From: Antedon mediterranea
Taxonomy: Eukaryota; Echinodermata; Crinoidea; Comatulida; Antedonidae
NCBI RefSeq assembly: GCF_964355755.1
Contig: NC_092677.1
Location: 3,663,001-3,727,000 of the forward strand
Direction: 5' to 3'
Length of the DNA: 64,000 bases
Positions within the stretch are counted from its first letter, which is position 1, and each line of letters opens with the position of its first letter. The translations under genes were made by a program, and so were the position numbers. A model generated the notes under the pieces. The model ran no database searches. It had not been told where the DNA came from and was given only the letters and a program-made list of their open reading frames with translations. This document shows, piece after piece, positions 1-64,000 of the stretch.

Positions 1-2612
1 CTGGATCTCAATGGAGATACAAAATAAAATAAGCACTGACAAAAATGACAATGCTGTGGGTATCAGTGGCTGGATCTCAATGGAGATACAAAATAAAATA
101 AGCACTGAAAAAATGACAATGCTGTGGGTATCAGTGGCTGGATCTCAATGGAGATACAAAATAAAAAAAGCACTGAAAAAATGACAATGCTGTGGGTATC
201 AGTGTCTGGATCTCAATGGAGATACAAAATAAAATAAGCACTGAAAAAATGACAATGCTGTGGGTATCAGTGGCTGGATCTCAATGGAGATGCAAAATAA
301 AATAAGCACTGAAAAAATGACAATGCTGTGGGTATCAGTGTCTGGATCTCAATGGAGATACAAAATAAAATAAGCACTGAAAAAATGACAATGCTGTGGG
401 TATCAGTGGCTGGATCTCAATGGAGATGCAAAATAAAATAAGCACTGAAAAAATGACAATGCTGTGGGTATCAGTGGCTGGATCTCAATGGAGATACAAA
501 ATAAAATAAGCACTGAAAAAATGACAATGCTGTGGGTATCAGTGTCTGGATCTCAATGGAGATACAAAATAAAATAAGCACTGAAAAAATGACAATGCTG
601 TGGGTATCAATGGCTGGATCTCAATGGAGATACAAAATAAAATAAGCACTGAAAAAATGACAATGCTGTGGGTATCAGTGGCTGGATCTCAATGGAGATA
701 CAAAATAAAATAAGCACTGAAAAAATGACAATGCTGTGGGTATCAGTGGCTGGATCTCAATGGAGATACAAAATAAAAAAAGCACTGAAAAAATGACAAT
801 GCTGTGGGAATCAGTGGCTGGATCTCAATGGAGATACAAAATAAAATAAGCACTGAAAAAATGACAATGCTGTGGGTATCAGTGCCTGGATCTCAATGGA
901 GATACAAAATAAAATAAGCACTGACAAAAATGACAATGCTGTGGGTATCAGTGGCTGGATCTCAATGGAGATACAAAATAAAATAAGCACTGAAAAAATG
1001 ACAATGCTGTGGGTATCAGTGGCTGGATCTCAATGGAGATACAAAATAAAAAAAAGCACTGAAAAAATGACAATGCTGTGGGTATCAGTGTCTGGATCTC
1101 AATGGAGATACAAAATAAAATAAGCACTGAAAAAATGACAATGCTGTGGGTATCAGTGGCTGGATCTCAATGGAGATGCAAAATAAAATAAGCACTGAAA
1201 AAATGACAATGCTGTGGGTATCAGTGTCTGGATCTCAATGGAGATACAAAATAAAATAAGCACTGAAAAAATGACAATGCTGTGGGTATCAGTGGCTGGA
1301 TCTCAATGGAGATGCAAAATAAAATAAGCACTGAAAAAATGACAATGCTGTGGGTATCAGTGGCTGGATCTCAATGGAGATACAAAATAAAATAAGCACT
1401 GAAAAAATGACAATGCTGTGGGTATCAGTGGCTGGATCTCAATGGAGATACAAAATAAAATAAACACTGAAAAAATGACAATGCTGTGGGTATCAGTGGC
1501 TGGATCTCAATGGAGATGCAAAATAAAATAAGCACTGAAAAAATGACAATGCTGTGGGTATCAGTGGCTGGATCTCAATGGAGATACAAAATAAAATAAG
1601 CACTGAAAAAATGACAATGCTGTGGGTATCAGTGTCTGGATCTCAATGGAGATACAAAATAAAATAAGCACTGAAAAAATGACAATGCTGTGGGTATCAA
1701 TGGCTGGATCTCAATGGAGATACAAAATAAAATAAGCACTGAAAAAATGACAATGCTGTGGGTATCAGTGGCTGGATCTCAATGGAGATACAAAATAAAA
1801 TAAGCACTGAAAAAATGACAATGCTGTGGGTATCAGTGGCTGGATCTCAATGGAGATACAAAATAAAAAAAGCACTGAAAAAATGACAATGCTGTGGGTA
1901 TCAGTGGCTGGATCTCAATGGAGATACAAAATAAAATAAGCACTGAAAAAATGACAATGCTGTGGGTATCAGTGCCTGGATCTCAATGGAGATACAAAAT
2001 AAAATAAGCACTGACAAAAATGACAATGCTGTGGGTATCAGTGGCTGGATCTCAATGGAGATACAAAATAAAATAAGCACTGAAAAAATGACAATGCTGT
2101 GGGTATCAGTGGCTGGATCTCAATGGAGATACAAAATAAAAAAAGCACTGAAAAAATGACAATGCTGTGGGTATCAGTGTCTGGATCTCAATGGAGATAC
2201 AAAATAAAATAAGCACTGAAAAAATGACAATGCTGTGGGTATCAGTGGCTGGATCTCAATGGAGATGCAAAATAAAATAAGCACTGAAAAAATGACAATG
2301 CTGTGGGTATCAGTGTCTGGATCTCAATGGAGATACAAAATAAAATAAGCACTGAAAAAATGACAATGCTGTGGGTATCAGTGGCTGGATCTCAATGGAG
2401 ATGCAAAATAAAATAAGCACTGAAAAAATGACAATGCTGTGGGTATCAGTGGCTGGATCTCAATGGAGATACAAAATAAAATAAGCACTGAAAAAATGAC
2501 AATGCTGTGGGTATCAGTGGCTGGATCTCAATGGAGATACAAAATAAAATAAACACTGAAAAAATGACAATGCTGTGGGTATCAATGGCTGGATCTCAAT
2601 GGAGATGCAAAA
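1..2612 (+). repeat. 68-bp satellite array with 1,090-bp higher-order repeat
   Basis: Head-to-tail monomers of about 68 bp, each starting at a CTGGATCTCAATGGAGAT motif. Monomers differ at a few diagnostic positions: GATAC or GATGC, AAAATAAG or AAAAAAAG, and CAGTGG, CAGTGT, CAATGG or CAGTGC before the next unit. The order of variants repeats: the GCACTGACAAAAATG variant is at 38, 923 and 2013, and the last two are exactly 1,090 bp apart (16 monomers). The first copy has 13 monomers, which fits loss of three. The array starts before the window and ends abruptly near 2612. Open reading frames inside it are chance products of the repeat. Confidence 0.97.
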
Positions 2613-2696
2613 AAAAAGCGAAAAGCTAAATCAAAACGATAAGTAAAACAGCCAGAAAAGTTAGCAGAGCTTTCGGGCAACACATAGCCCTTCATC

Positions 2697-2893
2697 AGTT
2701 CTATATATAAATCTACGTAAGGGCAAAATTCGGTAAATCGCGCGTTACTTCTAGGATGTTTACTCGATGGTATATCAAGTTGGTTCGTACTTTCGGTACT
2801 GATTTTAACCACCTGATGTAACCTTGGTTACTAATTAATTTGAGTTAGATAATTAGTTATTGACAATTAAAACGAATTTAGGTTCAATGATTT
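2697..2893 (+). repeat. dispersed repeat, copy 1
   Basis: About 195 bp that recurs at 4621-4816 in the same orientation with only scattered differences. Both start at TCTATATATAAAT and run through a GATTTTAACCACCTGATG segment. No coding content is recognised. It directly follows the satellite array after an 85-bp junction segment. Confidence 0.85.
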
Positions 2894-3180
2894 ACGCCAT
2901 GTATTTTCCTCCAAAAAAACATGAACAATGAAGATTACTTTAAAAAGCCATTTCGAAGTATAAATTAAGTTAATCACTTCTGTTTTCACTAAAAGACAAA
3001 ATAAACTGTTTTTCAGGTAAATTGGATCCAGTGTTTGGTCAAAGTGTGTAAGTATTATGTATTGTTATGTATTGTGTGAAGGAAATTGAACGAACTGATG
3101 GAGTTTCCATGACGATTGAATAATTCACTTTAAACTAAACTTTTAAAATTTGAATTCTTAATTTTTTTAATTTGTCAAAC
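2894..3180 (+). repeat. dispersed repeat related to 19790-20300
   Basis: Segments such as TAAGTTAATCACTTCTGTTT and CCATGACGATTGAA recur in the same order near 19850 and 20245. The copies are separated there by extra sequence, so both are probably decayed members of one old repeat family. No gene is recognised. Confidence 0.55.
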
Positions 3181-3829
3181 ATTAGGGGGTAAGCAGAAGT
3201 GAAGGAGCTGTTTTTCGAACTCAGGCGTGTTTTGCGTAGCTTTCAATATAGGCCTATTCCTATAAAAAAAAAAGAGAAATACGAATGGACATTTTCTTTG
3301 TCAAATCAAAATTAATGTGCACAGGCCTATATTGAATGAATTCATTTTAATTATTTAGTGTATGTTGCACAACAAAAGTAAAAAAAAAATCTTCAATGCT
3401 AATGGAGCTTGTTTTATAGATATACATACATAATTATCATATATAAAATATTCTTTTTTAACTGATGTTAACAAGATGTTCCTTGTTTAGATATTTTATA
3501 TATACCAATTATACTCTTGTAAAGATATGGTTGTTTGAAAATTAGCTATATTATGCATTTGTCTTAATTTTTATTTAAGATGAGTAAAATGAGTTACTAC
3601 ATGACTCCGTTTCTGTCTTCAAAAGTGTTGCGTTAAAGCAACAATGCAACAACTACAATAAAATAGAGAACATAGGATAATAATTATGTCACATTCTTAT
3701 AAAAATATGCCAACATAGATTATTAAATACTAGTTATGATGTTCTTCATTTGATTTTCTGCCGTTCATATTTGAGCTTGCGTACAGTAGTAGTGAAGATT
3801 ATGTTTATTTAGGAGGTAGATTATTTAGT
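3181..3829. other. AT-rich stretch, no gene seen
   Basis: Low-complexity AT-rich sequence with several stops in every frame. I see no splice-bounded coding segment, tRNA or obvious repeat beyond short A/T runs. Confidence 0.5.
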
Positions 3830-4035
3830 GTCGAATTGATGAAGCATTTTGTTCCAGAGCGTAACCTGGTACGACTTCATCAGCATATCAAGCAACTCTT
3901 ATGGTTACAGAGCTTTCGCCACAGCAGTGCTGCTCCATATCTGTAAAACCCTGCCGATCTTAGTTCGCCAATGTACTTAACTTAGATTCGTTAACATTTT
4001 TATTAAAAACTCATCTTTTTGCCCAGGCTTATATC
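3830..4035 (+). mobile_element. non-LTR retrotransposon C-terminal remnant
   Basis: Broken translation reads like the C-terminal end of a CR1/L2/RTE-type reverse transcriptase: a SYGYRAF-like block followed by KTLP and a KTHLF-like end. The frame is interrupted by stops and shifts, so it is a dead fragment. Assignment rests on motif order remembered for this region of jockey-superfamily RTs. Confidence 0.5.
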
Positions 4036-4084
4036 ATGGAGGTATTTATACCTCCATGCTTATATATAAAGTCAAAATGCTTCG

Positions 4085-4622
4085 TATTTAAATTTGCAAT
4101 TTGTACAGGACGAAATTAGAAACATGTTCATTGATACGAGAAACAAAAATAATGTGTATATCATCAAAAAGAACACAAACATGGGACAAAGGGGAATATC
4201 TTATGAAGGGCCAAGAATATGGAACAATATTAGTAACGAAATTAGAATGAGTAATAATTTGTATAATTTCAAAAGGAAAATTAAAAGTTTATATATTATT
4301 GAATACAGGAACAATGTAAATAGGTGTTTATGTTATGAACATTTTTTAATTTGTAATCGCATATTATGAACTGAATTATCAATTGTTGTTTTTATAATAA
4401 TTAATATCAATAGTTTAAAATGTTAAAGTTTAAGTTGTTTCACTATTGAGAGGGGCGCCCAAATTAAAGCTTGCTTGCTGTGGCGTCCCTTTTCCACTTA
4501 CCAACTTCTTTTCTTGCATTATATTATTTATGTTCATTTTCAGTTGTATATTTACAGTATTATGCTACTCTGTATTTTGCTTTATTATTTGTGGAAATAA
4601 ATAAATATTATTATTATTATTA
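4085..4622 (+). mobile_element. CR1/L2-like retrotransposon 3' end
   Basis: A 91-codon open frame (4094-4369) contains GQRGISYEGPRIWNNI followed by an FKRKIKSLYI-type block, the usual C-terminal tail of CR1/L2-like polyproteins. It is followed by about 230 bp of 3' sequence and a terminal AAATAAATATTATTATT microsatellite, as expected for such 3' tails. The element is strongly 5'-truncated. A related tail is inside the disrupted gene at 22001-22665. Confidence 0.75.
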
Positions 4623-4816
4623 TCTATATATAAATTTACGTAAGGGCAAAATTCGGTAAATCGCGCGTTATTTCTAGAATGTTTACTCGATGGTATATAA
4701 AGTTGGTTCGTACTTTCGGTACTGATTTTAACCACCTGATGTAACCCTGTTTAGTAATTAAATTGAGTTAGATAATTAGTTATTGACGATTAAAACGAAT
4801 TTAGGTTCAACGATTT
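4621..4816 (+). repeat. dispersed repeat, copy 2
   Basis: Direct repeat of 2697-2893. Here it lies between the microsatellite tail of the upstream retrotransposon fragment and the 5' end of the endonuclease-RT element. Confidence 0.85.
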
Positions 4817-5095
4817 GCCCCAAATAGGGGTGTTTTTCGATCGTGGTATACACTGTCTAATGGATGTCCGTCTTGAAAAATACCCGTAGACGATAATACG
4901 AGGATGCTTCGCATTTTCCTATCTCCTCCTACGATAATTGTTTTTAATGGCTGAAAACCGGTCGAACAGCTCGAGTACAGCATCATAATGTTGAAGACAG
5001 GCCGATTTTCTTTAAAAATCCCTCCTTGCACTAAACCTTGACGTGGTGGATTGGCTTGCGTGTTTTGTTGATCCGGAGAGCTATGCTGGCGGGAG

Positions 5096-6026
5096 GCGAT
5101 TTTTTTTTTCGTACATAAGTTGGGGACCCCCTCATGAAACGTCACAAAATAAACATGAATAATTCATCAGTTAAATTTTCTTGTTCCGTGTGCACCCAAG
5201 CGTATAGCAACAAGAAGTGATTACACAAGTGCGGTACGATTCTAGGCCTATCTCCGCTGTTGTTGCGGCGTGCGATTTCATAGAAGATAGCGGCGTTTTG
5301 TGTGGATTGTCGAAATAATCAGCCTTTAGTTTATGGTGTTTTTAATATAATTTATTACTAAAGAATTACGTGTTAAAATTATAGTTTCTATTAATACTAT
5401 TAGGCCTAATTATTAGTCTCTAAACCCATGTCTATTCTAGTAGTAGCTGTGGGTGTGTGTGACGTGTGTGTGTTAGGTATGACCAAAGATAGTTATCTTT
5501 GGTATGACACAATCCGAGTAATAAGTCAGCAAAATTAAACAATAAATTACACAAAAATACATTTTTTTATTCTCGTGGGTCAAATCTTCCCATCTCATGT
5601 GTTCATATACGCGCATTTTTAAAGTTCCTTTGAGTAGCCTACATCATGCATATTGTTTGATAATAAAATAGCAGAATTAAAAAAATACAGTACACAAATT
5701 ATACACATTCTTTATTCTTGTGGGTCTAAGATTTCATTGGGCTATGTCCAATGAATTACTACTTAGTTTAATGTCTTGCCTAGCTGTCGATTAGCCTCGA
5801 CTCGACACATTTTGTGTGAAGAAGAGTGCGCGAAGGCAATCACGTGGATTGACTTAGAATCCTAGGCCTACTGTAGAAACGTATCGTATCGCAGTTGTGT
5901 AATCACTTCTTGTTGCTATACGCTTGGGTGCACACGGAACAACAAATTTAACTGATGAATTATTCATGTTTATTTTGTGACGTTTCATGAGGGGGTCCCC
6001 AACTTATGTACGAAAAAAAAAATCGC
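5096..6026. mobile_element. 931-bp terminal-inverted-repeat element with 9-bp target duplication
   Basis: The ends are inverted repeats of about 130 bp (5096-5228 against 5892-6026), both beginning GCGATTTTTTTTTCGTACAT in element orientation. The perfect 9-bp direct repeat TGGCGGGAG flanks it (5087-5095 and 6027-6035). Removing it restores a continuous 5' UTR of the host retrotransposon. The interior of about 660 bp has no coding capacity and contains a 20-bp palindrome, CCAAAGATAGTTATCTTTGG. Long TIRs with a 9-bp duplication suit a non-autonomous Mutator-like element; that class is an inference. Confidence 0.85.
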
Positions 6027-6392
6027 TGGCGGGAGCCTCGGCTCCTGGTAGGGTTACCCAAGCCAGACAGGTCAAAGGGGAGAAACCAGACGAAGATAGT
6101 GCAACCAAACCCATGGCGCGACTGTTCCAGCATCTGGCGGCAAAGTGGTAGTTGTGACCTCTGTGTCTGGAAGTAGCTTTCGACAAGTTATAACTATTTT
6201 TTAACTGGCTGTAGAATTGGCGAGCGCAGTCAGTATATTCAGCCACCGAAAGATTTAAATGACTACACAATTTCCCCGACGTTCATCCCGCATCGCTCGT
6301 CGCGCGGTTACCAAGGAGCACGTTCTACCGCTGTCCTGGATTCTCCAGCGGAGTCCGAAAAGTCAGCTAGAGATCCAAAAACAAAAACAAAA

Positions 6393-8045
6393 ATGAACTT
6401 GCTGAAATGCAAAAACTTCATCATTATCTCAACCTTTAATGTTCGTACTTTGAACACCATCAATCAGATACCTGAACTTATCGCAAACTCGATAAATTGG
6501 AAAATTGACGTTGTGTGTATTCAAGAACATCGCAAATTTCACGAAGCCAATGAATTAGAATACAAAGATGCTGGCAAAGGTTGGACCCTCATCACAAGCT
6601 CTGCTACGAAAAATGACATAAACGCTACCATAGGAGGCGTCGGCTTACTCCTAAGCCCCAGAGCAATTAAATCCCTTAACAAAATCGAGAAAATCAACTC
6701 CAGAATTATTATTGCAAACTTCAACGGTAACCCAGAAACCACAATTATCTCTTGCTACAGTCCTACAAACGTAGCAGATGAAGATTTGGTCACTCAATTC
6801 TACATCGAACTATCCTCGTTAGTTAGAGATGTTCCAAAACATAATCTTTTATTGATTGGAGGAGATTTCAACGCTCAAATTGGTATGGAAAATAACAAAA
6901 CGTTTTCCTTTCATGATCAGACAAACCGAAACGGTGAACTTTTTCGGGAGTTTGCTGTTGAAAACCGGCTGCTGGTTCTGAATACCAAGTTTCAAAAGAG
7001 AATGGGTAAACTTTGGACCTTCCAATATGCAAACGGTAGAAAAGCTCAACTTGACTACCTTCTTATAAACCACAAATGGAAAAACAGCTGCTTAAACTGC
7101 GAAGCATATAACAGTTTTGCCAGTGTGATATCAGATCATCGCATCGTTTCCAGCCGTATAAGACTGAGTCTTCGAGCAAACAACAAAAAACTTGATAATC
7201 CTCCGCCATATTATTGGAAGTCCTTAATACACGATGGTAATAACCTCGTGCGGTTCACCATTGAACTTAGAAATCGATTTGATGCTCTCCACGATGAAAG
7301 TGTGATCGACAATCCAGATACCACCTATGAAAACTTTGTGAAAGCACACTGGGAAGCCGCTTCCAACTGTATTCTCTTGAAACCTAAAAAACGCAAAAGA
7401 GTACCCTGGGAAACGCAGGCTATTCAAGACCAACGAGAGAGGATCAAACGATCAGCAACTCGTAAAAATGGTAACCCTACACCCCAAAACATCTCAAAAT
7501 TCAACAGAGAGAAGTATAAGTTGACGAGACTCTATCAAATCGAACTGGAAACCTATCTGCAAACTAAGATTGACTCGATTAAGCAATATTCGGTGAATAA
7601 GCAATCATCGATGGTCTGGGATACGATTAATGAAATCTCAGGTAGAAAGCGCATCAGTCAAGCAAAGCTGAAAGCCACCAGTCAAAATGATCGTCTAAAT
7701 CAATGGAAAAACCACTTCAAGAACCTTCTTGGCAACATTCCCAATATAACCAATGTGGAAACCATTGAGCTATTTCCAGCACAGACTGAATCTAACATCA
7801 AAATCGGTCCTTTTAACGACGAAGAGTTAAACAAAGCACTCACAAAAATGAAAAATGGAAAATCCCCAGGACTTGATGGGATTCCTCCAGAAGTGTGGAA
7901 AACGAAACATTTTAACAACGTACTCTTGAAGTGGTGCAATGAGGTCTATGAACAAAGACCTATTCACTACTGGACAAGAGGCTGCATACTACCATTTCCA
8001 AAAAAAAAGGAGATCTTGGAAAGGCCGAAAACTACAGAGGAATAA
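6393..8045 (+). CDS. retrotransposon endonuclease and N-terminal RT (frameshifted)
   Basis: 550-codon frame. Residues about 10-270 are an apurinic endonuclease-like (exo-endo-phosphatase) domain: TFNVRTL near the start, DVVCIQEHR with the catalytic glutamate, LLIGGDFNAQIG, and the terminal SDHRIV. A basic linker follows, then the start of the reverse transcriptase (FNDEELNKALTKMKNGKSPG and DGIPPEVWK). The frame is lost at an A-run near 7999-8007; the RT continues in another frame through NYRGITL-like sequence before 8081. The product would nick target DNA and prime reverse transcription. A dead or mis-assembled copy is likely. Confidence 0.85.
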   Translation: MNLLKCKNFIIISTFNVRTLNTINQIPELIANSINWKIDVVCIQEHRKFHEANELEYKDAGKGWTLITSSATKNDINATIGGVGLLLSPRAIKSLNKIEKINSRIIIANFNGNPETTIISCYSPTNVADEDLVTQFYIELSSLVRDVPKHNLLLIGGDFNAQIGMENNKTFSFHDQTNRNGELFREFAVENRLLVLNTKFQKRMGKLWTFQYANGRKAQLDYLLINHKWKNSCLNCEAYNSFASVISDHRIVSSRIRLSLRANNKKLDNPPPYYWKSLIHDGNNLVRFTIELRNRFDALHDESVIDNPDTTYENFVKAHWEAASNCILLKPKKRKRVPWETQAIQDQRERIKRSATRKNGNPTPQNISKFNREKYKLTRLYQIELETYLQTKIDSIKQYSVNKQSSMVWDTINEISGRKRISQAKLKATSQNDRLNQWKNHFKNLLGNIPNITNVETIELFPAQTESNIKIGPFNDEELNKALTKMKNGKSPGLDGIPPEVWKTKHFNNVLLKWCNEVYEQRPIHYWTRGCILPFPKKKEILERPKTTEE

Positions 8046-8080
8046 CTCTCACCTCCATTGCTGCCAAGATCTACAATCTT

Positions 8081-8689
8081 ATGCTCTTGAATAGAATACA
8101 ACCATGGATCGAGACAATACTTCGTAAAAACCAAAATGGTTTTAGACAGGGACGCTCAGCAAGCAGCCAGATTCTCACAATTAGGAGAATACTTGAGGGA
8201 GTGCGTGACAAAAATCTTCCTGCAGTCCTCCTCTTTGTAGATTTTGCAAAAGCCTTCGATTCTGTCTATCGTGAAAAGATGCGTGAAATTCTTCTCGTCT
8301 ACAAAATTCCACTTGAGATTGTCAATGCCATAATGATGCTGTACAAAAACTCAAGTGCCCTGGTTCGTTCTCCAGATGGTGATACTGATCCGTTTCGGGT
8401 AAAAGCAGGCGTGCTTCAAGGAGATACTCTCGCTCCCTACATCTTCATCATATGTCTTGATTATGTTCTCCGCTCGGCTATTGATCCACTCAACAAACAC
8501 GGCTTAACATTGAAGCCAAGAATCAGTAAGAGGTTCCCTGCGAAATTGGTAACTGACGCTGATTATGCTGACGATATAGCCCTGTTGTCGAACACGATTG
8601 CTGGAGCAAAAACCCTCCTACACGCCCTTGAAAATGCTGCATCCTCAATCGGCCTCCACATAAATGCCAAAAAAAACCAGAAAGTATGA
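8081..8689 (+). CDS. retrotransposon reverse transcriptase core (fragment)
   Basis: Central RT palm in the frame after the first shift. Visible motifs are NGFRQGRSASSQI, motif A LFVDFAKAFDSV with the first catalytic aspartate, motif B AGVLQGDTLAPYIF, and motif C DADYADDIALLS with the catalytic YADD. The reading frame enters upstream of the first Met (about 8008), so the Met at 8081 is not a real start. It ends at a second A-run (8671-8678), after which the protein continues in another frame. Confidence 0.85.
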   Translation: MLLNRIQPWIETILRKNQNGFRQGRSASSQILTIRRILEGVRDKNLPAVLLFVDFAKAFDSVYREKMREILLVYKIPLEIVNAIMMLYKNSSALVRSPDGDTDPFRVKAGVLQGDTLAPYIFIICLDYVLRSAIDPLNKHGLTLKPRISKRFPAKLVTDADYADDIALLSNTIAGAKTLLHALENAASSIGLHINAKKNQKV

Positions 8690-9312
8690 ACGTAAACTGT
8701 CAAGGTCAAATTCAAACTAGCTCCGGATACGCTCTCAATCAAGTCGACCAGTTCACCTATCTTGGCAGCAACATTGCCTCAACAGCAAAAGACGTTGATA
8801 TACGTATCAGCAAAGCCTGGTCAGCTCTCAAACGCCTGACTGTCATATGGAAGTCCAACATCTCAAACAACATGAAGAAAAATTTCTTTAAGACCACAGT
8901 CGAGTCTGTCCTTCTCTACGGGTCATCGACATGGACCCTAACTAAGAAACTTGAAAACACTCTAAACGGAACATATACTAGGATGCTACGAGCCGTTCTT
9001 AACGTTTCGTGGCAAGAGCACCTCTCCAACGCTCAGCTATATGGGAATCTTCGCAAGATCACCGATGTTATCAAAGAAAGAAGAGTCCGATTTGTTGGAC
9101 ACTCTTTCCGCAACAAAAGTGAACTGATAAGCGAACTTATGCTCTGGATGCCATCACATGGGACAAGAAGACCAGGCAGGCCCCCAAAATCATTCATTGA
9201 CCAACTAGTTGCGGACTCCGGCCATACAATTGAAGAGCTACCAGGAGCAATGATGAACAGAGACGGCTGGAAAGAAGTAGTCAAAAGGATCCGAGCAAGC
9301 TCTACGCAGTAG
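8686..9312 (+). CDS. retrotransposon RT thumb and C-terminal region (fragment)
   Basis: Continuation of the same polyprotein: FTYLGSNI is the usual RT block after YADD, then LLYGSSTWTLTKKLE, RMLRAVLNV and ERRVRFVGHSFR, ending in a GRPPKSFIDQL/GWKEVVKRIRA tail. The stop at 9310-9312 is followed at once by the AGT-repeat tail, so this is the natural C-terminus. No RNase H domain is seen. Confidence 0.85.
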   Translation: MNVNCQGQIQTSSGYALNQVDQFTYLGSNIASTAKDVDIRISKAWSALKRLTVIWKSNISNNMKKNFFKTTVESVLLYGSSTWTLTKKLENTLNGTYTRMLRAVLNVSWQEHLSNAQLYGNLRKITDVIKERRVRFVGHSFRNKSELISELMLWMPSHGTRRPGRPPKSFIDQLVADSGHTIEELPGAMMNRDGWKEVVKRIRASSTQ

Positions 9313-9325
9313 TAGTAGTAATATA

Positions 9326-9662
9326 CGTTTATACAAATGTATTGATTTCCGATGAATGGAACATTCCAATATAACTCTTTGCTTTAACACAAGTACCACC
9401 AGCTTTAGGTAAGTTTATTGGCCCTTTGGGAATTAACCTAAAACCTATCTCGATATAGTATTGCAATACTATTTATTCGTTTCTGTAAACCACAATAACT
9501 ATTATAGTCCTGCAGTACGTACATTAAAAAAAAGCATTTCTTTTTACGCTGAAATTACTGTGTATTCGAGAACCATCTGTGGGCACAGCCTAGATGGTAC
9601 GCGAGCGAAGCGAGCGTACCATCTAGTTATTCTAATTAACAGAACGGAAATTAATATTATTT
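9326..9662. other. no gene seen
   Basis: AT-rich spacer between the retrotransposon tail and the remnant exon. It holds a short inverted repeat around 9588-9626 (AGATGGTACGCGAGCG against CGAGCGTACCATCT). No other feature is supported. Confidence 0.5.
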
Positions 9663-9892
9663 GCTTACCTCAGAATTTCTGAATCTAATTAATTAATGTT
9701 TAAATTTAGTGTATCCTTGAGTTTTCTTCCAGAGGATGAAAGTACCATGGACTCTAACGATCTGCAATCTGAACGATGAACGAACTTTTCCCCTTTCCAC
9801 GATGCGTTACTATTGTCAATTGTTATGATGCCGAAAGTGAACTCCTGACATATTATTTCATTCATAAAACATATCCAATTCAATTTGTACAA
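9663..9892 (-). pseudogene. family A exon-1 remnant
   Basis: Minus-strand open frame whose central part parallels exon 1 of the intact family A gene at 11683-13023: an ITxxN-like start, a basic middle, then LSSSGRKL against LSSSGKKF. A splice-donor-like CTGAG/GTAAGC lies at 9663-9669, the equivalent place, but a stop precedes it in this frame. No matching exons 2 or 3 are visible downstream, so it is a fragment. The similarity is modest and needs a profile alignment. Confidence 0.45.
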
Positions 9893-10320
9893 TGTTATTA
9901 CATTTTCATTTGTAATGGTAATTTATAATTTATTAGAATTCAATATGTTTTGCAGATGATGTTCATGGGGGTGGGGGGGGGGGGGTTGTGCTCAACTGCG
10001 CGTGCAAACTTAAAAATCGCATAGTTTAACACCAAAATTCTTCCCATTGTAGATGTTATTTGAAGACGTATAATAGGCCTAGTATTTCGTATACTTGGTG
10101 ATACTTCTCTAATTCTACAGCAGAATTACATTGTACTTATATTGTACCTTGTTTTGTGCAATTTCGCTACGACATTTCTAAAAATAGAACATTACTAATT
10201 GATATTGCCGGGAGCCAAATCAACTGTCAAATACGGTAAGATGTAATATTTTTGCCATCTTACTATAATTCACCAAAAACGTGTTATTGTCTGTCTGTCG
10301 TCCGGGTTTATTCAGAGACT
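9893..10320. other. no gene seen
   Basis: AT-rich non-coding stretch with a G-homopolymer around 9967-9986. I see nothing else that can be supported. Confidence 0.5.
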
Positions 10321-10324
10321 TAAG

Positions 10325-10480
10325 GGGTCGCATGGTCTTCAAACTTATTTTATTATTTAATTATTAGTGTGGGAGTTTTGAAGAAAGAACGAGTTTGCGT
10401 TCGTTAGGTCCTCAAATCTTGAATGTTTTTAATTGCTTCGATCGAGCTGAAACTTGTGGAAAACAATAATTATATGGATA
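10325..10480 (+). repeat. dispersed repeat (ATCGAGCTGAAACTTG type)
   Basis: Shares an ordered set of short blocks (CTTCAAACTTA, GAACGAGTTTGCGTTCGTTA, ATCGAGCTGAAACTTG) with 10795-10925 in the same orientation and with 28715-28880 in the opposite orientation. Copies flank the family A and B genes, but the repeat has no coding capacity. Confidence 0.6.
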
Positions 10481-10794
10481 TATTTATTATGTATGCAAGA
10501 AAACAATACTGAGGAGGAGGGCGCCAACCAAGGTCATGCAATGTCAAAGGTCAGGGTAAAATTTAAAAATGGGTCTAATTCATCTGTTATTACAGTATGT
10601 ATGCAAGGTGCAACAACGCGATGGTGAAAGTTTTATCATAGTAATTTTCATGCAATAATTCCACTACAAATAATAGATGAATTGTGCAAAGTAACGATCT
10701 ATATATAAATTGCGGTCCATCTATCCCTGAATTAAGTGCGCATGCGTAAACTAAATAGGTGCGCCATGGATGAGATTTAGACTCTTCCCTGAAA

Positions 10795-10925
10795 ATAAAC
10801 TTGGTGGGCGGAATGCAGCTCAGTAAGAAAGAACGAGTTTGCCTTCGTTATGTCGTCAATGTCAAATCTCAACATTTTCAAATTAGGCCAACTTCGATCG
10901 AGTAGAAACTTGGGTAAAGTATAAT
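10795..10925 (+). repeat. dispersed repeat (ATCGAGCTGAAACTTG type)
   Basis: Second copy, reading ACTTGGTGGGCGGAATGCAG, then TCAATGTCAAATCTCAACAT, and ending GATCGAGTAGAAACTTGG. The minus-strand copy near 28.8 kb matches it closely in the CTCAACATTTTCAAATT segment. Confidence 0.65.
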
Positions 10926-10934
10926 CCGTATAAG

Positions 10935-11175
10935 GCCTACCGTATTTATTCGAATAAACGCCCTGCTTTGAATAAACGCCTCCCAAGAATAAACTCCCTC
11001 TAACATAATTTTGAATAAACGCCACGCCCCATTGTTACTGTATTTTATCATTTCTCGATATTAATTGTGTTATGCCTTAATTAAATAAATATTTTTTCCA
11101 AATCTGATGGGTTATTTAATTCTCCATTACACCCAAAAAATAAACGCATTTGTTTATTCGAATAAATATGGTATA
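10935..11175. repeat. GAATAAACGCC-type repeat
   Basis: Short irregular repeats of TTTATTCGAATAAACGCC and variants, ending TATTCGAATAAATATGGTAT. The outer parts, ACCGTATTTATTCGAATAAA at the left and its complement at the right, form inverted ends. Similar sequence occurs at 14920-15366. Confidence 0.6.
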
Positions 11176-11339
11176 TAGGGCGAGTATGAATCTGATTTTA
11201 AACTACATTTGAAACCCCGAGTATACTTGCTCCTAGTAAGTGTAAATTCAGATGCCATTCTGTGATACTATAACAATTTCTTTGGTTTAGTTTACACGCT
11301 GATTATAGAAGCGTTACTGTTTTAAATGCGTGATTATTT

Positions 11340-11660
11340 TATTCTTTTCCTTTTTGATATTGTAAGGGTGTTCATCCCAAGGGTCGATGTTGACAGGTCA
11401 CAGGCAACATTTCAGCAGTATACGAACTGCTAAAACTGTGGTATCGCTTGAATATTTCACTTTACACATTTTTTTCATTTGTGCAGGATAATATTTATTC
11501 AAACATAATCGTGTGACAATTGTCTATATTATTAATAATATTTATCAACATATCATCCTGTACAAATGTTGTTTGTTTTAAATTATCACCACCCACCCAC
11601 CACCATCGCCGTCGCCGCCGCTGCCGCCCGTCCACCTCCTCCTTCTCCTCCTCCTCTTTA
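11340..11660 (-). repeat. 3' flank of family A gene, duplicated at 28373-28640
   Basis: Non-coding sequence downstream of the minus-strand family A gene. It includes a CCT/CCACC microsatellite (about 11588-11658) and the segment GACAATTGTCTATATTATTA. The reverse complement of both is found directly downstream of the plus-strand copy (GGAGGAGGAGG at 28385 onward). The gene was therefore duplicated with its flank, in inverted orientation. Confidence 0.8.
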
Positions 11661-11682
11661 TTACTGTTAATTAAGCGGTCTT

Positions 11683-13023
11683 CTAGTTAAAGTGTTGTTC
11701 TTTTTCAACTAGAACTACAATGAGCATAGTATTAGCTTTCAAACCGTGTTTAATATTCTCCCATGCGTTATAAACTAAATCAGCAAATCGGGGAGACTCT
11801 GTCCAGACGAACATGATCGATTTGTCCGACTTCTTTATCGCTTTCTTCGTTGCATTTTTTAACTCTGCAGAATATAAAAAGAGAATCTTATTTTGTTAAC
11901 ATTTCAACACAACTTCTTTGATGAAATCACAAAAAATATGTAGGCCTATAGCAATATTTTACAGTGAAATTACAAAATATAGTTTTGGTACCGCAGTAAA
12001 TATGCCTCTACGGTAAATGTGTCTATTTTGCTTCTATCACTTTCAAACGCAATGTGCATACCTTTAAGGTTCACTTCCAGGCTTTTTTTTACATCATCTA
12101 TGTTCTTTCTTTCTAGCCATGTAACCGACATACACACCGAAACAACCGCCGACTTATCTGTAAGTTTGAAGTGAGCTTTGGAAGGGGAATACTTGATTTT
12201 AGTTTGAGTTTCCAGTTTTGCATCGGGTAAGAGCAAGAGTAACACCTCAAAGCTATACAATAAAAAAGAGTTAAATTAACAGAGGTATGTGTTCACACGC
12301 ACTAGAATTAAGCGTTCATTAACTGAGTTAAGCTCATCCGAAAACTCTAAAGTTATTATTATACAACTTGGACAAGTGAGAAATAGTAATATGTTCCCAT
12401 CTGATTTTCAACAGGGGTATATCGGATTAACTTGTTTACGGTTTTGTGTTAAAAAATCCTAAGGGACGCTTAAATAGTTAGTCTCACTCGCTTTGACAAG
12501 ATAATGTGTATTTTTTTTAAGTAAAATTCAACAATACTGTTAAACTTAGTTAATTTCCTTGGCAGCTAAAAATAAATAAATGTCAACGATCAACACACAT
12601 TTCTTATAGAAAATCAATTATAAAAAGAACGAAAATGACAATTTGTTGCTAACGTTTAAAAAAAGCATAACAAAGCAAGAGTTTGTCTTACCTGAAAGCG
12701 GCTTTTAATTGAATAGAAGTTCCCGTGGAATTTCTGGTCTTTAAAAACTTCTTTCCAGAGGACGACAATTGATCCTTAGTAAGAAATGAGCTAGTGACTA
12801 GTAAATTGACCTTCATATTCTCTTTAGAATGCTCATTTGCTGGTGTGATCTTATACTCACCTAACTTAACAGTAAAGTGTGGCCCACTATAGATTTTTCG
12901 GGGCTTGTACTCTTCGGGCGGCCTTTTGCGGCGGCGCCGCTTTTTTGTATTAGACTTACTTTTAGACTTGCGTTTTTGAGTTTCTTTCGAAAATATGAAA
13001 TTATTACATCTTTTGGTATCCAT
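11683..13023 (-). CDS. unrecognised three-exon gene, family A (intact copy)
   Basis: I do not recognise this protein. Exons 13023-12692, 12252-12062 and 11864-11683 have GT/AG borders and compatible phases, giving 234 codons. Exon 1 encodes a strongly basic KKRRRRKRPPEE stretch (about residues 25-40, like a nuclear localisation signal), then HFTVKLGEYKIT and LSSSGKKF. Exon 2 encodes LLLLLPDAKLETQ and VCMSVTWLERK. Exon 3 encodes SIMFVWTESPRFADL and ENIKHGLKANTMLIVVLVE. A second copy (21838-28372) keeps all three exons with the same splice phases, supporting the model. The start Met is about 35 bp downstream of a TATA-like box. Short introns (439 and 197 bp) suit a compact recent gene. Function unknown. 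Confidence 0.65.
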
Positions 13024-13049
13024 CTGGTAATACTGAATCCAGTCGCGGT

Positions 13050-13130
13050 GTCACCATTATATAGACAGTGTTGAACAATCGGAGCCAATCAACTTTAAAT
13101 ACGTTATGACGTCGTGATCGTAAGGTGACG
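13050..13130 (-). promoter_or_regulatory. TATA/CCAAT promoter of family A gene
   Basis: Read on the minus strand: CGTCATAACGTATTTAAAGT, then GATTGGCT (CCAAT-box complement, 13084-13091), then CACTGTCTATATAATGG (TATA box near 13056-13065), then the ATG at 13023. The same order and spacing occur on the plus strand at 21745-21840 ahead of the second copy, so this stretch is conserved between paralogues although it is non-coding. Confidence 0.65.
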
Positions 13131-14104
13131 ATTGAAACCAGACAAAATATAAACCCAGAACAATATCGATATAATATCAACAACAATAATACTATAATAG
13201 CATAATATAATGGAATAATTTTCCCGTTTTAGCAATGTTAATATTTACATGCGGTAGTAATCTAATACTAATTAGATACAGTAATAATCGTGTCGTGAGG
13301 CAGACTGACTTTTTCACTTGACTGAATGCAGTGTACAAAAGTACTTAGCATTGATAAATAGCCGAGGCTGTGTGAAAGGGGCTTTAAATTAAAAAAAAAA
13401 AGATGTAATGCAAAAGAGGACTATAAAGTTGACCACTTCATTTCAAATGTACCATATTTAAATATCATCACTCTTTTGTACCATGTTATATATAGTCATT
13501 AATTTAGAATAAACATTGATTTTGTTTACACTAAATTAGTAGCGTTACCAAATGTAACACTATTCGTATTCGTGTGACTTATTGGCCCGGTCATAATCAT
13601 TGTGAAACTGGTTAATACTGTGCTGCTTAGAATAATTAATCTTGATATACATAGGCCTAAACTCAGTTTAAAAAAAAATTGTTTATTCATAGTGAAACAA
13701 AACAATCCCGCAAACATCGGAATCTTCTGATCAAACTTTATAACTGACTGACGGGAGGCATTAGCTGATGATGGATGATGATAATATTAATTGATTAGAT
13801 ATTCAGAGCCATCAATTAGGCTAAATAAAGATTGGCTCTGCTGGATGATATTTGAATCAGAGCGCCCTCATGGGCAGGTCTATTTATCATCACCCATGCA
13901 TGATGATGATGTATGCTCGGATGATATAATTATATCAATATTCAAATAATATATAAGGCCAAAGCCGGCCATATATATAAAAAGCCGCAGTTACGGCATT
14001 GCGTTCACGGATTTTAGAAAGTCACGTGGGGTGCACACCGGCCATCTTTGGGTCCAACTATGCTTATGTAGGAGTATCGAGTCGAGTCATTTGCTTTTAA
14101 AATG
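13131..14104. other. no gene seen
   Basis: AT-rich intergenic DNA with ATGATG-type simple sequence around 13765-13925. Short open frames are not supported by splice sites or repeats. Confidence 0.5.
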
Positions 14105-17100
14105 TATAATAGTACAGGAAAACTATGAAATGTCGTTGAAAAAATTGCAACAGAATTTATTTCACCACAATGCATTTCTATAAGGTCCCTATATGAACAT
14201 ACTAAAAGTCTAGAAAAATCCAGGTAGGGGAAATAGGTTTTTTTAAACAAAATGGCCGCCAATGGCGAAAATGCCTAAAAAGGGACAAAAAAAACATAAA
14301 TGATAGATCTAATTACCACTTTATAACAGTTTTTACAAAGGTTTATATATTTCTTTACAGTTTCAAAAATCTGAACTACAATATACACATTATTTTAAGT
14401 GCTGTTAATTAGAAAATGGCCGAAAAACAAATGTTTAAGTATCTTATAGATATATCCCTATTGTTATAATATATAAACGCAGTCCTTCCTATGCTTAATG
14501 CATAGGATTACGGTGTCTAATAATAAATCAGTTAATTTACATTTGTACTGTTATAACAATATATTACAACATTGGTGGTGCCAGTGGGGAGGGGTATAGG
14601 GATAGGAGATCATGGGAAGGGTGAGGGAGTCTGTCCCCCCCCCCATCCCCTCTCCCCAATTGGCTATTTTCGGGAGTATATGTAGACAATATGATGATAT
14701 TTCCTAATATGAAACAATACCCCATTGAGTGCTGTTTCAAGGATTTTCATTTTTAAAAGTGATTAAAATTACCCTTTACCGGTATAATATTGTCGGAACT
14801 TCTGGGTGCCCTCCAATTGATGGCCCAGCCAATTGATGCTAGCTGCGCTCTCCTCCCCCCCCCCCCCTCCCCCTCATCGGGAAAATCCTTGCCCCATCAC
14901 TGGACTACAATCTATTACCGTATTTATTCGGATAAATGCTACATTTAGAAAAATCGAATAAACGCCCCCCCCCCCCCATAGGACATCATTTGGAATAATC
15001 TACGCCACTGCACCCGTCCCCCGCCCCCATTGGACATCATTTTGAATAATCTACGCCACTGCACCCGTCCCCGCCCCCATTGGACATCATTTTGAATTTA
15101 TTTCCTCGAATGTACGCCCCGCCACATGCATACAGTATTATATACACAATATTGTATTTTAACACATCTCTATTCACTGAATGACATGATGGTGTTGTAT
15201 TTGTTCATATCTAAAGGGTGTATTTATTTGATTATACATGTTACCGTACCACATTACACCCACAAAAATAAACGCCTCTCCGAATAAACTCCTCACGACG
15301 ATTACACGCCCCCACTACCCTCCTTAAAAATCAACCGCCAAGGGCATTTATTCAAATAAATGCGGTAATTTCACTTTCATCTTGTCAGTATCTCATCTTC
15401 CATCTATTGGTAGGGAATTGAGCATGTGCTGATGCCGTGGCATTCTTAAAAAATAGTGGAGCAGCAGTCAAAACCATATTCTGCAACTGCAATTCATTTT
15501 ACTACAACCTTATTTACAGGTACATCTAATCAACTTTAATAGTTTCTCTGGTGCTGGTAGTAAATTTGTCATCAATACTTTCCATCCCTAGTCTGTGGGT
15601 TGAAGAGTATTTTCTATCCAATGCTATAATACCTGGTAATAAAGACTCACGAAATGAAATTTTGCAGCAAGGGAATAATAGATTTGCTTTTTGCAACTTT
15701 CTCAAAGAAAAGTAGGCTGTCTAAAGTCCCCATTGACTTCCCTCCATATATACGGTAGCTACCAATGTCAAATTCCTGATGCAATGTTTTCTTTTTTTTT
15801 TGGAAACCGTTTGGTTTACAGAATTTGACATACAACTCCAACTGTGATGTGATGATTTTTAAGACCAACACCTTTTCCTAAACCAAATTTACTTACGGCC
15901 CATAATTATAGCCATTAAACACAAGAGTTTACTTTGCCTTCACATAAAGTAACAAACATACATGGTACATAATAAATGTCTTGAAATGTTACTGTTTCGG
16001 TCCAAGAGGTTTGATGTAGCAGTGCTCCCCCATTGATAACATACATTGGGCAGTGAGATGAAGGTTTCTGAGTAGTCTAGCAGTGTGTATGGAGTCAATG
16101 GAGTAAAAGAGGGCTGCAGGAAAAGTACAAGGTTCTTTTTCAACAAATGATGCATTGTGTATGACTGTCTCACATAGCCATCAATGATGAAATAGTATAT
16201 GTGAGGGAATGTGCACTGCTTCTCTATTGATGAATATGGTTGATTTTGACCCATGTGTAATAATTATTATGTTCTTTCCTCTTAAATTAATATTCTGTCA
16301 CGGTTGCTTCATTCATTGATTTAACCGTATGTTCTCGATGAGGGAGCACTGTGAATGCATGTAAAGTCTTTCCTTGGTGTGAAGCTCTGTAAAAATCAAT
16401 TTGCTTTTTATACATGGAATTCAGGGATGTGATACTACATCCCATCTATTTGGTATAGGAAAAGGTGTTAGTCTTAAAAAGTCATAACACCTGGGCAGTA
16501 GTATGCTTACAAACTCTGTAAAACCAAACGTCTCCAAAAAAAAAGAAAGAAACCATCGCATCAGAGGAATTGGCATTGGTAGCTATATACTGTATGGAGG
16601 AATACGTTCAGGGAGAAAGTAGCAAAAAGCAAAACAGCACTTGAAATAAAGTCTATTCCCCCAACAACAAATGCTGCATGTCTATTACCATGGTACAGCA
16701 GTGGATAGAAAATACTCTTCAACCCACAGACTAGGGGATGGAAAGTTACAAATGGCGTGATGTGTCCATTGACGATAAATTTACCACGAGTACCACCGTT
16801 TGTAAAAAATACCACAGCATCAGCACATGCTTAATTCCTACCTATAGACAGAGGATGATAACTGGACAATGAAAATGAATGGATTAATAGATTCTAAGAT
16901 TGTATAATTCTATTGTTGTGACAGTACAAATGTAAATGAACTGTTTTATTAGACACCGTAGTCCTGCATTATGATGCATAGGCCTACGTTGTCTATTACT
17001 ATAACCGTGGTGATATCTTGATACTTAAAATGTGTGTTTTTGCTGCTAAATAGCACTTGAATTAATATGTATATTGCAGTTTAAATGTTTGACAGTAAAG

Positions 17101-17315
17101 AAATATAAAAAGCATTATAAAAACTGCTATCAAGTGGTAATTAGATATACAATGTTTTTTGTTCATTTTTAGACATTTTTTGCCATTGACGGCCATTTTG
17201 TTTAAAAAAACCTATTTCCCCTACCTGGACTTTTAGTATGTTCATATAGGGACCTTATAGAAATGCATTGTGGTGAAAAAAATTCTGTTGCAATTTTTTC
17301 AACCTTTTACTGATT
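14105..17315. mobile_element. 3.2-kb decayed palindrome (foldback element or inverted duplication)
   Basis: The outer arms pair in inverted orientation: 14110-14250 with 17160-17310 (for example AGGTCCCTATATGAACATAC and its complement), then 14480-14575 with 16895-17000, 15378-15445 with 16800-16855, 15580-15625 with 16697-16745, and 16020-16045 with 16325-16350. The axis is near 16.18 kb. The left arm has extra C-rich and GAATAAACGCC-type sequence (14.6-15.37 kb). Some minus-strand frames are open for 75-104 codons near the axis, but I recognise no domain. The old divergence suggests a long-dead foldback transposon or an inverted segmental duplication. Confidence 0.7.
14920..15366. repeat. 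GAATAAACGCC-type repeats in the left palindrome arm
   Basis: Several irregular copies of TATTCGGATAAATGC, CGAATAAACGCCCCCC and TTGGACATCATTTTGAAT, two of the last type in tandem (about 15000-15090). It ends ATTTATTCAAATAAATGCGG. It has no partner in the right arm of the palindrome, so it probably inserted or expanded later. Confidence 0.6.
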
Positions 17316-17449
17316 CTGAGCATATCTTTCCTGTACTATAACTTTCACAAGGCTTTAAATATCGAATGTAATATCAAAACAATCAATTTGTTTAAAGGTT
17401 TTTGTTAAGATAATAAAAAAATTATAAAGTTACTGCGAACATGATTTTA

Positions 17450-17552
17450 AACAAATATGGTAGTGATGGCAACATGGCATCAACATGTCCATATATGGCC
17501 ACATCACTTTTTTGTCACATAAAATTTGATAGTGTAGTCAGAGCTTTAGATT
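17450..17552. mobile_element. MITE family 1, half copy
   Basis: The right half of a short hairpin element: AAATATGGTAGTGATG, TGTCCATATATGGCCACATC, TTTTGTCACATAAAATTTGA and the end TAGTGTAGTCAGAGCTTTA. Full copies elsewhere in the window are about 150-165 bp. Confidence 0.7.
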
Positions 17553-17828
17553 CTGTAGTACTAGCTAGTAGTAGAGAGGGCTTGGCCCTAGACTAGGCCT
17601 AGTTCTAGTCCACTGTCCTCCAGCTAGCTAGGTCCAGGCTAGGCGCATGTTATTTTATTGTTATGGAAGCTCAGCTGCTGAGGGTTCCGCGCGTGGTGTG
17701 AAAGCTTGGTCTGTCTAGTTTTTAAAAGTAGGCGCTATGTATGTAATGTAATTAATAATAATACTGTCTGAACTATATTAATAACTTTATTTATACCTAT
17801 TAATAATATTAATATTAATTATTTTTAG

Positions 17829-18885
17829 GACAGGAATCATGGATGAACAGAATGAAAAAGAACCTGCTGTGCTAAGCCCCCTGGGAGGCCAAATGATTAA
17901 AGTATGTCTCTATTCTTTCTGTTTATCGGTGGATCCAAGATGTTTGAAAAAGGTGCAGGGGCTTTCATCATAGAAAACAATAATAAACAAATCTTTGGAT
18001 ACTAAGTTATTGCTTAATGAAGTTTTTAATAGTCTGATGACAACTGTCATACACTTCATACAATGTTGTACCCCAATATTGCCCATGCAAATATAAAAAT
18101 AAAATATTTTATTAAAAAAAAAAATTAAAAAAAACATTCAATAAGATTTTTAACATTACCGTATATTCATGTACATATAATTATCTTATAAGATAAGTTT
18201 CTGTATCTTTGTATAACAGTAATTTGTTATTTTTCAGAGATAGTGCTGAGACAGAGGCAGTGTCTGTATTAACAAGTTTAGGGCGTAAAAGAAATTCAAA
18301 TGTCAGTCTTTCACAGGATTCTCCCGATGAAACAGAAGATACGCAGCCAAAGACAAAAAGGTGATTCATTATTGGGGTTAATACTGTACTGTACTCCGAA
18401 AATTTAGTTTTCATAGAATTTAGTATCTCTGGAGGGGAGAGAGAGAGCTGGTTTTTATTAGAAACCGCGGGGAAAAAAGTGTTTAATTCTTAAGATCTGT
18501 CTAAACTTTCAAACTAGTTCGACAAAAAAAAAGTGTGATGTGCCCAAATATGGTAGTGATATGCCCAAATATGGTAGTGATATGACATCATGTTCACATG
18601 GTCACATCACATTTCTTCTGTCACAAAGTTTGATAGTATAGACAGAGCTTTAGACGTTTTGATTTCGAAGTACACAATCACACCGAGTAAGCTGGAAATC
18701 ATTTTTATCTTTATTAAGGTATTTGTTTTTATTTTAGAGATTTAATGTAAGCCTATTTCAAAATGACACAGAAATGCCTTATTTTCACAAAGGCAACTGC
18801 CGAAGAATGACCGCTCTCAACGTTGTGAATATATTGATAGAAAAACAACGCTTCACGTGTATTTTGCATCTACAACTACAACAAG
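17829..18885 (+). pseudogene. family B gene, decayed duplicate
   Basis: Parallel to the intact gene at 30087-31588. Exon 1 follows the same TATTTTTAG acceptor and starts ATGGATGAACAG (17839) but diverges after about 12 codons. Exon 2 (18237-18360) is nearly identical, with DSAETEAVSVLTSLGRKR. Exon 3 (from 18738) has the same acceptor, but one base is missing early (GATTTAATGTAAG against GATTCAAATGTAAG), giving an immediate stop. Similarity then continues for about 130 bp and ends near 18885, where a retrotransposon tail begins. The copy cannot make the full protein. Confidence 0.8.
18493..18656. mobile_element. MITE family 1, full copy
   Basis: Hairpin element with ends AGATCTGTCTAAACTTTCAAACT and AAGTTTGATAGTATAGACAGAGCT, in the second intron of the decayed family B copy. 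The internal AAATATGGTAGTGATATG unit is tandemly doubled. The paralogous intron also carries a member of this family at 30745-30875, so the insertion probably predates the gene duplication. Confidence 0.8.
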
Positions 18886-19160
18886 ATATGATGAACGTTA
18901 AATATATATATTTTATAAGACCAGTTAAGATCAGATAAAATGGTTTAAATAGAAATTGTAGCTTTGTTTTCTTTTATTTATTATTAGTTTATGTATATTT
19001 TTTTTCTTTTTCGTATTCGTATTTAATGTTATATCTTGGGGTGGGTCTAACGTCAAAAGTCTTTCTGACTTATATGACCCTTCCCACATGATTACTTCAT
19101 TGTATTTATTATCCTGTATTTTATTATATTGTGGAAATAAATTGAAATTGAAATAAAACC
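18886..19160 (+). mobile_element. L2/CR1-like 3' tail fragment
   Basis: Begins where similarity to family B exon 3 stops. It ends in TATTATATTGTGGAAATAAATTGAAATTGAAATA, a 3' untranslated end plus short tandem tail of the type seen at 4570-4622. No coding sequence remains. It plausibly truncated the family B duplicate. Confidence 0.5.
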
Positions 19161-19614
19161 TATCATGTGCTAAAATTGAAAGTGACGTTCCAATGGGATG
19201 TTTTAATAATTGTGCATAAATGAACGAAGGTTTCAATCCAACTACATTTTTTTTCTCTATTTGTGATATGTTATTCTGATACTGTAGTTCTTTAGAGATA
19301 TTTATCACAAAAATAAATTCTGTTCTAATTTTGTGTAGGTATAAGCCTACCCATTGACCGGACTATACGCCCAGTAGTAGTGGTACTACCATTTACTGGC
19401 AAATTGCCGTCTTTAGTGTCAGAGGACGGCATTTTTTTTTCTATTGCTAAGACCGCCAACCTAATATTTTTTTTAATGGTACGGTAATATACTTATGAGA
19501 TATATAAATATATATCATAATAGCCGGGTATAAAGGAAGATATCTGAACGAACAATAAATTGCAATGAGATCTGCCTGTCATTGTTGTCTCTGTTGCTGT
19601 CAATGTAGTATATT

Positions 19615-19815
19615 TTTTTGTTAAAGGATCCGCAGCTGCTGTATATTAGTCAAAACGCATTTCGTAATTAGTTTTGTCAATAGTCTTATGGCATCCTAGT
19701 CTATCAAACTGGCCTTTGTATTTCATTTATTTAATTTTGATTTCTCTACCAAATTTCTTTAAAGATGTAGGCCTTATTGTCCTTCAAAAACATGAAAAAT
19801 GAAGATAAATTTAAA
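19615..19815 (+). repeat. direct duplicate of 20730-20905
   Basis: Shared blocks in order: GATCCGCAGCTG, GTCAAAACGCATTTCGTA, AGTCTTATGGCATCCT, TCTATCAAACTGGCCTTTGT. The minus strand of the second copy is open for 86 codons (20636-20896); this copy is shifted. Origin unknown. Confidence 0.75.
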
Positions 19816-20729
19816 AAAAAACCTTTTAAGCAATTTCGAAGTATTAATAAAGTTAATCACTTCTGTTTTCACTTATAAAAATACAAAATAAACGGTTAAA
19901 TTCAATCAAAAACACATTGACTTCCAGTCAATTGGACAATTTTTCGATTTCATTTACTGTTTTTGTTCGAGCGATGTGTAAACTGAACACGAGCGATGTA
20001 AACATAACACGAGCGATGTCTACATAACACGAGCGAGGTCAACTTGACATAGTTATGTCCGTCCTGGCGTGCCATACTATACACAGTGATTAATCGTCGC
20101 GGTGGTTTAATCAGTCGTAATCTTTCAACTGTAAATTTATTCAGTTTCTATAGAAACACTCGTTCGTATCTTTAACACTTGAAAGAATCGTTATTTTTAA
20201 CAAACACATTCATTCAAAAGAAGGAAATTGAGCTGATGAACCATGACGATTGAATCAAGGAGGTTTTGAATAATTCACTTTAAACCAAACTTTAAAAAAA
20301 AAAAATTTTGGTTTTTCATTTTTTTTTTGTTTTTATTTTTTATGTCGTATCCGTAAACTGTCTATTGTGCGTACGTGTTACCGAAAAATCTAATCTTCAT
20401 TTAAATGTATGTCTTATTTCTTTACACTTTTACAACGCATATATTCGCTTTGATTTGCACACCTAAATAAGAATGTATATTTTGTTGAGTAAAATTCAAC
20501 AATATGGTAAAACCAAATAAAGCCAAGCAACTATTAATGCGTTTTGGCATAATTGCCCGTTATAGCACTTAACATTCAACATGCATCAATTTGAAAAGAA
20601 AAGGAAAATTAATTATATATGATATTAGGTAGGTGCTATAATAAACAAGCGATTACATATATATCCTTTTCTAGGATTAGGCCTATGATTAGCAATTTCC
20701 TAACAGAGCATTGGTAGTATATTTTTTTT
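19816..20729. other. spacer with part of the 2894-3180 dispersed repeat
   Basis: Between the two direct duplicates. It contains the ordered blocks shared with 2894-3180 (to about 20300) and a triplicated AACACGAGCGATGT-like run at 19985-20040. The rest is AT-rich, with no gene seen. Confidence 0.5.
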
Positions 20730-20905
20730 GTAAGGATCCGCAGCTGTAGGCCTATATTTGTCAAAACGCATTTCGTACGATTTAGTTTCTTTGTCAGTAG
20801 TCTTATGGCATCCTCTAGTCTATCAAACTGGCCTTTGTATTTTCTTAAATTTTGAATTTCTCTACCAGTTTTAGATGTATTTTCCGCCAAAAACATGAAA
20901 AATTA
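20730..20905 (+). repeat. direct duplicate of 19615-19815
   Basis: Second member of the pair, about 1.1 kb downstream and roughly 85 percent alike by eye. The minus-strand open frame over it contains LRKYKGQFDRLEDAIRLL, which I cannot assign to a family; it may be a remnant coding exon of a mobile element. Confidence 0.7.
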
Positions 20906-21744
20906 AGATTAACATTAATATAAAAAAAAAGACTTTGTTGTTGAACACTAACTTTATTTGTTTGTTCTGTAACGGTTACTCTAAGACAACCGTATTCGAT
21001 TTGAATTCTTCTGGAATCTTCTCGTCGTAAGCCTGAACTGAGGCCTATCAGCGCAACATCACAAATTAATGAAGTAATGTCAGGGGTTTACTTTCGGCAT
21101 AGAAGATTAAATTTGGTGTTCAATATAAATGGACATTTTTATTGAGCATAAAATAGATAATCTAAAATAATAGCAAAATAAAATATATTGTTATTAATTT
21201 CCTATTTAGCACTTTTCAAAAATATGTTATGTTTGTACATACCGTACACTTTTTAGGTACGTATATAAGATTTGAATATTATGCATTTTTGATCGGACGG
21301 GTAGCACCCAACCGCCCCGCCATGCACGTGACTATGTTTGAATGAAACGATTTTAAAACGTGTATACATTTAAAAAGACGAATGTCATGCCAGTTACCTA
21401 AAATTGCCCGGTTGGAAAACATTGTAAATGCTTATTAATATCTTCGAATCGATCCTCACAACAATTCACTAACCGTATAGAAGACTATTGGATTACTAAT
21501 TTTTAATTTTAAACATGATTTTAGCTGCTGCTCAAAATTATATAGGCCTATCCTCCTTTTAAGTAGTAGCTTCACATAGCAGTGGTCCTTTGTATCATTC
21601 ATTTGTTAAGCTAAACATATTTATATTAAACAAATTAACCACATCAATTTTGGTTCCATCAAAGAACCATTCAACCGGGCAAATTATGCCACAGGCACGG
21701 GCGCGCACAGGCATTGAACTGATTTTTGTTTGTTTTTTTAAATC
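20906..21744. other. no gene seen
   Basis: AT-rich intergenic DNA upstream of the second family A copy. I found no supported coding segment or RNA gene. Confidence 0.5.
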
Positions 21745-21837
21745 GTCACCTTGCGTCATAACGTATTTGAAAGTTGATTGGCTACCGATTGTTCGACACT
21801 GTCTATATAATGGTGACACAGCGACGGGATTCAGTGT
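21745..21837 (+). promoter_or_regulatory. TATA/CCAAT promoter of disrupted family A copy
   Basis: Plus-strand counterpart of 13050-13130: TGCGTCATAACGTATTTGAA, GATTGGCT (CCAAT-box complement, 21776-21783), CACTGTCTATATAATGG (TATA at 21803-21810), then an ATG at 21838. Promoter order and spacing survive although the gene body is interrupted. Confidence 0.6.
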
Positions 21838-22000
21838 ATGTACGCATATTCACAAAATCTAGTACCTTTAATTTTATATAAAGAAAAACAAGGAAAAAGA
21901 AATACAAAAGAGCGATGCCGCCGCGAGAGGCCGCCCGAGGAGGGGCGCAAGCCCCTAAACGGCTATATTGGGCCAAATTTTACTGTTAAGTTATGTGATT

Positions 22001-22665
22001 ATTTTGCTAGACTTACAAAAACTAAATTTTTTATAACTATATCAGGTCCTAATTTGTGGAATCATATCCCACCAAATATCAAAACGTCAATATCATTATT
22101 TACTTTCCGAAAAAAGTTAAAGAATCATTATATATCTAAATATTATACTGCTTAGTTAATATGCTTATTATCATTATTTATACTCATATACTATTTGTGT
22201 CTTACACAAAATATTAGTTGTTGTTTATTATTGCAATCTTTAATCTATACTATATATAATGTATATATAGTATATACTATATATATACTGGAATTATAAT
22301 TTATGTATACATATTTTTTTTTCATTTACCAATATCGGTAGTTATTTCATTTATAATTAATATGAAACTATTGAAATATAATTTAAATAATTTTTATAAA
22401 GAAGATGTTAGTTATGTTATTATACTGTAATTTTTTATCCTAAATTATATAATTATATATTCTAGGTTATTTTTATTTTTTTAGTAATGTGTTTTGTTAT
22501 GGGTCCCTACGAGACAAGTTTTTAACTTCTAGAAGGGATCCATGATAATAATGACTACCAATTACTGCTTTATCTATGTTCACTTTAATATCTTTTTTCT
22601 ATTTTGTATATATTCATTCATTATTATCTAAATAAATATTATCTGAATCTAAATAAATATTATCT
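22001..22665 (+). mobile_element. CR1/L2-like 3' fragment inserted in family A exon
   Basis: Encodes the typical C-terminal block FITISGPNLWNHIPPNI then FTFRKKLKNHYI, a stop at 22153-22155, an AT-rich 3' UTR, and a two-copy terminal repeat of GAATCTAAATAAATATTATCT. It splits family A exon 1 sequence, in frame with it upstream, so the open frame 21838-22155 is a gene-retrotransposon chimera. Breakpoints are uncertain by a few bases, and no clear target duplication is seen. Confidence 0.8.
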
Positions 22666-22824
22666 GAAGATCACACGAGCAATTGAGCATGCTGGTGAGA
22701 ATGTGAACGTCAATTTCATATTCACTTATTTAAAACCATTTCAAGATATGAAATTGTCGTCCTCTGGGAAGAAGTTATCGGCCAAGAATAACGGGGCACC
22801 TTCTTCTCTAGAGTCAGAAGCCTT
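22666..22824 (+). pseudogene. resumed exon 1 of disrupted family A copy
   Basis: The second half of exon 1 after the insertion. It keeps the LSSSGKK motif and a good GTAAGAC donor in the same phase as the intact gene (AG/C across the junction). Listed separately because it is the clearest sign that the insertion split a real exon. Confidence 0.7.
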
Positions 22825-23142
22825 GAGGTAAGACAACATTATTACTTCTGCTTTTAATATGTTTTTTTTTTGCTATGGAAACCTTCAAACAATAGCCCGT
22901 TTTCCATTCTCAATCATTTATACGGATCAGGTGCCGTTTTCAGCCACCTCGACTTATATGGACTATACCATTATAAAAAGATGGGAGAATAGGGGTGTCC
23001 CATTTATTAATTGAGTGTGTTAATGTGTTAAAATACTGCTGCTTTTGTTCTTTTGTTTAGTGCATTATGTTTCAGCAACAAAGCGAAAACAACTACGCCC
23101 TGCATGCTGTAGAATTAATTTCAGTTTTCAAGTTAATACAGT
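22825..23142. other. start of expanded intron 1, no gene seen
   Basis: AT-rich intron sequence up to the microsatellite tail of the L2-like element. Nothing else is supported. Confidence 0.5.
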
Positions 23143-23145
23143 ATA

Positions 23146-23181
<36 letters not shown>

Positions 23182-23334
23182 TTGTATAGCGCACATTTAT
23201 ACAACATTTAATATTATAATCAGCGGCGCTTCACATCAATTAGTATCGTAACATTCTTTGAAATATAGTGCTTTTAAATGTTTTTTAAACTGATTATAGT
23301 CGTCTAAGTGCTTAATGTGACTTGGTAATCTGTT

Positions 23335-24108
23335 CTAAATTTTGGGTCCTGCTACGGCGAATGAACGGTCAGCAAATGTCTTTCGTTTAGTTCGTGGGAT
23401 TGTCAGGTTATAATTGCTGGCGCTTGAACGAGTACGGCGAGAAACATTCCGGACAGTAAGAATATCTCTCAGGTAACTTGGAGCGGAACCTTTAAGCGAA
23501 AGCCATACAAGACACGCTATTTTGAATTGATATCTATGAGACATCGGAAGCCAGTGCAAGGATCGCATGGCGTTAGTTGCACTGTCATACCGACCTTTCC
23601 TGACAATTATTTTCGCAGCTTGGTGCAGTAACCTCTTCATTGGAGCAAGGGTATTAGCAGGTAGACCATAATACAATGCATTGGCGTAATCAATATGTGA
23701 CAGCACGAGCGATTGAACTAGTTGTTGGCAAAGGTCCTTGGAGAGAAATTTGCGGATTTGACGAATATAGTATAAATTAACAGCTATCGTTCTGCATTTA
23801 TCACGTATGTGGTTCTTGAAAGATAGCTGGTCGTCGATATTAACACCAAGGTATTTTACAGATGAACCACGTGGTATTCTGTCCTGACATACGATGATAT
23901 GATCTTTCTCGCATTTCAGGAGTTGAGCTCTGCTTCCCAATAGTATGAACTCTGTTTTTTCACTGTTCATTTTTAGTCTGTTGGACTTCATCCAGTCGTT
24001 GATGGATATGAGGCACTCTTGTAATTTGGTGATTGTATTTTCCATACTAGAACTAGAATTTGGATTAAATGAATCATACACTGAGTGATCATCGGCATAT
24101 CCCATCAC
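23335..24108 (-). pseudogene. L2-like RT C-terminal half
   Basis: Longest surviving frame of the L2-like element: GYADDHSVYDSF (catalytic YADD), WMKSNRLKMNSEKTEFILLG, YLGVNIDDQLSFKNHI and the helical C-terminal domain with ALYYGLPANTLAPMKRL and LHWLPMSHRYQFKI. The premature TAG sits in the conserved tail motif, and coding similarity continues another 100 bp to 23236. Catalysis would need the upstream RT half, which is out of frame. Confidence 0.85.
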
Positions 24109-24434
24109 AGAAATATCAAACTTACTGATATGATCTTGTAAAGTGCTGGCATAATTATATGGTGTATAGAACTGGACCGCATATACTACCCTGAGGTACA
24201 GAGAAGGACAAATTGGCTGTCTCCGAGTTACTTTCGCCGATTGTTACGTTGGCAAATCGAGGACGAAGGTAAGTATCAAACCAGTTCAATGCCGCATTGG
24301 CCACTCCGAATTTGTTCTGCAAAACGTCGAGGAGTACTTCGTGGTTCACTGTGTCGAAGGCGGCTGACAAGTCTATACATACCAGCGCAGACACCCTTTG
24401 CAGCTCCATATTCCAGAGTACGTCATTGGTTAAC

Positions 24435-25813
24435 TTAAAGTGGAGCTCCACCCAGAAAATTACTATTTTTCATACATTTCAACTATTATTTAAAAATATC
24501 ATCCCTTATACTTCATATTTGTTTGAATTTTTTTTCAATGAGTACGATTTTCTTGAAAATCACGCCTTTTGGCGTTTTGGGGGGATACCTTGTAATTTCC
24601 TATTCTTTTACATGCAAAAGGGGGGTATATTTGAATAATCCTAAAAAATTCATTTCTTCACCAAAAAAAAAAAGTAAAATATCTATTAATGTAATTTTTC
24701 CAGATCTTTCTATTTCTGGTATTTTTATCACGTATACATTGCGCAATTTTGCGTAAATAGACACTTTCCCCCGTTCGTGTCCAATTGGGTTTTTTATTTT
24801 GCTAGGGAGTACGATCACGTGACATTTTTCACAATCACACTACTGCAGCTGCTGGCGATCTGTTATTTTGTCGCGATGTTATTTTTGACGGGCGAAAAGT
24901 ATTAAAACATTCTGAATGTGACCCTATTATGTTTCACAGTGTAATAATGTGATTATGAGACTATTACTAAAATGTCAAATTTAACGAGATTTGAGAAAGA
25001 CGTGGCTATAAATTCAATAAAGCTAGGCCTAGGCCTACTAGAGTGTAGGTATGTACCGATGCTGCTTGGCCTCTAGCTGGGCTAGGCTGACAGCAGTGAA
25101 GTTTGTTTTGCTGGCACCCGACCTTGGCCTACCCATGGGCCATGATAGGGTGCCTGAATAGTTGCTTTTCAGTCAGGTCTAAGCTTGCACATCTCTTTAC
25201 TACTCTTGTTCTGTATGCTATAGGATTTTGTGTTTCACAATTCTTAATGTGCGAGAAAACCCAGGAACGATAAATGGGGCGAAACGACCATGAATACATA
25301 GGCCTCTAGACAAAAATTCTAGGCTAGCTAGGCTGAGCTAGGCCATGGAGTATGGCTGGGCCTAGCCCTAGCTTAAAGTTAAAAAATCTTATTATTATGC
25401 TGTTGTTGTACAGTGAAAATCATGAGGTTACATGTAAATTAAATACTGACATTCTTATCGGAAATATTACTTAGGCCTAAACAAATCGTATTAATTGTGT
25501 GTATAAAATTTATTCCCCATTTTTCGACACACAATTTACCAAAGGGGAGACATTTCATCAATGCGTTGACCGGCGACTAAAACGCGTCAGTCGCTAAGTG
25601 TAACGCGTTTTGCGACGTATTGTAAACTAATAACCCCTAAGTTACTGAAAAACTGTAATGTGTTAAAAAACACTATTTCCTGACCGATTTTTTAGAAATG
25701 AGTTTTTGGAAAATATTTCCGTATTTTCCTGTTTTTTTTTATGTAATTACTTTCAATTAAACATACTTAAACATGATATAAGCTGAGAAAGTCTGAGTGT
25801 AGCTCCACTTTAA
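24435..25813. mobile_element. TTAA-flanked 1.37-kb non-autonomous transposon (piggyBac-like)
   Basis: Ends TTAAAGTGGAGCTCCAC and, inverted, TTAAAGTGGAGCTACAC, with TTAA at both outer edges. Removing it and one TTAA restores the L2-like frame across a conserved TETALVKLTNDVL segment, which proves an insertion. No transposase is encoded. The interior has a run of AGGCCTAGGCCTA and GCTAGGC words at 25020-25380. The TTAA target preference is the piggyBac hallmark; family membership is inferred from target and ends only. Confidence 0.88.
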
Positions 25814-26830
25814 CCAAAGCCGTCTCTGTGCTAAAACCTTACCGATAGGCAGATTGGTACGCCGGTAATAAGGTATTGTTTTCAACATAAGCTATATGAA
25901 TTGGTTCAAGCATGCGCGTTCAACCAGCTTGGATACGAAGGACAGATTGCTTACTGGCTTATAATTTCTGAGGATACATTCAACACCCTTCTTTTTTATA
26001 AGCGGTTTTATAACTGATATTTTCCATCTATGAGCAAATACGCCGTTACACAACGAGTTGTTGATCATCCTTGTAATAAGTGGTAGAAGTGTATCCAGAT
26101 GCTGTTTCACCAGTGTCGACGGTAGGGGGTCAGTGGAGCAGGTTGTTGGTTTTGCGCATAATGATCAACTTCCTAACATCATCTTCGCTAACTTCCTGAA
26201 ATGCAATAAATTCATTTGCCATTTGCCGTTCTTGTTCATACAAAGGGAAGTGTTCCAATTCCTCTCGTATTTTCTCTATTTTGCCCATAAAGTAAGATAT
26301 GAAGTCGTCTGCTAACTGTTTATCAGTTTCATGTGGTGGAAGTGGGTTATTTTTACGTCTACCAATGAGCTCAAACACGATCTTGTAAAGCTTTTTTGAG
26401 TTGTTGCCAGCTTCTTTGATAGCACCATTAATGAATTCGTACTTGGCTAAACAAAGATAACGTTTGTATGAATTGCGTATAGATCATTGTAAGCTGACCT
26501 ATTTTCGTCGGTGGCAGACTTCCGTAAGGTCTTCTCAGCACGACGAAGTTGCTTCTTCAACACATTAGCCTCGTCATCAAACCAAGGTAACGATCTTCTG
26601 ACAGTGGTAGTTTTCTCAACAATAGGAGCATGCTTATCCAGAGCAGCAAGTAGTTGAGTGTTGTAGTGATTTGCCAAATCGTCGATATCATCGATATTCG
26701 TTGATGATATAACTACTTGAGACAAAGCTTCATCAAAGTTCGTGTGATCTATTTTATTTATCTTTCGAAACTTTTGGCGGTAACATTTCGGTTTTGGTCT
26801 CGATAAAATAGTCTCTACAATATAATATAG

Positions 26831-27646
26831 CTATTATGGCTTTTTTTCTATATAATTTTTTAGGAATCCCTTCCCTAATACGGATATTAGGTGGATATTA
26901 TTGAATAATTTTTAAACTGATTTATTGTTTGTGTATCTACAATCGTTTCATTTATTTACATTTAACATTAAATGTATCAGGTCAGCAAAACAAAAATACA
27001 TAATATTATTATGTCTAATAATCTATTACCCGTTTGTTTCTGTATCTACAATCGTTTCATTTACATCAAGTAGGCCTAGTCGTAATTTACTATAGTACAG
27101 TCAAACAAGGTGATCAGTAAAACGAAAATACATATTATTATGTCCAATTAATCTATTACCCGTTTGTTTCTGTATCTACAATCTGACCATTTAATGACAC
27201 AAAATGAATAGCATCATTGAAGCGTATAGAAACTTTAATGGAAAATGAATCTTTCACTGAATAAATAACATCTCATCAACAGTCTTTTTAGTTTAATAAC
27301 ACATCAAAATTGTTAGGCCTATTTATAATCGGGTTAATTATTATATACTAGCACAAATGCCACGACATTTATGTCGATTATCGGAAATATTTCTGTTATG
27401 AAGAGCAATCAAACCGCTTTTTTGATTTGATAAAAATATTGTAAGGAATACGTGTGTAAAGCATGATAGAAGATCTCTTCTTATTAAAAATCAGAATGTA
27501 TTCTCCATTGCTGTATGGCTACATTGCTGTATTATGTAAACTTATTTAATTTATTAATTAATATCTTGGGATCAGATGGGTTAATGAATGTTTAATTCTA
27601 GTGCGTGTAAACATAGCCCCGGTATTTAACTCTTTTTTTATTGTAG
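26831..27646. other. rest of expanded intron 1
   Basis: AT-rich, with a direct duplication: TTATTATGTCTAATAATCTA then CCCGTTTGTTTCTGTATCTA near 27005-27050, and again near 27135-27180 with CCAATTAATC. No gene seen. Confidence 0.55.
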
Positions 27647-28372
27647 CTTTGAAGTCCTACGGAGCTGTTTCGGTGCAAAATTTCGGGAAACCGAAACTGA
27701 AATAGAGTATTTCCCTGACGGAGGCTCCAAAGTTGACTTCACATGCAGTATAAATATCATCAAACTGGGTGTGTCGGTTACACGGAGTATAGAAAAAATG
27801 AGATTAAAGAACAAGAAAAGAAAGAACAAGATCAGAAAAGACTCTTTAAATATAGGCATAGATGATTATGAAACAACACTGACAAGGAAACTTAAGGGTA
27901 CGCACATTGCGTTTGAAAGTAACAACATTTTATTTAGAAACATTATTTATACCGTAGGCATATGCCTATTTACCGGTACCAAAACTATTTTGTATGTGTT
28001 TTGTATGTGGCCTAATTTCACACGCTGAAATTTCACTGTAAAAAAATGCTATATGCCTATATACTACTGCACATACTTTTTGTAATTTCATCACCGAAGT
28101 TGTGTTGCAGTTTTAACGAATAGGCCTAATATGTTCTATTTTTTTTTTATTCTGCAGAATTACAAAACGCAACAAAGAACGCGATGAAGCAATGGAACAA
28201 ATCGATCATGTTCGTCTGGGCAGAGTCTCCCCGAATTGCTGATTTAATTAATTCCGCATGGGAGAATATTAAGGAAGCTTTAAAAACTAATACTATTCTC
28301 ATTGTAGTTCTAGTTAAAGAGGAGCATTGCTCAATGTTTGATAATAATAAACGTAACAAGAAGACATCTTAA

Positions 28373-28640
28373 TTAACAGTAACAAGGAGGAGGAGGAGGA
28401 GGAGGAGGAGGGGGTGGCGGCGGTGCGGCGGCAGCGATAGTGGTGGGTGGGTGGTGATAATTTAAGATAAAAACATTTTTACAGGATATAAATGCTGATA
28501 AACTTAATATTATTAATAATATAGACAATTGTCACATGAGTATGTTTGAATAAATATTATCCTGTACAAATGAAAACGTGTGTAAAGTGAAACATTCAAG
28601 GGATACCACATTGCTGTCTGTGACTTTTCAACTTATACGG
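28373..28640 (+). repeat. 3' flank of disrupted family A copy
   Basis: Inverted counterpart of 11340-11660, including a GGA microsatellite at 28385-28412, GGTGGCGGCGGTGCGGCGG, GGTGGGTGGGTGGTGATAAT and ATATAGACAATTGTCACATG. Confidence 0.8.
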
Positions 28641-28714
28641 AAAAGAGTAAAATCATTTTTTGAGTTTATTATCTCACTTCAGTATGATTTGTGAATAGGC
28701 CTACTTTACAGCTA

Positions 28715-28880
28715 CCATACACTTTAAAAACAGCGGGTTTCTCGTATCTATATCTATATCCAGTTTCAGCTCGATCGGAGCAATTTGAAAATGTTGAGAT
28801 TTTACCTTGACATTGACGACCTAACGAACCAATTCCTTCCAAATCCGAGCTGTTGCACCCACCAAGTTTGAAAACCGTGC
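28715..28880 (-). repeat. dispersed repeat (ATCGAGCTGAAACTTG type), inverted copy
   Basis: Reverse complement carries TTTTCAAACTTGGTGGGTGC, TTCGTTAGGTCGTCAATGTC, CTCAACATTTTCAAATTGC and GATCGAGCTGAAACTGG, in the same order as 10795-10925. Confidence 0.65.
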
Positions 28881-30076
28881 GACCGACACTGACACGCAAT
28901 TTTGCTTAATTATAGTAAGATTGGAAAAATAATTGGCCCCCACTCCTAATTTCTGAGGGAAAACAATTATTAGGCCTATTAATATTGTAAGATATATTTT
29001 ATCGAACTAATTTCTAGTACTGGTAACCAATATATTCAATATTACAGTACAACGTCTAATTCACGAACTCAATTTCATTGCGGTTCGTACGCGTCGATAT
29101 ATCTGGGCTGTATCAAAGTTACAGGGACCATGAGTGTGAATCAAGTTACACTGTACTTACTATAAGGACTTAAGGACGCACTTGTCTGGCCTGGCGGTGT
29201 CCTTTTGTACATTTATAAAGTAATATATTTAGAAGTTGGCACAGCTCACGCCTAGCTCACGCGTCGACATCTGGGTCCCATGCTATACTACATCCAGGGA
29301 CCAAAATGTGAATCAAGTTACTTACTAAGGACAAGGACTGTCCTGTAAGAATCGGCAATTCATCATTCGCAATTTACAAGTCTGCCGACTGTCCCTTTCG
29401 TTGAGTTGTTTATAATTATTACTCGAACGCCTAGAATGTAGAATATGTAGCTAATAATATCGCGCACACTCGCATCATGTACAACAAAAAGTAAACGCTT
29501 TACTGTGTACACCACATAAACAGAGGGAGAGAGAGGGCGGTCTTCGAGTTTCGGATTAAACCAAAGATAGTGTATTTAGTTAGTAGGTCTATTTTTATTT
29601 GTTCTTTACATTACAATTTATAAAACGCACAATTCAATGTCACAATAATATTGAATATAATGTTTCATTTTCTATTATAAGATTAGATTAGTACAGATAA
29701 AGAACCTCTAGGCTAGGCCTACTAGGCCAGGGTTTCTATACTAGGCCTAGCCTAGGGAGGGGAGGCCCAGGCCTAGGCTATTCTTTATTGGTAGCTGTAA
29801 TGACCCGAGGAGGTTGTTGTGGTATGCGAGGCGTACTTTACGTCGAGGTACAGTGGGAATCCGGGACGATTCGGCCCACTTTTGGTGGTGCGATAATGTA
29901 GTACTGTAAAAAAAAAAATCAATCCAAATGTTGTAACTCTACATGGCTTTGGTTTTCCATGTGGTAGAGCGCCGCATACGTCGGGATGTTATATAACTTT
30001 TTAAATTTCCAATGCAAAAATCACGGAATGCTTATTCTTCTGATATATATTCTTTGTTTAAATGCATTATTTTTAG
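28881..30076. other. upstream region of family B gene
   Basis: Contains an imperfect tandem duplication of about 170 bp (GTACGCGTCGATATATCTGGG at 29088 and ACGCGTCGACATCTGGGTCC at 29260, each followed by GTGAATCAAGTTAC), and a cluster of CTAGGCCTA/CCTAGG words at 29707-29785. The decayed family B copy has a similar CTAGGCCTAG cluster upstream (17580-17645). The family B first coding exon follows an acceptor at 30071-30076, so a 5' non-coding exon probably lies here, unplaced. Confidence 0.5.
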
Positions 30077-30086
30077 GAAAGAAATC

Positions 30087-31588
30087 ATGGATGAACAGCA
30101 TGAAAAAGACTCTGCAGTTTTAGACCTAGGAGACCCATTAAAAAAACGGAGTGATTCTGTTGGTGAACATATTCTTTATAGTGGCCAACAAATTCAAACA
30201 ACGTTAAACTTGAGGTACATCATCTCAGCTCTTGTTTATTTTTATATGGTGGATCCAAGCTGTTTGGAAGAGAAAAGGGAGGGAGCGAAAACCTTCCTTA
30301 GGACTTTCAAAAACATCTTTGGTACTAAGTTATTGCTTATTAAAATATTAATAACAAGTTTGAAATAGTGTGATTTAAACAACAGATTTAATAAATTGTT
30401 TACTATGCTATTTTTAATATTATATATACGGTGTAGGCCTTCACACTACAATTTCCCAGCTATATGAATAGCAGATAGGTTTCTTTATCTTTTTAATGCG
30501 TTACCTTTACAGGGATAGTGCTGAGACAGAGGCAGTGTCTGTATTAACAAGTTTAGGACGTAAAAGAAATGCAAATGTCAGTCTTTCACAGAATTCTCCC
30601 GATGCAACAGAAGATACACAACCAAAGAAAAAAAGGTGATTCATTATTCAAGTCAAGTTAATACTCCGACAACTTAGAATTTAGTAGAGAGAGAGAAGAG
30701 AGAGCTGGTTTTTGTTAGAAACCGGAAAAAGTGTTAAGCCCTTAAGCCCTGTCTACACCTTCAAACTACATAGTTTGACCAAATAAAGTGTGATTTGCCT
30801 AAAATATTGGTTGTGATATACCCAATGGTAGTGATATGACATCATCATGTCCATATACAGTATGTGTAGACAGAGCTGCATTTGTAACTTTTTATTAAGT
30901 TATTTGTTTTTATTTTAGAGATTCAAATGTAAGCCTATTTCAAAATGACACAGAAATGCCATATTTTCACAAAGGCAACTGCCGAGGAATGACCGCTCTC
31001 AACGTTGTGAATATATTGATAGAAAAACAACACGTGACGTGTAGAAAACGGCCGTTTAGTTGTAAAGAAAACGCTGTGTTTTTAGTAGAGCTGTCCAGTA
31101 AGTGTTTATTCGAAGACATCACATTTGACGACATGACGTGGCTCAGCTCAGGGAAACGTAAATACAGTTTAACAATCAATAAAAACGGTGTTCAAATTTT
31201 ACCAAAACACAGCAGTACAAACTATGTTTTGATACGTATGTACAGAAAAAACAAATCGAATGAAAACTTTCGCTGTATAATTAGTTACATAAATGATCGC
31301 GAGGTTATTTTAAATAATCAAGTTTTAATACAGTACTATTTTATTGGCCAGCCGTCGTCATTTAGCGTTAAACCGCATGGGAATTCGAAAAACGTTACAT
31401 CGTTTAAACCAACGAAACCGTCGACAAAACGGCTGTTAAAAGAGCTTTTACGAGTTAAACCGCCGGCTGAAGCGGTACGTGAAGTTAGACGCATCGTTGA
31501 AGGCGGCGAGAAAACGAAGAACGCTTGCGGCGATCTGCCACTGGGGAAACAACAAGCGTATGACATGAACAGAAGGAAAAAGAAATAA
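30087..31588 (+). CDS. family B gene, three exons, transposon-protein-like
   Basis: Exons 30087-30214, 30513-30635 and 30919-31588 join in phase to 306 codons. Exon 1 starts MDEQHEKDSAV after a TTTTTAG acceptor. Exon 2 encodes LTSLGRKRN and PKKKR, basic and serine-rich. Exon 3 encodes HKGNCRGMTALNVVN, ENAVFLVELSSKCLFEDITF, a DDMTWLSSGKRKYSL block, PSSFSVKPHGNSKN, and ends with LPLGKQQAYDMNRRKKK. The exon 3 layout reminds me of the N-terminal part of uncharacterised invertebrate proteins, some followed by a MULE-type transposase domain; here nothing follows, so this is either a stand-alone domesticated protein or a truncated mobile-element gene. Recognition is from memory. The decayed copy at 17829 supports the splice sites. 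Confidence 0.7.
30745..30875. mobile_element. MITE family 1 copy in family B intron 2
   Basis: Starts CCCTGTCTACACCTTCAAAC and ends TGTGTAGACAGAGCTGC, with GTGATATGACATCATCATGT inside. The right arm is shortened. Equivalent position to the copy in the decayed paralogue. Confidence 0.75.
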
Positions 31589-32039
31589 CAAAGAACATAT
31601 ATTTATAAATGATTTATGATATATGATGATAATTTATAATATATTTTGTATTTTCAAACGGGAATAACTAGGCTGATCGTTAAAAGTACAATAAAAGAAT
31701 TTAAACAGCTAAAACACGAAGAAGTGGTTATAAAGTGTCAACTCCATATTTATATACAAGTACGTACGGTATTATATGTTTTCTTATGACCTAGAACTCA
31801 TATTGAAGACCTTAGTTCGATTGGAATAGTGAAAACGCCACTGACTACCATCCTCTGTCAAACAGTAGGGCTTCCGTCTAACCATCAACATTGTTTCCTT
31901 TAAATATATAGGTTTATCCTTATTGACTGACTGGGGTGGTGCTGCGGTGCAGTAATGTGAAGAAGCGCTTGGAAGCTTTGAGTAAGCACTATAAGATTGA
32001 CGCATTACTGTATTATTAATAGGGTAGTCGTTGTATTAA
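31589..32039. other. 3' flank of family B gene
   Basis: AT-rich 3' region. A segment at about 31950-32025 (TAATGTGAAGAAGCGCTT, AGCACTATAAGATTGACGCA, then TATTATTAATA) resembles the tail of the tRNA-derived SINE at 62031-62285. A truncated SINE is likely. No gene seen. Confidence 0.45.
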
Positions 32040-32190
32040 AACATAAAAGCTATGTCTAACTATCAAACTAGTTTGACAAAAAATTGTGATGTGCCCAAAT
32101 ATTATAGTGATATGACATCATCGTGTCCATGTATGGGCACATCACATTTTTTGTCACATAAAATGTGGTAGTGCAGACAGAGCTTTACAT
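32040..32190. mobile_element. MITE family 1, full copy
   Basis: Ends AAGCTATGTCTAACTATCAAACTAG and GTGGTAGTGCAGACAGAGCTT, with complementary GTGATGTGCCCAAAT and GGGCACATCAC arms. It lies directly upstream of the 23-bp minisatellite. Confidence 0.85.
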
Positions 32191-32210
32191 ACCTCTCGGG
32201 CGTTTTACCG

Positions 32211-32578
32211 AAAAGTGTCATGGGGGTCTGCCGAACAGTGTCACGGGGGTCTGCCGAACAGTGTCATGGGGGTCTGCCGAACAGTGTCATGGGGGTCTGC
32301 CGGACAGTGTCATGGGGGTCTGCCGAACAGTGTCATGGGGGTCTGCCGAACAGTGTCATGGGGGTCTGCCGAACAGTGTCATGGGGGTCTGCCGAACAGT
32401 GTCATGGGGGTCTGCCGAACAGTGTCACGGGGGTCTGCCGAACAGTGTCATGGGGGTCTGCCGAACAGTGTCATGGGGGTCTGCCGGACAGTGTCATGGG
32501 GGTCTGCCGAACAGTGTCATGGGGGTCTGCCGAACAGTGTCATGGGGGTCTGCCGAACAGTGTCATGGGGGTCTGCCG
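32211..32578 (+). repeat. 23-bp minisatellite, 16 units
   Basis: Sixteen units of GTGTCATGGGGGTCTGCCGAACA (rotated), almost identical, with variants GTCACGGGG and CCGGACA. The unit is not a multiple of three and has no stop in any forward frame, so all three frames are open across it. These are not genes. High uniformity implies recent expansion. Confidence 0.97.
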
Positions 32579-32599
32579 AACAGAGGAGTGGTTCTCAAA

Positions 32600-35500
32600 T
32601 AATAATATACAGTATCTTGTATGAGGCACCTTTGATGGACAAGGTAGGCCTAATTAGTGTGATCTTTGTTTTATTTGTTATATTACTTCCTCTTGGAACG
32701 TTATTTTGAATTCATTGACCCTAATTTTTTTTGTCAACAAATCTAAAAAACGAATTAGTTGATAAAAACAATGAAACGCATCATAAATCACAAATCGTTT
32801 ACCATTTGGCAGTCTAAATGAAGAGACCGAGTTAATCGGGTTATGCTCGTAAAATTGGTGGACGCTTTTGTTGATTTTCGAAACACTTTAAAAACAAAAA
32901 TGTACATCAATCAAAACTACAGCAATCAAAACAAAACTGGTAAAGAATTGACCATTTCGCTCTAATTATTTCGTGCATAAATTTTGACTCCTATTGTTGC
33001 GTACGGAAGCTTTAGCTTAGCTTGTTTTCCGAAAGACTTCACTTTTTCAACAGATCACCAAGGGAGCAGTTTGAGTTTAGTTACCGGCGAATCCAGCAAA
33101 CCTCAGATAGGCTTACTTCACATTATATTTAACTGAAACACCAATAGAGAGCAGTTGAAATTGATTTACCGGCGAATTCAGCAATTTCCAGATACGTGAT
33201 GCCCGGCGTACCAAAACGTAAACTGGAATATAACCAGTAAAGAGAGAAGTTGAAACTCGGATCAGATACGGTACCCAAAGACTTCATATTATTTTTAACT
33301 GAAACACCAAGAGAGAAAAGTTGCCGACACAAAGGAAAGAAAAGAAATTATCATATACGCGGTGGTAAGGATACTGTAAGTGATATTTTTTTATATTTAA
33401 GTTTGATTAATTTTAAGAAGCGTATGAATAAGTCAAGATATGAAAGGCTTGGCTTTTAATTTATTAAACCAGTTTATTATCTTAAGAAATGAAATCTAAG
33501 ATTTAAGAAACAAGTTAAGATATAATCATTTACATAAAAACATACTTGGGTGTGTAAAGTTTGTTTATGTTAAATTAGATCGAATTTCGTCGGTAGATTA
33601 AGAAAATACCGCAATCGATCTGTGACAGACTTTGTCGCGTGAAACTATTGTTATCCCCTGAAAATGAATCTGTGTTATTGTTCGTGGACATTGAAGGGTT
33701 GCATAAGGGTGTACACTTCGTACTTCAAGAGGTCTATGATGCTACGTAATCTCAAATTTAGTTACCGTATAGATTAATATGGGTTACTGCCGCTTGAGAA
33801 ATGTATTTATTAGTCTTCGAGCTTAACTGGAAACTGAGGAAATTCGGATTAGTCCCTCAACAGACCCATGGCAGCCAACAGTACAGCGCCTACCAGATCA
33901 GAACACCACCGGGAGACGATCCCCTAAACTCTTTTCGAATAGTGTACCAAATACCTGTTATTTCCAATCTTAGTACTACTCGCCACAGGATACAATGATA
34001 ATAAAAATATCACATCAATAGAAGAAAAGAAAGATAACAGTTATAATATTATTTTCAATTCAATTCAACTTTTATTTCAGACAATTATTATGTATAACTG
34101 GGTCGAAATTAGCCATGGATTGATTTATCGGTGGTTGTTAGGCAGTGGCTATGAGCGCTCATTGGTTAAACCCAGGGGCCCCAGAGCTTACAAGGGCCCC
34201 TGAGCAGTATCCAGACGAAAAAAACGGGCATTAAAAAGCGAGTAAAAACGCCCGAGGCCTCTAGCGTTGGAGGCTTACTTAGGGTTCCAAACTAGGTGCC
34301 TCGTGCCTCAATTACGCCACTCTGATTTTAGGTAATTGCGCATCTTCCACGGATGTATGCTAACTAGCCCTATATACTTATGTTTGAAAGCATAATTTGT
34401 GGTGCACAGAAGATTTTGAGGCACGAGTTTCCAAGGTTAATCTATTTTTAATATAGTAAACATAAAACATGGTTATCAATGTTTGCTTATAGCATGAACA
34501 GATGCTGTTACAATAGACGTCGACCCAAACAAAGGGCTCTTTTGATTTGCTCTGTATAATAAACAGGGAAGTGCCTCCCATTACCATATGTGAACAGGGC
34601 TTAACTCCATGCACTGACCAGGCTCGGTTCTGAGGTAAAATTTAAGTTATATTTCTGTAGGCTTACCAGTCTCATATGTTGATTGTGTGTTCGTATAATT
34701 TAGTGTTTTATTATTGAAACAGAACAAGTTTATGTTTGTCGTGAAATTTTACACAGCTAATAGAACATGCCGGTATCGATTAGTCTTAGCCTTAGTCCAC
34801 GTGATGTGTTACGTATTTAAAACATATGCTTTATGAAAATATAGAATCGCCATCATAGAACATACCGGTACTTTGTATAGGGTAGGCCTTCTCTATAAAT
34901 TATTTGAAATAGTGAGTAGGCCCTATCCGTTGATTGGTATGATTTTGGACTTTTTAAGGACGTGATAATACAGTTTCAGGTGAGAATGTGAAATTATCTT
35001 AAAGGCCTCTGTCGAGCTAGCTCAATAGACGGCATTTTTGCAGAATATCTATTAAAAATTGCTGCGATTTATACTAGTCAATCAAGTTCCTATCAACTGG
35101 ATTGATTTCACGCACTTTTTTACACTAATTTAAGAAGTTTGTATAATCAGGGAGTAGTGTGCTGGGCCTGGTAATAATTATCATTATAGGCTAATGAACT
35201 GAATTTGCAACAACAGGAATTAATAATTCGCTTCCTTGTAACGACATTGTTTTCTCGAAAGTTGATAGGGGTCTACATGCTACCAGCTACTCTATTGAAT
35301 AAATGAATATATATATATACATGTATATATCAATGCATATACATACAATGGTGTGTACGCTAACGAACGTACCTTGATTCAATGGACGACGGGACGGTGT
35401 ACAAAATGATAATAATTCGTCGATTGTTTGACTTTGTTCGTAAATAGAATGAGGTCGACTGATTATTTAAGTAGGCCTATAGCAGGGACAAGTGCCGGAT

Positions 35501-36183
35501 GTAGAGTGAAGTGCGTTTATTTGTCAATGTAGGCATACAGCATGAGGTTCTTAAATAAATGTATGCATTTGATTCACTAGTCGAGTTCTATAGTAGAATA
35601 TCTTATAGCTGCATGTCGAATGCAAAATCAAAAACTGTAAGTAGAGTGGGCCTACATTTTATTAGCTGAGTTAAAGGTCATAATTATACAATTATCAATT
35701 GGGAATATTCGGGATTGGGAACTTTCGTTGTCAACATAACGATCCATTGAGTATTTTTTGCATTCGAATTTTAAACGGATTATGCTCAACAGAAAGTAAT
35801 TCGAATTTGACAACGCAAGCTTTTTCGTTAAGAACAATCTCAACGCTCAAACTTACTCCGTTAAATAAGTACTCAACGGAAAACTGTATACTCAACGGTA
35901 AAAGTCTCGAATACGACAATTATTAGTTGCATAGATATTAATACCACAATCAATAGAGCACACAATTTAGGCCTATGTTTATTATTATCATTACGTCACG
36001 GGGACCGCTGATGTATAGATGAGGTTAGACTAGACAAGCTTATAATATTGAAAATGTGACTCAACATGCTAGTCCGTTATAAATTTTAATCGATATTTGG
36101 CACACACAGAAAACATTCAAATTGACAATATTTTATTACTATTTGACTCGTATTTCTCAAACGTATATTTCACTTGATTTCAG
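32600..36183. other. 3.6-kb intergenic stretch upstream of the Rh gene
   Basis: No convincing gene. It contains an approximately 86-bp direct repeat (GTTTAGTTACCGGCGAATCC at 33075 and GATTTACCGGCGAATTCAGC at 33162, with TTTAACTGAAACACCAA repeated again near 33294), a probable SINE fragment at 33850-33960, and an AT microsatellite at 35307-35328. Short open frames around 33250 and 35700 show no supported splice sites. A 5' non-coding exon of the Rh gene may lie here but cannot be placed. Confidence 0.45.
33850..33960 (-). mobile_element. SINE family 1 fragment
   Basis: Reverse complement includes CTATTCGAAAAGAGTTTAGG and CCCGGTGGTGTTCTG, similar to part of the minus-strand SINE at 52385-52692. 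Only a body fragment is present; the tRNA-like head is absent. Confidence 0.4.
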
Positions 36184-36279
36184 ATATTCTACACAAAGGA
36201 ATCAGACGATCTTAAGTCACAATGGCCGAAGCAACAAAATACGGAGAACTTGCAGTTAACGAAGAAAGTGGTAAAACAT
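36184..36279 (+). CDS. Rh gene first coding exon
   Basis: A CTTGATTTCAG acceptor-like site ends at 36183, suggesting an upstream 5' UTR exon. The ATG at 36222 opens 19 codons ([19 protein letters not shown]) ending in a GTAAGC donor whose phase fits exon 2 at 37767. Without it, the internal Met at 37781 would serve and the protein would lack 26 residues. Confidence 0.7.
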
Positions 36280-39200
36280 GTAAGCGCATACTTAATATGC
36301 AAATTTAAATATTTTACGTGTTTTTTTCTTTTTTAGCAATTTTTCAGAAAGTATATAGCGCCACCATGCGACTTCAAAACACTTGCCGATACGACTATCG
36401 ACTGTGAGGCATTTTAAACATTTAAAATAGTCCGATACAAATGTCATTGTCCATGAAGTATAAATAATATTAGGACATATTATTAAGTTTGGGTACAGTA
36501 CTTGAATTGTAATGCAAACATAGTCCAAATCATCTGTATTATTTGTCAATCTTGAGGTTTAGATATAAATCCCCTATTTGTGAAATGGACGTTTCCAAAC
36601 ACTTTCAACCAATCAGAAATTCTCTTAGTTTTAGGGTCATGTTTTGAATCTATTTCACTGTATTAACTAACGCATTGAAGATCTGGATTCTTTTCACTGC
36701 TGAAGTTAAAAATCTAATAGAAAATGAACATATGTGTAACTTCATTAAGGCACAACGTAAATGGGGTGCAAAAAAGGAAACTCTGTTACAATTGATAGCA
36801 TGAATATAGTCTGTATGAAGTGTTTTTTTTTCATGTTTTCTAAAATGCAATATGTTTTGTTTATTTCCCAATTACAAATTGTATACAGAAGTAGAAGTAG
36901 TATTATAATAAGATGTCATCGGGTATGAAGCGTCTCACATACACACAGAGCCAAAATGGCATCTTGGACTTGCACGGTGTATGGACTCTAACCTTACGGT
37001 TTTCATTTAAATATTTCATTCCACTCTATCATCCTTATCTAGTTTTCAAACTTTTGCATTCCTCTTTTTTCATCTCATCCTTTTTGTCTTGGTGAAAAGG
37101 GAGGATATTTTATATTCCTCCTCTGAGTTTATAGCCTCTCTACCAGAACATGAACAAGATTTTATAAGTACGTTTTTAATGACAGTTCATAGACTTTTAT
37201 TACCATCTTTTATCTTTATATTTTAATTAACATCTTTTTAAAATTGTAAATGAAAGCATGGTTATTATATTGAAATTAATCATCTTTTTATGTAAATATG
37301 CCTACTTTTTAACTACTTGTTAACTTGTAACAATCTTAGTAATATACAACAGAAATAGAAATATTCATACAAATAATTAATTGCTACAATGTACCTTTAT
37401 TTTATATATAATATATATACATATAAATCTGAGAATTATAATAAAAGTGGGAAGACCCCACACAAGACAAAAAAAAAAAAAAAAAAAAACTAACGCATTG
37501 ATAAACAGTACACGCCCACCAATTTTAACCAATCAGAGTGTGATAATAATAGTAAAAATTTAAATATTAATAATGATTTAGTAGGCCTACCCCTTTGAGG
37601 TGGTACTTGTCTATTTGACAGTGCGTTACAACTTGCCTGTTAAAAAAATAATAGTGAAATGATTTATTTGTTTTGAGGAAACATACCACGACCTAGGCCT
37701 ACGCATTTAACCACACCTCTCTTCGTTCAAGGAAAATTTATTTACTTTGATCGCGTTACTTTTCAGCCAACCACCAACGATTGAAGATGTCTTGGAATCG
37801 GGGAAAGTTCGGTATCATACTGGCATGTTTTCAGATCGTTTTCATTATTTTATTTGCAATTTTCATTGATTATGGAGAACAAGCGGACGCAAAGGGACAC
37901 GAAGAATCGGAGCTTGAAAATTATTATCCTTGTGAGTACACTTCCTTTTCTTCTTTTAATAAAAAGCGACGCAGCATTTGTTGGAACCAGTCAGTGTAAA
38001 CTTTTTTTTGAGTGAGTGGCCGAGCGGTTAAGACAGTGAAACCGTAATACTTAGCCATAACGTCGTCAAGTCGACGCTCACTCACTCCATGGTTCTGGTG
38101 GTAAAACGAGTCTACTCGGATAAGGACTATAAACCGTAGGTCTAGTGTACACATCTGGCTCTTAAAGAACCTGGTACATCTTTCGAGACGAGTACACATC
38201 CATGGTGTACTAGTACATCACACGGCCACTGACTGTCACAAAGGCATCAGCTACACTAGGCCTTCTGGAATAACAGTATTTGACTGAATGAAAAAGCTAC
38301 CCAGTATAAAGAATAAATAATAATAGTAAAAAGGTCATTTCAGGTCATAATCACCACTAACCTCACCAGAATTATTGTGTGCTTAAATAATGAATTATTC
38401 GATTTTAGACATTGTCTCATTTATCATATTTTTCATTTGTTTAGTCTAGCTTGGCTTTCCAAAAGTTTGCTGGTGTAGACAAAGCTCTTTCTAAACAGCT
38501 CTGTCTACACTACCAAACACAAAAAGTTTTATGTGCCCATGGTAGTGATATTCCCAAATATCGTAGGCTTACAGACAAAATATAAAAGTATTAGTTATAA
38601 GAGTTAATCTGATATCCTCAAATTTACAATAACTCTATAAATACAGGTATATCTAAACAAATAAGTCTTCGACGAAAAATTGAAACTAGAAACTAAAGAA
38701 ACAGACACGTACGTATAGACTGCAAACTAGGCCTACAAGGGACGTAACCATGACAATCCTTCTAAGACCAAAGGGTCAACTTTTCCAATCTGAGAAATAC
38801 TTGTTGATGTTGAATGATTTTGATGAACCGTGGTGACATTTGTTATAGCGTTATTAACTTCAAAAGAGTCATGTCATCAAATACTACAAACAGTTCCAGA
38901 CAATATACCATTCTTCTTTCTGTGCTTCAACGTTATTGTCATAGAATATTGGTGATATGCCAAAATGTTTCACGCGATGCCCATGCATTATAATAAATAC
39001 GTTTTTTTTCACGTTATTGTAAGCATAAAATGTACTAAGTACAGTTAAATAATAAAGTTCTGTTTCTTAAATTTTATGCATGATTTTATTGATTTTTTTT
39101 TCTCTTACAAAAGTTTTTTTTAACACAGAAACCGATAAACTAGAGTACCTATAGTCTGCACAAGGTAATCTAACAACAGGACGCGGAGATCAAATTGCGA

Positions 39201-42200
39201 CAAGATCAGTTCCCCGCATATTAAAAATATGTACATAGTACAGTATTGTTAGTATTTGTCGCAGCCAGACATAATATCAAGGGGCTGTTAGTTTTACGAG
39301 TTCTTAACTTGGCACGGCGAGCCTGTTGTTAGATTGCCTTGATCGGACTATCGAAAAGAATGTTGCTTTATTTAAAAAGGCAGGAACGATTTTGCGCCTA
39401 CTTTTTTTGCGTTGAATCTGTCTCTTTATTTTCTAACAACAGTATTCCAAGATGTCCATGTGATGATCTTCATTGGTTTCGGGTTCTTGATGACATTCTT
39501 GAAGCGGTATGGCTTTGGGAGTATAGGGTTCAATTTCTTGCTGGCGGCATTTGTTATCCAGTGGGCAACTCTTATGGAAGGATTCTTCTGGCAGGAAGAT
39601 GGAACATTCCATGTTGGAGCAGAACAGTGAGTTTTCTATCTAAAATTTTTGTTTTTTTATAGGATGATGTATAATACAGGCGAATATGTGTGGCGTAACG
39701 CGGGGGCTTGGAGGTCCCTGGTTTATGAACGATAAGTGGTCCACCAATGCGGGAGACCTTGGACGTTTTATTTGGGTCCCTGGGATTATCCAGTGATCGC
39801 TCATCCGTTACGTTATGCAGAATACCACGGTTCAATTCCTAATAACGACAATCAATTGTAATATTCTGTATGAAATGTCGAAACCATTTAAACTGAGATC
39901 GCTGAATTGAAATATTAAGCGGTGCGTATTTGGTAATAATGGAACATAAATTGTTAAGTCAAATTTCAAGTCGATCGTGAGCAACAAAGGATAGAAATCT
40001 TTCGTTATGTTTTCAACACAGAGTGTTCACTCGTCCATGGTTTTAGCAACAGTAGTAAGCCTATACTTATAACTTACGTATGTTAATGCTGGTTAGGCCT
40101 ATATGCACTAAGCCATACGGGACACTCGTGGACAACAATACATTCTGAGTGCTTTGATATTATGTGTACTATTGTTAGATTAAGTGTAAATAGGACAAGG
40201 AGATACCTCCAACCCTTGTCTATATACACGTTGACGTACCTCCTTCAGATTCTATTTGATGTATTATTACAACAAAAAGTAGAACAAGTGTTCAGTCAAA
40301 CCCTTATCTATACTACCTAAATATTTTAAATATATACGGCTCTCAAGATCCACAAACAACGTTGATTACCTTATTGACTTTAATCACACTGATAAAACTG
40401 ATTATTATGATTAGAACATGAAATTAATGCCAATTTACAAAAATAAATTTAATATTCGTTTTATTATCATAATACTTAAGCGTGGTTCCCACTAGCGACG
40501 TAACGCAAGGACGTAACGCAACGCAAGTGAATTGACCAATCACAAGCGATGGCTTATTCGAATATATCGCGAAAATTCAACATCATTGGTTGCACAATTT
40601 TTCTCGTCACAAAAAGAAGTTGGAACTTTTAATACCCATGCATGCGCATTAGCCAACAAAGCCAATACGCTTAATATATAAGAATGAATAATATAAAAAA
40701 AATAATGTTCTTTTTTCTTCAGGATGCTGACGGCGGACTTTGCCGCTGCGGCAGTTCTGATATCGTTCGGCGCAGTACTCGGTAAAGTGTCGCCTCTTCA
40801 GCTCATCATTATGGCATTCCTCGAGATTATCATCTTAACAGTCAACCTCTATCTTGGCCTAGAACATCTTAAGGTATAAAGCTTATTTTCACACGGATTG
40901 CATCGCCACGTGCGCATCTAATTTGGCGATATTTTAGGAAATACAGGTTCTTTTCAGACGGTCCACAGCTAGCTATGTGCGTGACAATACGTTCACACAT
41001 GACAGCTTCCAGGCACTATATACAAATTATAAAACTATACAAAGTCATAAAACCATTGGACCAAAGTGATGCAGTTCAATGACTGTAAAATGTATTCAGG
41101 GAAGGTTTTGTATTCATGGAAGAGATGAATGTAATTTGTGGCGTGTATTTCTGTGTATTCTGTCTATACAACAAATTCTTTTATATTATTATGCTAGTAT
41201 GCTATCTCGCAAACACTAAACATTAAACGCTTTGCGTAATCTATATTGTGACCATAAAGCTTTGAGTTCAATAACCACATCAGTGCTGCTCAACAAATTA
41301 TTGTTATTCTAAACAATTTCAATGAAAAATTAATAAAAACTTTAATAAGTTGTATTTAGATTACGACGTATGCCACGTGTTTCCAACTCACACCCCAGAT
41401 GTTCAATACTCAGTTTCGCTTGTAGCCTAAATCATACATACATCTTTAAAAATCGTTTTATTACGAATGAAAGAGAGCTACAAAGAGAATTTCACACGTT
41501 ACACTCCACACTATCAAATAATCTGTATGATTTATAACGTAGGCCTACTTATTTAAACCTATTACAGGTCCTGGATGTTGGTGGGTCTATGTTTATCCAC
41601 ACCTTCGGTGCCTACTTCGGCTTAACTGTTGCAAGAATTCTGTACAAGAAATCGGCCGAAGACAACGATAAGGAAGGATCCGTATACCACTCTGATCTTT
41701 TCTCGATGATTGGTAAGTAAATGTAACGTGACGTGATGACGAAAGGACAGCTGACGCGCGCGAAATTCATTATTCACATCTGAGGAAGTTCGGTCGTACG
41801 TGCTTTCCTACACGGTATCGTGGGTCGTAGGTCCAAGCGAATGACGACACATCGGTCCTCGCCTTCAAAGCTCCGTTTCACGACGATCGCATTTGCGCAC
41901 TTTAATTAAGCGTACATTTTTTTAAATTGTTAATGTCCATTGCCTCTTAACCAATCAGAACACACACACATGTAACATGATTAAATGGCGGTGTAGTGAA
42001 TGACACAACTGCTCCATTGGATAACTATTCTTAAAGAATAATTTGACGAGAAATACATTATAAGCATTTGTCCATTTTAGGTACTATATTCCTGTGGTTG
42101 TTCTGGCCCAGTTTCAACGCAGCTTTAGCCCAGGGAGATGATCGTTATCGTGCCGTACTCAACACCTATTATTCTCTTGCCGCATGCACCGTCACAACTT

Positions 42201-45200
42201 TCGTCATCTCCCATTTGGTTCAGAAAGATGGAAAGTTTAACATGGTAGGTTCCCTCTTTATTATTATGCTGCGTAACCTTATTATATTTATTGCGCGCGC
42301 GTAATGGTTAAAAGGCTTGCGTTGCGTTTACGTCCTTGCGTTACGTTCTAGTGGGAACCAAGCTTTAGCATGGAGGCCCTGTGCGTACCGTGGAGGCCCC
42401 TGGCGTACCATGGAGGCCCCGGGTCTACCATGGAGGCCCTGAGCGTATCACGGAGGCCCTGGGCGTACCATGAAGGCCCGGGCGTACCATGGAGGCACTG
42501 GACGTACCTTGACGGGCATGTGCATACCACGGAGGCCCCGGGTGTACCATGAAGACCTGGGGCGTACTACAATATGGCGGCCTGGTTCTCTAGTGGAATG
42601 TCTGCGTGTAAAAGTATCGCTTCAAATATCCCGCCTTTTCTCTGTGAAGATCATGAGGGCGTATCAATTTAATCTCTGCTGCGCATGTGTTCACAATGAG
42701 AACGAGTGCTGGAGAATTGTTATTGAAAATGAAATATTTCGCATTTTACTTGGATTACATATTCCTATACTATTTGCAACTGTTCTTATTACCACTATTC
42801 TATACTTCTGGTCCATTTTCCGAGAGTAAAATTTATAGCGCAATGGCGATGCCTGGGTTGATCAATTCAAGGTCAAAACTTCTTTTCGAAGAATAAAAAT
42901 ATAGAAATAAAAGAATTAAGTTTGTTTGTTTTGTTTGCAATATTTTAATGTGGGTAATAAAACGAAAAAGTATGGTAATTCAATCTTTTATGAGTTTCGT
43001 TTTATTAGTTTTCATAAAAATTCAGTTTTTATAGTTCAGATCGAGGCTTAAAAAGTGTTACAATAAATAGCTTAAAATCTGTTTTATGGAGATTAGCATA
43101 GATTAAACAAATTAGTTTATATGGATGGATTTGTAGTTGCACCTACAATTCGAATACAATGTACCCATTGTTTTCACATTTGTTTACAAAGAAACAATTC
43201 ATTGTTAAAACTGCATTTTTGACTGTGATACCCATTCTTCTTGTACAAACTAAGTTCACTAGTAGCTGGAATAATTTGTAATTCCAAATCTCCATGTATT
43301 TGTCACTTGGTCGTAAAAATGACAATTTTACGTTTGTTACCGTTTATGAACTTCGGATTAGGATTAACGTATTAATAGGACGGATTACTATAAATTCAGG
43401 TTGATTAATCTGATATCGAACCTTGCAGGGTTCATTTTATTCGTTAATACAGTACCTAGGAGAGTTGGTAATAAAAATGACACAGACATACAAATTACCA
43501 TTGTTTATGAGCTTTGGATTAGGATTAACGTAATAATAGGACGGATCAACGTATTAATAAGACGGAGTAATATAAATTTAGGTTAGGCGTTGTGAAGACC
43601 ATGTCTTTACCCTTAAAAGCATAATCGCAACCAGAAAAGCTGAAGGTAAAAAAACTGATCTTGCTTTCATAGACTTCAAAAAAGCATTTGACACTGTTTG
43701 GAGAGATGGCCTTATTCAGGCTATCAACAATATAGTATCAAAGGAAGTTTACTTAATATAATTAAGAACATTTATCTGAATGTACAATGTAGCATTTGGA
43801 GACACTGTTACAGATTATTTTGGTATTGACGAAGGTATAAAGCAAAGATGTACCCTATCACCATTATTGTTTTCAATATTCATTAACGAACTGTATAAAA
43901 ATGATTAAATGTAAGAACTTGAGTGTAAATATATTTAATACTAAAATAGGTAGCCAGTCTTTTGGGCAGATGATGTGGTTTTAATTGCAGAGAATGAACG
44001 AGATTTGAATTCACTATTAGAAACCGCAGCTGAATTCTCACTAAAATGGAAACTTTCGTTTAATTATGACAAATCAAATGTCAAAGAATCAATTTACACA
44101 GAAAATGGAGACTAGGTAAAAATTATATATTGGAAACAGAGACCTATAAATACCTTGGTGTACATATATCTCGATCATTGTCTGATGTATGTCATATAAA
44201 TGAAGTAATTAAGAAAGGTAACCGTATAATTGCCTACATCAAATCCATAATATCAGAACAAGTAGACTTTAACAGAGTCTACTATGGCGATTTGCTTTGG
44301 AAAATGATCGGACTACCTACCATAAACTATGCTAGCTCTGTTTGGCTCTGTAATGGGAAAACCTCACAAGACAAAATTGAGAATCTACAATATCAAATGG
44401 CTAGAATAATACTAAAAGCCCCGAGAAATGTTGCCAAAGAAGCATTGTATGGTGACTTGGGATGGCAAAGTATTATTTCCCTACAAAATGATTACAGAGT
44501 TCAATATTTTAACAGATTAAAGAATATGGAAGATTTGTAGGTGGTCTCGATTACTTTTCAAGGCAATTATATCTGTTCAAGAAAATATGGCATGGCATTA
44601 GTTATCCAATGTAAAAGATATTTTAAATAAAACAAATTTTATAGACAAATTTAATCAAGAACCATCTACTAACTGGATAAAGCCATTTAGGAAAAATAAT
44701 AAACAGGTTGATCATAACGAGTTTACAAAGGCCCTGTTACAACCGTTAATGTAGAAAACGCCAGCTTATGTCGAAACAACCGTTAATGTAGAACAATCCA
44801 CCGCTTATGTAGTAAAACCTCCAGCTTATGTAGAAACACCAACAGCTTATGTAGTAAATAAAAACCAACACCAGCTAATGTAGAAACGGTCAACGGCTTA
44901 TGTAGTAACGAAAATTGCCTCCCAGCTTATGTAGTTACTATCGCCAGCTAATGTAGAAAATGTTATATATTTTACAAAAATGTCTAAATCATGTGCAAAT
45001 GCATCGATATTAACTTAGCTATCAGTCTTTCCACCTCTCGTAAGCAACCAACTTTCTAAAACGACCACACATCGTAAGCTACCATCTCTGTTAAAGGACC
45101 GCTTCTCATAATCGACCACCTCTCGTAAGGGATCACCTCCTCTCATAAGGGACCACTTCTCATAATCGACCATCTCTCGTAAGTGACCACCTCTCTTAAC

Positions 45201-48200
45201 GACCACACCTCTCGTAAGTGACCACCTCTTTTAATGGACCACGACCTCTTTCTCTCTATTAAAGGACCACTTCTCATAATCGTCAGTGACGACTGTTTTA
45301 AAGGACCACCTCTCTTAACGACCCCACCTCTCGTAAGTGACGACCTCTTTTAAAGGACCACTTTCTCTGTTAGAGACTGCTTCTAATTATCGACCATATC
45401 TCGTAAGCGACCACCTTAACGACCACACCACTCGTCAGTGGCGACCTCTTTTAAAAAGCCAGCACCTCCTCTATTTAAGGACCGCTTCTCATAATCGACC
45501 TTCACCCGTTACATCGACCTCTGGAAAGTTACTACCTCTATTGAACGACCGCCGTCTCTGTTCAGGTGCCACTTCTCATCATTAACCATCTCCCGTAAGC
45601 GACCACCTCAACGACCACACCACTTGTCAGTGACGATCTCTTTTAAAGGACCACCACCTCTATTTAAGGACCGCGAGAGGTGTGATCGTTAAGAGAGATA
45701 GTCGCTTACGAGAGGTGGTCGATTATGAAAAGCGGTCCCTTAAAGGAGGAGGTGATCACTTCCGAGAGGTGGTCGATTATGATAAATGGTCCCTTAAAAG
45801 AGACGGTGGTCGTTCAATAGAGGTGGTCACTTACTAGAGGTCGTTGTGACGGGAGATAGTCGATTATGAGAAGCGGTCCTTTAATAGAGAGAAAAAGGTC
45901 GTGGTCCCTTAAAAGAGGTGGTCATTTACGAGAGGTGTGGTCGTTAAGAGAGATGGTCGCTTACGAGAGGTGATCGATTATGGAAAGCGGTTCCTTGTGA
46001 GAGGAGGTGATCAATTACGAGAGGTGGTCGATTATAAGAAGTGGTCCCTTAACAGAAACGGTGAAAGTTCAATAGAGGTGGGCAATTCAATTGAGAAGCG
46101 GTCCTTTAATAGAGAGAAATATGTCGTGGTCCCTTAAAAAAGGTGGTCATTTACGAGAGGTGGTCGCTTACAAGAGGTGCAGTGGTCGATTATTAGAAGC
46201 GGTCCCTTATGAGAGGAGGTGATCCCTGACAAGAGGTGGTCGATTATGAGAAGCGGTCCCTTAACAGAGATGGTAGCTTACGATGTGTGGAAAGACTGAT
46301 AGCTAAGTAAGCTAAGTAAAGATCGATGCATTTGCACATGATTTAGACATTTTTGTAAAATATGTAACATTTTCTACATTAGCTGGCGATAGTAACTACA
46401 TAAGCTGGGAGGCATTTTTCGTTACTACATAAGCTGGTGACCGTTTCTACATTAGCTGGTGTTGATTTTTATTTACTACATAAGCTGTTGGTGTTTCTAC
46501 ATAAGCTGGAGGTTTTACTACATAAGCGGTGGATTGTTCTACATTAACGGTTGTTTCGACATAAGCTGGCGTTTTCTACATTAACGGTTGTAACAGGCCC
46601 AATGCAAAACAACGTTAACGGAATATACTATGTATAAAGGAACTCCAAACCTTGAACAATATTTGTTAGATAAAACTAATTTTAAGAGTATCAATTTAAA
46701 ATTTAAAGCAAGATCAAACTCTCTGAGGGTCGTAGACGATCCTGGTCAAGTCATAACACAGGATTATGTAAGATGTGTAGTACTAACGAAAAAGAAACAG
46801 TAAACCACTTTTTATTTAAATGTCCTTCATTAAGCTCTGTTAGAAATGATGTATACTTGGATCTTAAGAACAACCTCATAGACAATAATTTAAGTATTTA
46901 CTGGGATAATTTTAATTGTGGATCTCAAGAATTAAAACACCACTTTATGCTAGACAATTTATTCACTGAAAATGAAACATTAGGAGAAATCTTTGATTTT
47001 TAATGAAAGCATGTGTTACTAGATCTACAATTTTACCAACATTGCCTCTCTCAACTAATTGATTAATATAGTAAACAAGCTACAGATATCTCTATGAGGA
47101 TGTATCTGTAAGTTTTATTTATTTATTTTTATTTATTTATTATCATATATTTTTGTTGTTCTGTTTTTATTTTTGTAAGTTATATATATTGTACATACAG
47201 TTTACGTATTATGTATTTTCATACAGATCTAATTAATTACTTAGTTTACATTTTGTTCTGATGTTATGTGTTAGTATTTAGAACTTTGTAGCTTATGTTA
47301 TTTGTATTTTGTCTGTAAATTGGATGCACCATTAACTGATAATGTGTGCCACCGATATAAAGGTGATTCCATGAATAAATAAATAGGTTTATTAGATATC
47401 GAACTTTGCATTGTATATAACAATTTCATTGATTCATCATGGAGTACGCCATTATACACCTAATAAAAGTGACACTGACATAGAAATTACCATTGTTTAT
47501 GAGCTTCGAATTAGGATGGAGAAATTTTCACAATGGATTAGCGATGGTGACAATTTATATTCAGCGGTATTAAAATTTCTTTCGTACAATAAAAATGGAG
47601 TTAGTTAAAGAGTTTTAATTGGCTCGTGTCAAGATCGTGTGAAGTAGGTATCATGACAAACGTACGCGCAACGCACGTGAATCGTTTAAGCTTGGTTCTT
47701 CCCACACTAGCGACACAACGTAACGCAACCTACGCAACGTAAAAAAATGCCCTTCTAATAATTGTGTTTGCCTCCCGGCCGCCTGCTTGTTGCGCGTCAA
47801 CGTTAGCAGACTTTGACCTGGTTCACCCCGAGTACGCGCTGTACTTTGTTTCCCAGTGTTCTTTTGCCTTGCGTTTGTTGCGTGAAATCAAACTGATTTC
47901 ATTTCCCGTAGCGATGTTGCGTTGGCGCAATGCACAATATCCGTTTGTCGCGTGTGATTGGTAAACTCATTTGCGTTGTCGCGTCCACGTTGTGCGAATC
48001 AAGCTTTAAGCGTGGTTCCCACTAGATACGCAACGCAATGACGTACTCGCAACGCAGACGAGTTGACCAATGACAAGCCACTGTTCGAATAATCCATCGC
48101 TTGTGATTGATCAAATCATTTACGTTGCGTTACGTCCTCTTGCGTTGCGTCTCTAGTGGGAACCACGCTTAAGGACAACGATCGAGAATACGCACTGCTT

Positions 48201-51200
48201 GCAAATTGTTGAATTTACTGTAGGCCTAATTATAAAATGACCCAGATTTATTTTCCCTTCCCCACCTAGTTTTAGTCGATTGTGTGACAGAAATCAAACT
48301 ATTTAATGTATTGTATTTTAAAAAGATATTTATTCAATAACAAACTACTTATTATTACGGTATACGATCTTTTGACCCGTGTGAACTGGGTTCTAGACTT
48401 GCGTGACTAATATTAATACCACCTATTATTACTATTACTATACATTTGTGTAAAGTTGCACTTTTATGGAGAGATACAGATCACATACCGTGCTTTTCAT
48501 TGTAACCCAGTCGAGTGATAATACAGGTAATCAATGTAGCCATTTAAAAAAATCGGTACAATGGGTGTGAGTCTTGAATTTAGGTTAATGAGATAAGTTT
48601 AAAGTTAGTGTACATCGTCCGTTATCTTTAATAGTTATTCATGGTTGCTCTTCCTATTATAAGAGGCATTTAAACAAGTGACTTTATTTTACAACTCCTG
48701 TGAGTTTGCTTTTGGCTGTCATGATTGACTTCGTTTGTGAAAAAAATGAGCCGGAGGCCTGTTATCGTTGAATGAAGAACAATTTTCAAAATTAGCTTTG
48801 GTTTAAAATTCGATTTAAATCTGTAGTGTGGAATGCATTGTTATTGTCATATAAATCCATGTCTACACTATTGAACTTTATGTGACAAAAAATGTGATGT
48901 GCCCATATATGAACATGATGATGTCATATCACTACTATATTTGGGCATATCACTACCATATTTGGGCACATCACACTAGTTTGATAGTGTAGACAGAGCT
49001 TAATTAAGTCATATAAAATATTTATTTTATTTGAAGAAAATAGGTTTATTTTGAGTTTATGAAATCATATTTTTGTATATTAATATGATGATTGTTTGTT
49101 TATCAGGTGCATATTCAAAATGCCACACTGGCAGGAGGAGTTGCTGTCGGATCATCTGCTGACTTAATGATCCACCCGTGGGGTGCCCTTATCATTGGAA
49201 CACTAGCTGGCATCCTGTCCACCATTGGTTATACCTATTTCACGGTAAATATCCATTTTCCAAAATTAAGATTATTCATAAACAGGACCACTGCGGGGAC
49301 AGAGGTTTATAAAAACCGAGACAAATAAAAAACAAGACCACTGCGGGGACCAAGGTTTCTTAAAAAAGATCACAAAACAAGACCACTGCGGGGACCGAGG
49401 TTTCTTAAAAAAGATCACTACAAAACAAGACCACTGCGGGGACCGAGGTTTCTATAAACAGAAATCAATTGCATTTTTTTTTATTGAAAAAAAAACATAC
49501 ATACCCCAGTGCTGTGTGTGTAATTTGAAACTTATGAAGGGTTGGTCTGTATTTACTAATGGTTAACTCTTCTGGAAAGCAATAAAAACATTCACATGCA
49601 CTGAGTATAAGTACAGTATACTAAGCATTCCTATATCTATCCTCCATGTATGTAATATTTTGTATTTTCTACAATTTTCCCAGCCCTGCTTATCCAGCAA
49701 AGCTAAGGTCCATGACACATGTGGAGTGAATAATTTGCATGGCATGCCAGGTGTTCTGGCTGGGATCATTGCTGCCATTGTTGTCAGTTTTGCTGATGAG
49801 GACACTTATGGGGACAGGTAGGGTAAAATTAAATATTGTCGCGCTGGGTAGAGATACAATTTAAATAAGACAAACATTAAATCAAAATGATAATGCAAAC
49901 AAAAAGAAATGCCAAGCTTTTAGAATAACACTATTCTGTACCTTCATAATACTGTATATAATATAGGTTGTACATAACATTACCTTACAATAACACATTC
50001 CTATAACTATTTTATTTACACATACAATTTATTTATTTCAGTCTTTACTCGCAATTCCCCGCACTTGTGCCGGCCAACAATACTGCAGAATTCACGGAGC
50101 TTGCTTCCAGAATTGAGGGCCTTGAACCTGGCGATGGTCGCAGTGCCAGTACGCAGGCTGGCTATCAGATGGTTGCCCTCATTGTCACGCTTGCCTTCGC
50201 TATTGTAGGAGGCGCAATTACAGGTAAGGAAACCGAGAGATTATAGTTATTATAACCACTTCTTTGTAGGGATGTGTGTTTGATGTTATGCAGTTCTTAC
50301 ACTGATGTAGCCACGATAAATGAAGTGGTCCGGTTTTCATAAGCCACTGGGTTGTGTCAAAGGCCTCTGTGAAAAAGTGGTCAGGTTGAAACCTTACCAA
50401 CCGTTCTGGTGGCTGGTTACGGCCCTGGACTATCATTGAGAAGACTGACATGATTTTGAACTAATATATTGACTTTATTTTTACATTAAGGGTTCATACT
50501 TAAGCTGCCAATATGGGATCCATCCCAAGAAGATGAACTATTTGAGGACGAACCATATTGGGAGGTAAGTTTTATTTAAACAAATATCCCTAGTTGTATA
50601 GTCAAGGGTTGCGGTACAGCATGCATCTTCAAAAAGGAATTAATTAAGTAAAGCTCGGTCTACACTATTAAACTAGTTTGACAAAAAAAATGTGTGATGT
50701 GCACAAATATGGTAGTGATATACAGTACCTAAATATGGTAGTGACAGTACCTAAATATGGTAGTGATGACATCATCATGTCCATATATGGGCACGTCATC
50801 ACGTTTGTTTTGTCCATAAAGTATGATATTGTAGACAGAGCTGAAGAGTTGTTGTTTATAAAGTGATTGTATGAAAACCCAGGCATATTACAGTACATGC
50901 ACCTGTCTTGTAATCTAGAATATTATATGATAGTGTCTGCTTCTAATCAGAATATTGGGCCCAGGTAGTGTTAATAAATCATAAAATGATAGCCAAACAC
51001 AGCTTGATCCGTACCCTTTCTCAGTGACCCTAAACAGAGCAGACATTCCAATCAAGACTTAAAGCACTTGTTTAACATCAAAACAAATGCACAAATGCAT
51101 TGGCATAACAATATTAGATTTAATGAATAACAAACATAGGTTATTGTAGTAGTAAGGAATCATGTCAAAAATACTGCAGTAACTACATTTTTTAATGAAT

Positions 51201-54200
51201 AAAATATATAAGTTACTGCAGTAGACATTGTCGTACCATAAACAAAGTGATCATGTCAAAATACTTACTGCAGTAACTGCATTTTTTAATGAATAAAATA
51301 TATAGGTTACTGCATTAGACATTGTTGTACCATAAACAAAGGTCATGTCAAAAATACTTACTGCAGTAACTGCATTTTTTAATGAATAAAACATATAGGT
51401 TACTGCAGTAGACATTGTTGTACCATAAACAAAGGTCATGTCAAAAATACTTACTGCAGTAACTACATTTTTTAATGAATAAAACATATAGGTTACTGCA
51501 TTAGATATTGTTGTACCATAAACAAAGGTCATGTCAAAATTAGTTACTGCAGTAACTGCATTTTTCACAGCTTTTATACATACAAAAAAACACATTTAAA
51601 CAAAAGCAAAATCACAAGTTAAAACAGGTGAAATAACAAACAAACAGCTACTGTAAAGTAAATGTACTTTTACTTCAGTAGCTGCAGTAGAGTAATTTTG
51701 AAACGATGAGATTTGTCCAAATTATCGAAGAGTTAAGAGAACTATAGCATACAATTATACCAATTGACAATTTGTTTTTTTTTTACTGCCTTTTCACATT
51801 TTTTTTCCTCTGATCCTAATTGATTTGTACTGAAACACTTGAGAGAAATTTATTGCACAAAAGTTGCAATTTAAGTGATTAATTGTCAGTATGTCAGTTG
51901 GTCCATAGGTTAAACTGTAGTTTTACTAATTGAAAGTCAATCTGCAGTCAAAAAGAAAAATTTAAAAAGTCCCCTAGCTACCAATTTAGTAACTCAAAAA
52001 AATGATTTATTGCAAAAACAATCTTAGCAGTATTTTGATGAGTGGGCTACTGACAGGAATTGGCCAAAAGTTGAATTTATAGTTAATATCTTTCACCATC
52101 TGCACACACAGCAGGTACTATGATAAAAAAAATATCAAAATTTACATTTCCCAAGTAAAATATAAGACTAAAATTCTAGATATTTATAAAGGGTGAAACA
52201 AAATGGAATATTGTAAAAGACTGAACTTTATTAACATATGAACAGATGCAATGTTTTATGCAATACTTTTGACATCTTTTTTACATGCAATTTGACCATT
52301 TGTTGGTCAGCATTCTTTGGAAATAAAAAGAAAATATATTTTATTATTTATTTTATGTCTTTAGGCAATGTGGCCAAGGATTACCAATAGTGAATTAATC
52401 ACTGTCCTCAGATAGGTGGTAATCCCCCTGATACAGGGGCTATTGTGTGAACCAGTTCACCGGGGTAACCCCCTACTCTTTTTCGAATAATGAACTAGGT
52501 TTCTTTAAAGTACACACAGGTTATAACTGTGTACACTGGACCTACGTTTATAGTCCTTATCCGAGAAGACTTGTTCCACCACCAGAACTAGGAGCGAGAC
52601 GGCCTCGAACCCTTACCGATGTTGTTGTTGGCTCTTTAGGTACGGTAAACGGCGCCCCTGCCTTAACCGCTTGGCCATATGACTCACTCAATATATATAA
52701 TGTAGTATATTAAATTGACACAGCAGTTCAATTTATTTACAGTCAAGTGAAAAATGGCAAAAGGTTTACTTTCTAGGATATTTATTATTTATATGTATTT
52801 GTTTTGACATCTATTGTAGCATGACCACAGTGGTGATTTTACCATTAGTTTTTTCCTCTAACTGTTTAATTAAAACTGATGTGAGTTTTAGTGCTTAGGT
52901 CTAGGTTGCTTGACAGTTTTAGGCCTAAAGTTGCATTGTTTTTTTACAGGGAATTGAATCAACCTACCAAGTGAAAAAGGCTAAAAATGAAAGAGATTTA
53001 GGCTTAGAAGAAGCAGTTAACGAAACTACAACTTTGCAATAAATTGTAACAAAATTTAAGACAGCTACTGGCAACCTTTTTACTCAAAGCTGCTTAGTTA
53101 GTTAATAAATAGGAAAGTTGACATCTACAATTAAAGTCAAATAATACATAATCGAATATATAATTTTATTTTTAATAGTGTTTATTTCTATCCTGATAAT
53201 TATTTTATATCATATTTTATATTTAGTTGATCTATTATTAATATTAGTATTACTTTTTTTCTCTTTTGTGGGGGCAACCCACTTTTATTGCAATGATCAT
53301 GGTGAAGGTTACAGTATGTCTATTTATCAATGTATTACTTAATGTTTTATTTCATATGTTCTTTAGTGATAAAAATTATGTTATGCGGAGTAGCTTTGCG
53401 CCAGGGAGTTGAGTAGGCCAAAACATCTGTCTAATTTTTTATAGTGGTTTAAGAAAATGGTGTGAAATATTTATTGTAACATGAGCAATTTATATAAAGA
53501 ACAAGCCTTCATTAGCCAATTTTTTCAGGGGTGGTGGTGTCTCTTTTTTCACAAATGTGGCAAAAATGTCTATAGGCATATTTTTAAAACACTTCCGCTG
53601 CTAGTTGAAAAGCGGTGTAGGGCATTTATTAGAACTAGGTACCTGGCAACACGTTTGTAGAATGTTTTATTTAATTCATATCCTCAAGTTCAAATTATCT
53701 TTATTGTGTAATAGGTATAAAACCAAAAATGGTTGACAAAACACCTTTAAAAATGGGTTCATATATTCCAGGTCAACCAATGACAAAATATTTAGTGGTT
53801 TTATTTTTCTATACAATAATTCAAAAAGACTGTAAAGGTTGAAAAAAAAATTCTTAAAAAAAGGTCTTAAAATTCTTTTGGTAAAGTAACCTTGGTAAGT
53901 ACATGTAAAGGGCTTAGTACTATGAGTGAAAGAGTTATAACTATTTTGTAATGTCAGAGGATCAGAGGTCTTGGAATTTATAATTGGCCCACCAAATTCA
54001 AGGAGCCCACTTTAAATTTTATGGGTCCATAAAAACTTATGAAAACAAATAGGAACAAAAAAAAGTTTAAAATGCAGTTTTAAATTGCTACAGGCTAATT
54101 AATAGCTTTTCATAATTTTCAGGGTAAATAATTTAAAGGACAACTTGACCGGAACCATATTTTAACAATGTATTAAGGATGTACATATGATTTCAGAACC

Positions 54201-54704
54201 ATCGCGAGATTAAGGATATAGCCGCACGCGCTCGCCGTACAGCCGTCGCTGTAAATTTCTGTGACGTCACAGGTGCATCGCAAAATTGACGTCATGAGTT
54301 TTCTGGCAAAGTCTCACAAATCGCGAAAATTTCTAGTAAACACACTTTGTAAATAAATCTTAAAAAATATAAATGTTGATTTTTTTTATTGTTTCTTTTG
54401 CTTATCCGGACTTATAAAGTAGATTTTGCGATGCACCTGTGACGTCACAGCAATTGACAGCGACGGCTGTACAGCAATATCCTTATTCTTGTGATGGTTC
54501 TGAAATCATATGTACATCCCTTATACGTTGTTAAAATATGGTCCTCGGTCAAGTTGTCCTTTAATCTGTAAAATGTTTGTGTATTGGTGAGTCAAACGTC
54601 ACCATCTAATTAGTATTCCCTTGTATATCTTGCAGGATATTGAGAAAGAACCAATGATGAAATACGCAGATAAAGAACAAAACCAATCAGAAAGCAAAAT
54701 CTAG
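36222..54704 (+). CDS. Rh-type ammonium transporter (RHBG/RHCG-like)
   Basis: Multi-membrane-span ammonia channel of the Amt/Rh family, expected in the plasma membrane. Coding exons: 36222-36279, 37767-37931, 39443-39626, 40723-40873, 41568-41712, 42081-42244, 49107-49244, 49684-49817, 50042-50223, 50491-50564, then one of two last exons; all phases agree, giving 495 or 487 residues. The Met at 36222 adds a hydrophilic N-terminus before the usual [16 protein letters not shown]. Family marks: [45 protein letters not shown] and [12 protein letters not shown] (the two pore histidines), FWPSFNAA, and [13 protein letters not shown]. Length matches vertebrate Rh glycoproteins. Intron 6 (6.9 kb) is full of mobile elements. 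The subtype cannot be resolved by eye. Confidence 0.95.
38010..38334 (+). mobile_element. tRNA-derived SINE, family 1
   Basis: Head GAGTGAGTGGCCGAGCGGTTAAG has the box A of a tRNA-Leu/Ser-like promoter. The body contains CACTCCATGGTTCTGGTGG and CGGATAAGGACTATAAACCG, and the tail CCCAGTATAAAGAATAAATA. Close copy at 58190-58497. It lies in Rh intron 2. It is not a tRNA gene, because no cloverleaf closes. Confidence 0.85.
38440..38580. mobile_element. MITE family 1, rearranged partial copies
   Basis: GCTGGTGTAGACAAAGCTCT (right end) is followed by AGCTCTGTCTACACTACCAAAC (left end) and half of the body, so two partial copies abut end to end. Confidence 0.7.
40478..40572. mobile_element. MITE family 2, left half
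   Basis: Starts TTAAGCGTGGTTCCCACTAG followed by ACGTAACGCAAGGACGTAAC and TGAATTGACCAATCACAAGC. The full hairpin is at 48004-48176. Confidence 0.75.
42305..42366. mobile_element. MITE family 2, right end
   Basis: TTGCGTTGCGTTTACGTCCT then TTCTAGTGGGAACCAAGCTTTA, the complement of the family 2 left end, just after Rh exon 6. Confidence 0.7.
42367..42570 (+). repeat. about 20-bp minisatellite
   Basis: Ten or so irregular units of GCGTACCATGGAGGCCCTGG in the start of Rh intron 6, directly after the MITE 2 end. Open frames on both strands here are repeat artefacts. Confidence 0.9.
43320..43586 (+). repeat. dispersed repeat around the intron-6 retrotransposon, 5' side
   Basis: Two tandem-like copies of GGATTAGGATTAACGTA, ATAGGACGGAT and ATAAATT(C/T)AGGTT separated by GATATCGAACCTTGCAGGG. 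After the retrotransposon (47395 onward) GATATCGAACTTTGCA and ATTACCATTGTTTATGAGCT recur, so the element entered one copy of this repeat or the repeat was duplicated with it. Confidence 0.65.
44130..44540 (+). pseudogene. retrotransposon RT thumb fragment
   Basis: Longest open piece of the intron-6 element, 136 codons: [18 protein letters not shown], then [17 protein letters not shown] and [20 protein letters not shown], the helical post-catalytic region of a non-LTR RT. It is not part of the Rh protein. Confidence 0.8.
44730..46600. mobile_element. 1.87-kb foldback element built of short repeats
   Basis: A near-continuous inverted repeat with its axis near 45665. The outer arms (44730-45000 against 46320-46600) start GGCCCTGTTACAACCG or GGGCCTGTTACAACCG and contain many AGCTTATGTAG(T/A)AA units. 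The inner arms (45030-45660 against 45665-46280) are irregular tandem runs of CGACCACCTCTCGTAAG and CGGTCCCTTA types, complementary across the axis. No coding capacity. It splits the retrotransposon remnant. I see no clean target-site duplication (TTTACAAA on the left, AATGCAAA on the right at best). Confidence 0.9.
46773..47003 (+). pseudogene. retrotransposon C-terminal zinc-knuckle fragment
   Basis: [19 protein letters not shown] with conserved Cys/His spacing, then a [16 protein letters not shown] end with a stop. It is the C-terminus of the element whose RT lies on the other side of the foldback insert. Confidence 0.75.
47396..47600 (+). repeat. dispersed repeat around the intron-6 retrotransposon, 3' side
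   Basis: GATATCGAACTTTGCA, AATAAAAGTGACACTGACAT and ATTACCATTGTTTATGAGCT match the 5' side segment around 43410-43515. Confidence 0.65.
47636..48003. repeat. MITE family 2 fragments
   Basis: Pieces of the family: AGCTTGGTTCTTCCCACACTAGCGAC and ACGTAACGCAACCTACGCAA at 47690-47745, GTTGCGTTGGCGCAA, and TTGCGTTGTCGCGTCC at the end. Strong ACGCAA/TTGCGT enrichment. Probably one or two old copies with a longer interior. Confidence 0.6.
48004..48176. mobile_element. MITE family 2, full hairpin
   Basis: Ends TTTAAGCGTGGTTCCCACTA and TAGTGGGAACCACGCTTAAG. Arms continue with ACGCAACGCAA against TTGCGTTGCGT, and the centre has GACCAATGACAAGCCACTG. About 170 bp, no coding capacity, flanked by TTAA-like sequence. 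Three partial relatives lie in the same gene. Confidence 0.88.
48850..49004. mobile_element. MITE family 1, full copy
   Basis: Ends CCATGTCTACACTATTGAAC and TTTGATAGTGTAGACAGAGCTTA. The interior has two CATATCACTACCATATTTGGG-like units in inverse orientation relative to most other copies. It is 100 bp upstream of Rh exon 7. Confidence 0.88.
49275..49462 (+). repeat. about 47-55-bp tandem repeat
   Basis: Four units containing GACCACTGCGGGGACCGAGG and TTTCTTAAAAAAGATCACTA, directly downstream of Rh exon 7 in intron 7. Confidence 0.9.
50650..50845. mobile_element. MITE family 1 copy with expanded centre
   Basis: Ends AGCTCGGTCTACACTATTAAAC and TATGATATTGTAGACAGAGCTGA. The AAATATGGTAGTGAYA unit is present three times. 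It lies in the last shared intron of the Rh gene. Confidence 0.85.
51120..51565 (+). repeat. 92-94-bp tandem repeat, about 4.5 units
   Basis: Units with TTACTGCAGTAACTGCATTT, AATGAATAAAACATATAGG and GACATTGTTGTACCATAAAC at offsets of 92-94 bp. Each carries the palindrome TTACTGCAGTAA. It is in the Rh intron before the first alternative last exon. The minus-strand open frame is a repeat artefact. Confidence 0.92.
52385..52692 (-). mobile_element. tRNA-derived SINE, family 1 (diverged)
   Basis: Read on the minus strand: GAGTGAGTCATATGGCCAAGCGGTTAAGGC head, a box B-like GGGTTCGAGGCC, then CTAGTTCTGGTGGTGGAACA, CGGATAAGGACTATAAACGT, GGTCCAGTGTACAC and GGGGGTTACCCCGGTGAAC. The gene-like stretch between head and body differs from the copies at 38010 and 58190, so it is another subfamily. 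Confidence 0.8.
52950..53042 (+). CDS. Rh gene alternative last exon a
   Basis: Follows a TTTTTTTACAG acceptor. Thirty codons plus stop, phase 0, directly compatible with the exon ending at 50564. It encodes a hydrophilic, charged tail ([20 protein letters not shown]...). Its acidic and basic mix suits a cytosolic Rh C-terminus. Choice of this exon gives the 495-residue form. Confidence 0.7.
   Translation, partial: GIESTYQVKKAKNERDLGLEEAVNETTTLQ
53043..54132. other. 3' UTR of last exon a and intron before last exon b
   Basis: AT-rich, no ORF of note. AATAAA-type polyadenylation signals are present near 53038 and 53104. Nothing else is supported. Confidence 0.4.
54133..54564. mobile_element. 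TTAA-flanked 430-bp hairpin element
   Basis: Begins TTAAAGGACAACTTGACCG and ends with its complement CGGTCAAGTTGTCCTTTAA. Arms of about 165 bp pair well, including ATGTACATATGATTTCAGAA on the left. TTAA at both edges suggests a piggyBac-type target. It contains three full TGACGTCA (CRE-like) octamers at 54262, 54287 and 54440. It sits 71 bp upstream of the second alternative Rh last exon. Confidence 0.9.
54636..54704 (+). CDS. Rh gene alternative last exon b
   Basis: Follows TATATCTTGCAG. Twenty-two codons plus stop in phase 0, so it can replace exon a after 50564. It encodes [20 protein letters not shown] and a short end. It gives the 487-residue form. No similarity to tail a is visible except charge. 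Confidence 0.65.
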   Translation, partial: DIEKEPMMKYADKEQNQSESKI

Positions 54705-55406
54705 AAAAATGCCGTCGTCCAATCAGGTATCAATAATAAAAGTTGCTGCTGCAAAAAACAATTTAAACTAATTTAAGTTTTAAATCTGGATAATATTGGA
54801 ATATTGAATTACTAATTATATCTATGTATTTCATCATTCTTTATAAGAATTATGTCCAGAATTATGTGATTTGAGAACAAAAATGATTTTGAGAGTTTCA
54901 CTTTTTCACTTCACAGACATTTCATAAACTTGTCTTCCATATTTCATGATCAATACAATATTTTTGTACAGTAAAAAATAATAAATTGTATTATTACTTT
55001 ATAAGGTACAGTAGCTGTACATTGACTCCAATTTTGATCCAAATACTGTACTTTTACATTTAAAATAGAGTAATGTAGTGTACTTCTTTGTACTGTATAA
55101 GTATTGTACTAAAGTACTATTAATGTAAAGTAATGTTACAAGTAATAACAAAACCAAGTGTGTTGAACTCTATTAATTCATTACAAAAATACATTAATAT
55201 TTTTTAATTCTTTAGTATCATATGTTAGTTAGTGGGTAGCATAGTAGACAAAATGTCTAAGATAATTTGACAACTTTGAGGAGAAATTTTCCAAAGTTAA
55301 GGAGAAATATTGTATATACAACAATGGATTTTTCTCTGTAATTGTCAATGTAGAGAGCATAGTTTAGGGGCCAGCAGATAATGTAGTTTTTGTTAAATGT
55401 ATACTG

Positions 55407-55645
55407 TATATCCTCGGGTATAATCCCACTTCAGGTCTAATCCCACCCCCCTACTTTATGTATGGTTTTACAAACAGGCATATCTCCAAGTATAATCCCA
55501 GTATTGACTTTTGGTCTGTCTCTAGTCAGTTCTGAGGAGAAATACTTACCAATAATTTTCCTGAACCAGGGCATAGTCCACCCACCAAAGTCAGCCCAAT
55601 TTCGTGTTCTTAGTGGGGTGGGATTATAACAGAGGATATACGACA
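55407..55645. mobile_element. about 235-bp short-TIR element
   Basis: Ends GTATATCCTCGGGTATAATCCCAC and, inverted, CGTATATCCTCTGTTATAATCCCAC, with a further AAGTATAATCCCAG inside. The minus-strand open frame across it has no recognised domain. Probable MITE inserted at a TA or similar site. Confidence 0.7.
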
Positions 55646-57039
55646 TAGTATCATGTTAGGTAATATATATGTTGGAACATTTGGAGCTAAATGTTCAATT
55701 TTATTTTAGCAAATGATAATTTCCAATGTATCGTATATATTAAGAAACCTTGATCTTGACAACTTTTTTTAAATAATTACTTTTGTAAATAATTTTATGA
55801 TTGAAATACCAATAAAGTTATCAACAAGGTGTTTGTATAAAAATATTGCAATGATTTCTCAATAATTATTTTACGATGCGAAACTATATTATTAGGAACC
55901 AGACAGTGTTGCAGTGATGGATTCATTTTGAAGTAGAGGGGATGTTGTGGGAGGAACCAGTTGTTGTTTATCATGTTATTTTTTGCATTGTAAAGTGGTT
56001 TGATGAGGAAGGATAGCAATGGGGTGGATGCACACAATATGCGACTCTAGTATTACAGTAAAAACACCCTATCTTTTTATATGTTAAATTTAAAGAAGAT
56101 TTACATTTTTATAAATATAACAATTTTTTTGGCCTTTATTATTGTTGAAGAAAGCAGCCAAAATACATTTTCCCTCCAACAACTGTATGTTCACCAACCC
56201 TGTGTGAATGACATAAGATAAAATGACAGTTGTATATCATACAAAGGTTAAGGGCAGACAATTAGAGCAAGAGTAGAAGTATAGAGTTAAGGGTGAATCT
56301 CTTTTCAAAGGCGGGTCAAGTCCTAAATATTTCTTGAAAATTTATAACCGACTTATTTACAGTTCATTGATCAATCATTGACATTACCATGACAACCACC
56401 ATAGAAACAATAAACAAGACAAAGCTCACATGAACTTCTTTCTAATGGGATATCATTATTTTCCCATTTGTTTGAAAAGGTATTATAAACAAGAGATGGC
56501 TGTATGTAAGTGGCGGATCAAGAATTTTGAAATAGAGCAAGGGGTGCCAGTCCTAAAAATAAACTGAATCTAATATCTTGTCTTTGGCAGTGCAAGTTTT
56601 TAAATTGAGGAAAAGAGTGGAGGGGACAGGAACCCTCCCCCTCTTAAAACCGTCTCTATGTGCTAGATGGGATCACCAAAGTAATTGTTCCAAATTTAAA
56701 GCACCCACCATAGAAAGTCATTTTGTTTTCATTTTCTATCTGTACATCATGTTTATCCTATCTGAATACTGTACTTGTACAGAACACATCAATAAACATT
56801 GAGGAGAAGCTAATAGACCTATTGGCATTTGAAAAGCAGCATATTTCTTGTTATGGGCTGGGAAAGTGGGTTAAACCTGTTCCCACCTGTTACTAGTAAA
56901 TATCATCTGATTCAATATTATTTCTAATATGCATGGTATGTGTGTTGGAATTTGATTACAGGAGGAATACTTTCTAAATTCATAAATAATGGTTTTTTTT
57001 TACTTCTGAAAATGGTAAAATAACCCCACAACATTATTT

Positions 57040-57235
57040 ATTATGATAGGATATAAAATACAACTCCACTCCCAAAGACTTGTAATAAAGACTTTGTTTA
57101 TGTAGAGCATTGTGTGTATATGTTTGTCTCGTGAACGGATTGCCACCTTTAAGAAGGATAGTGATTGAATTTGCTTATGGTTATCCTTGGCAATTTGCCT
57201 AAATATATAAAATAAATAAATAAATAAATAAAAAA
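57040..57235 (+). mobile_element. SINE family 2, 3' part
   Basis: CAACTCCACTCCCAAAGACT, GCCACCTTTAAGAAGGATAG, TTGCTTATGGTTATCCTTGGC, GGCAATTTGCCTAAATATAT and an AAAT tail match the minus-strand copy at 58715-58930, which has the tRNA-like head. Confidence 0.7.
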
Positions 57236-57823
57236 GCATAACATTATTAAAATGTTAGGAATTTGATACATTTTTTTTTAATGCACAAATAATATAATAG
57301 TTTAGATTTTGCCAAAACTTCCAATGAATAAAATAGAGGTCTCACTTTGATAGCTAAAATGACAATTTGAATACCAACTACTTTTTAATATCTATTTTTG
57401 ACTATTTAAAAATTCCTGCACCCGCCCCTTGACAAGAATAAAGAAATTTTCTGGTATAACAAATTTTTATATTAATATTTATTAATAACTCAAATTTTAC
57501 AAAAAACAAGTATATCTGGTTACTTTACTATGTAATATTGTATAAAAGAACTACAAAAAAATCACCATATACCTTCAGTTGCAGTTTATGGAATCTAAAT
57601 ATATATCCATTCAATATTTTAATATTATAATAGCGCCTTTTATTATTAATTAATGTGATTTGCATCAACAGTCAAAGGTCAATGCATTTGTGTAAAACTT
57701 TGCAATCAACATCCACTGCAATAAGTTGGTGTATTCTGTTGCCATGGACACCAATCTTCAAAAATCAACAAAGCAATAAACAACGTTTAACAAACAATCA
57801 GAAATTGTTAAAATGGAGCTGGT

Positions 57824-59844
57824 TCACCTTGAAGTTACGTTGTCTTTACGACGCAAAGTTTTCTGAAGGACGAAAGCATCGGCAGGTTCTATTCGTTTGT
57901 AGTAGTGTTCTTTCGTTTCCACAACCTTGAATCCGTTAGATTTGTAAAAGTCGAGGGCGCTATCATTGTTGATTTGGACATGCCTGAAATAAAGATAAAA
58001 ATTATTCTAATAAAATTTAACTTTGAATCACTATAAATAAATCACATTGTGTGCGTACAGATTTTGGGAAAGGTTGGAGGTCGCTGTGCAAGGGTTCATG
58101 ATTAGGTCATTATTTCAGTTCAGGGAATAAATAATTCTGTCTCTAAATTCTGCAAAATGACTTTGATGTACAGTACTGTGTTGCAGAGTGAGTGAGTGGC
58201 CGAGCGGTTAAGACAGTGGAACCATAATCACGTAGCCATAACATCGGCAGGGGTTCAAGGCTCACTCACTCCATGGTTCTGGTGGTAGAACGAGTCTTCT
58301 CGGATAAGGACTATAAACCGTAGGTCCAGTGTACACAACTTGCTCGTGTGCACTTTAAAGAACCTAGTACATCTTTCGAGATGAGTAGGGGGTTACCCCG
58401 GTGTATTAGTACATCACAGCCACTGATCACCAACTGGGCCCTCTGGGAGATCAGTCTTTGACTGAAGAGGTTACCCAGTATAAAGATAAAACAAACAAAG
58501 TGTTATAGAATTTTAGGTTAGTGATGCTATGCAAAATGTATTGACCTAAATTACTGCAGTACCACTTACAGGAAAAGGCTGTCAATATTGCCATCTTGAG
58601 CACAGTACTCCAGTACATGCTTCAACATAATTGTACCTGCAACAAGAAAAACAACTTACAAATTACAACTATAAATTTATTTTTGGAAGAACTAGCAGAT
58701 TTTGATATTTTTTTTGGTTTTTATATATTTAGGCAAATTGCCATGGTTAACCATAAGCAAATTCATCCTTCTTAAAGGTGGCAATTCTTGTTCATAAGAC
58801 AAACATATACTCTTTGGGAGGTTTTTTAATTTGTCATTAGAAAAATCCGGACACAGGACTTGAACCCAGGACACTTGGATTGGTAGCTAAGCATCATAAC
58901 TTAACCACGGCACCAAGCCACAACTCCACTCCATTTTACCAACCAACCACCTTTAGATGTCGATAATACTTATTTCTTATAGCACATATACTGTAAGCAG
59001 GTTCTCAAGCACTGTGCATAAATTGGAGTAAAGAATGTCATTATGTCATTATATAGGTTACCTATTCCAAGACGTCTGTAGGGTGCTAAACAGCCAAGAG
59101 TCATTATGTAAAGTCTCCTGTAACCCTCCTCTGACGTGTCTATCCTACAGCAAACAGCTCCTACCACAATATCATTATAATAAGCTAAAAATATAAAAAG
59201 AGAATCAATTAATTAACATAAAATAATAATTGAAAATATAAACAAGCCATAAATGATACGATAAAATAAAAAAAAATTAATATTTACCCAATTTTGCTAA
59301 TTCGCCAACGTCCAACACATCCTTGTAGAACTTGTCATTGTACGAAACTGGAAACACAACTTGATTTAATTTCTTTAGTTGCTTGATGTTGTGTTGTGTA
59401 ACCTCACCAAGTTCTATACGACCTCTGAAAGTAAACAAATATTTCTTGTCATGTTATAAAATTATTTTAAATATAAATTTAAATTAAAGTACAGTATAAA
59501 TAAAAGGTCACTATAATTAATAACAGTAACTGAATTTAATAGCATCACATCAAATTGTTCAATGTTGGTACTCCTAAAAGTAACATATACATACTACTAG
59601 GTTCTGATAATTATTGATGCACGTGCCTACTACTGCTGACCTAGCTAGGCCTAGCCAGGGCAACTAAAAGGACAAACCACTGCACTGGCACGGTTTCCTG
59701 ACTAAAACCCTGACCTGACTCATATGAGATGAGTGAGGCCAGGCCTAGCCTACCCTATACTATGCTGTACTTTAGCCTAGTCCACTCTGCCTAGCTTAAT
59801 AGTTAAAATTATTGAAAACTCTATTTATTATCGTACTTTGTCAT
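57824..59844 (-). CDS. NAA50: N-alpha-acetyltransferase 50
   Basis: GNAT-fold enzyme that acetylates protein N-termini, cytosolic and, in known animals, partnered with NAA10/NAA15 and needed for sister-chromatid cohesion. Minus-strand exons: 59844-59837 (eight coding bases), 59424-59288, 59184-59062, 58636-58570 and 57983-57824; phases agree, giving 164 residues against about 169 in vertebrates. Conserved segments: GRIELGEVTQHNIKQLK, VVFPVSYNDKFYKDVL, GAVCCRID, RLYIMTLGCLAPYRRLGIG (acetyl-CoA-binding RRLGIG), and INNDSALDFYKSNGFKVVET with YYKRIEP. The tiny first exon (Met-Thr then two bases before GTACGA) is the least certain part. It converges with the Rh gene and diverges from ATP6V1A. Confidence 0.95.
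58190..58497 (+). mobile_element. tRNA-derived SINE, family 1
   Basis: Head GTGAGTGAGTGGCCGAGCGG, box B-like GGGTTCAAGGC, body with CTCCATGGTTCTGGTGG and GGATAAGGACTATAAACCG, AGTAGGGGGTTACCCCGGTG, and tail GGTTACCCAGTATAAAGATA. It lies in the last intron of NAA50, antisense to it. Confidence 0.9.
58715..58930 (-). mobile_element. tRNA-derived SINE, family 2
   Basis: On the minus strand: GTGGAGTTGTGGCTTGGTGC, CCGTGGTTAAGTTATGATGC (box A-like), CCTGGGTTCAAGTCCTGTG (box B), CCTTTAAGAAGGATGAATTT, and a tail GGCAATTTGCCTAAATATAT. In NAA50 intron 3, same strand as the gene. Confidence 0.85.
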
Positions 59845-61304
59845 GATAAATACTAGCAATAAATATTTGAACAAATAACTGAAACAATTCTTCTATTTTC
59901 CGACGGCACGGACTTCTGCTTTTTTTTTGGTGGCGCGTGTTTTTCCGGGATCATCCAACCGTATCAATATATTGACCTGATCAGATTTCTTTATTCACAT
60001 AATTTCTGTTCAATATTTATACAATATTTGCTGCTAAACTATTGCAATTAGAATATTTATTCGTAGTACATGTCATTTATTATGTTTATAAATTAGAGAT
60101 TTATAAAAGAAATATATTATCAAATTAAATATATATAACAACTCCCCCTAAAAAATCTACAGGTATTCCTAACCTTTGACATTCAATCATCATGTGATTG
60201 AACTTCAGGCTGATTTTTCTTGTGATCAGACAACATTTTCAGAGAAAAATTTGCAAGATTTAAGACACGCAATCATGGTTAGTATTACATTAAATTATAA
60301 AATTATTTCTTATAATGATAAAATATTTAAAGATCTATCTGTTTTTGCATGTAATATGTACTTATTTATGTATCATACACATTAAAAAATGAAATTAATT
60401 AACGCATTAATTAAAAGTAAGCCGTCACCTGTCTGCCTGCCTCTCATCAGGCTACTGCCGGCGAAGTCGGGGTGGGCTAGGGGAATTTATGCGGGTACTT
60501 GGCCTGGGCTTAGTCTATTTTAGATTTCTTATACCAATTTTTCTCCCATTAGGCCTAGGCCTAGCTAGGCCTATCTAAGCCTAGTACTAGGCCGGGTAGG
60601 CTACATTATTATTTTCAATCTTTTTTTTTTATTTTTATGCTGGTTGGGCAAAATTACGCCCATTTCTTTACTCAACAACCTGTATTTTTATTCAGCCTCG
60701 CCCTCAGTCAGGGTTTTATTCAATTTGTCTGTATTATTATTATTTAAGTTTTTAAATATTAGGCCAATTATTATATTAATTAATAATACTATTATTAATA
60801 CCCGCCCTAATTGATATTGTTATTAGTGGCATATATATTATAAATATTATTTTGTTTAAAATTATTAAAAATATTAATACGTAGCATAATCATAAGGTTT
60901 TTTGCAAATTGCATGAGCGAAGCATAATGGGAAAGGTTTGGGAGCAATAGTGCCACCACCAGTATATAAAGTTTTTATTATACGGTGGTGCTATTGCTCC
61001 CAAACCCTTCCCATCATGCATTGTGCACTGACGTTTCTCACGAAATCAAGACATTTTGAATAAACCTAATATTATAGACTAGGCCTAGGCTTACTTTAGG
61101 CATATGGCACTTTGTATAAATTGCAAAAATGTAATAATGGGATTGGCACAGTTGACCATGCCAATAGAAACGTTATCCGCATAGATATGCAGCAGCTACA
61201 CTATCCCTATGTATATTATACTGTACAGTGAGTTAACTGCACTGTGATAGAATGATAATAATTATACCATTGATAATGGATTAATGATAATATAGGCTGG
61301 GGCA
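59845..61304. other. divergent NAA50/ATP6V1A intergenic region
   Basis: About 1.46 kb between the two start codons and the likely home of both promoters, with 5' UTRs unplaced. An ATATAG acceptor-like site just upstream of the ATP6V1A ATG (near 61294) hints at a 5' non-coding exon. There are CTAGGCCTA clusters at 60551-60602, and another at 59640-59780 within NAA50 intron 1. A 94-bp hairpin lies at 60925-61018. No clear TATA box. Confidence 0.5.
60925..61018. repeat. short hairpin repeat
   Basis: GGGAAAGGTTTGGGAGCAATAG with TGCCACCACC on the left pairs with GGTGGTGCTATTGCTCCCAAACCCTTCCC on the right, loop about 25 bases. Probably a tiny MITE; the outer GCATAATGGG/CCCATCATGC also pair loosely. 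Confidence 0.85.

Positions 61305-64000
<2,696 letters not shown>

What the first reader, a model, noticed from the sequence alone, without database searches (positions are those of the whole stretch)
9663..31588. Cluster of two unrecognised gene families with intact and broken copies
Family A (234 codons, three exons, minus strand at 11683-13023) and family B (306 codons, three exons, plus strand at 30087-31588) each have a second copy in the same 20 kb: A at 21838-28372 (plus, split by retrotransposons) and B at 17829-18885 (decayed). Splice phases agree between paralogues, which is good evidence that these are real spliced genes. I can name no domain in A. This is the best candidate in the window for something undescribed.
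Basis: partly seen in the sequence, partly recalled or inferred. Interest (0 to 1): 0.72.

Follow-up and report, generated by a model that had tools for sequence, protein, structure and literature searches.

The report
Gene array sharing unnamed bacterial domain
The first gene family (A) is a real, locally duplicated and partly broken set of spliced animal-type genes whose protein domain is in no family library we could search but also occurs in exported proteins of a few Myxococcota-like bacteria, while the second (B) is only the front half of a known kind of DNA-transposon protein.

Summary
Both families are real and the coordinates hold. A is a three-exon gene family confined to one 118-kb array on this chromosome (C8:3,573,107-3,691,357, about 8 units). 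The window holds only its eastern end. Splice sites are conserved between units. Two units outside the window (A_3573, A_3656) differ by 13 synonymous and 0 nonsynonymous changes in exons 1-2, so the family encoded a selected protein. The window's 'intact' copy (11683-13023) is open but derived: it has lost the family signature and shows dN/dS near 1. The signature (GGsSvxSE..FE.L..C..A.LLKxE.E..Y...G..TD......G(V/I)SVTRA) is also in seven bacterial proteins. One is a rumen Myxococcota lipoprotein 43% identical over 141 residues; all whose N-terminus is held carry export signals. No Pfam, NCBIfam, PHROG or PDB entry covers the domain. A low-confidence model has a restriction-endonuclease-like strand order, but the catalytic ExK position reads SVT, so I do not file it as a PD-(D/E)XK nuclease. 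B is the N-terminal domain of a MULE-type transposase (about 31% identity to SWIM-bearing copies on C4 and C1), ending where the catalytic part should begin. B2 is broken. A is the interesting half. Function and direction of transfer remain open.

The parts
12692..13023 (-). Family A, window copy, exon 1: basic K/R-rich N-terminus, then first part of the domain
12062..12252 (-). Family A, window copy, exon 2: core of the domain; signature GVSVTRA replaced by VVSVCMSV, conserved D and C lost
11683..11864 (-). Family A, window copy, exon 3
21838..22002 (+). Family A second copy (A2), 5' part of exon 1, interrupted
22003..22660 (+). Insertion inside A2 exon 1; reads SGPNLWNHIPPNIKTS.., which resembles a non-LTR retrotransposon C-terminus (identification by eye, no Pfam match)
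22661..22827 (+). A2, 3' part of exon 1 ending in a conserved donor
23335..24469 (-). Reverse transcriptase fragments (RVT_1) in A2 intron 1
27647..27897 (+). A2 exon 2, keeps LGVSVTR signature
28158..28372 (+). A2 exon 3 with stop codon
20777..21044 (-). Scrambled fragments of another family A unit (end of exon 2 and piece of exon 3)
9671..10066 (-). Remnant of a family A exon 1 (two pieces)
3605..3652 (-). Possible short remnant of a family A exon 2 (E 0.008 locally)
30087..30214 (+). Family B exon 1
30513..30635 (+). Family B exon 2
30919..31588 (+). Family B exon 3: N-terminal domain of a MULE-type transposase, stop where that domain ends
17829..18885 (+). Family B second copy, broken: exon 2 at 18239-18361, exon 3 start 18738-18860 with 1-base deletion and truncation

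Best explanation
Family A is a host gene family, not transposon debris. It is a tandem array of three-exon genes that arise by local duplication and decay by insertion and exon loss. Its protein is one compact alpha/beta domain of about 190 residues, which also occurs in exported proteins of scattered Myxococcota-like bacteria. Shown: spliced structure, single-locus array, past purifying selection on the conserved units, homology to the bacterial proteins, and loss of the signature in the window's copy. Inferred: from the predicted order helix-strand-strand-strand-strand-helix-strand-helix-strand, the invariant acidic residues (SE, ExE, TD) and the SVTR strand, the domain most likely has a restriction-endonuclease-like core with a substituted active site and acts by binding, perhaps cutting, nucleic acid. 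The window's A, with a K/R-rich tail that could send it to the nucleus, is a fast-evolving offshoot, either decaying or taking a new role. Family B is a gene or remnant made of the N-terminal domain of a MULE transposase without the catalytic part.
For: Array at one locus in 354 Mb; the bacterial protein used as query also hits only this array. Conserved splice sites in four further units. A_3573 versus A_3656: exons 1-2 carry 13 synonymous and 0 nonsynonymous differences; the 8 in exon 1 are all at codon position 3. A_3573 versus A_3593 exon 1: 6 synonymous, 1 nonsynonymous. Bacterial relative L065: 43% identity over 141 aa, E 7e-31; further ones in G128, G265, G367, G387, G388, G389 at E 1e-80 to 1e-97. 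L065 is labelled Myxococcota by the tree tool. Export signals: lipoboxes and a Por_Secre_tail. Topology and weak matches to XisH, PaqCI, EndoMS and ASFV RPB5 at Z about 5. B: about 31% identity to MULE-type ORFs, E 5e-14; SWIM-like motif CTCPCYKYNGLCKH and weak MULE/SWIM Pfam matches in the right order.
Against: Mean pLDDT is only 42.6 and the top fold match is an acetyl-CoA carboxylase central domain (Z 7.3), under the level at which a match means much. The ExK position is SVT in every well-kept member, so a canonical nuclease is excluded. The bacterial forms are exported, which fits a surface or extracellular role as well as a nuclear one. Window A shows dN/dS about 1.2-1.7 against A_3596, which fits decay. 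No transcript data.
Confidence: 0.5

Rival explanations
1. Family A's domain is an exported surface or ligand-binding domain, not nuclease-like; in the animal it works outside the cell, for example in defence, and the array turns over as immune gene clusters do.
For: Bacterial members are lipoproteins or signal-peptide proteins, one with a type IX-type sorting tail. Array turnover. Best fold match is not a nuclease.
Against: No signal peptide could be placed on the animal units; the window copy has a basic NLS-like N-terminus. Strand order and acidic residues resemble the endonuclease core.
Confidence: 0.3
2. The animal array descends from one gene taken from a Myxococcota-like bacterium by horizontal transfer, gained introns and then duplicated.
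For: One locus in the genome; close bacterial relatives; animal rows form one group.
Against: No eukaryote protein collection could be searched, so the domain may be widespread in eukaryotes. The bacterial distribution is also patchy (7 of 386 genomes), so transfer could run the other way. The tree cannot be rooted.
Confidence: 0.35
3. Both families are plain transposon debris.
For: The region is full of LINE and BEL/Pao-like sequence; B is MULE-derived; several A units are broken.
Against: A exists at one locus only, with introns, conserved splice sites and 13:0 synonymous to nonsynonymous changes. B exons are more conserved than introns, dN/dS about 0.38. True in part only for B.
Confidence: 0.1
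4. B is a domesticated MULE N-terminal (probably DNA-binding) domain kept by the host, for example as a repressor or transcription factor.
For: 306-codon frame open, exon constraint against B2, only distant (about 31%) from the recently active elements.
Against: 12 differences are few; no orthologue known; could be a long-lived truncated copy.
Confidence: 0.4

Closest known systems
Exported Myxococcota-like proteins (L065 JAEEML010000072.1, L100, L101, L102, L106, L107, L109), unnamed
   Same: Whole domain aligns end to end; invariant S..SE, E, C, ExE, D, G(V/I)SVTR; 28-43% identity to A_3573
   Different: Bacterial, intronless, with export signals and acidic linkers; no animal K/R-rich tail or CSMFDN end
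PD-(D/E)XK (restriction-endonuclease-like) superfamily, e.g. XisH, PaqCI, EndoMS, RPB5 N-terminal domain
   Same: Predicted order of strands and helices; conserved D in the second core strand
   Different: ExK replaced by SVT; model confidence low; no sequence match
Acetyl-CoA carboxylase central domains (AC3-AC5)
   Same: Best fold match, Z 7.3 over about 125 residues
   Different: 8-13% identity, low-confidence model; no functional link
Mutator-like (MULE) transposases of animals (PMC6446971)
   Same: B aligns over 216-225 residues with the N-terminal part of MULE-type ORFs on C4 and C1
   Different: B lacks the DDE and SWIM parts; intron next to the domain lies at nearly the same place but in another phase

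Membership tests
PD-(D/E)XK nuclease superfamily (for A) | Catalytic (D/E)xK on the third core strand | tested here: not met
   Position reads SVT in all well-kept animal and bacterial members
PD-(D/E)XK nuclease superfamily (for A) | alpha-beta-beta-beta-alpha-beta core | tested here: inconclusive
   Order fits, but pLDDT 42.6 and Z about 5
Glyco_hydro_80 (for A) | Match over Pfam's curated score, shared by relatives | tested here: not met
   One unit at 21.5 bits under a cut-off of 25; none in its paralogues or bacterial relatives
Undescribed domain shared by A array and bacterial exported proteins | End-to-end alignment with shared signature GGxS..SE / ExE / TD / G(V/I)SVTR | tested here: met
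   the window copy of A itself lacks most of it
MULE transposase (for B) | Homology to the N-terminal part of a MULE-type ORF | tested here: met
   About 31% identity, E 5e-14
MULE transposase (for B) | DDE catalytic domain and SWIM zinc finger | tested here: not met
   B stops before them; MULE ORF matches nothing else in the 164 kb examined
MULE transposase (for the C4/C1 ORF) | SWIM and MULE domains | tested here: inconclusive
   Pfam SWIM E 0.035 and MULE E 0.1, both under cut-off but in the expected order; SWIM-like CxCx..CxH read directly
MULE transposase (for B) | Terminal inverted repeats and target-site duplication | not tested
   -
Transposon debris (for A) | Many dispersed copies with neutral substitutions | tested here: not met
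   One locus only; 13 synonymous to 0 nonsynonymous

The most novel reading that the evidence does not exclude
An undescribed protein domain shared by exported proteins of Myxococcota-like bacteria and an animal tandem gene array, built on a nuclease-like core with an unusual SVTR active or binding site, moved between kingdoms and expanded and diversified in the animal as an effector family.
Probability: 0.3. Interest if true: 0.65.

Novelty: new variant of a known kind. Interest (0 to 1): 0.47.

Why it matters
A domain absent from Pfam, NCBIfam and PHROGs but conserved between a eukaryote's duplicating gene array and bacterial exported proteins is a ready target: it can be named, its fold solved and its role tested in the bacteria. 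If the transfer reading holds, the array is a clean case of an acquired gene under birth-and-death evolution. The B half is ordinary.

Tried and rejected
Pfam, NCBIfam, PHROGs and PDB sequence searches with A: nothing reproducible; the GH80 match (E 2e-4) is absent from its paralogues and taken as chance. Viral contigs by protein, by alignment and by the GVSVTRAM pattern, phages and plasmids: none. Structure of B exon 3 from a single sequence: pLDDT 32.9, not used. Foldseek and VIA-align on the L065 model: matches only suggestive. Literature: no paper mentions VSVTRAM, none on the Pfam accession. Phylum-wide search around the bacterial genome returned only itself; searching its relatives worked. 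A search of the bacterial genome for a second copy gave a weak match in an unrelated long frame (translation), not followed.

Full report
1. The observation. Both gene models are in the sequence as described. A (minus strand, 13023-11683) splices into 234 codons with GT/AG borders and phases 2 and 1; B (plus, 30087-31588) into 306 codons, phases 2 and 2. The second copies are real: A/A2 share 74% identity over 760 bases (E 1e-139), and B/B2 give a best match of E 1e-88. A2 (21838-28372) is cut inside exon 1 by a 0.65-kb insertion and its first intron holds reverse-transcriptase pieces. B2 has a 1-base deletion at the start of exon 3 and ends after about 40 codons of it.

2. The window is the end of a larger array. 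The window lies at C8:3,663,001-3,727,000 of a 354-Mb genome in 18 contigs. Searches of that genome with A as DNA and as protein, with the better-kept unit A_3573, and with the bacterial relative all return one place: C8:3,573,107-3,691,357. I read the 100 kb west of the window and found these units: A_3573 (three exons), A_3581/3575, A_3602/3596, A_3593/3584 (no exon 2), A_3656 (no exon 3), the remnant at window 9671-10066, window A, window A2, and scrambled pieces at window 20777-21044. Exon 1 ends in a conserved AG|GTAAG-type donor in the units read, and exon 2 begins TAG|(C/T)TT(T/C)GA. The pairing of distant exon 1s with exons 2-3 (A_3581/3575, A_3602/3596) is inferred from order and strand.

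3. Selection. A_3573 and A_3656 differ in exons 1 and 2 by 13 synonymous and no nonsynonymous changes over 140 codons; the eight in exon 1 are all at third positions. A_3573 and A_3593 exon 1 show 6 to 1. These protein sequences were held by selection until recently, even though A_3656 and A_3593 now lack an exon. The window side of the family behaves differently: window A against A_3596 has dN/dS 1.15 in exon 2 and 1.74 in exon 3; against A2, 0.66 and 0.68. Its branch is the longest among the animal rows. Its frame has nevertheless stayed open, which 50-110 random substitutions would allow in only about 13-3% of trials, so it may have gone on coding while it changed. A stretch just upstream of the conserved part in A_3573/A_3656 shows changes at all codon positions, so the true start of those proteins is not settled.

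4. What the domain is. Pfam, NCBIfam, PHROGs and PDB sequences give nothing that holds up. A degenerate-pattern scan of 84,980 prokaryote genomes returned one relative, a 256-aa lipoprotein in a rumen 'Deltaproteobacteria' assembly (L065), 43% identical to A_3573 over 141 residues, E 7e-31. The contig is bacterial: intronless frames, cysteine-rich lipoproteins alongside and a tRNA-Thr. Profile searches of its relatives found six more. All those with a complete N-terminus carry a lipobox or signal peptide; L102 also has a secretion-tail domain. The lipobox and signal-peptide readings are by eye. The family is patchy, 7 of 386 genomes. Columns shared by well-kept animal and bacterial members include S, SE, E, C, L, ExE, Y, D, G, SVTR, L and KL. 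Window A has lost most of them.

5. Fold and mechanism. Fold matches are led by acetyl-CoA carboxylase central domains (Z 7.3), then XisH, PaqCI, ASFV RPB5 and EndoMS at Z about 5. The second group belongs, from general knowledge, to restriction-endonuclease-like folds. With the conserved TD and the SVT at the ExK position I read the domain as probably endonuclease-like with an altered site. This is inference. An exported binding domain is a serious rival, since the bacterial members are exported.

6. Family B. The best matches outside the array are two 855-874-codon frames on C4 and C1 (about 31% identity over B's last 216 residues, E 5e-14). They lie in copies 99.3% identical over 6.2 kb. 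They carry a SWIM-like CTCPCYKYNGLCKH and weak MULE and SWIM Pfam matches in the right order, as animal MULE transposases may (PMC6446971). B ends where the transposase's N-terminal part ends. Between B and B2 the exons differ by 5 synonymous and 7 nonsynonymous changes over 78 codons (dN/dS about 0.38), against much greater intron change. So B may have been used as a protein, but as a piece of a known kind.

7. Verdict. The strongest new fact is the bacterial relationship of A. What cannot be said from here: whether any unit is transcribed, whether the domain is common in other eukaryotes, which way it moved, and what it does.

Noticed in passing
C8:3,573,885-3,574,592 vs C8:3,655,804-3,656,506 (L032, L040): Synonymous sites of exons 1-2 differ at about 14% while intron 1 between them differs at 3% of aligned sites; not explained.
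   Followed up: partly
window 1-2617: 68-bp tandem array, 38 copies, 97% alike.
   Followed up: no
window 32208-32583: 23-bp tandem array, 16 copies, open in several frames, just downstream of B.
   Followed up: no
window 6177-9312: Non-LTR retrotransposon with endonuclease and reverse transcriptase, frame broken in two places.
   Followed up: partly
C4:32,146,308-32,152,500 and C1:8,936,060-8,942,252 (L029, L030): Two MULE-type copies 99.3% identical over 6.2 kb, so probably moved recently; upstream, repeated short frames of the kind DDDFTIVISDDD that look like SUMO-interacting motifs.
   Followed up: partly
C8:3,645,506-3,649,524: Long frames resembling a BEL/Pao retroelement polyprotein inside the A array (by eye).
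   Followed up: no
window 12288-12342 (intron 1 of A): About 55 bp matching places on C2, C4, C5 and C6 at 84-87%: a dispersed short repeat in the intron.
   Followed up: no
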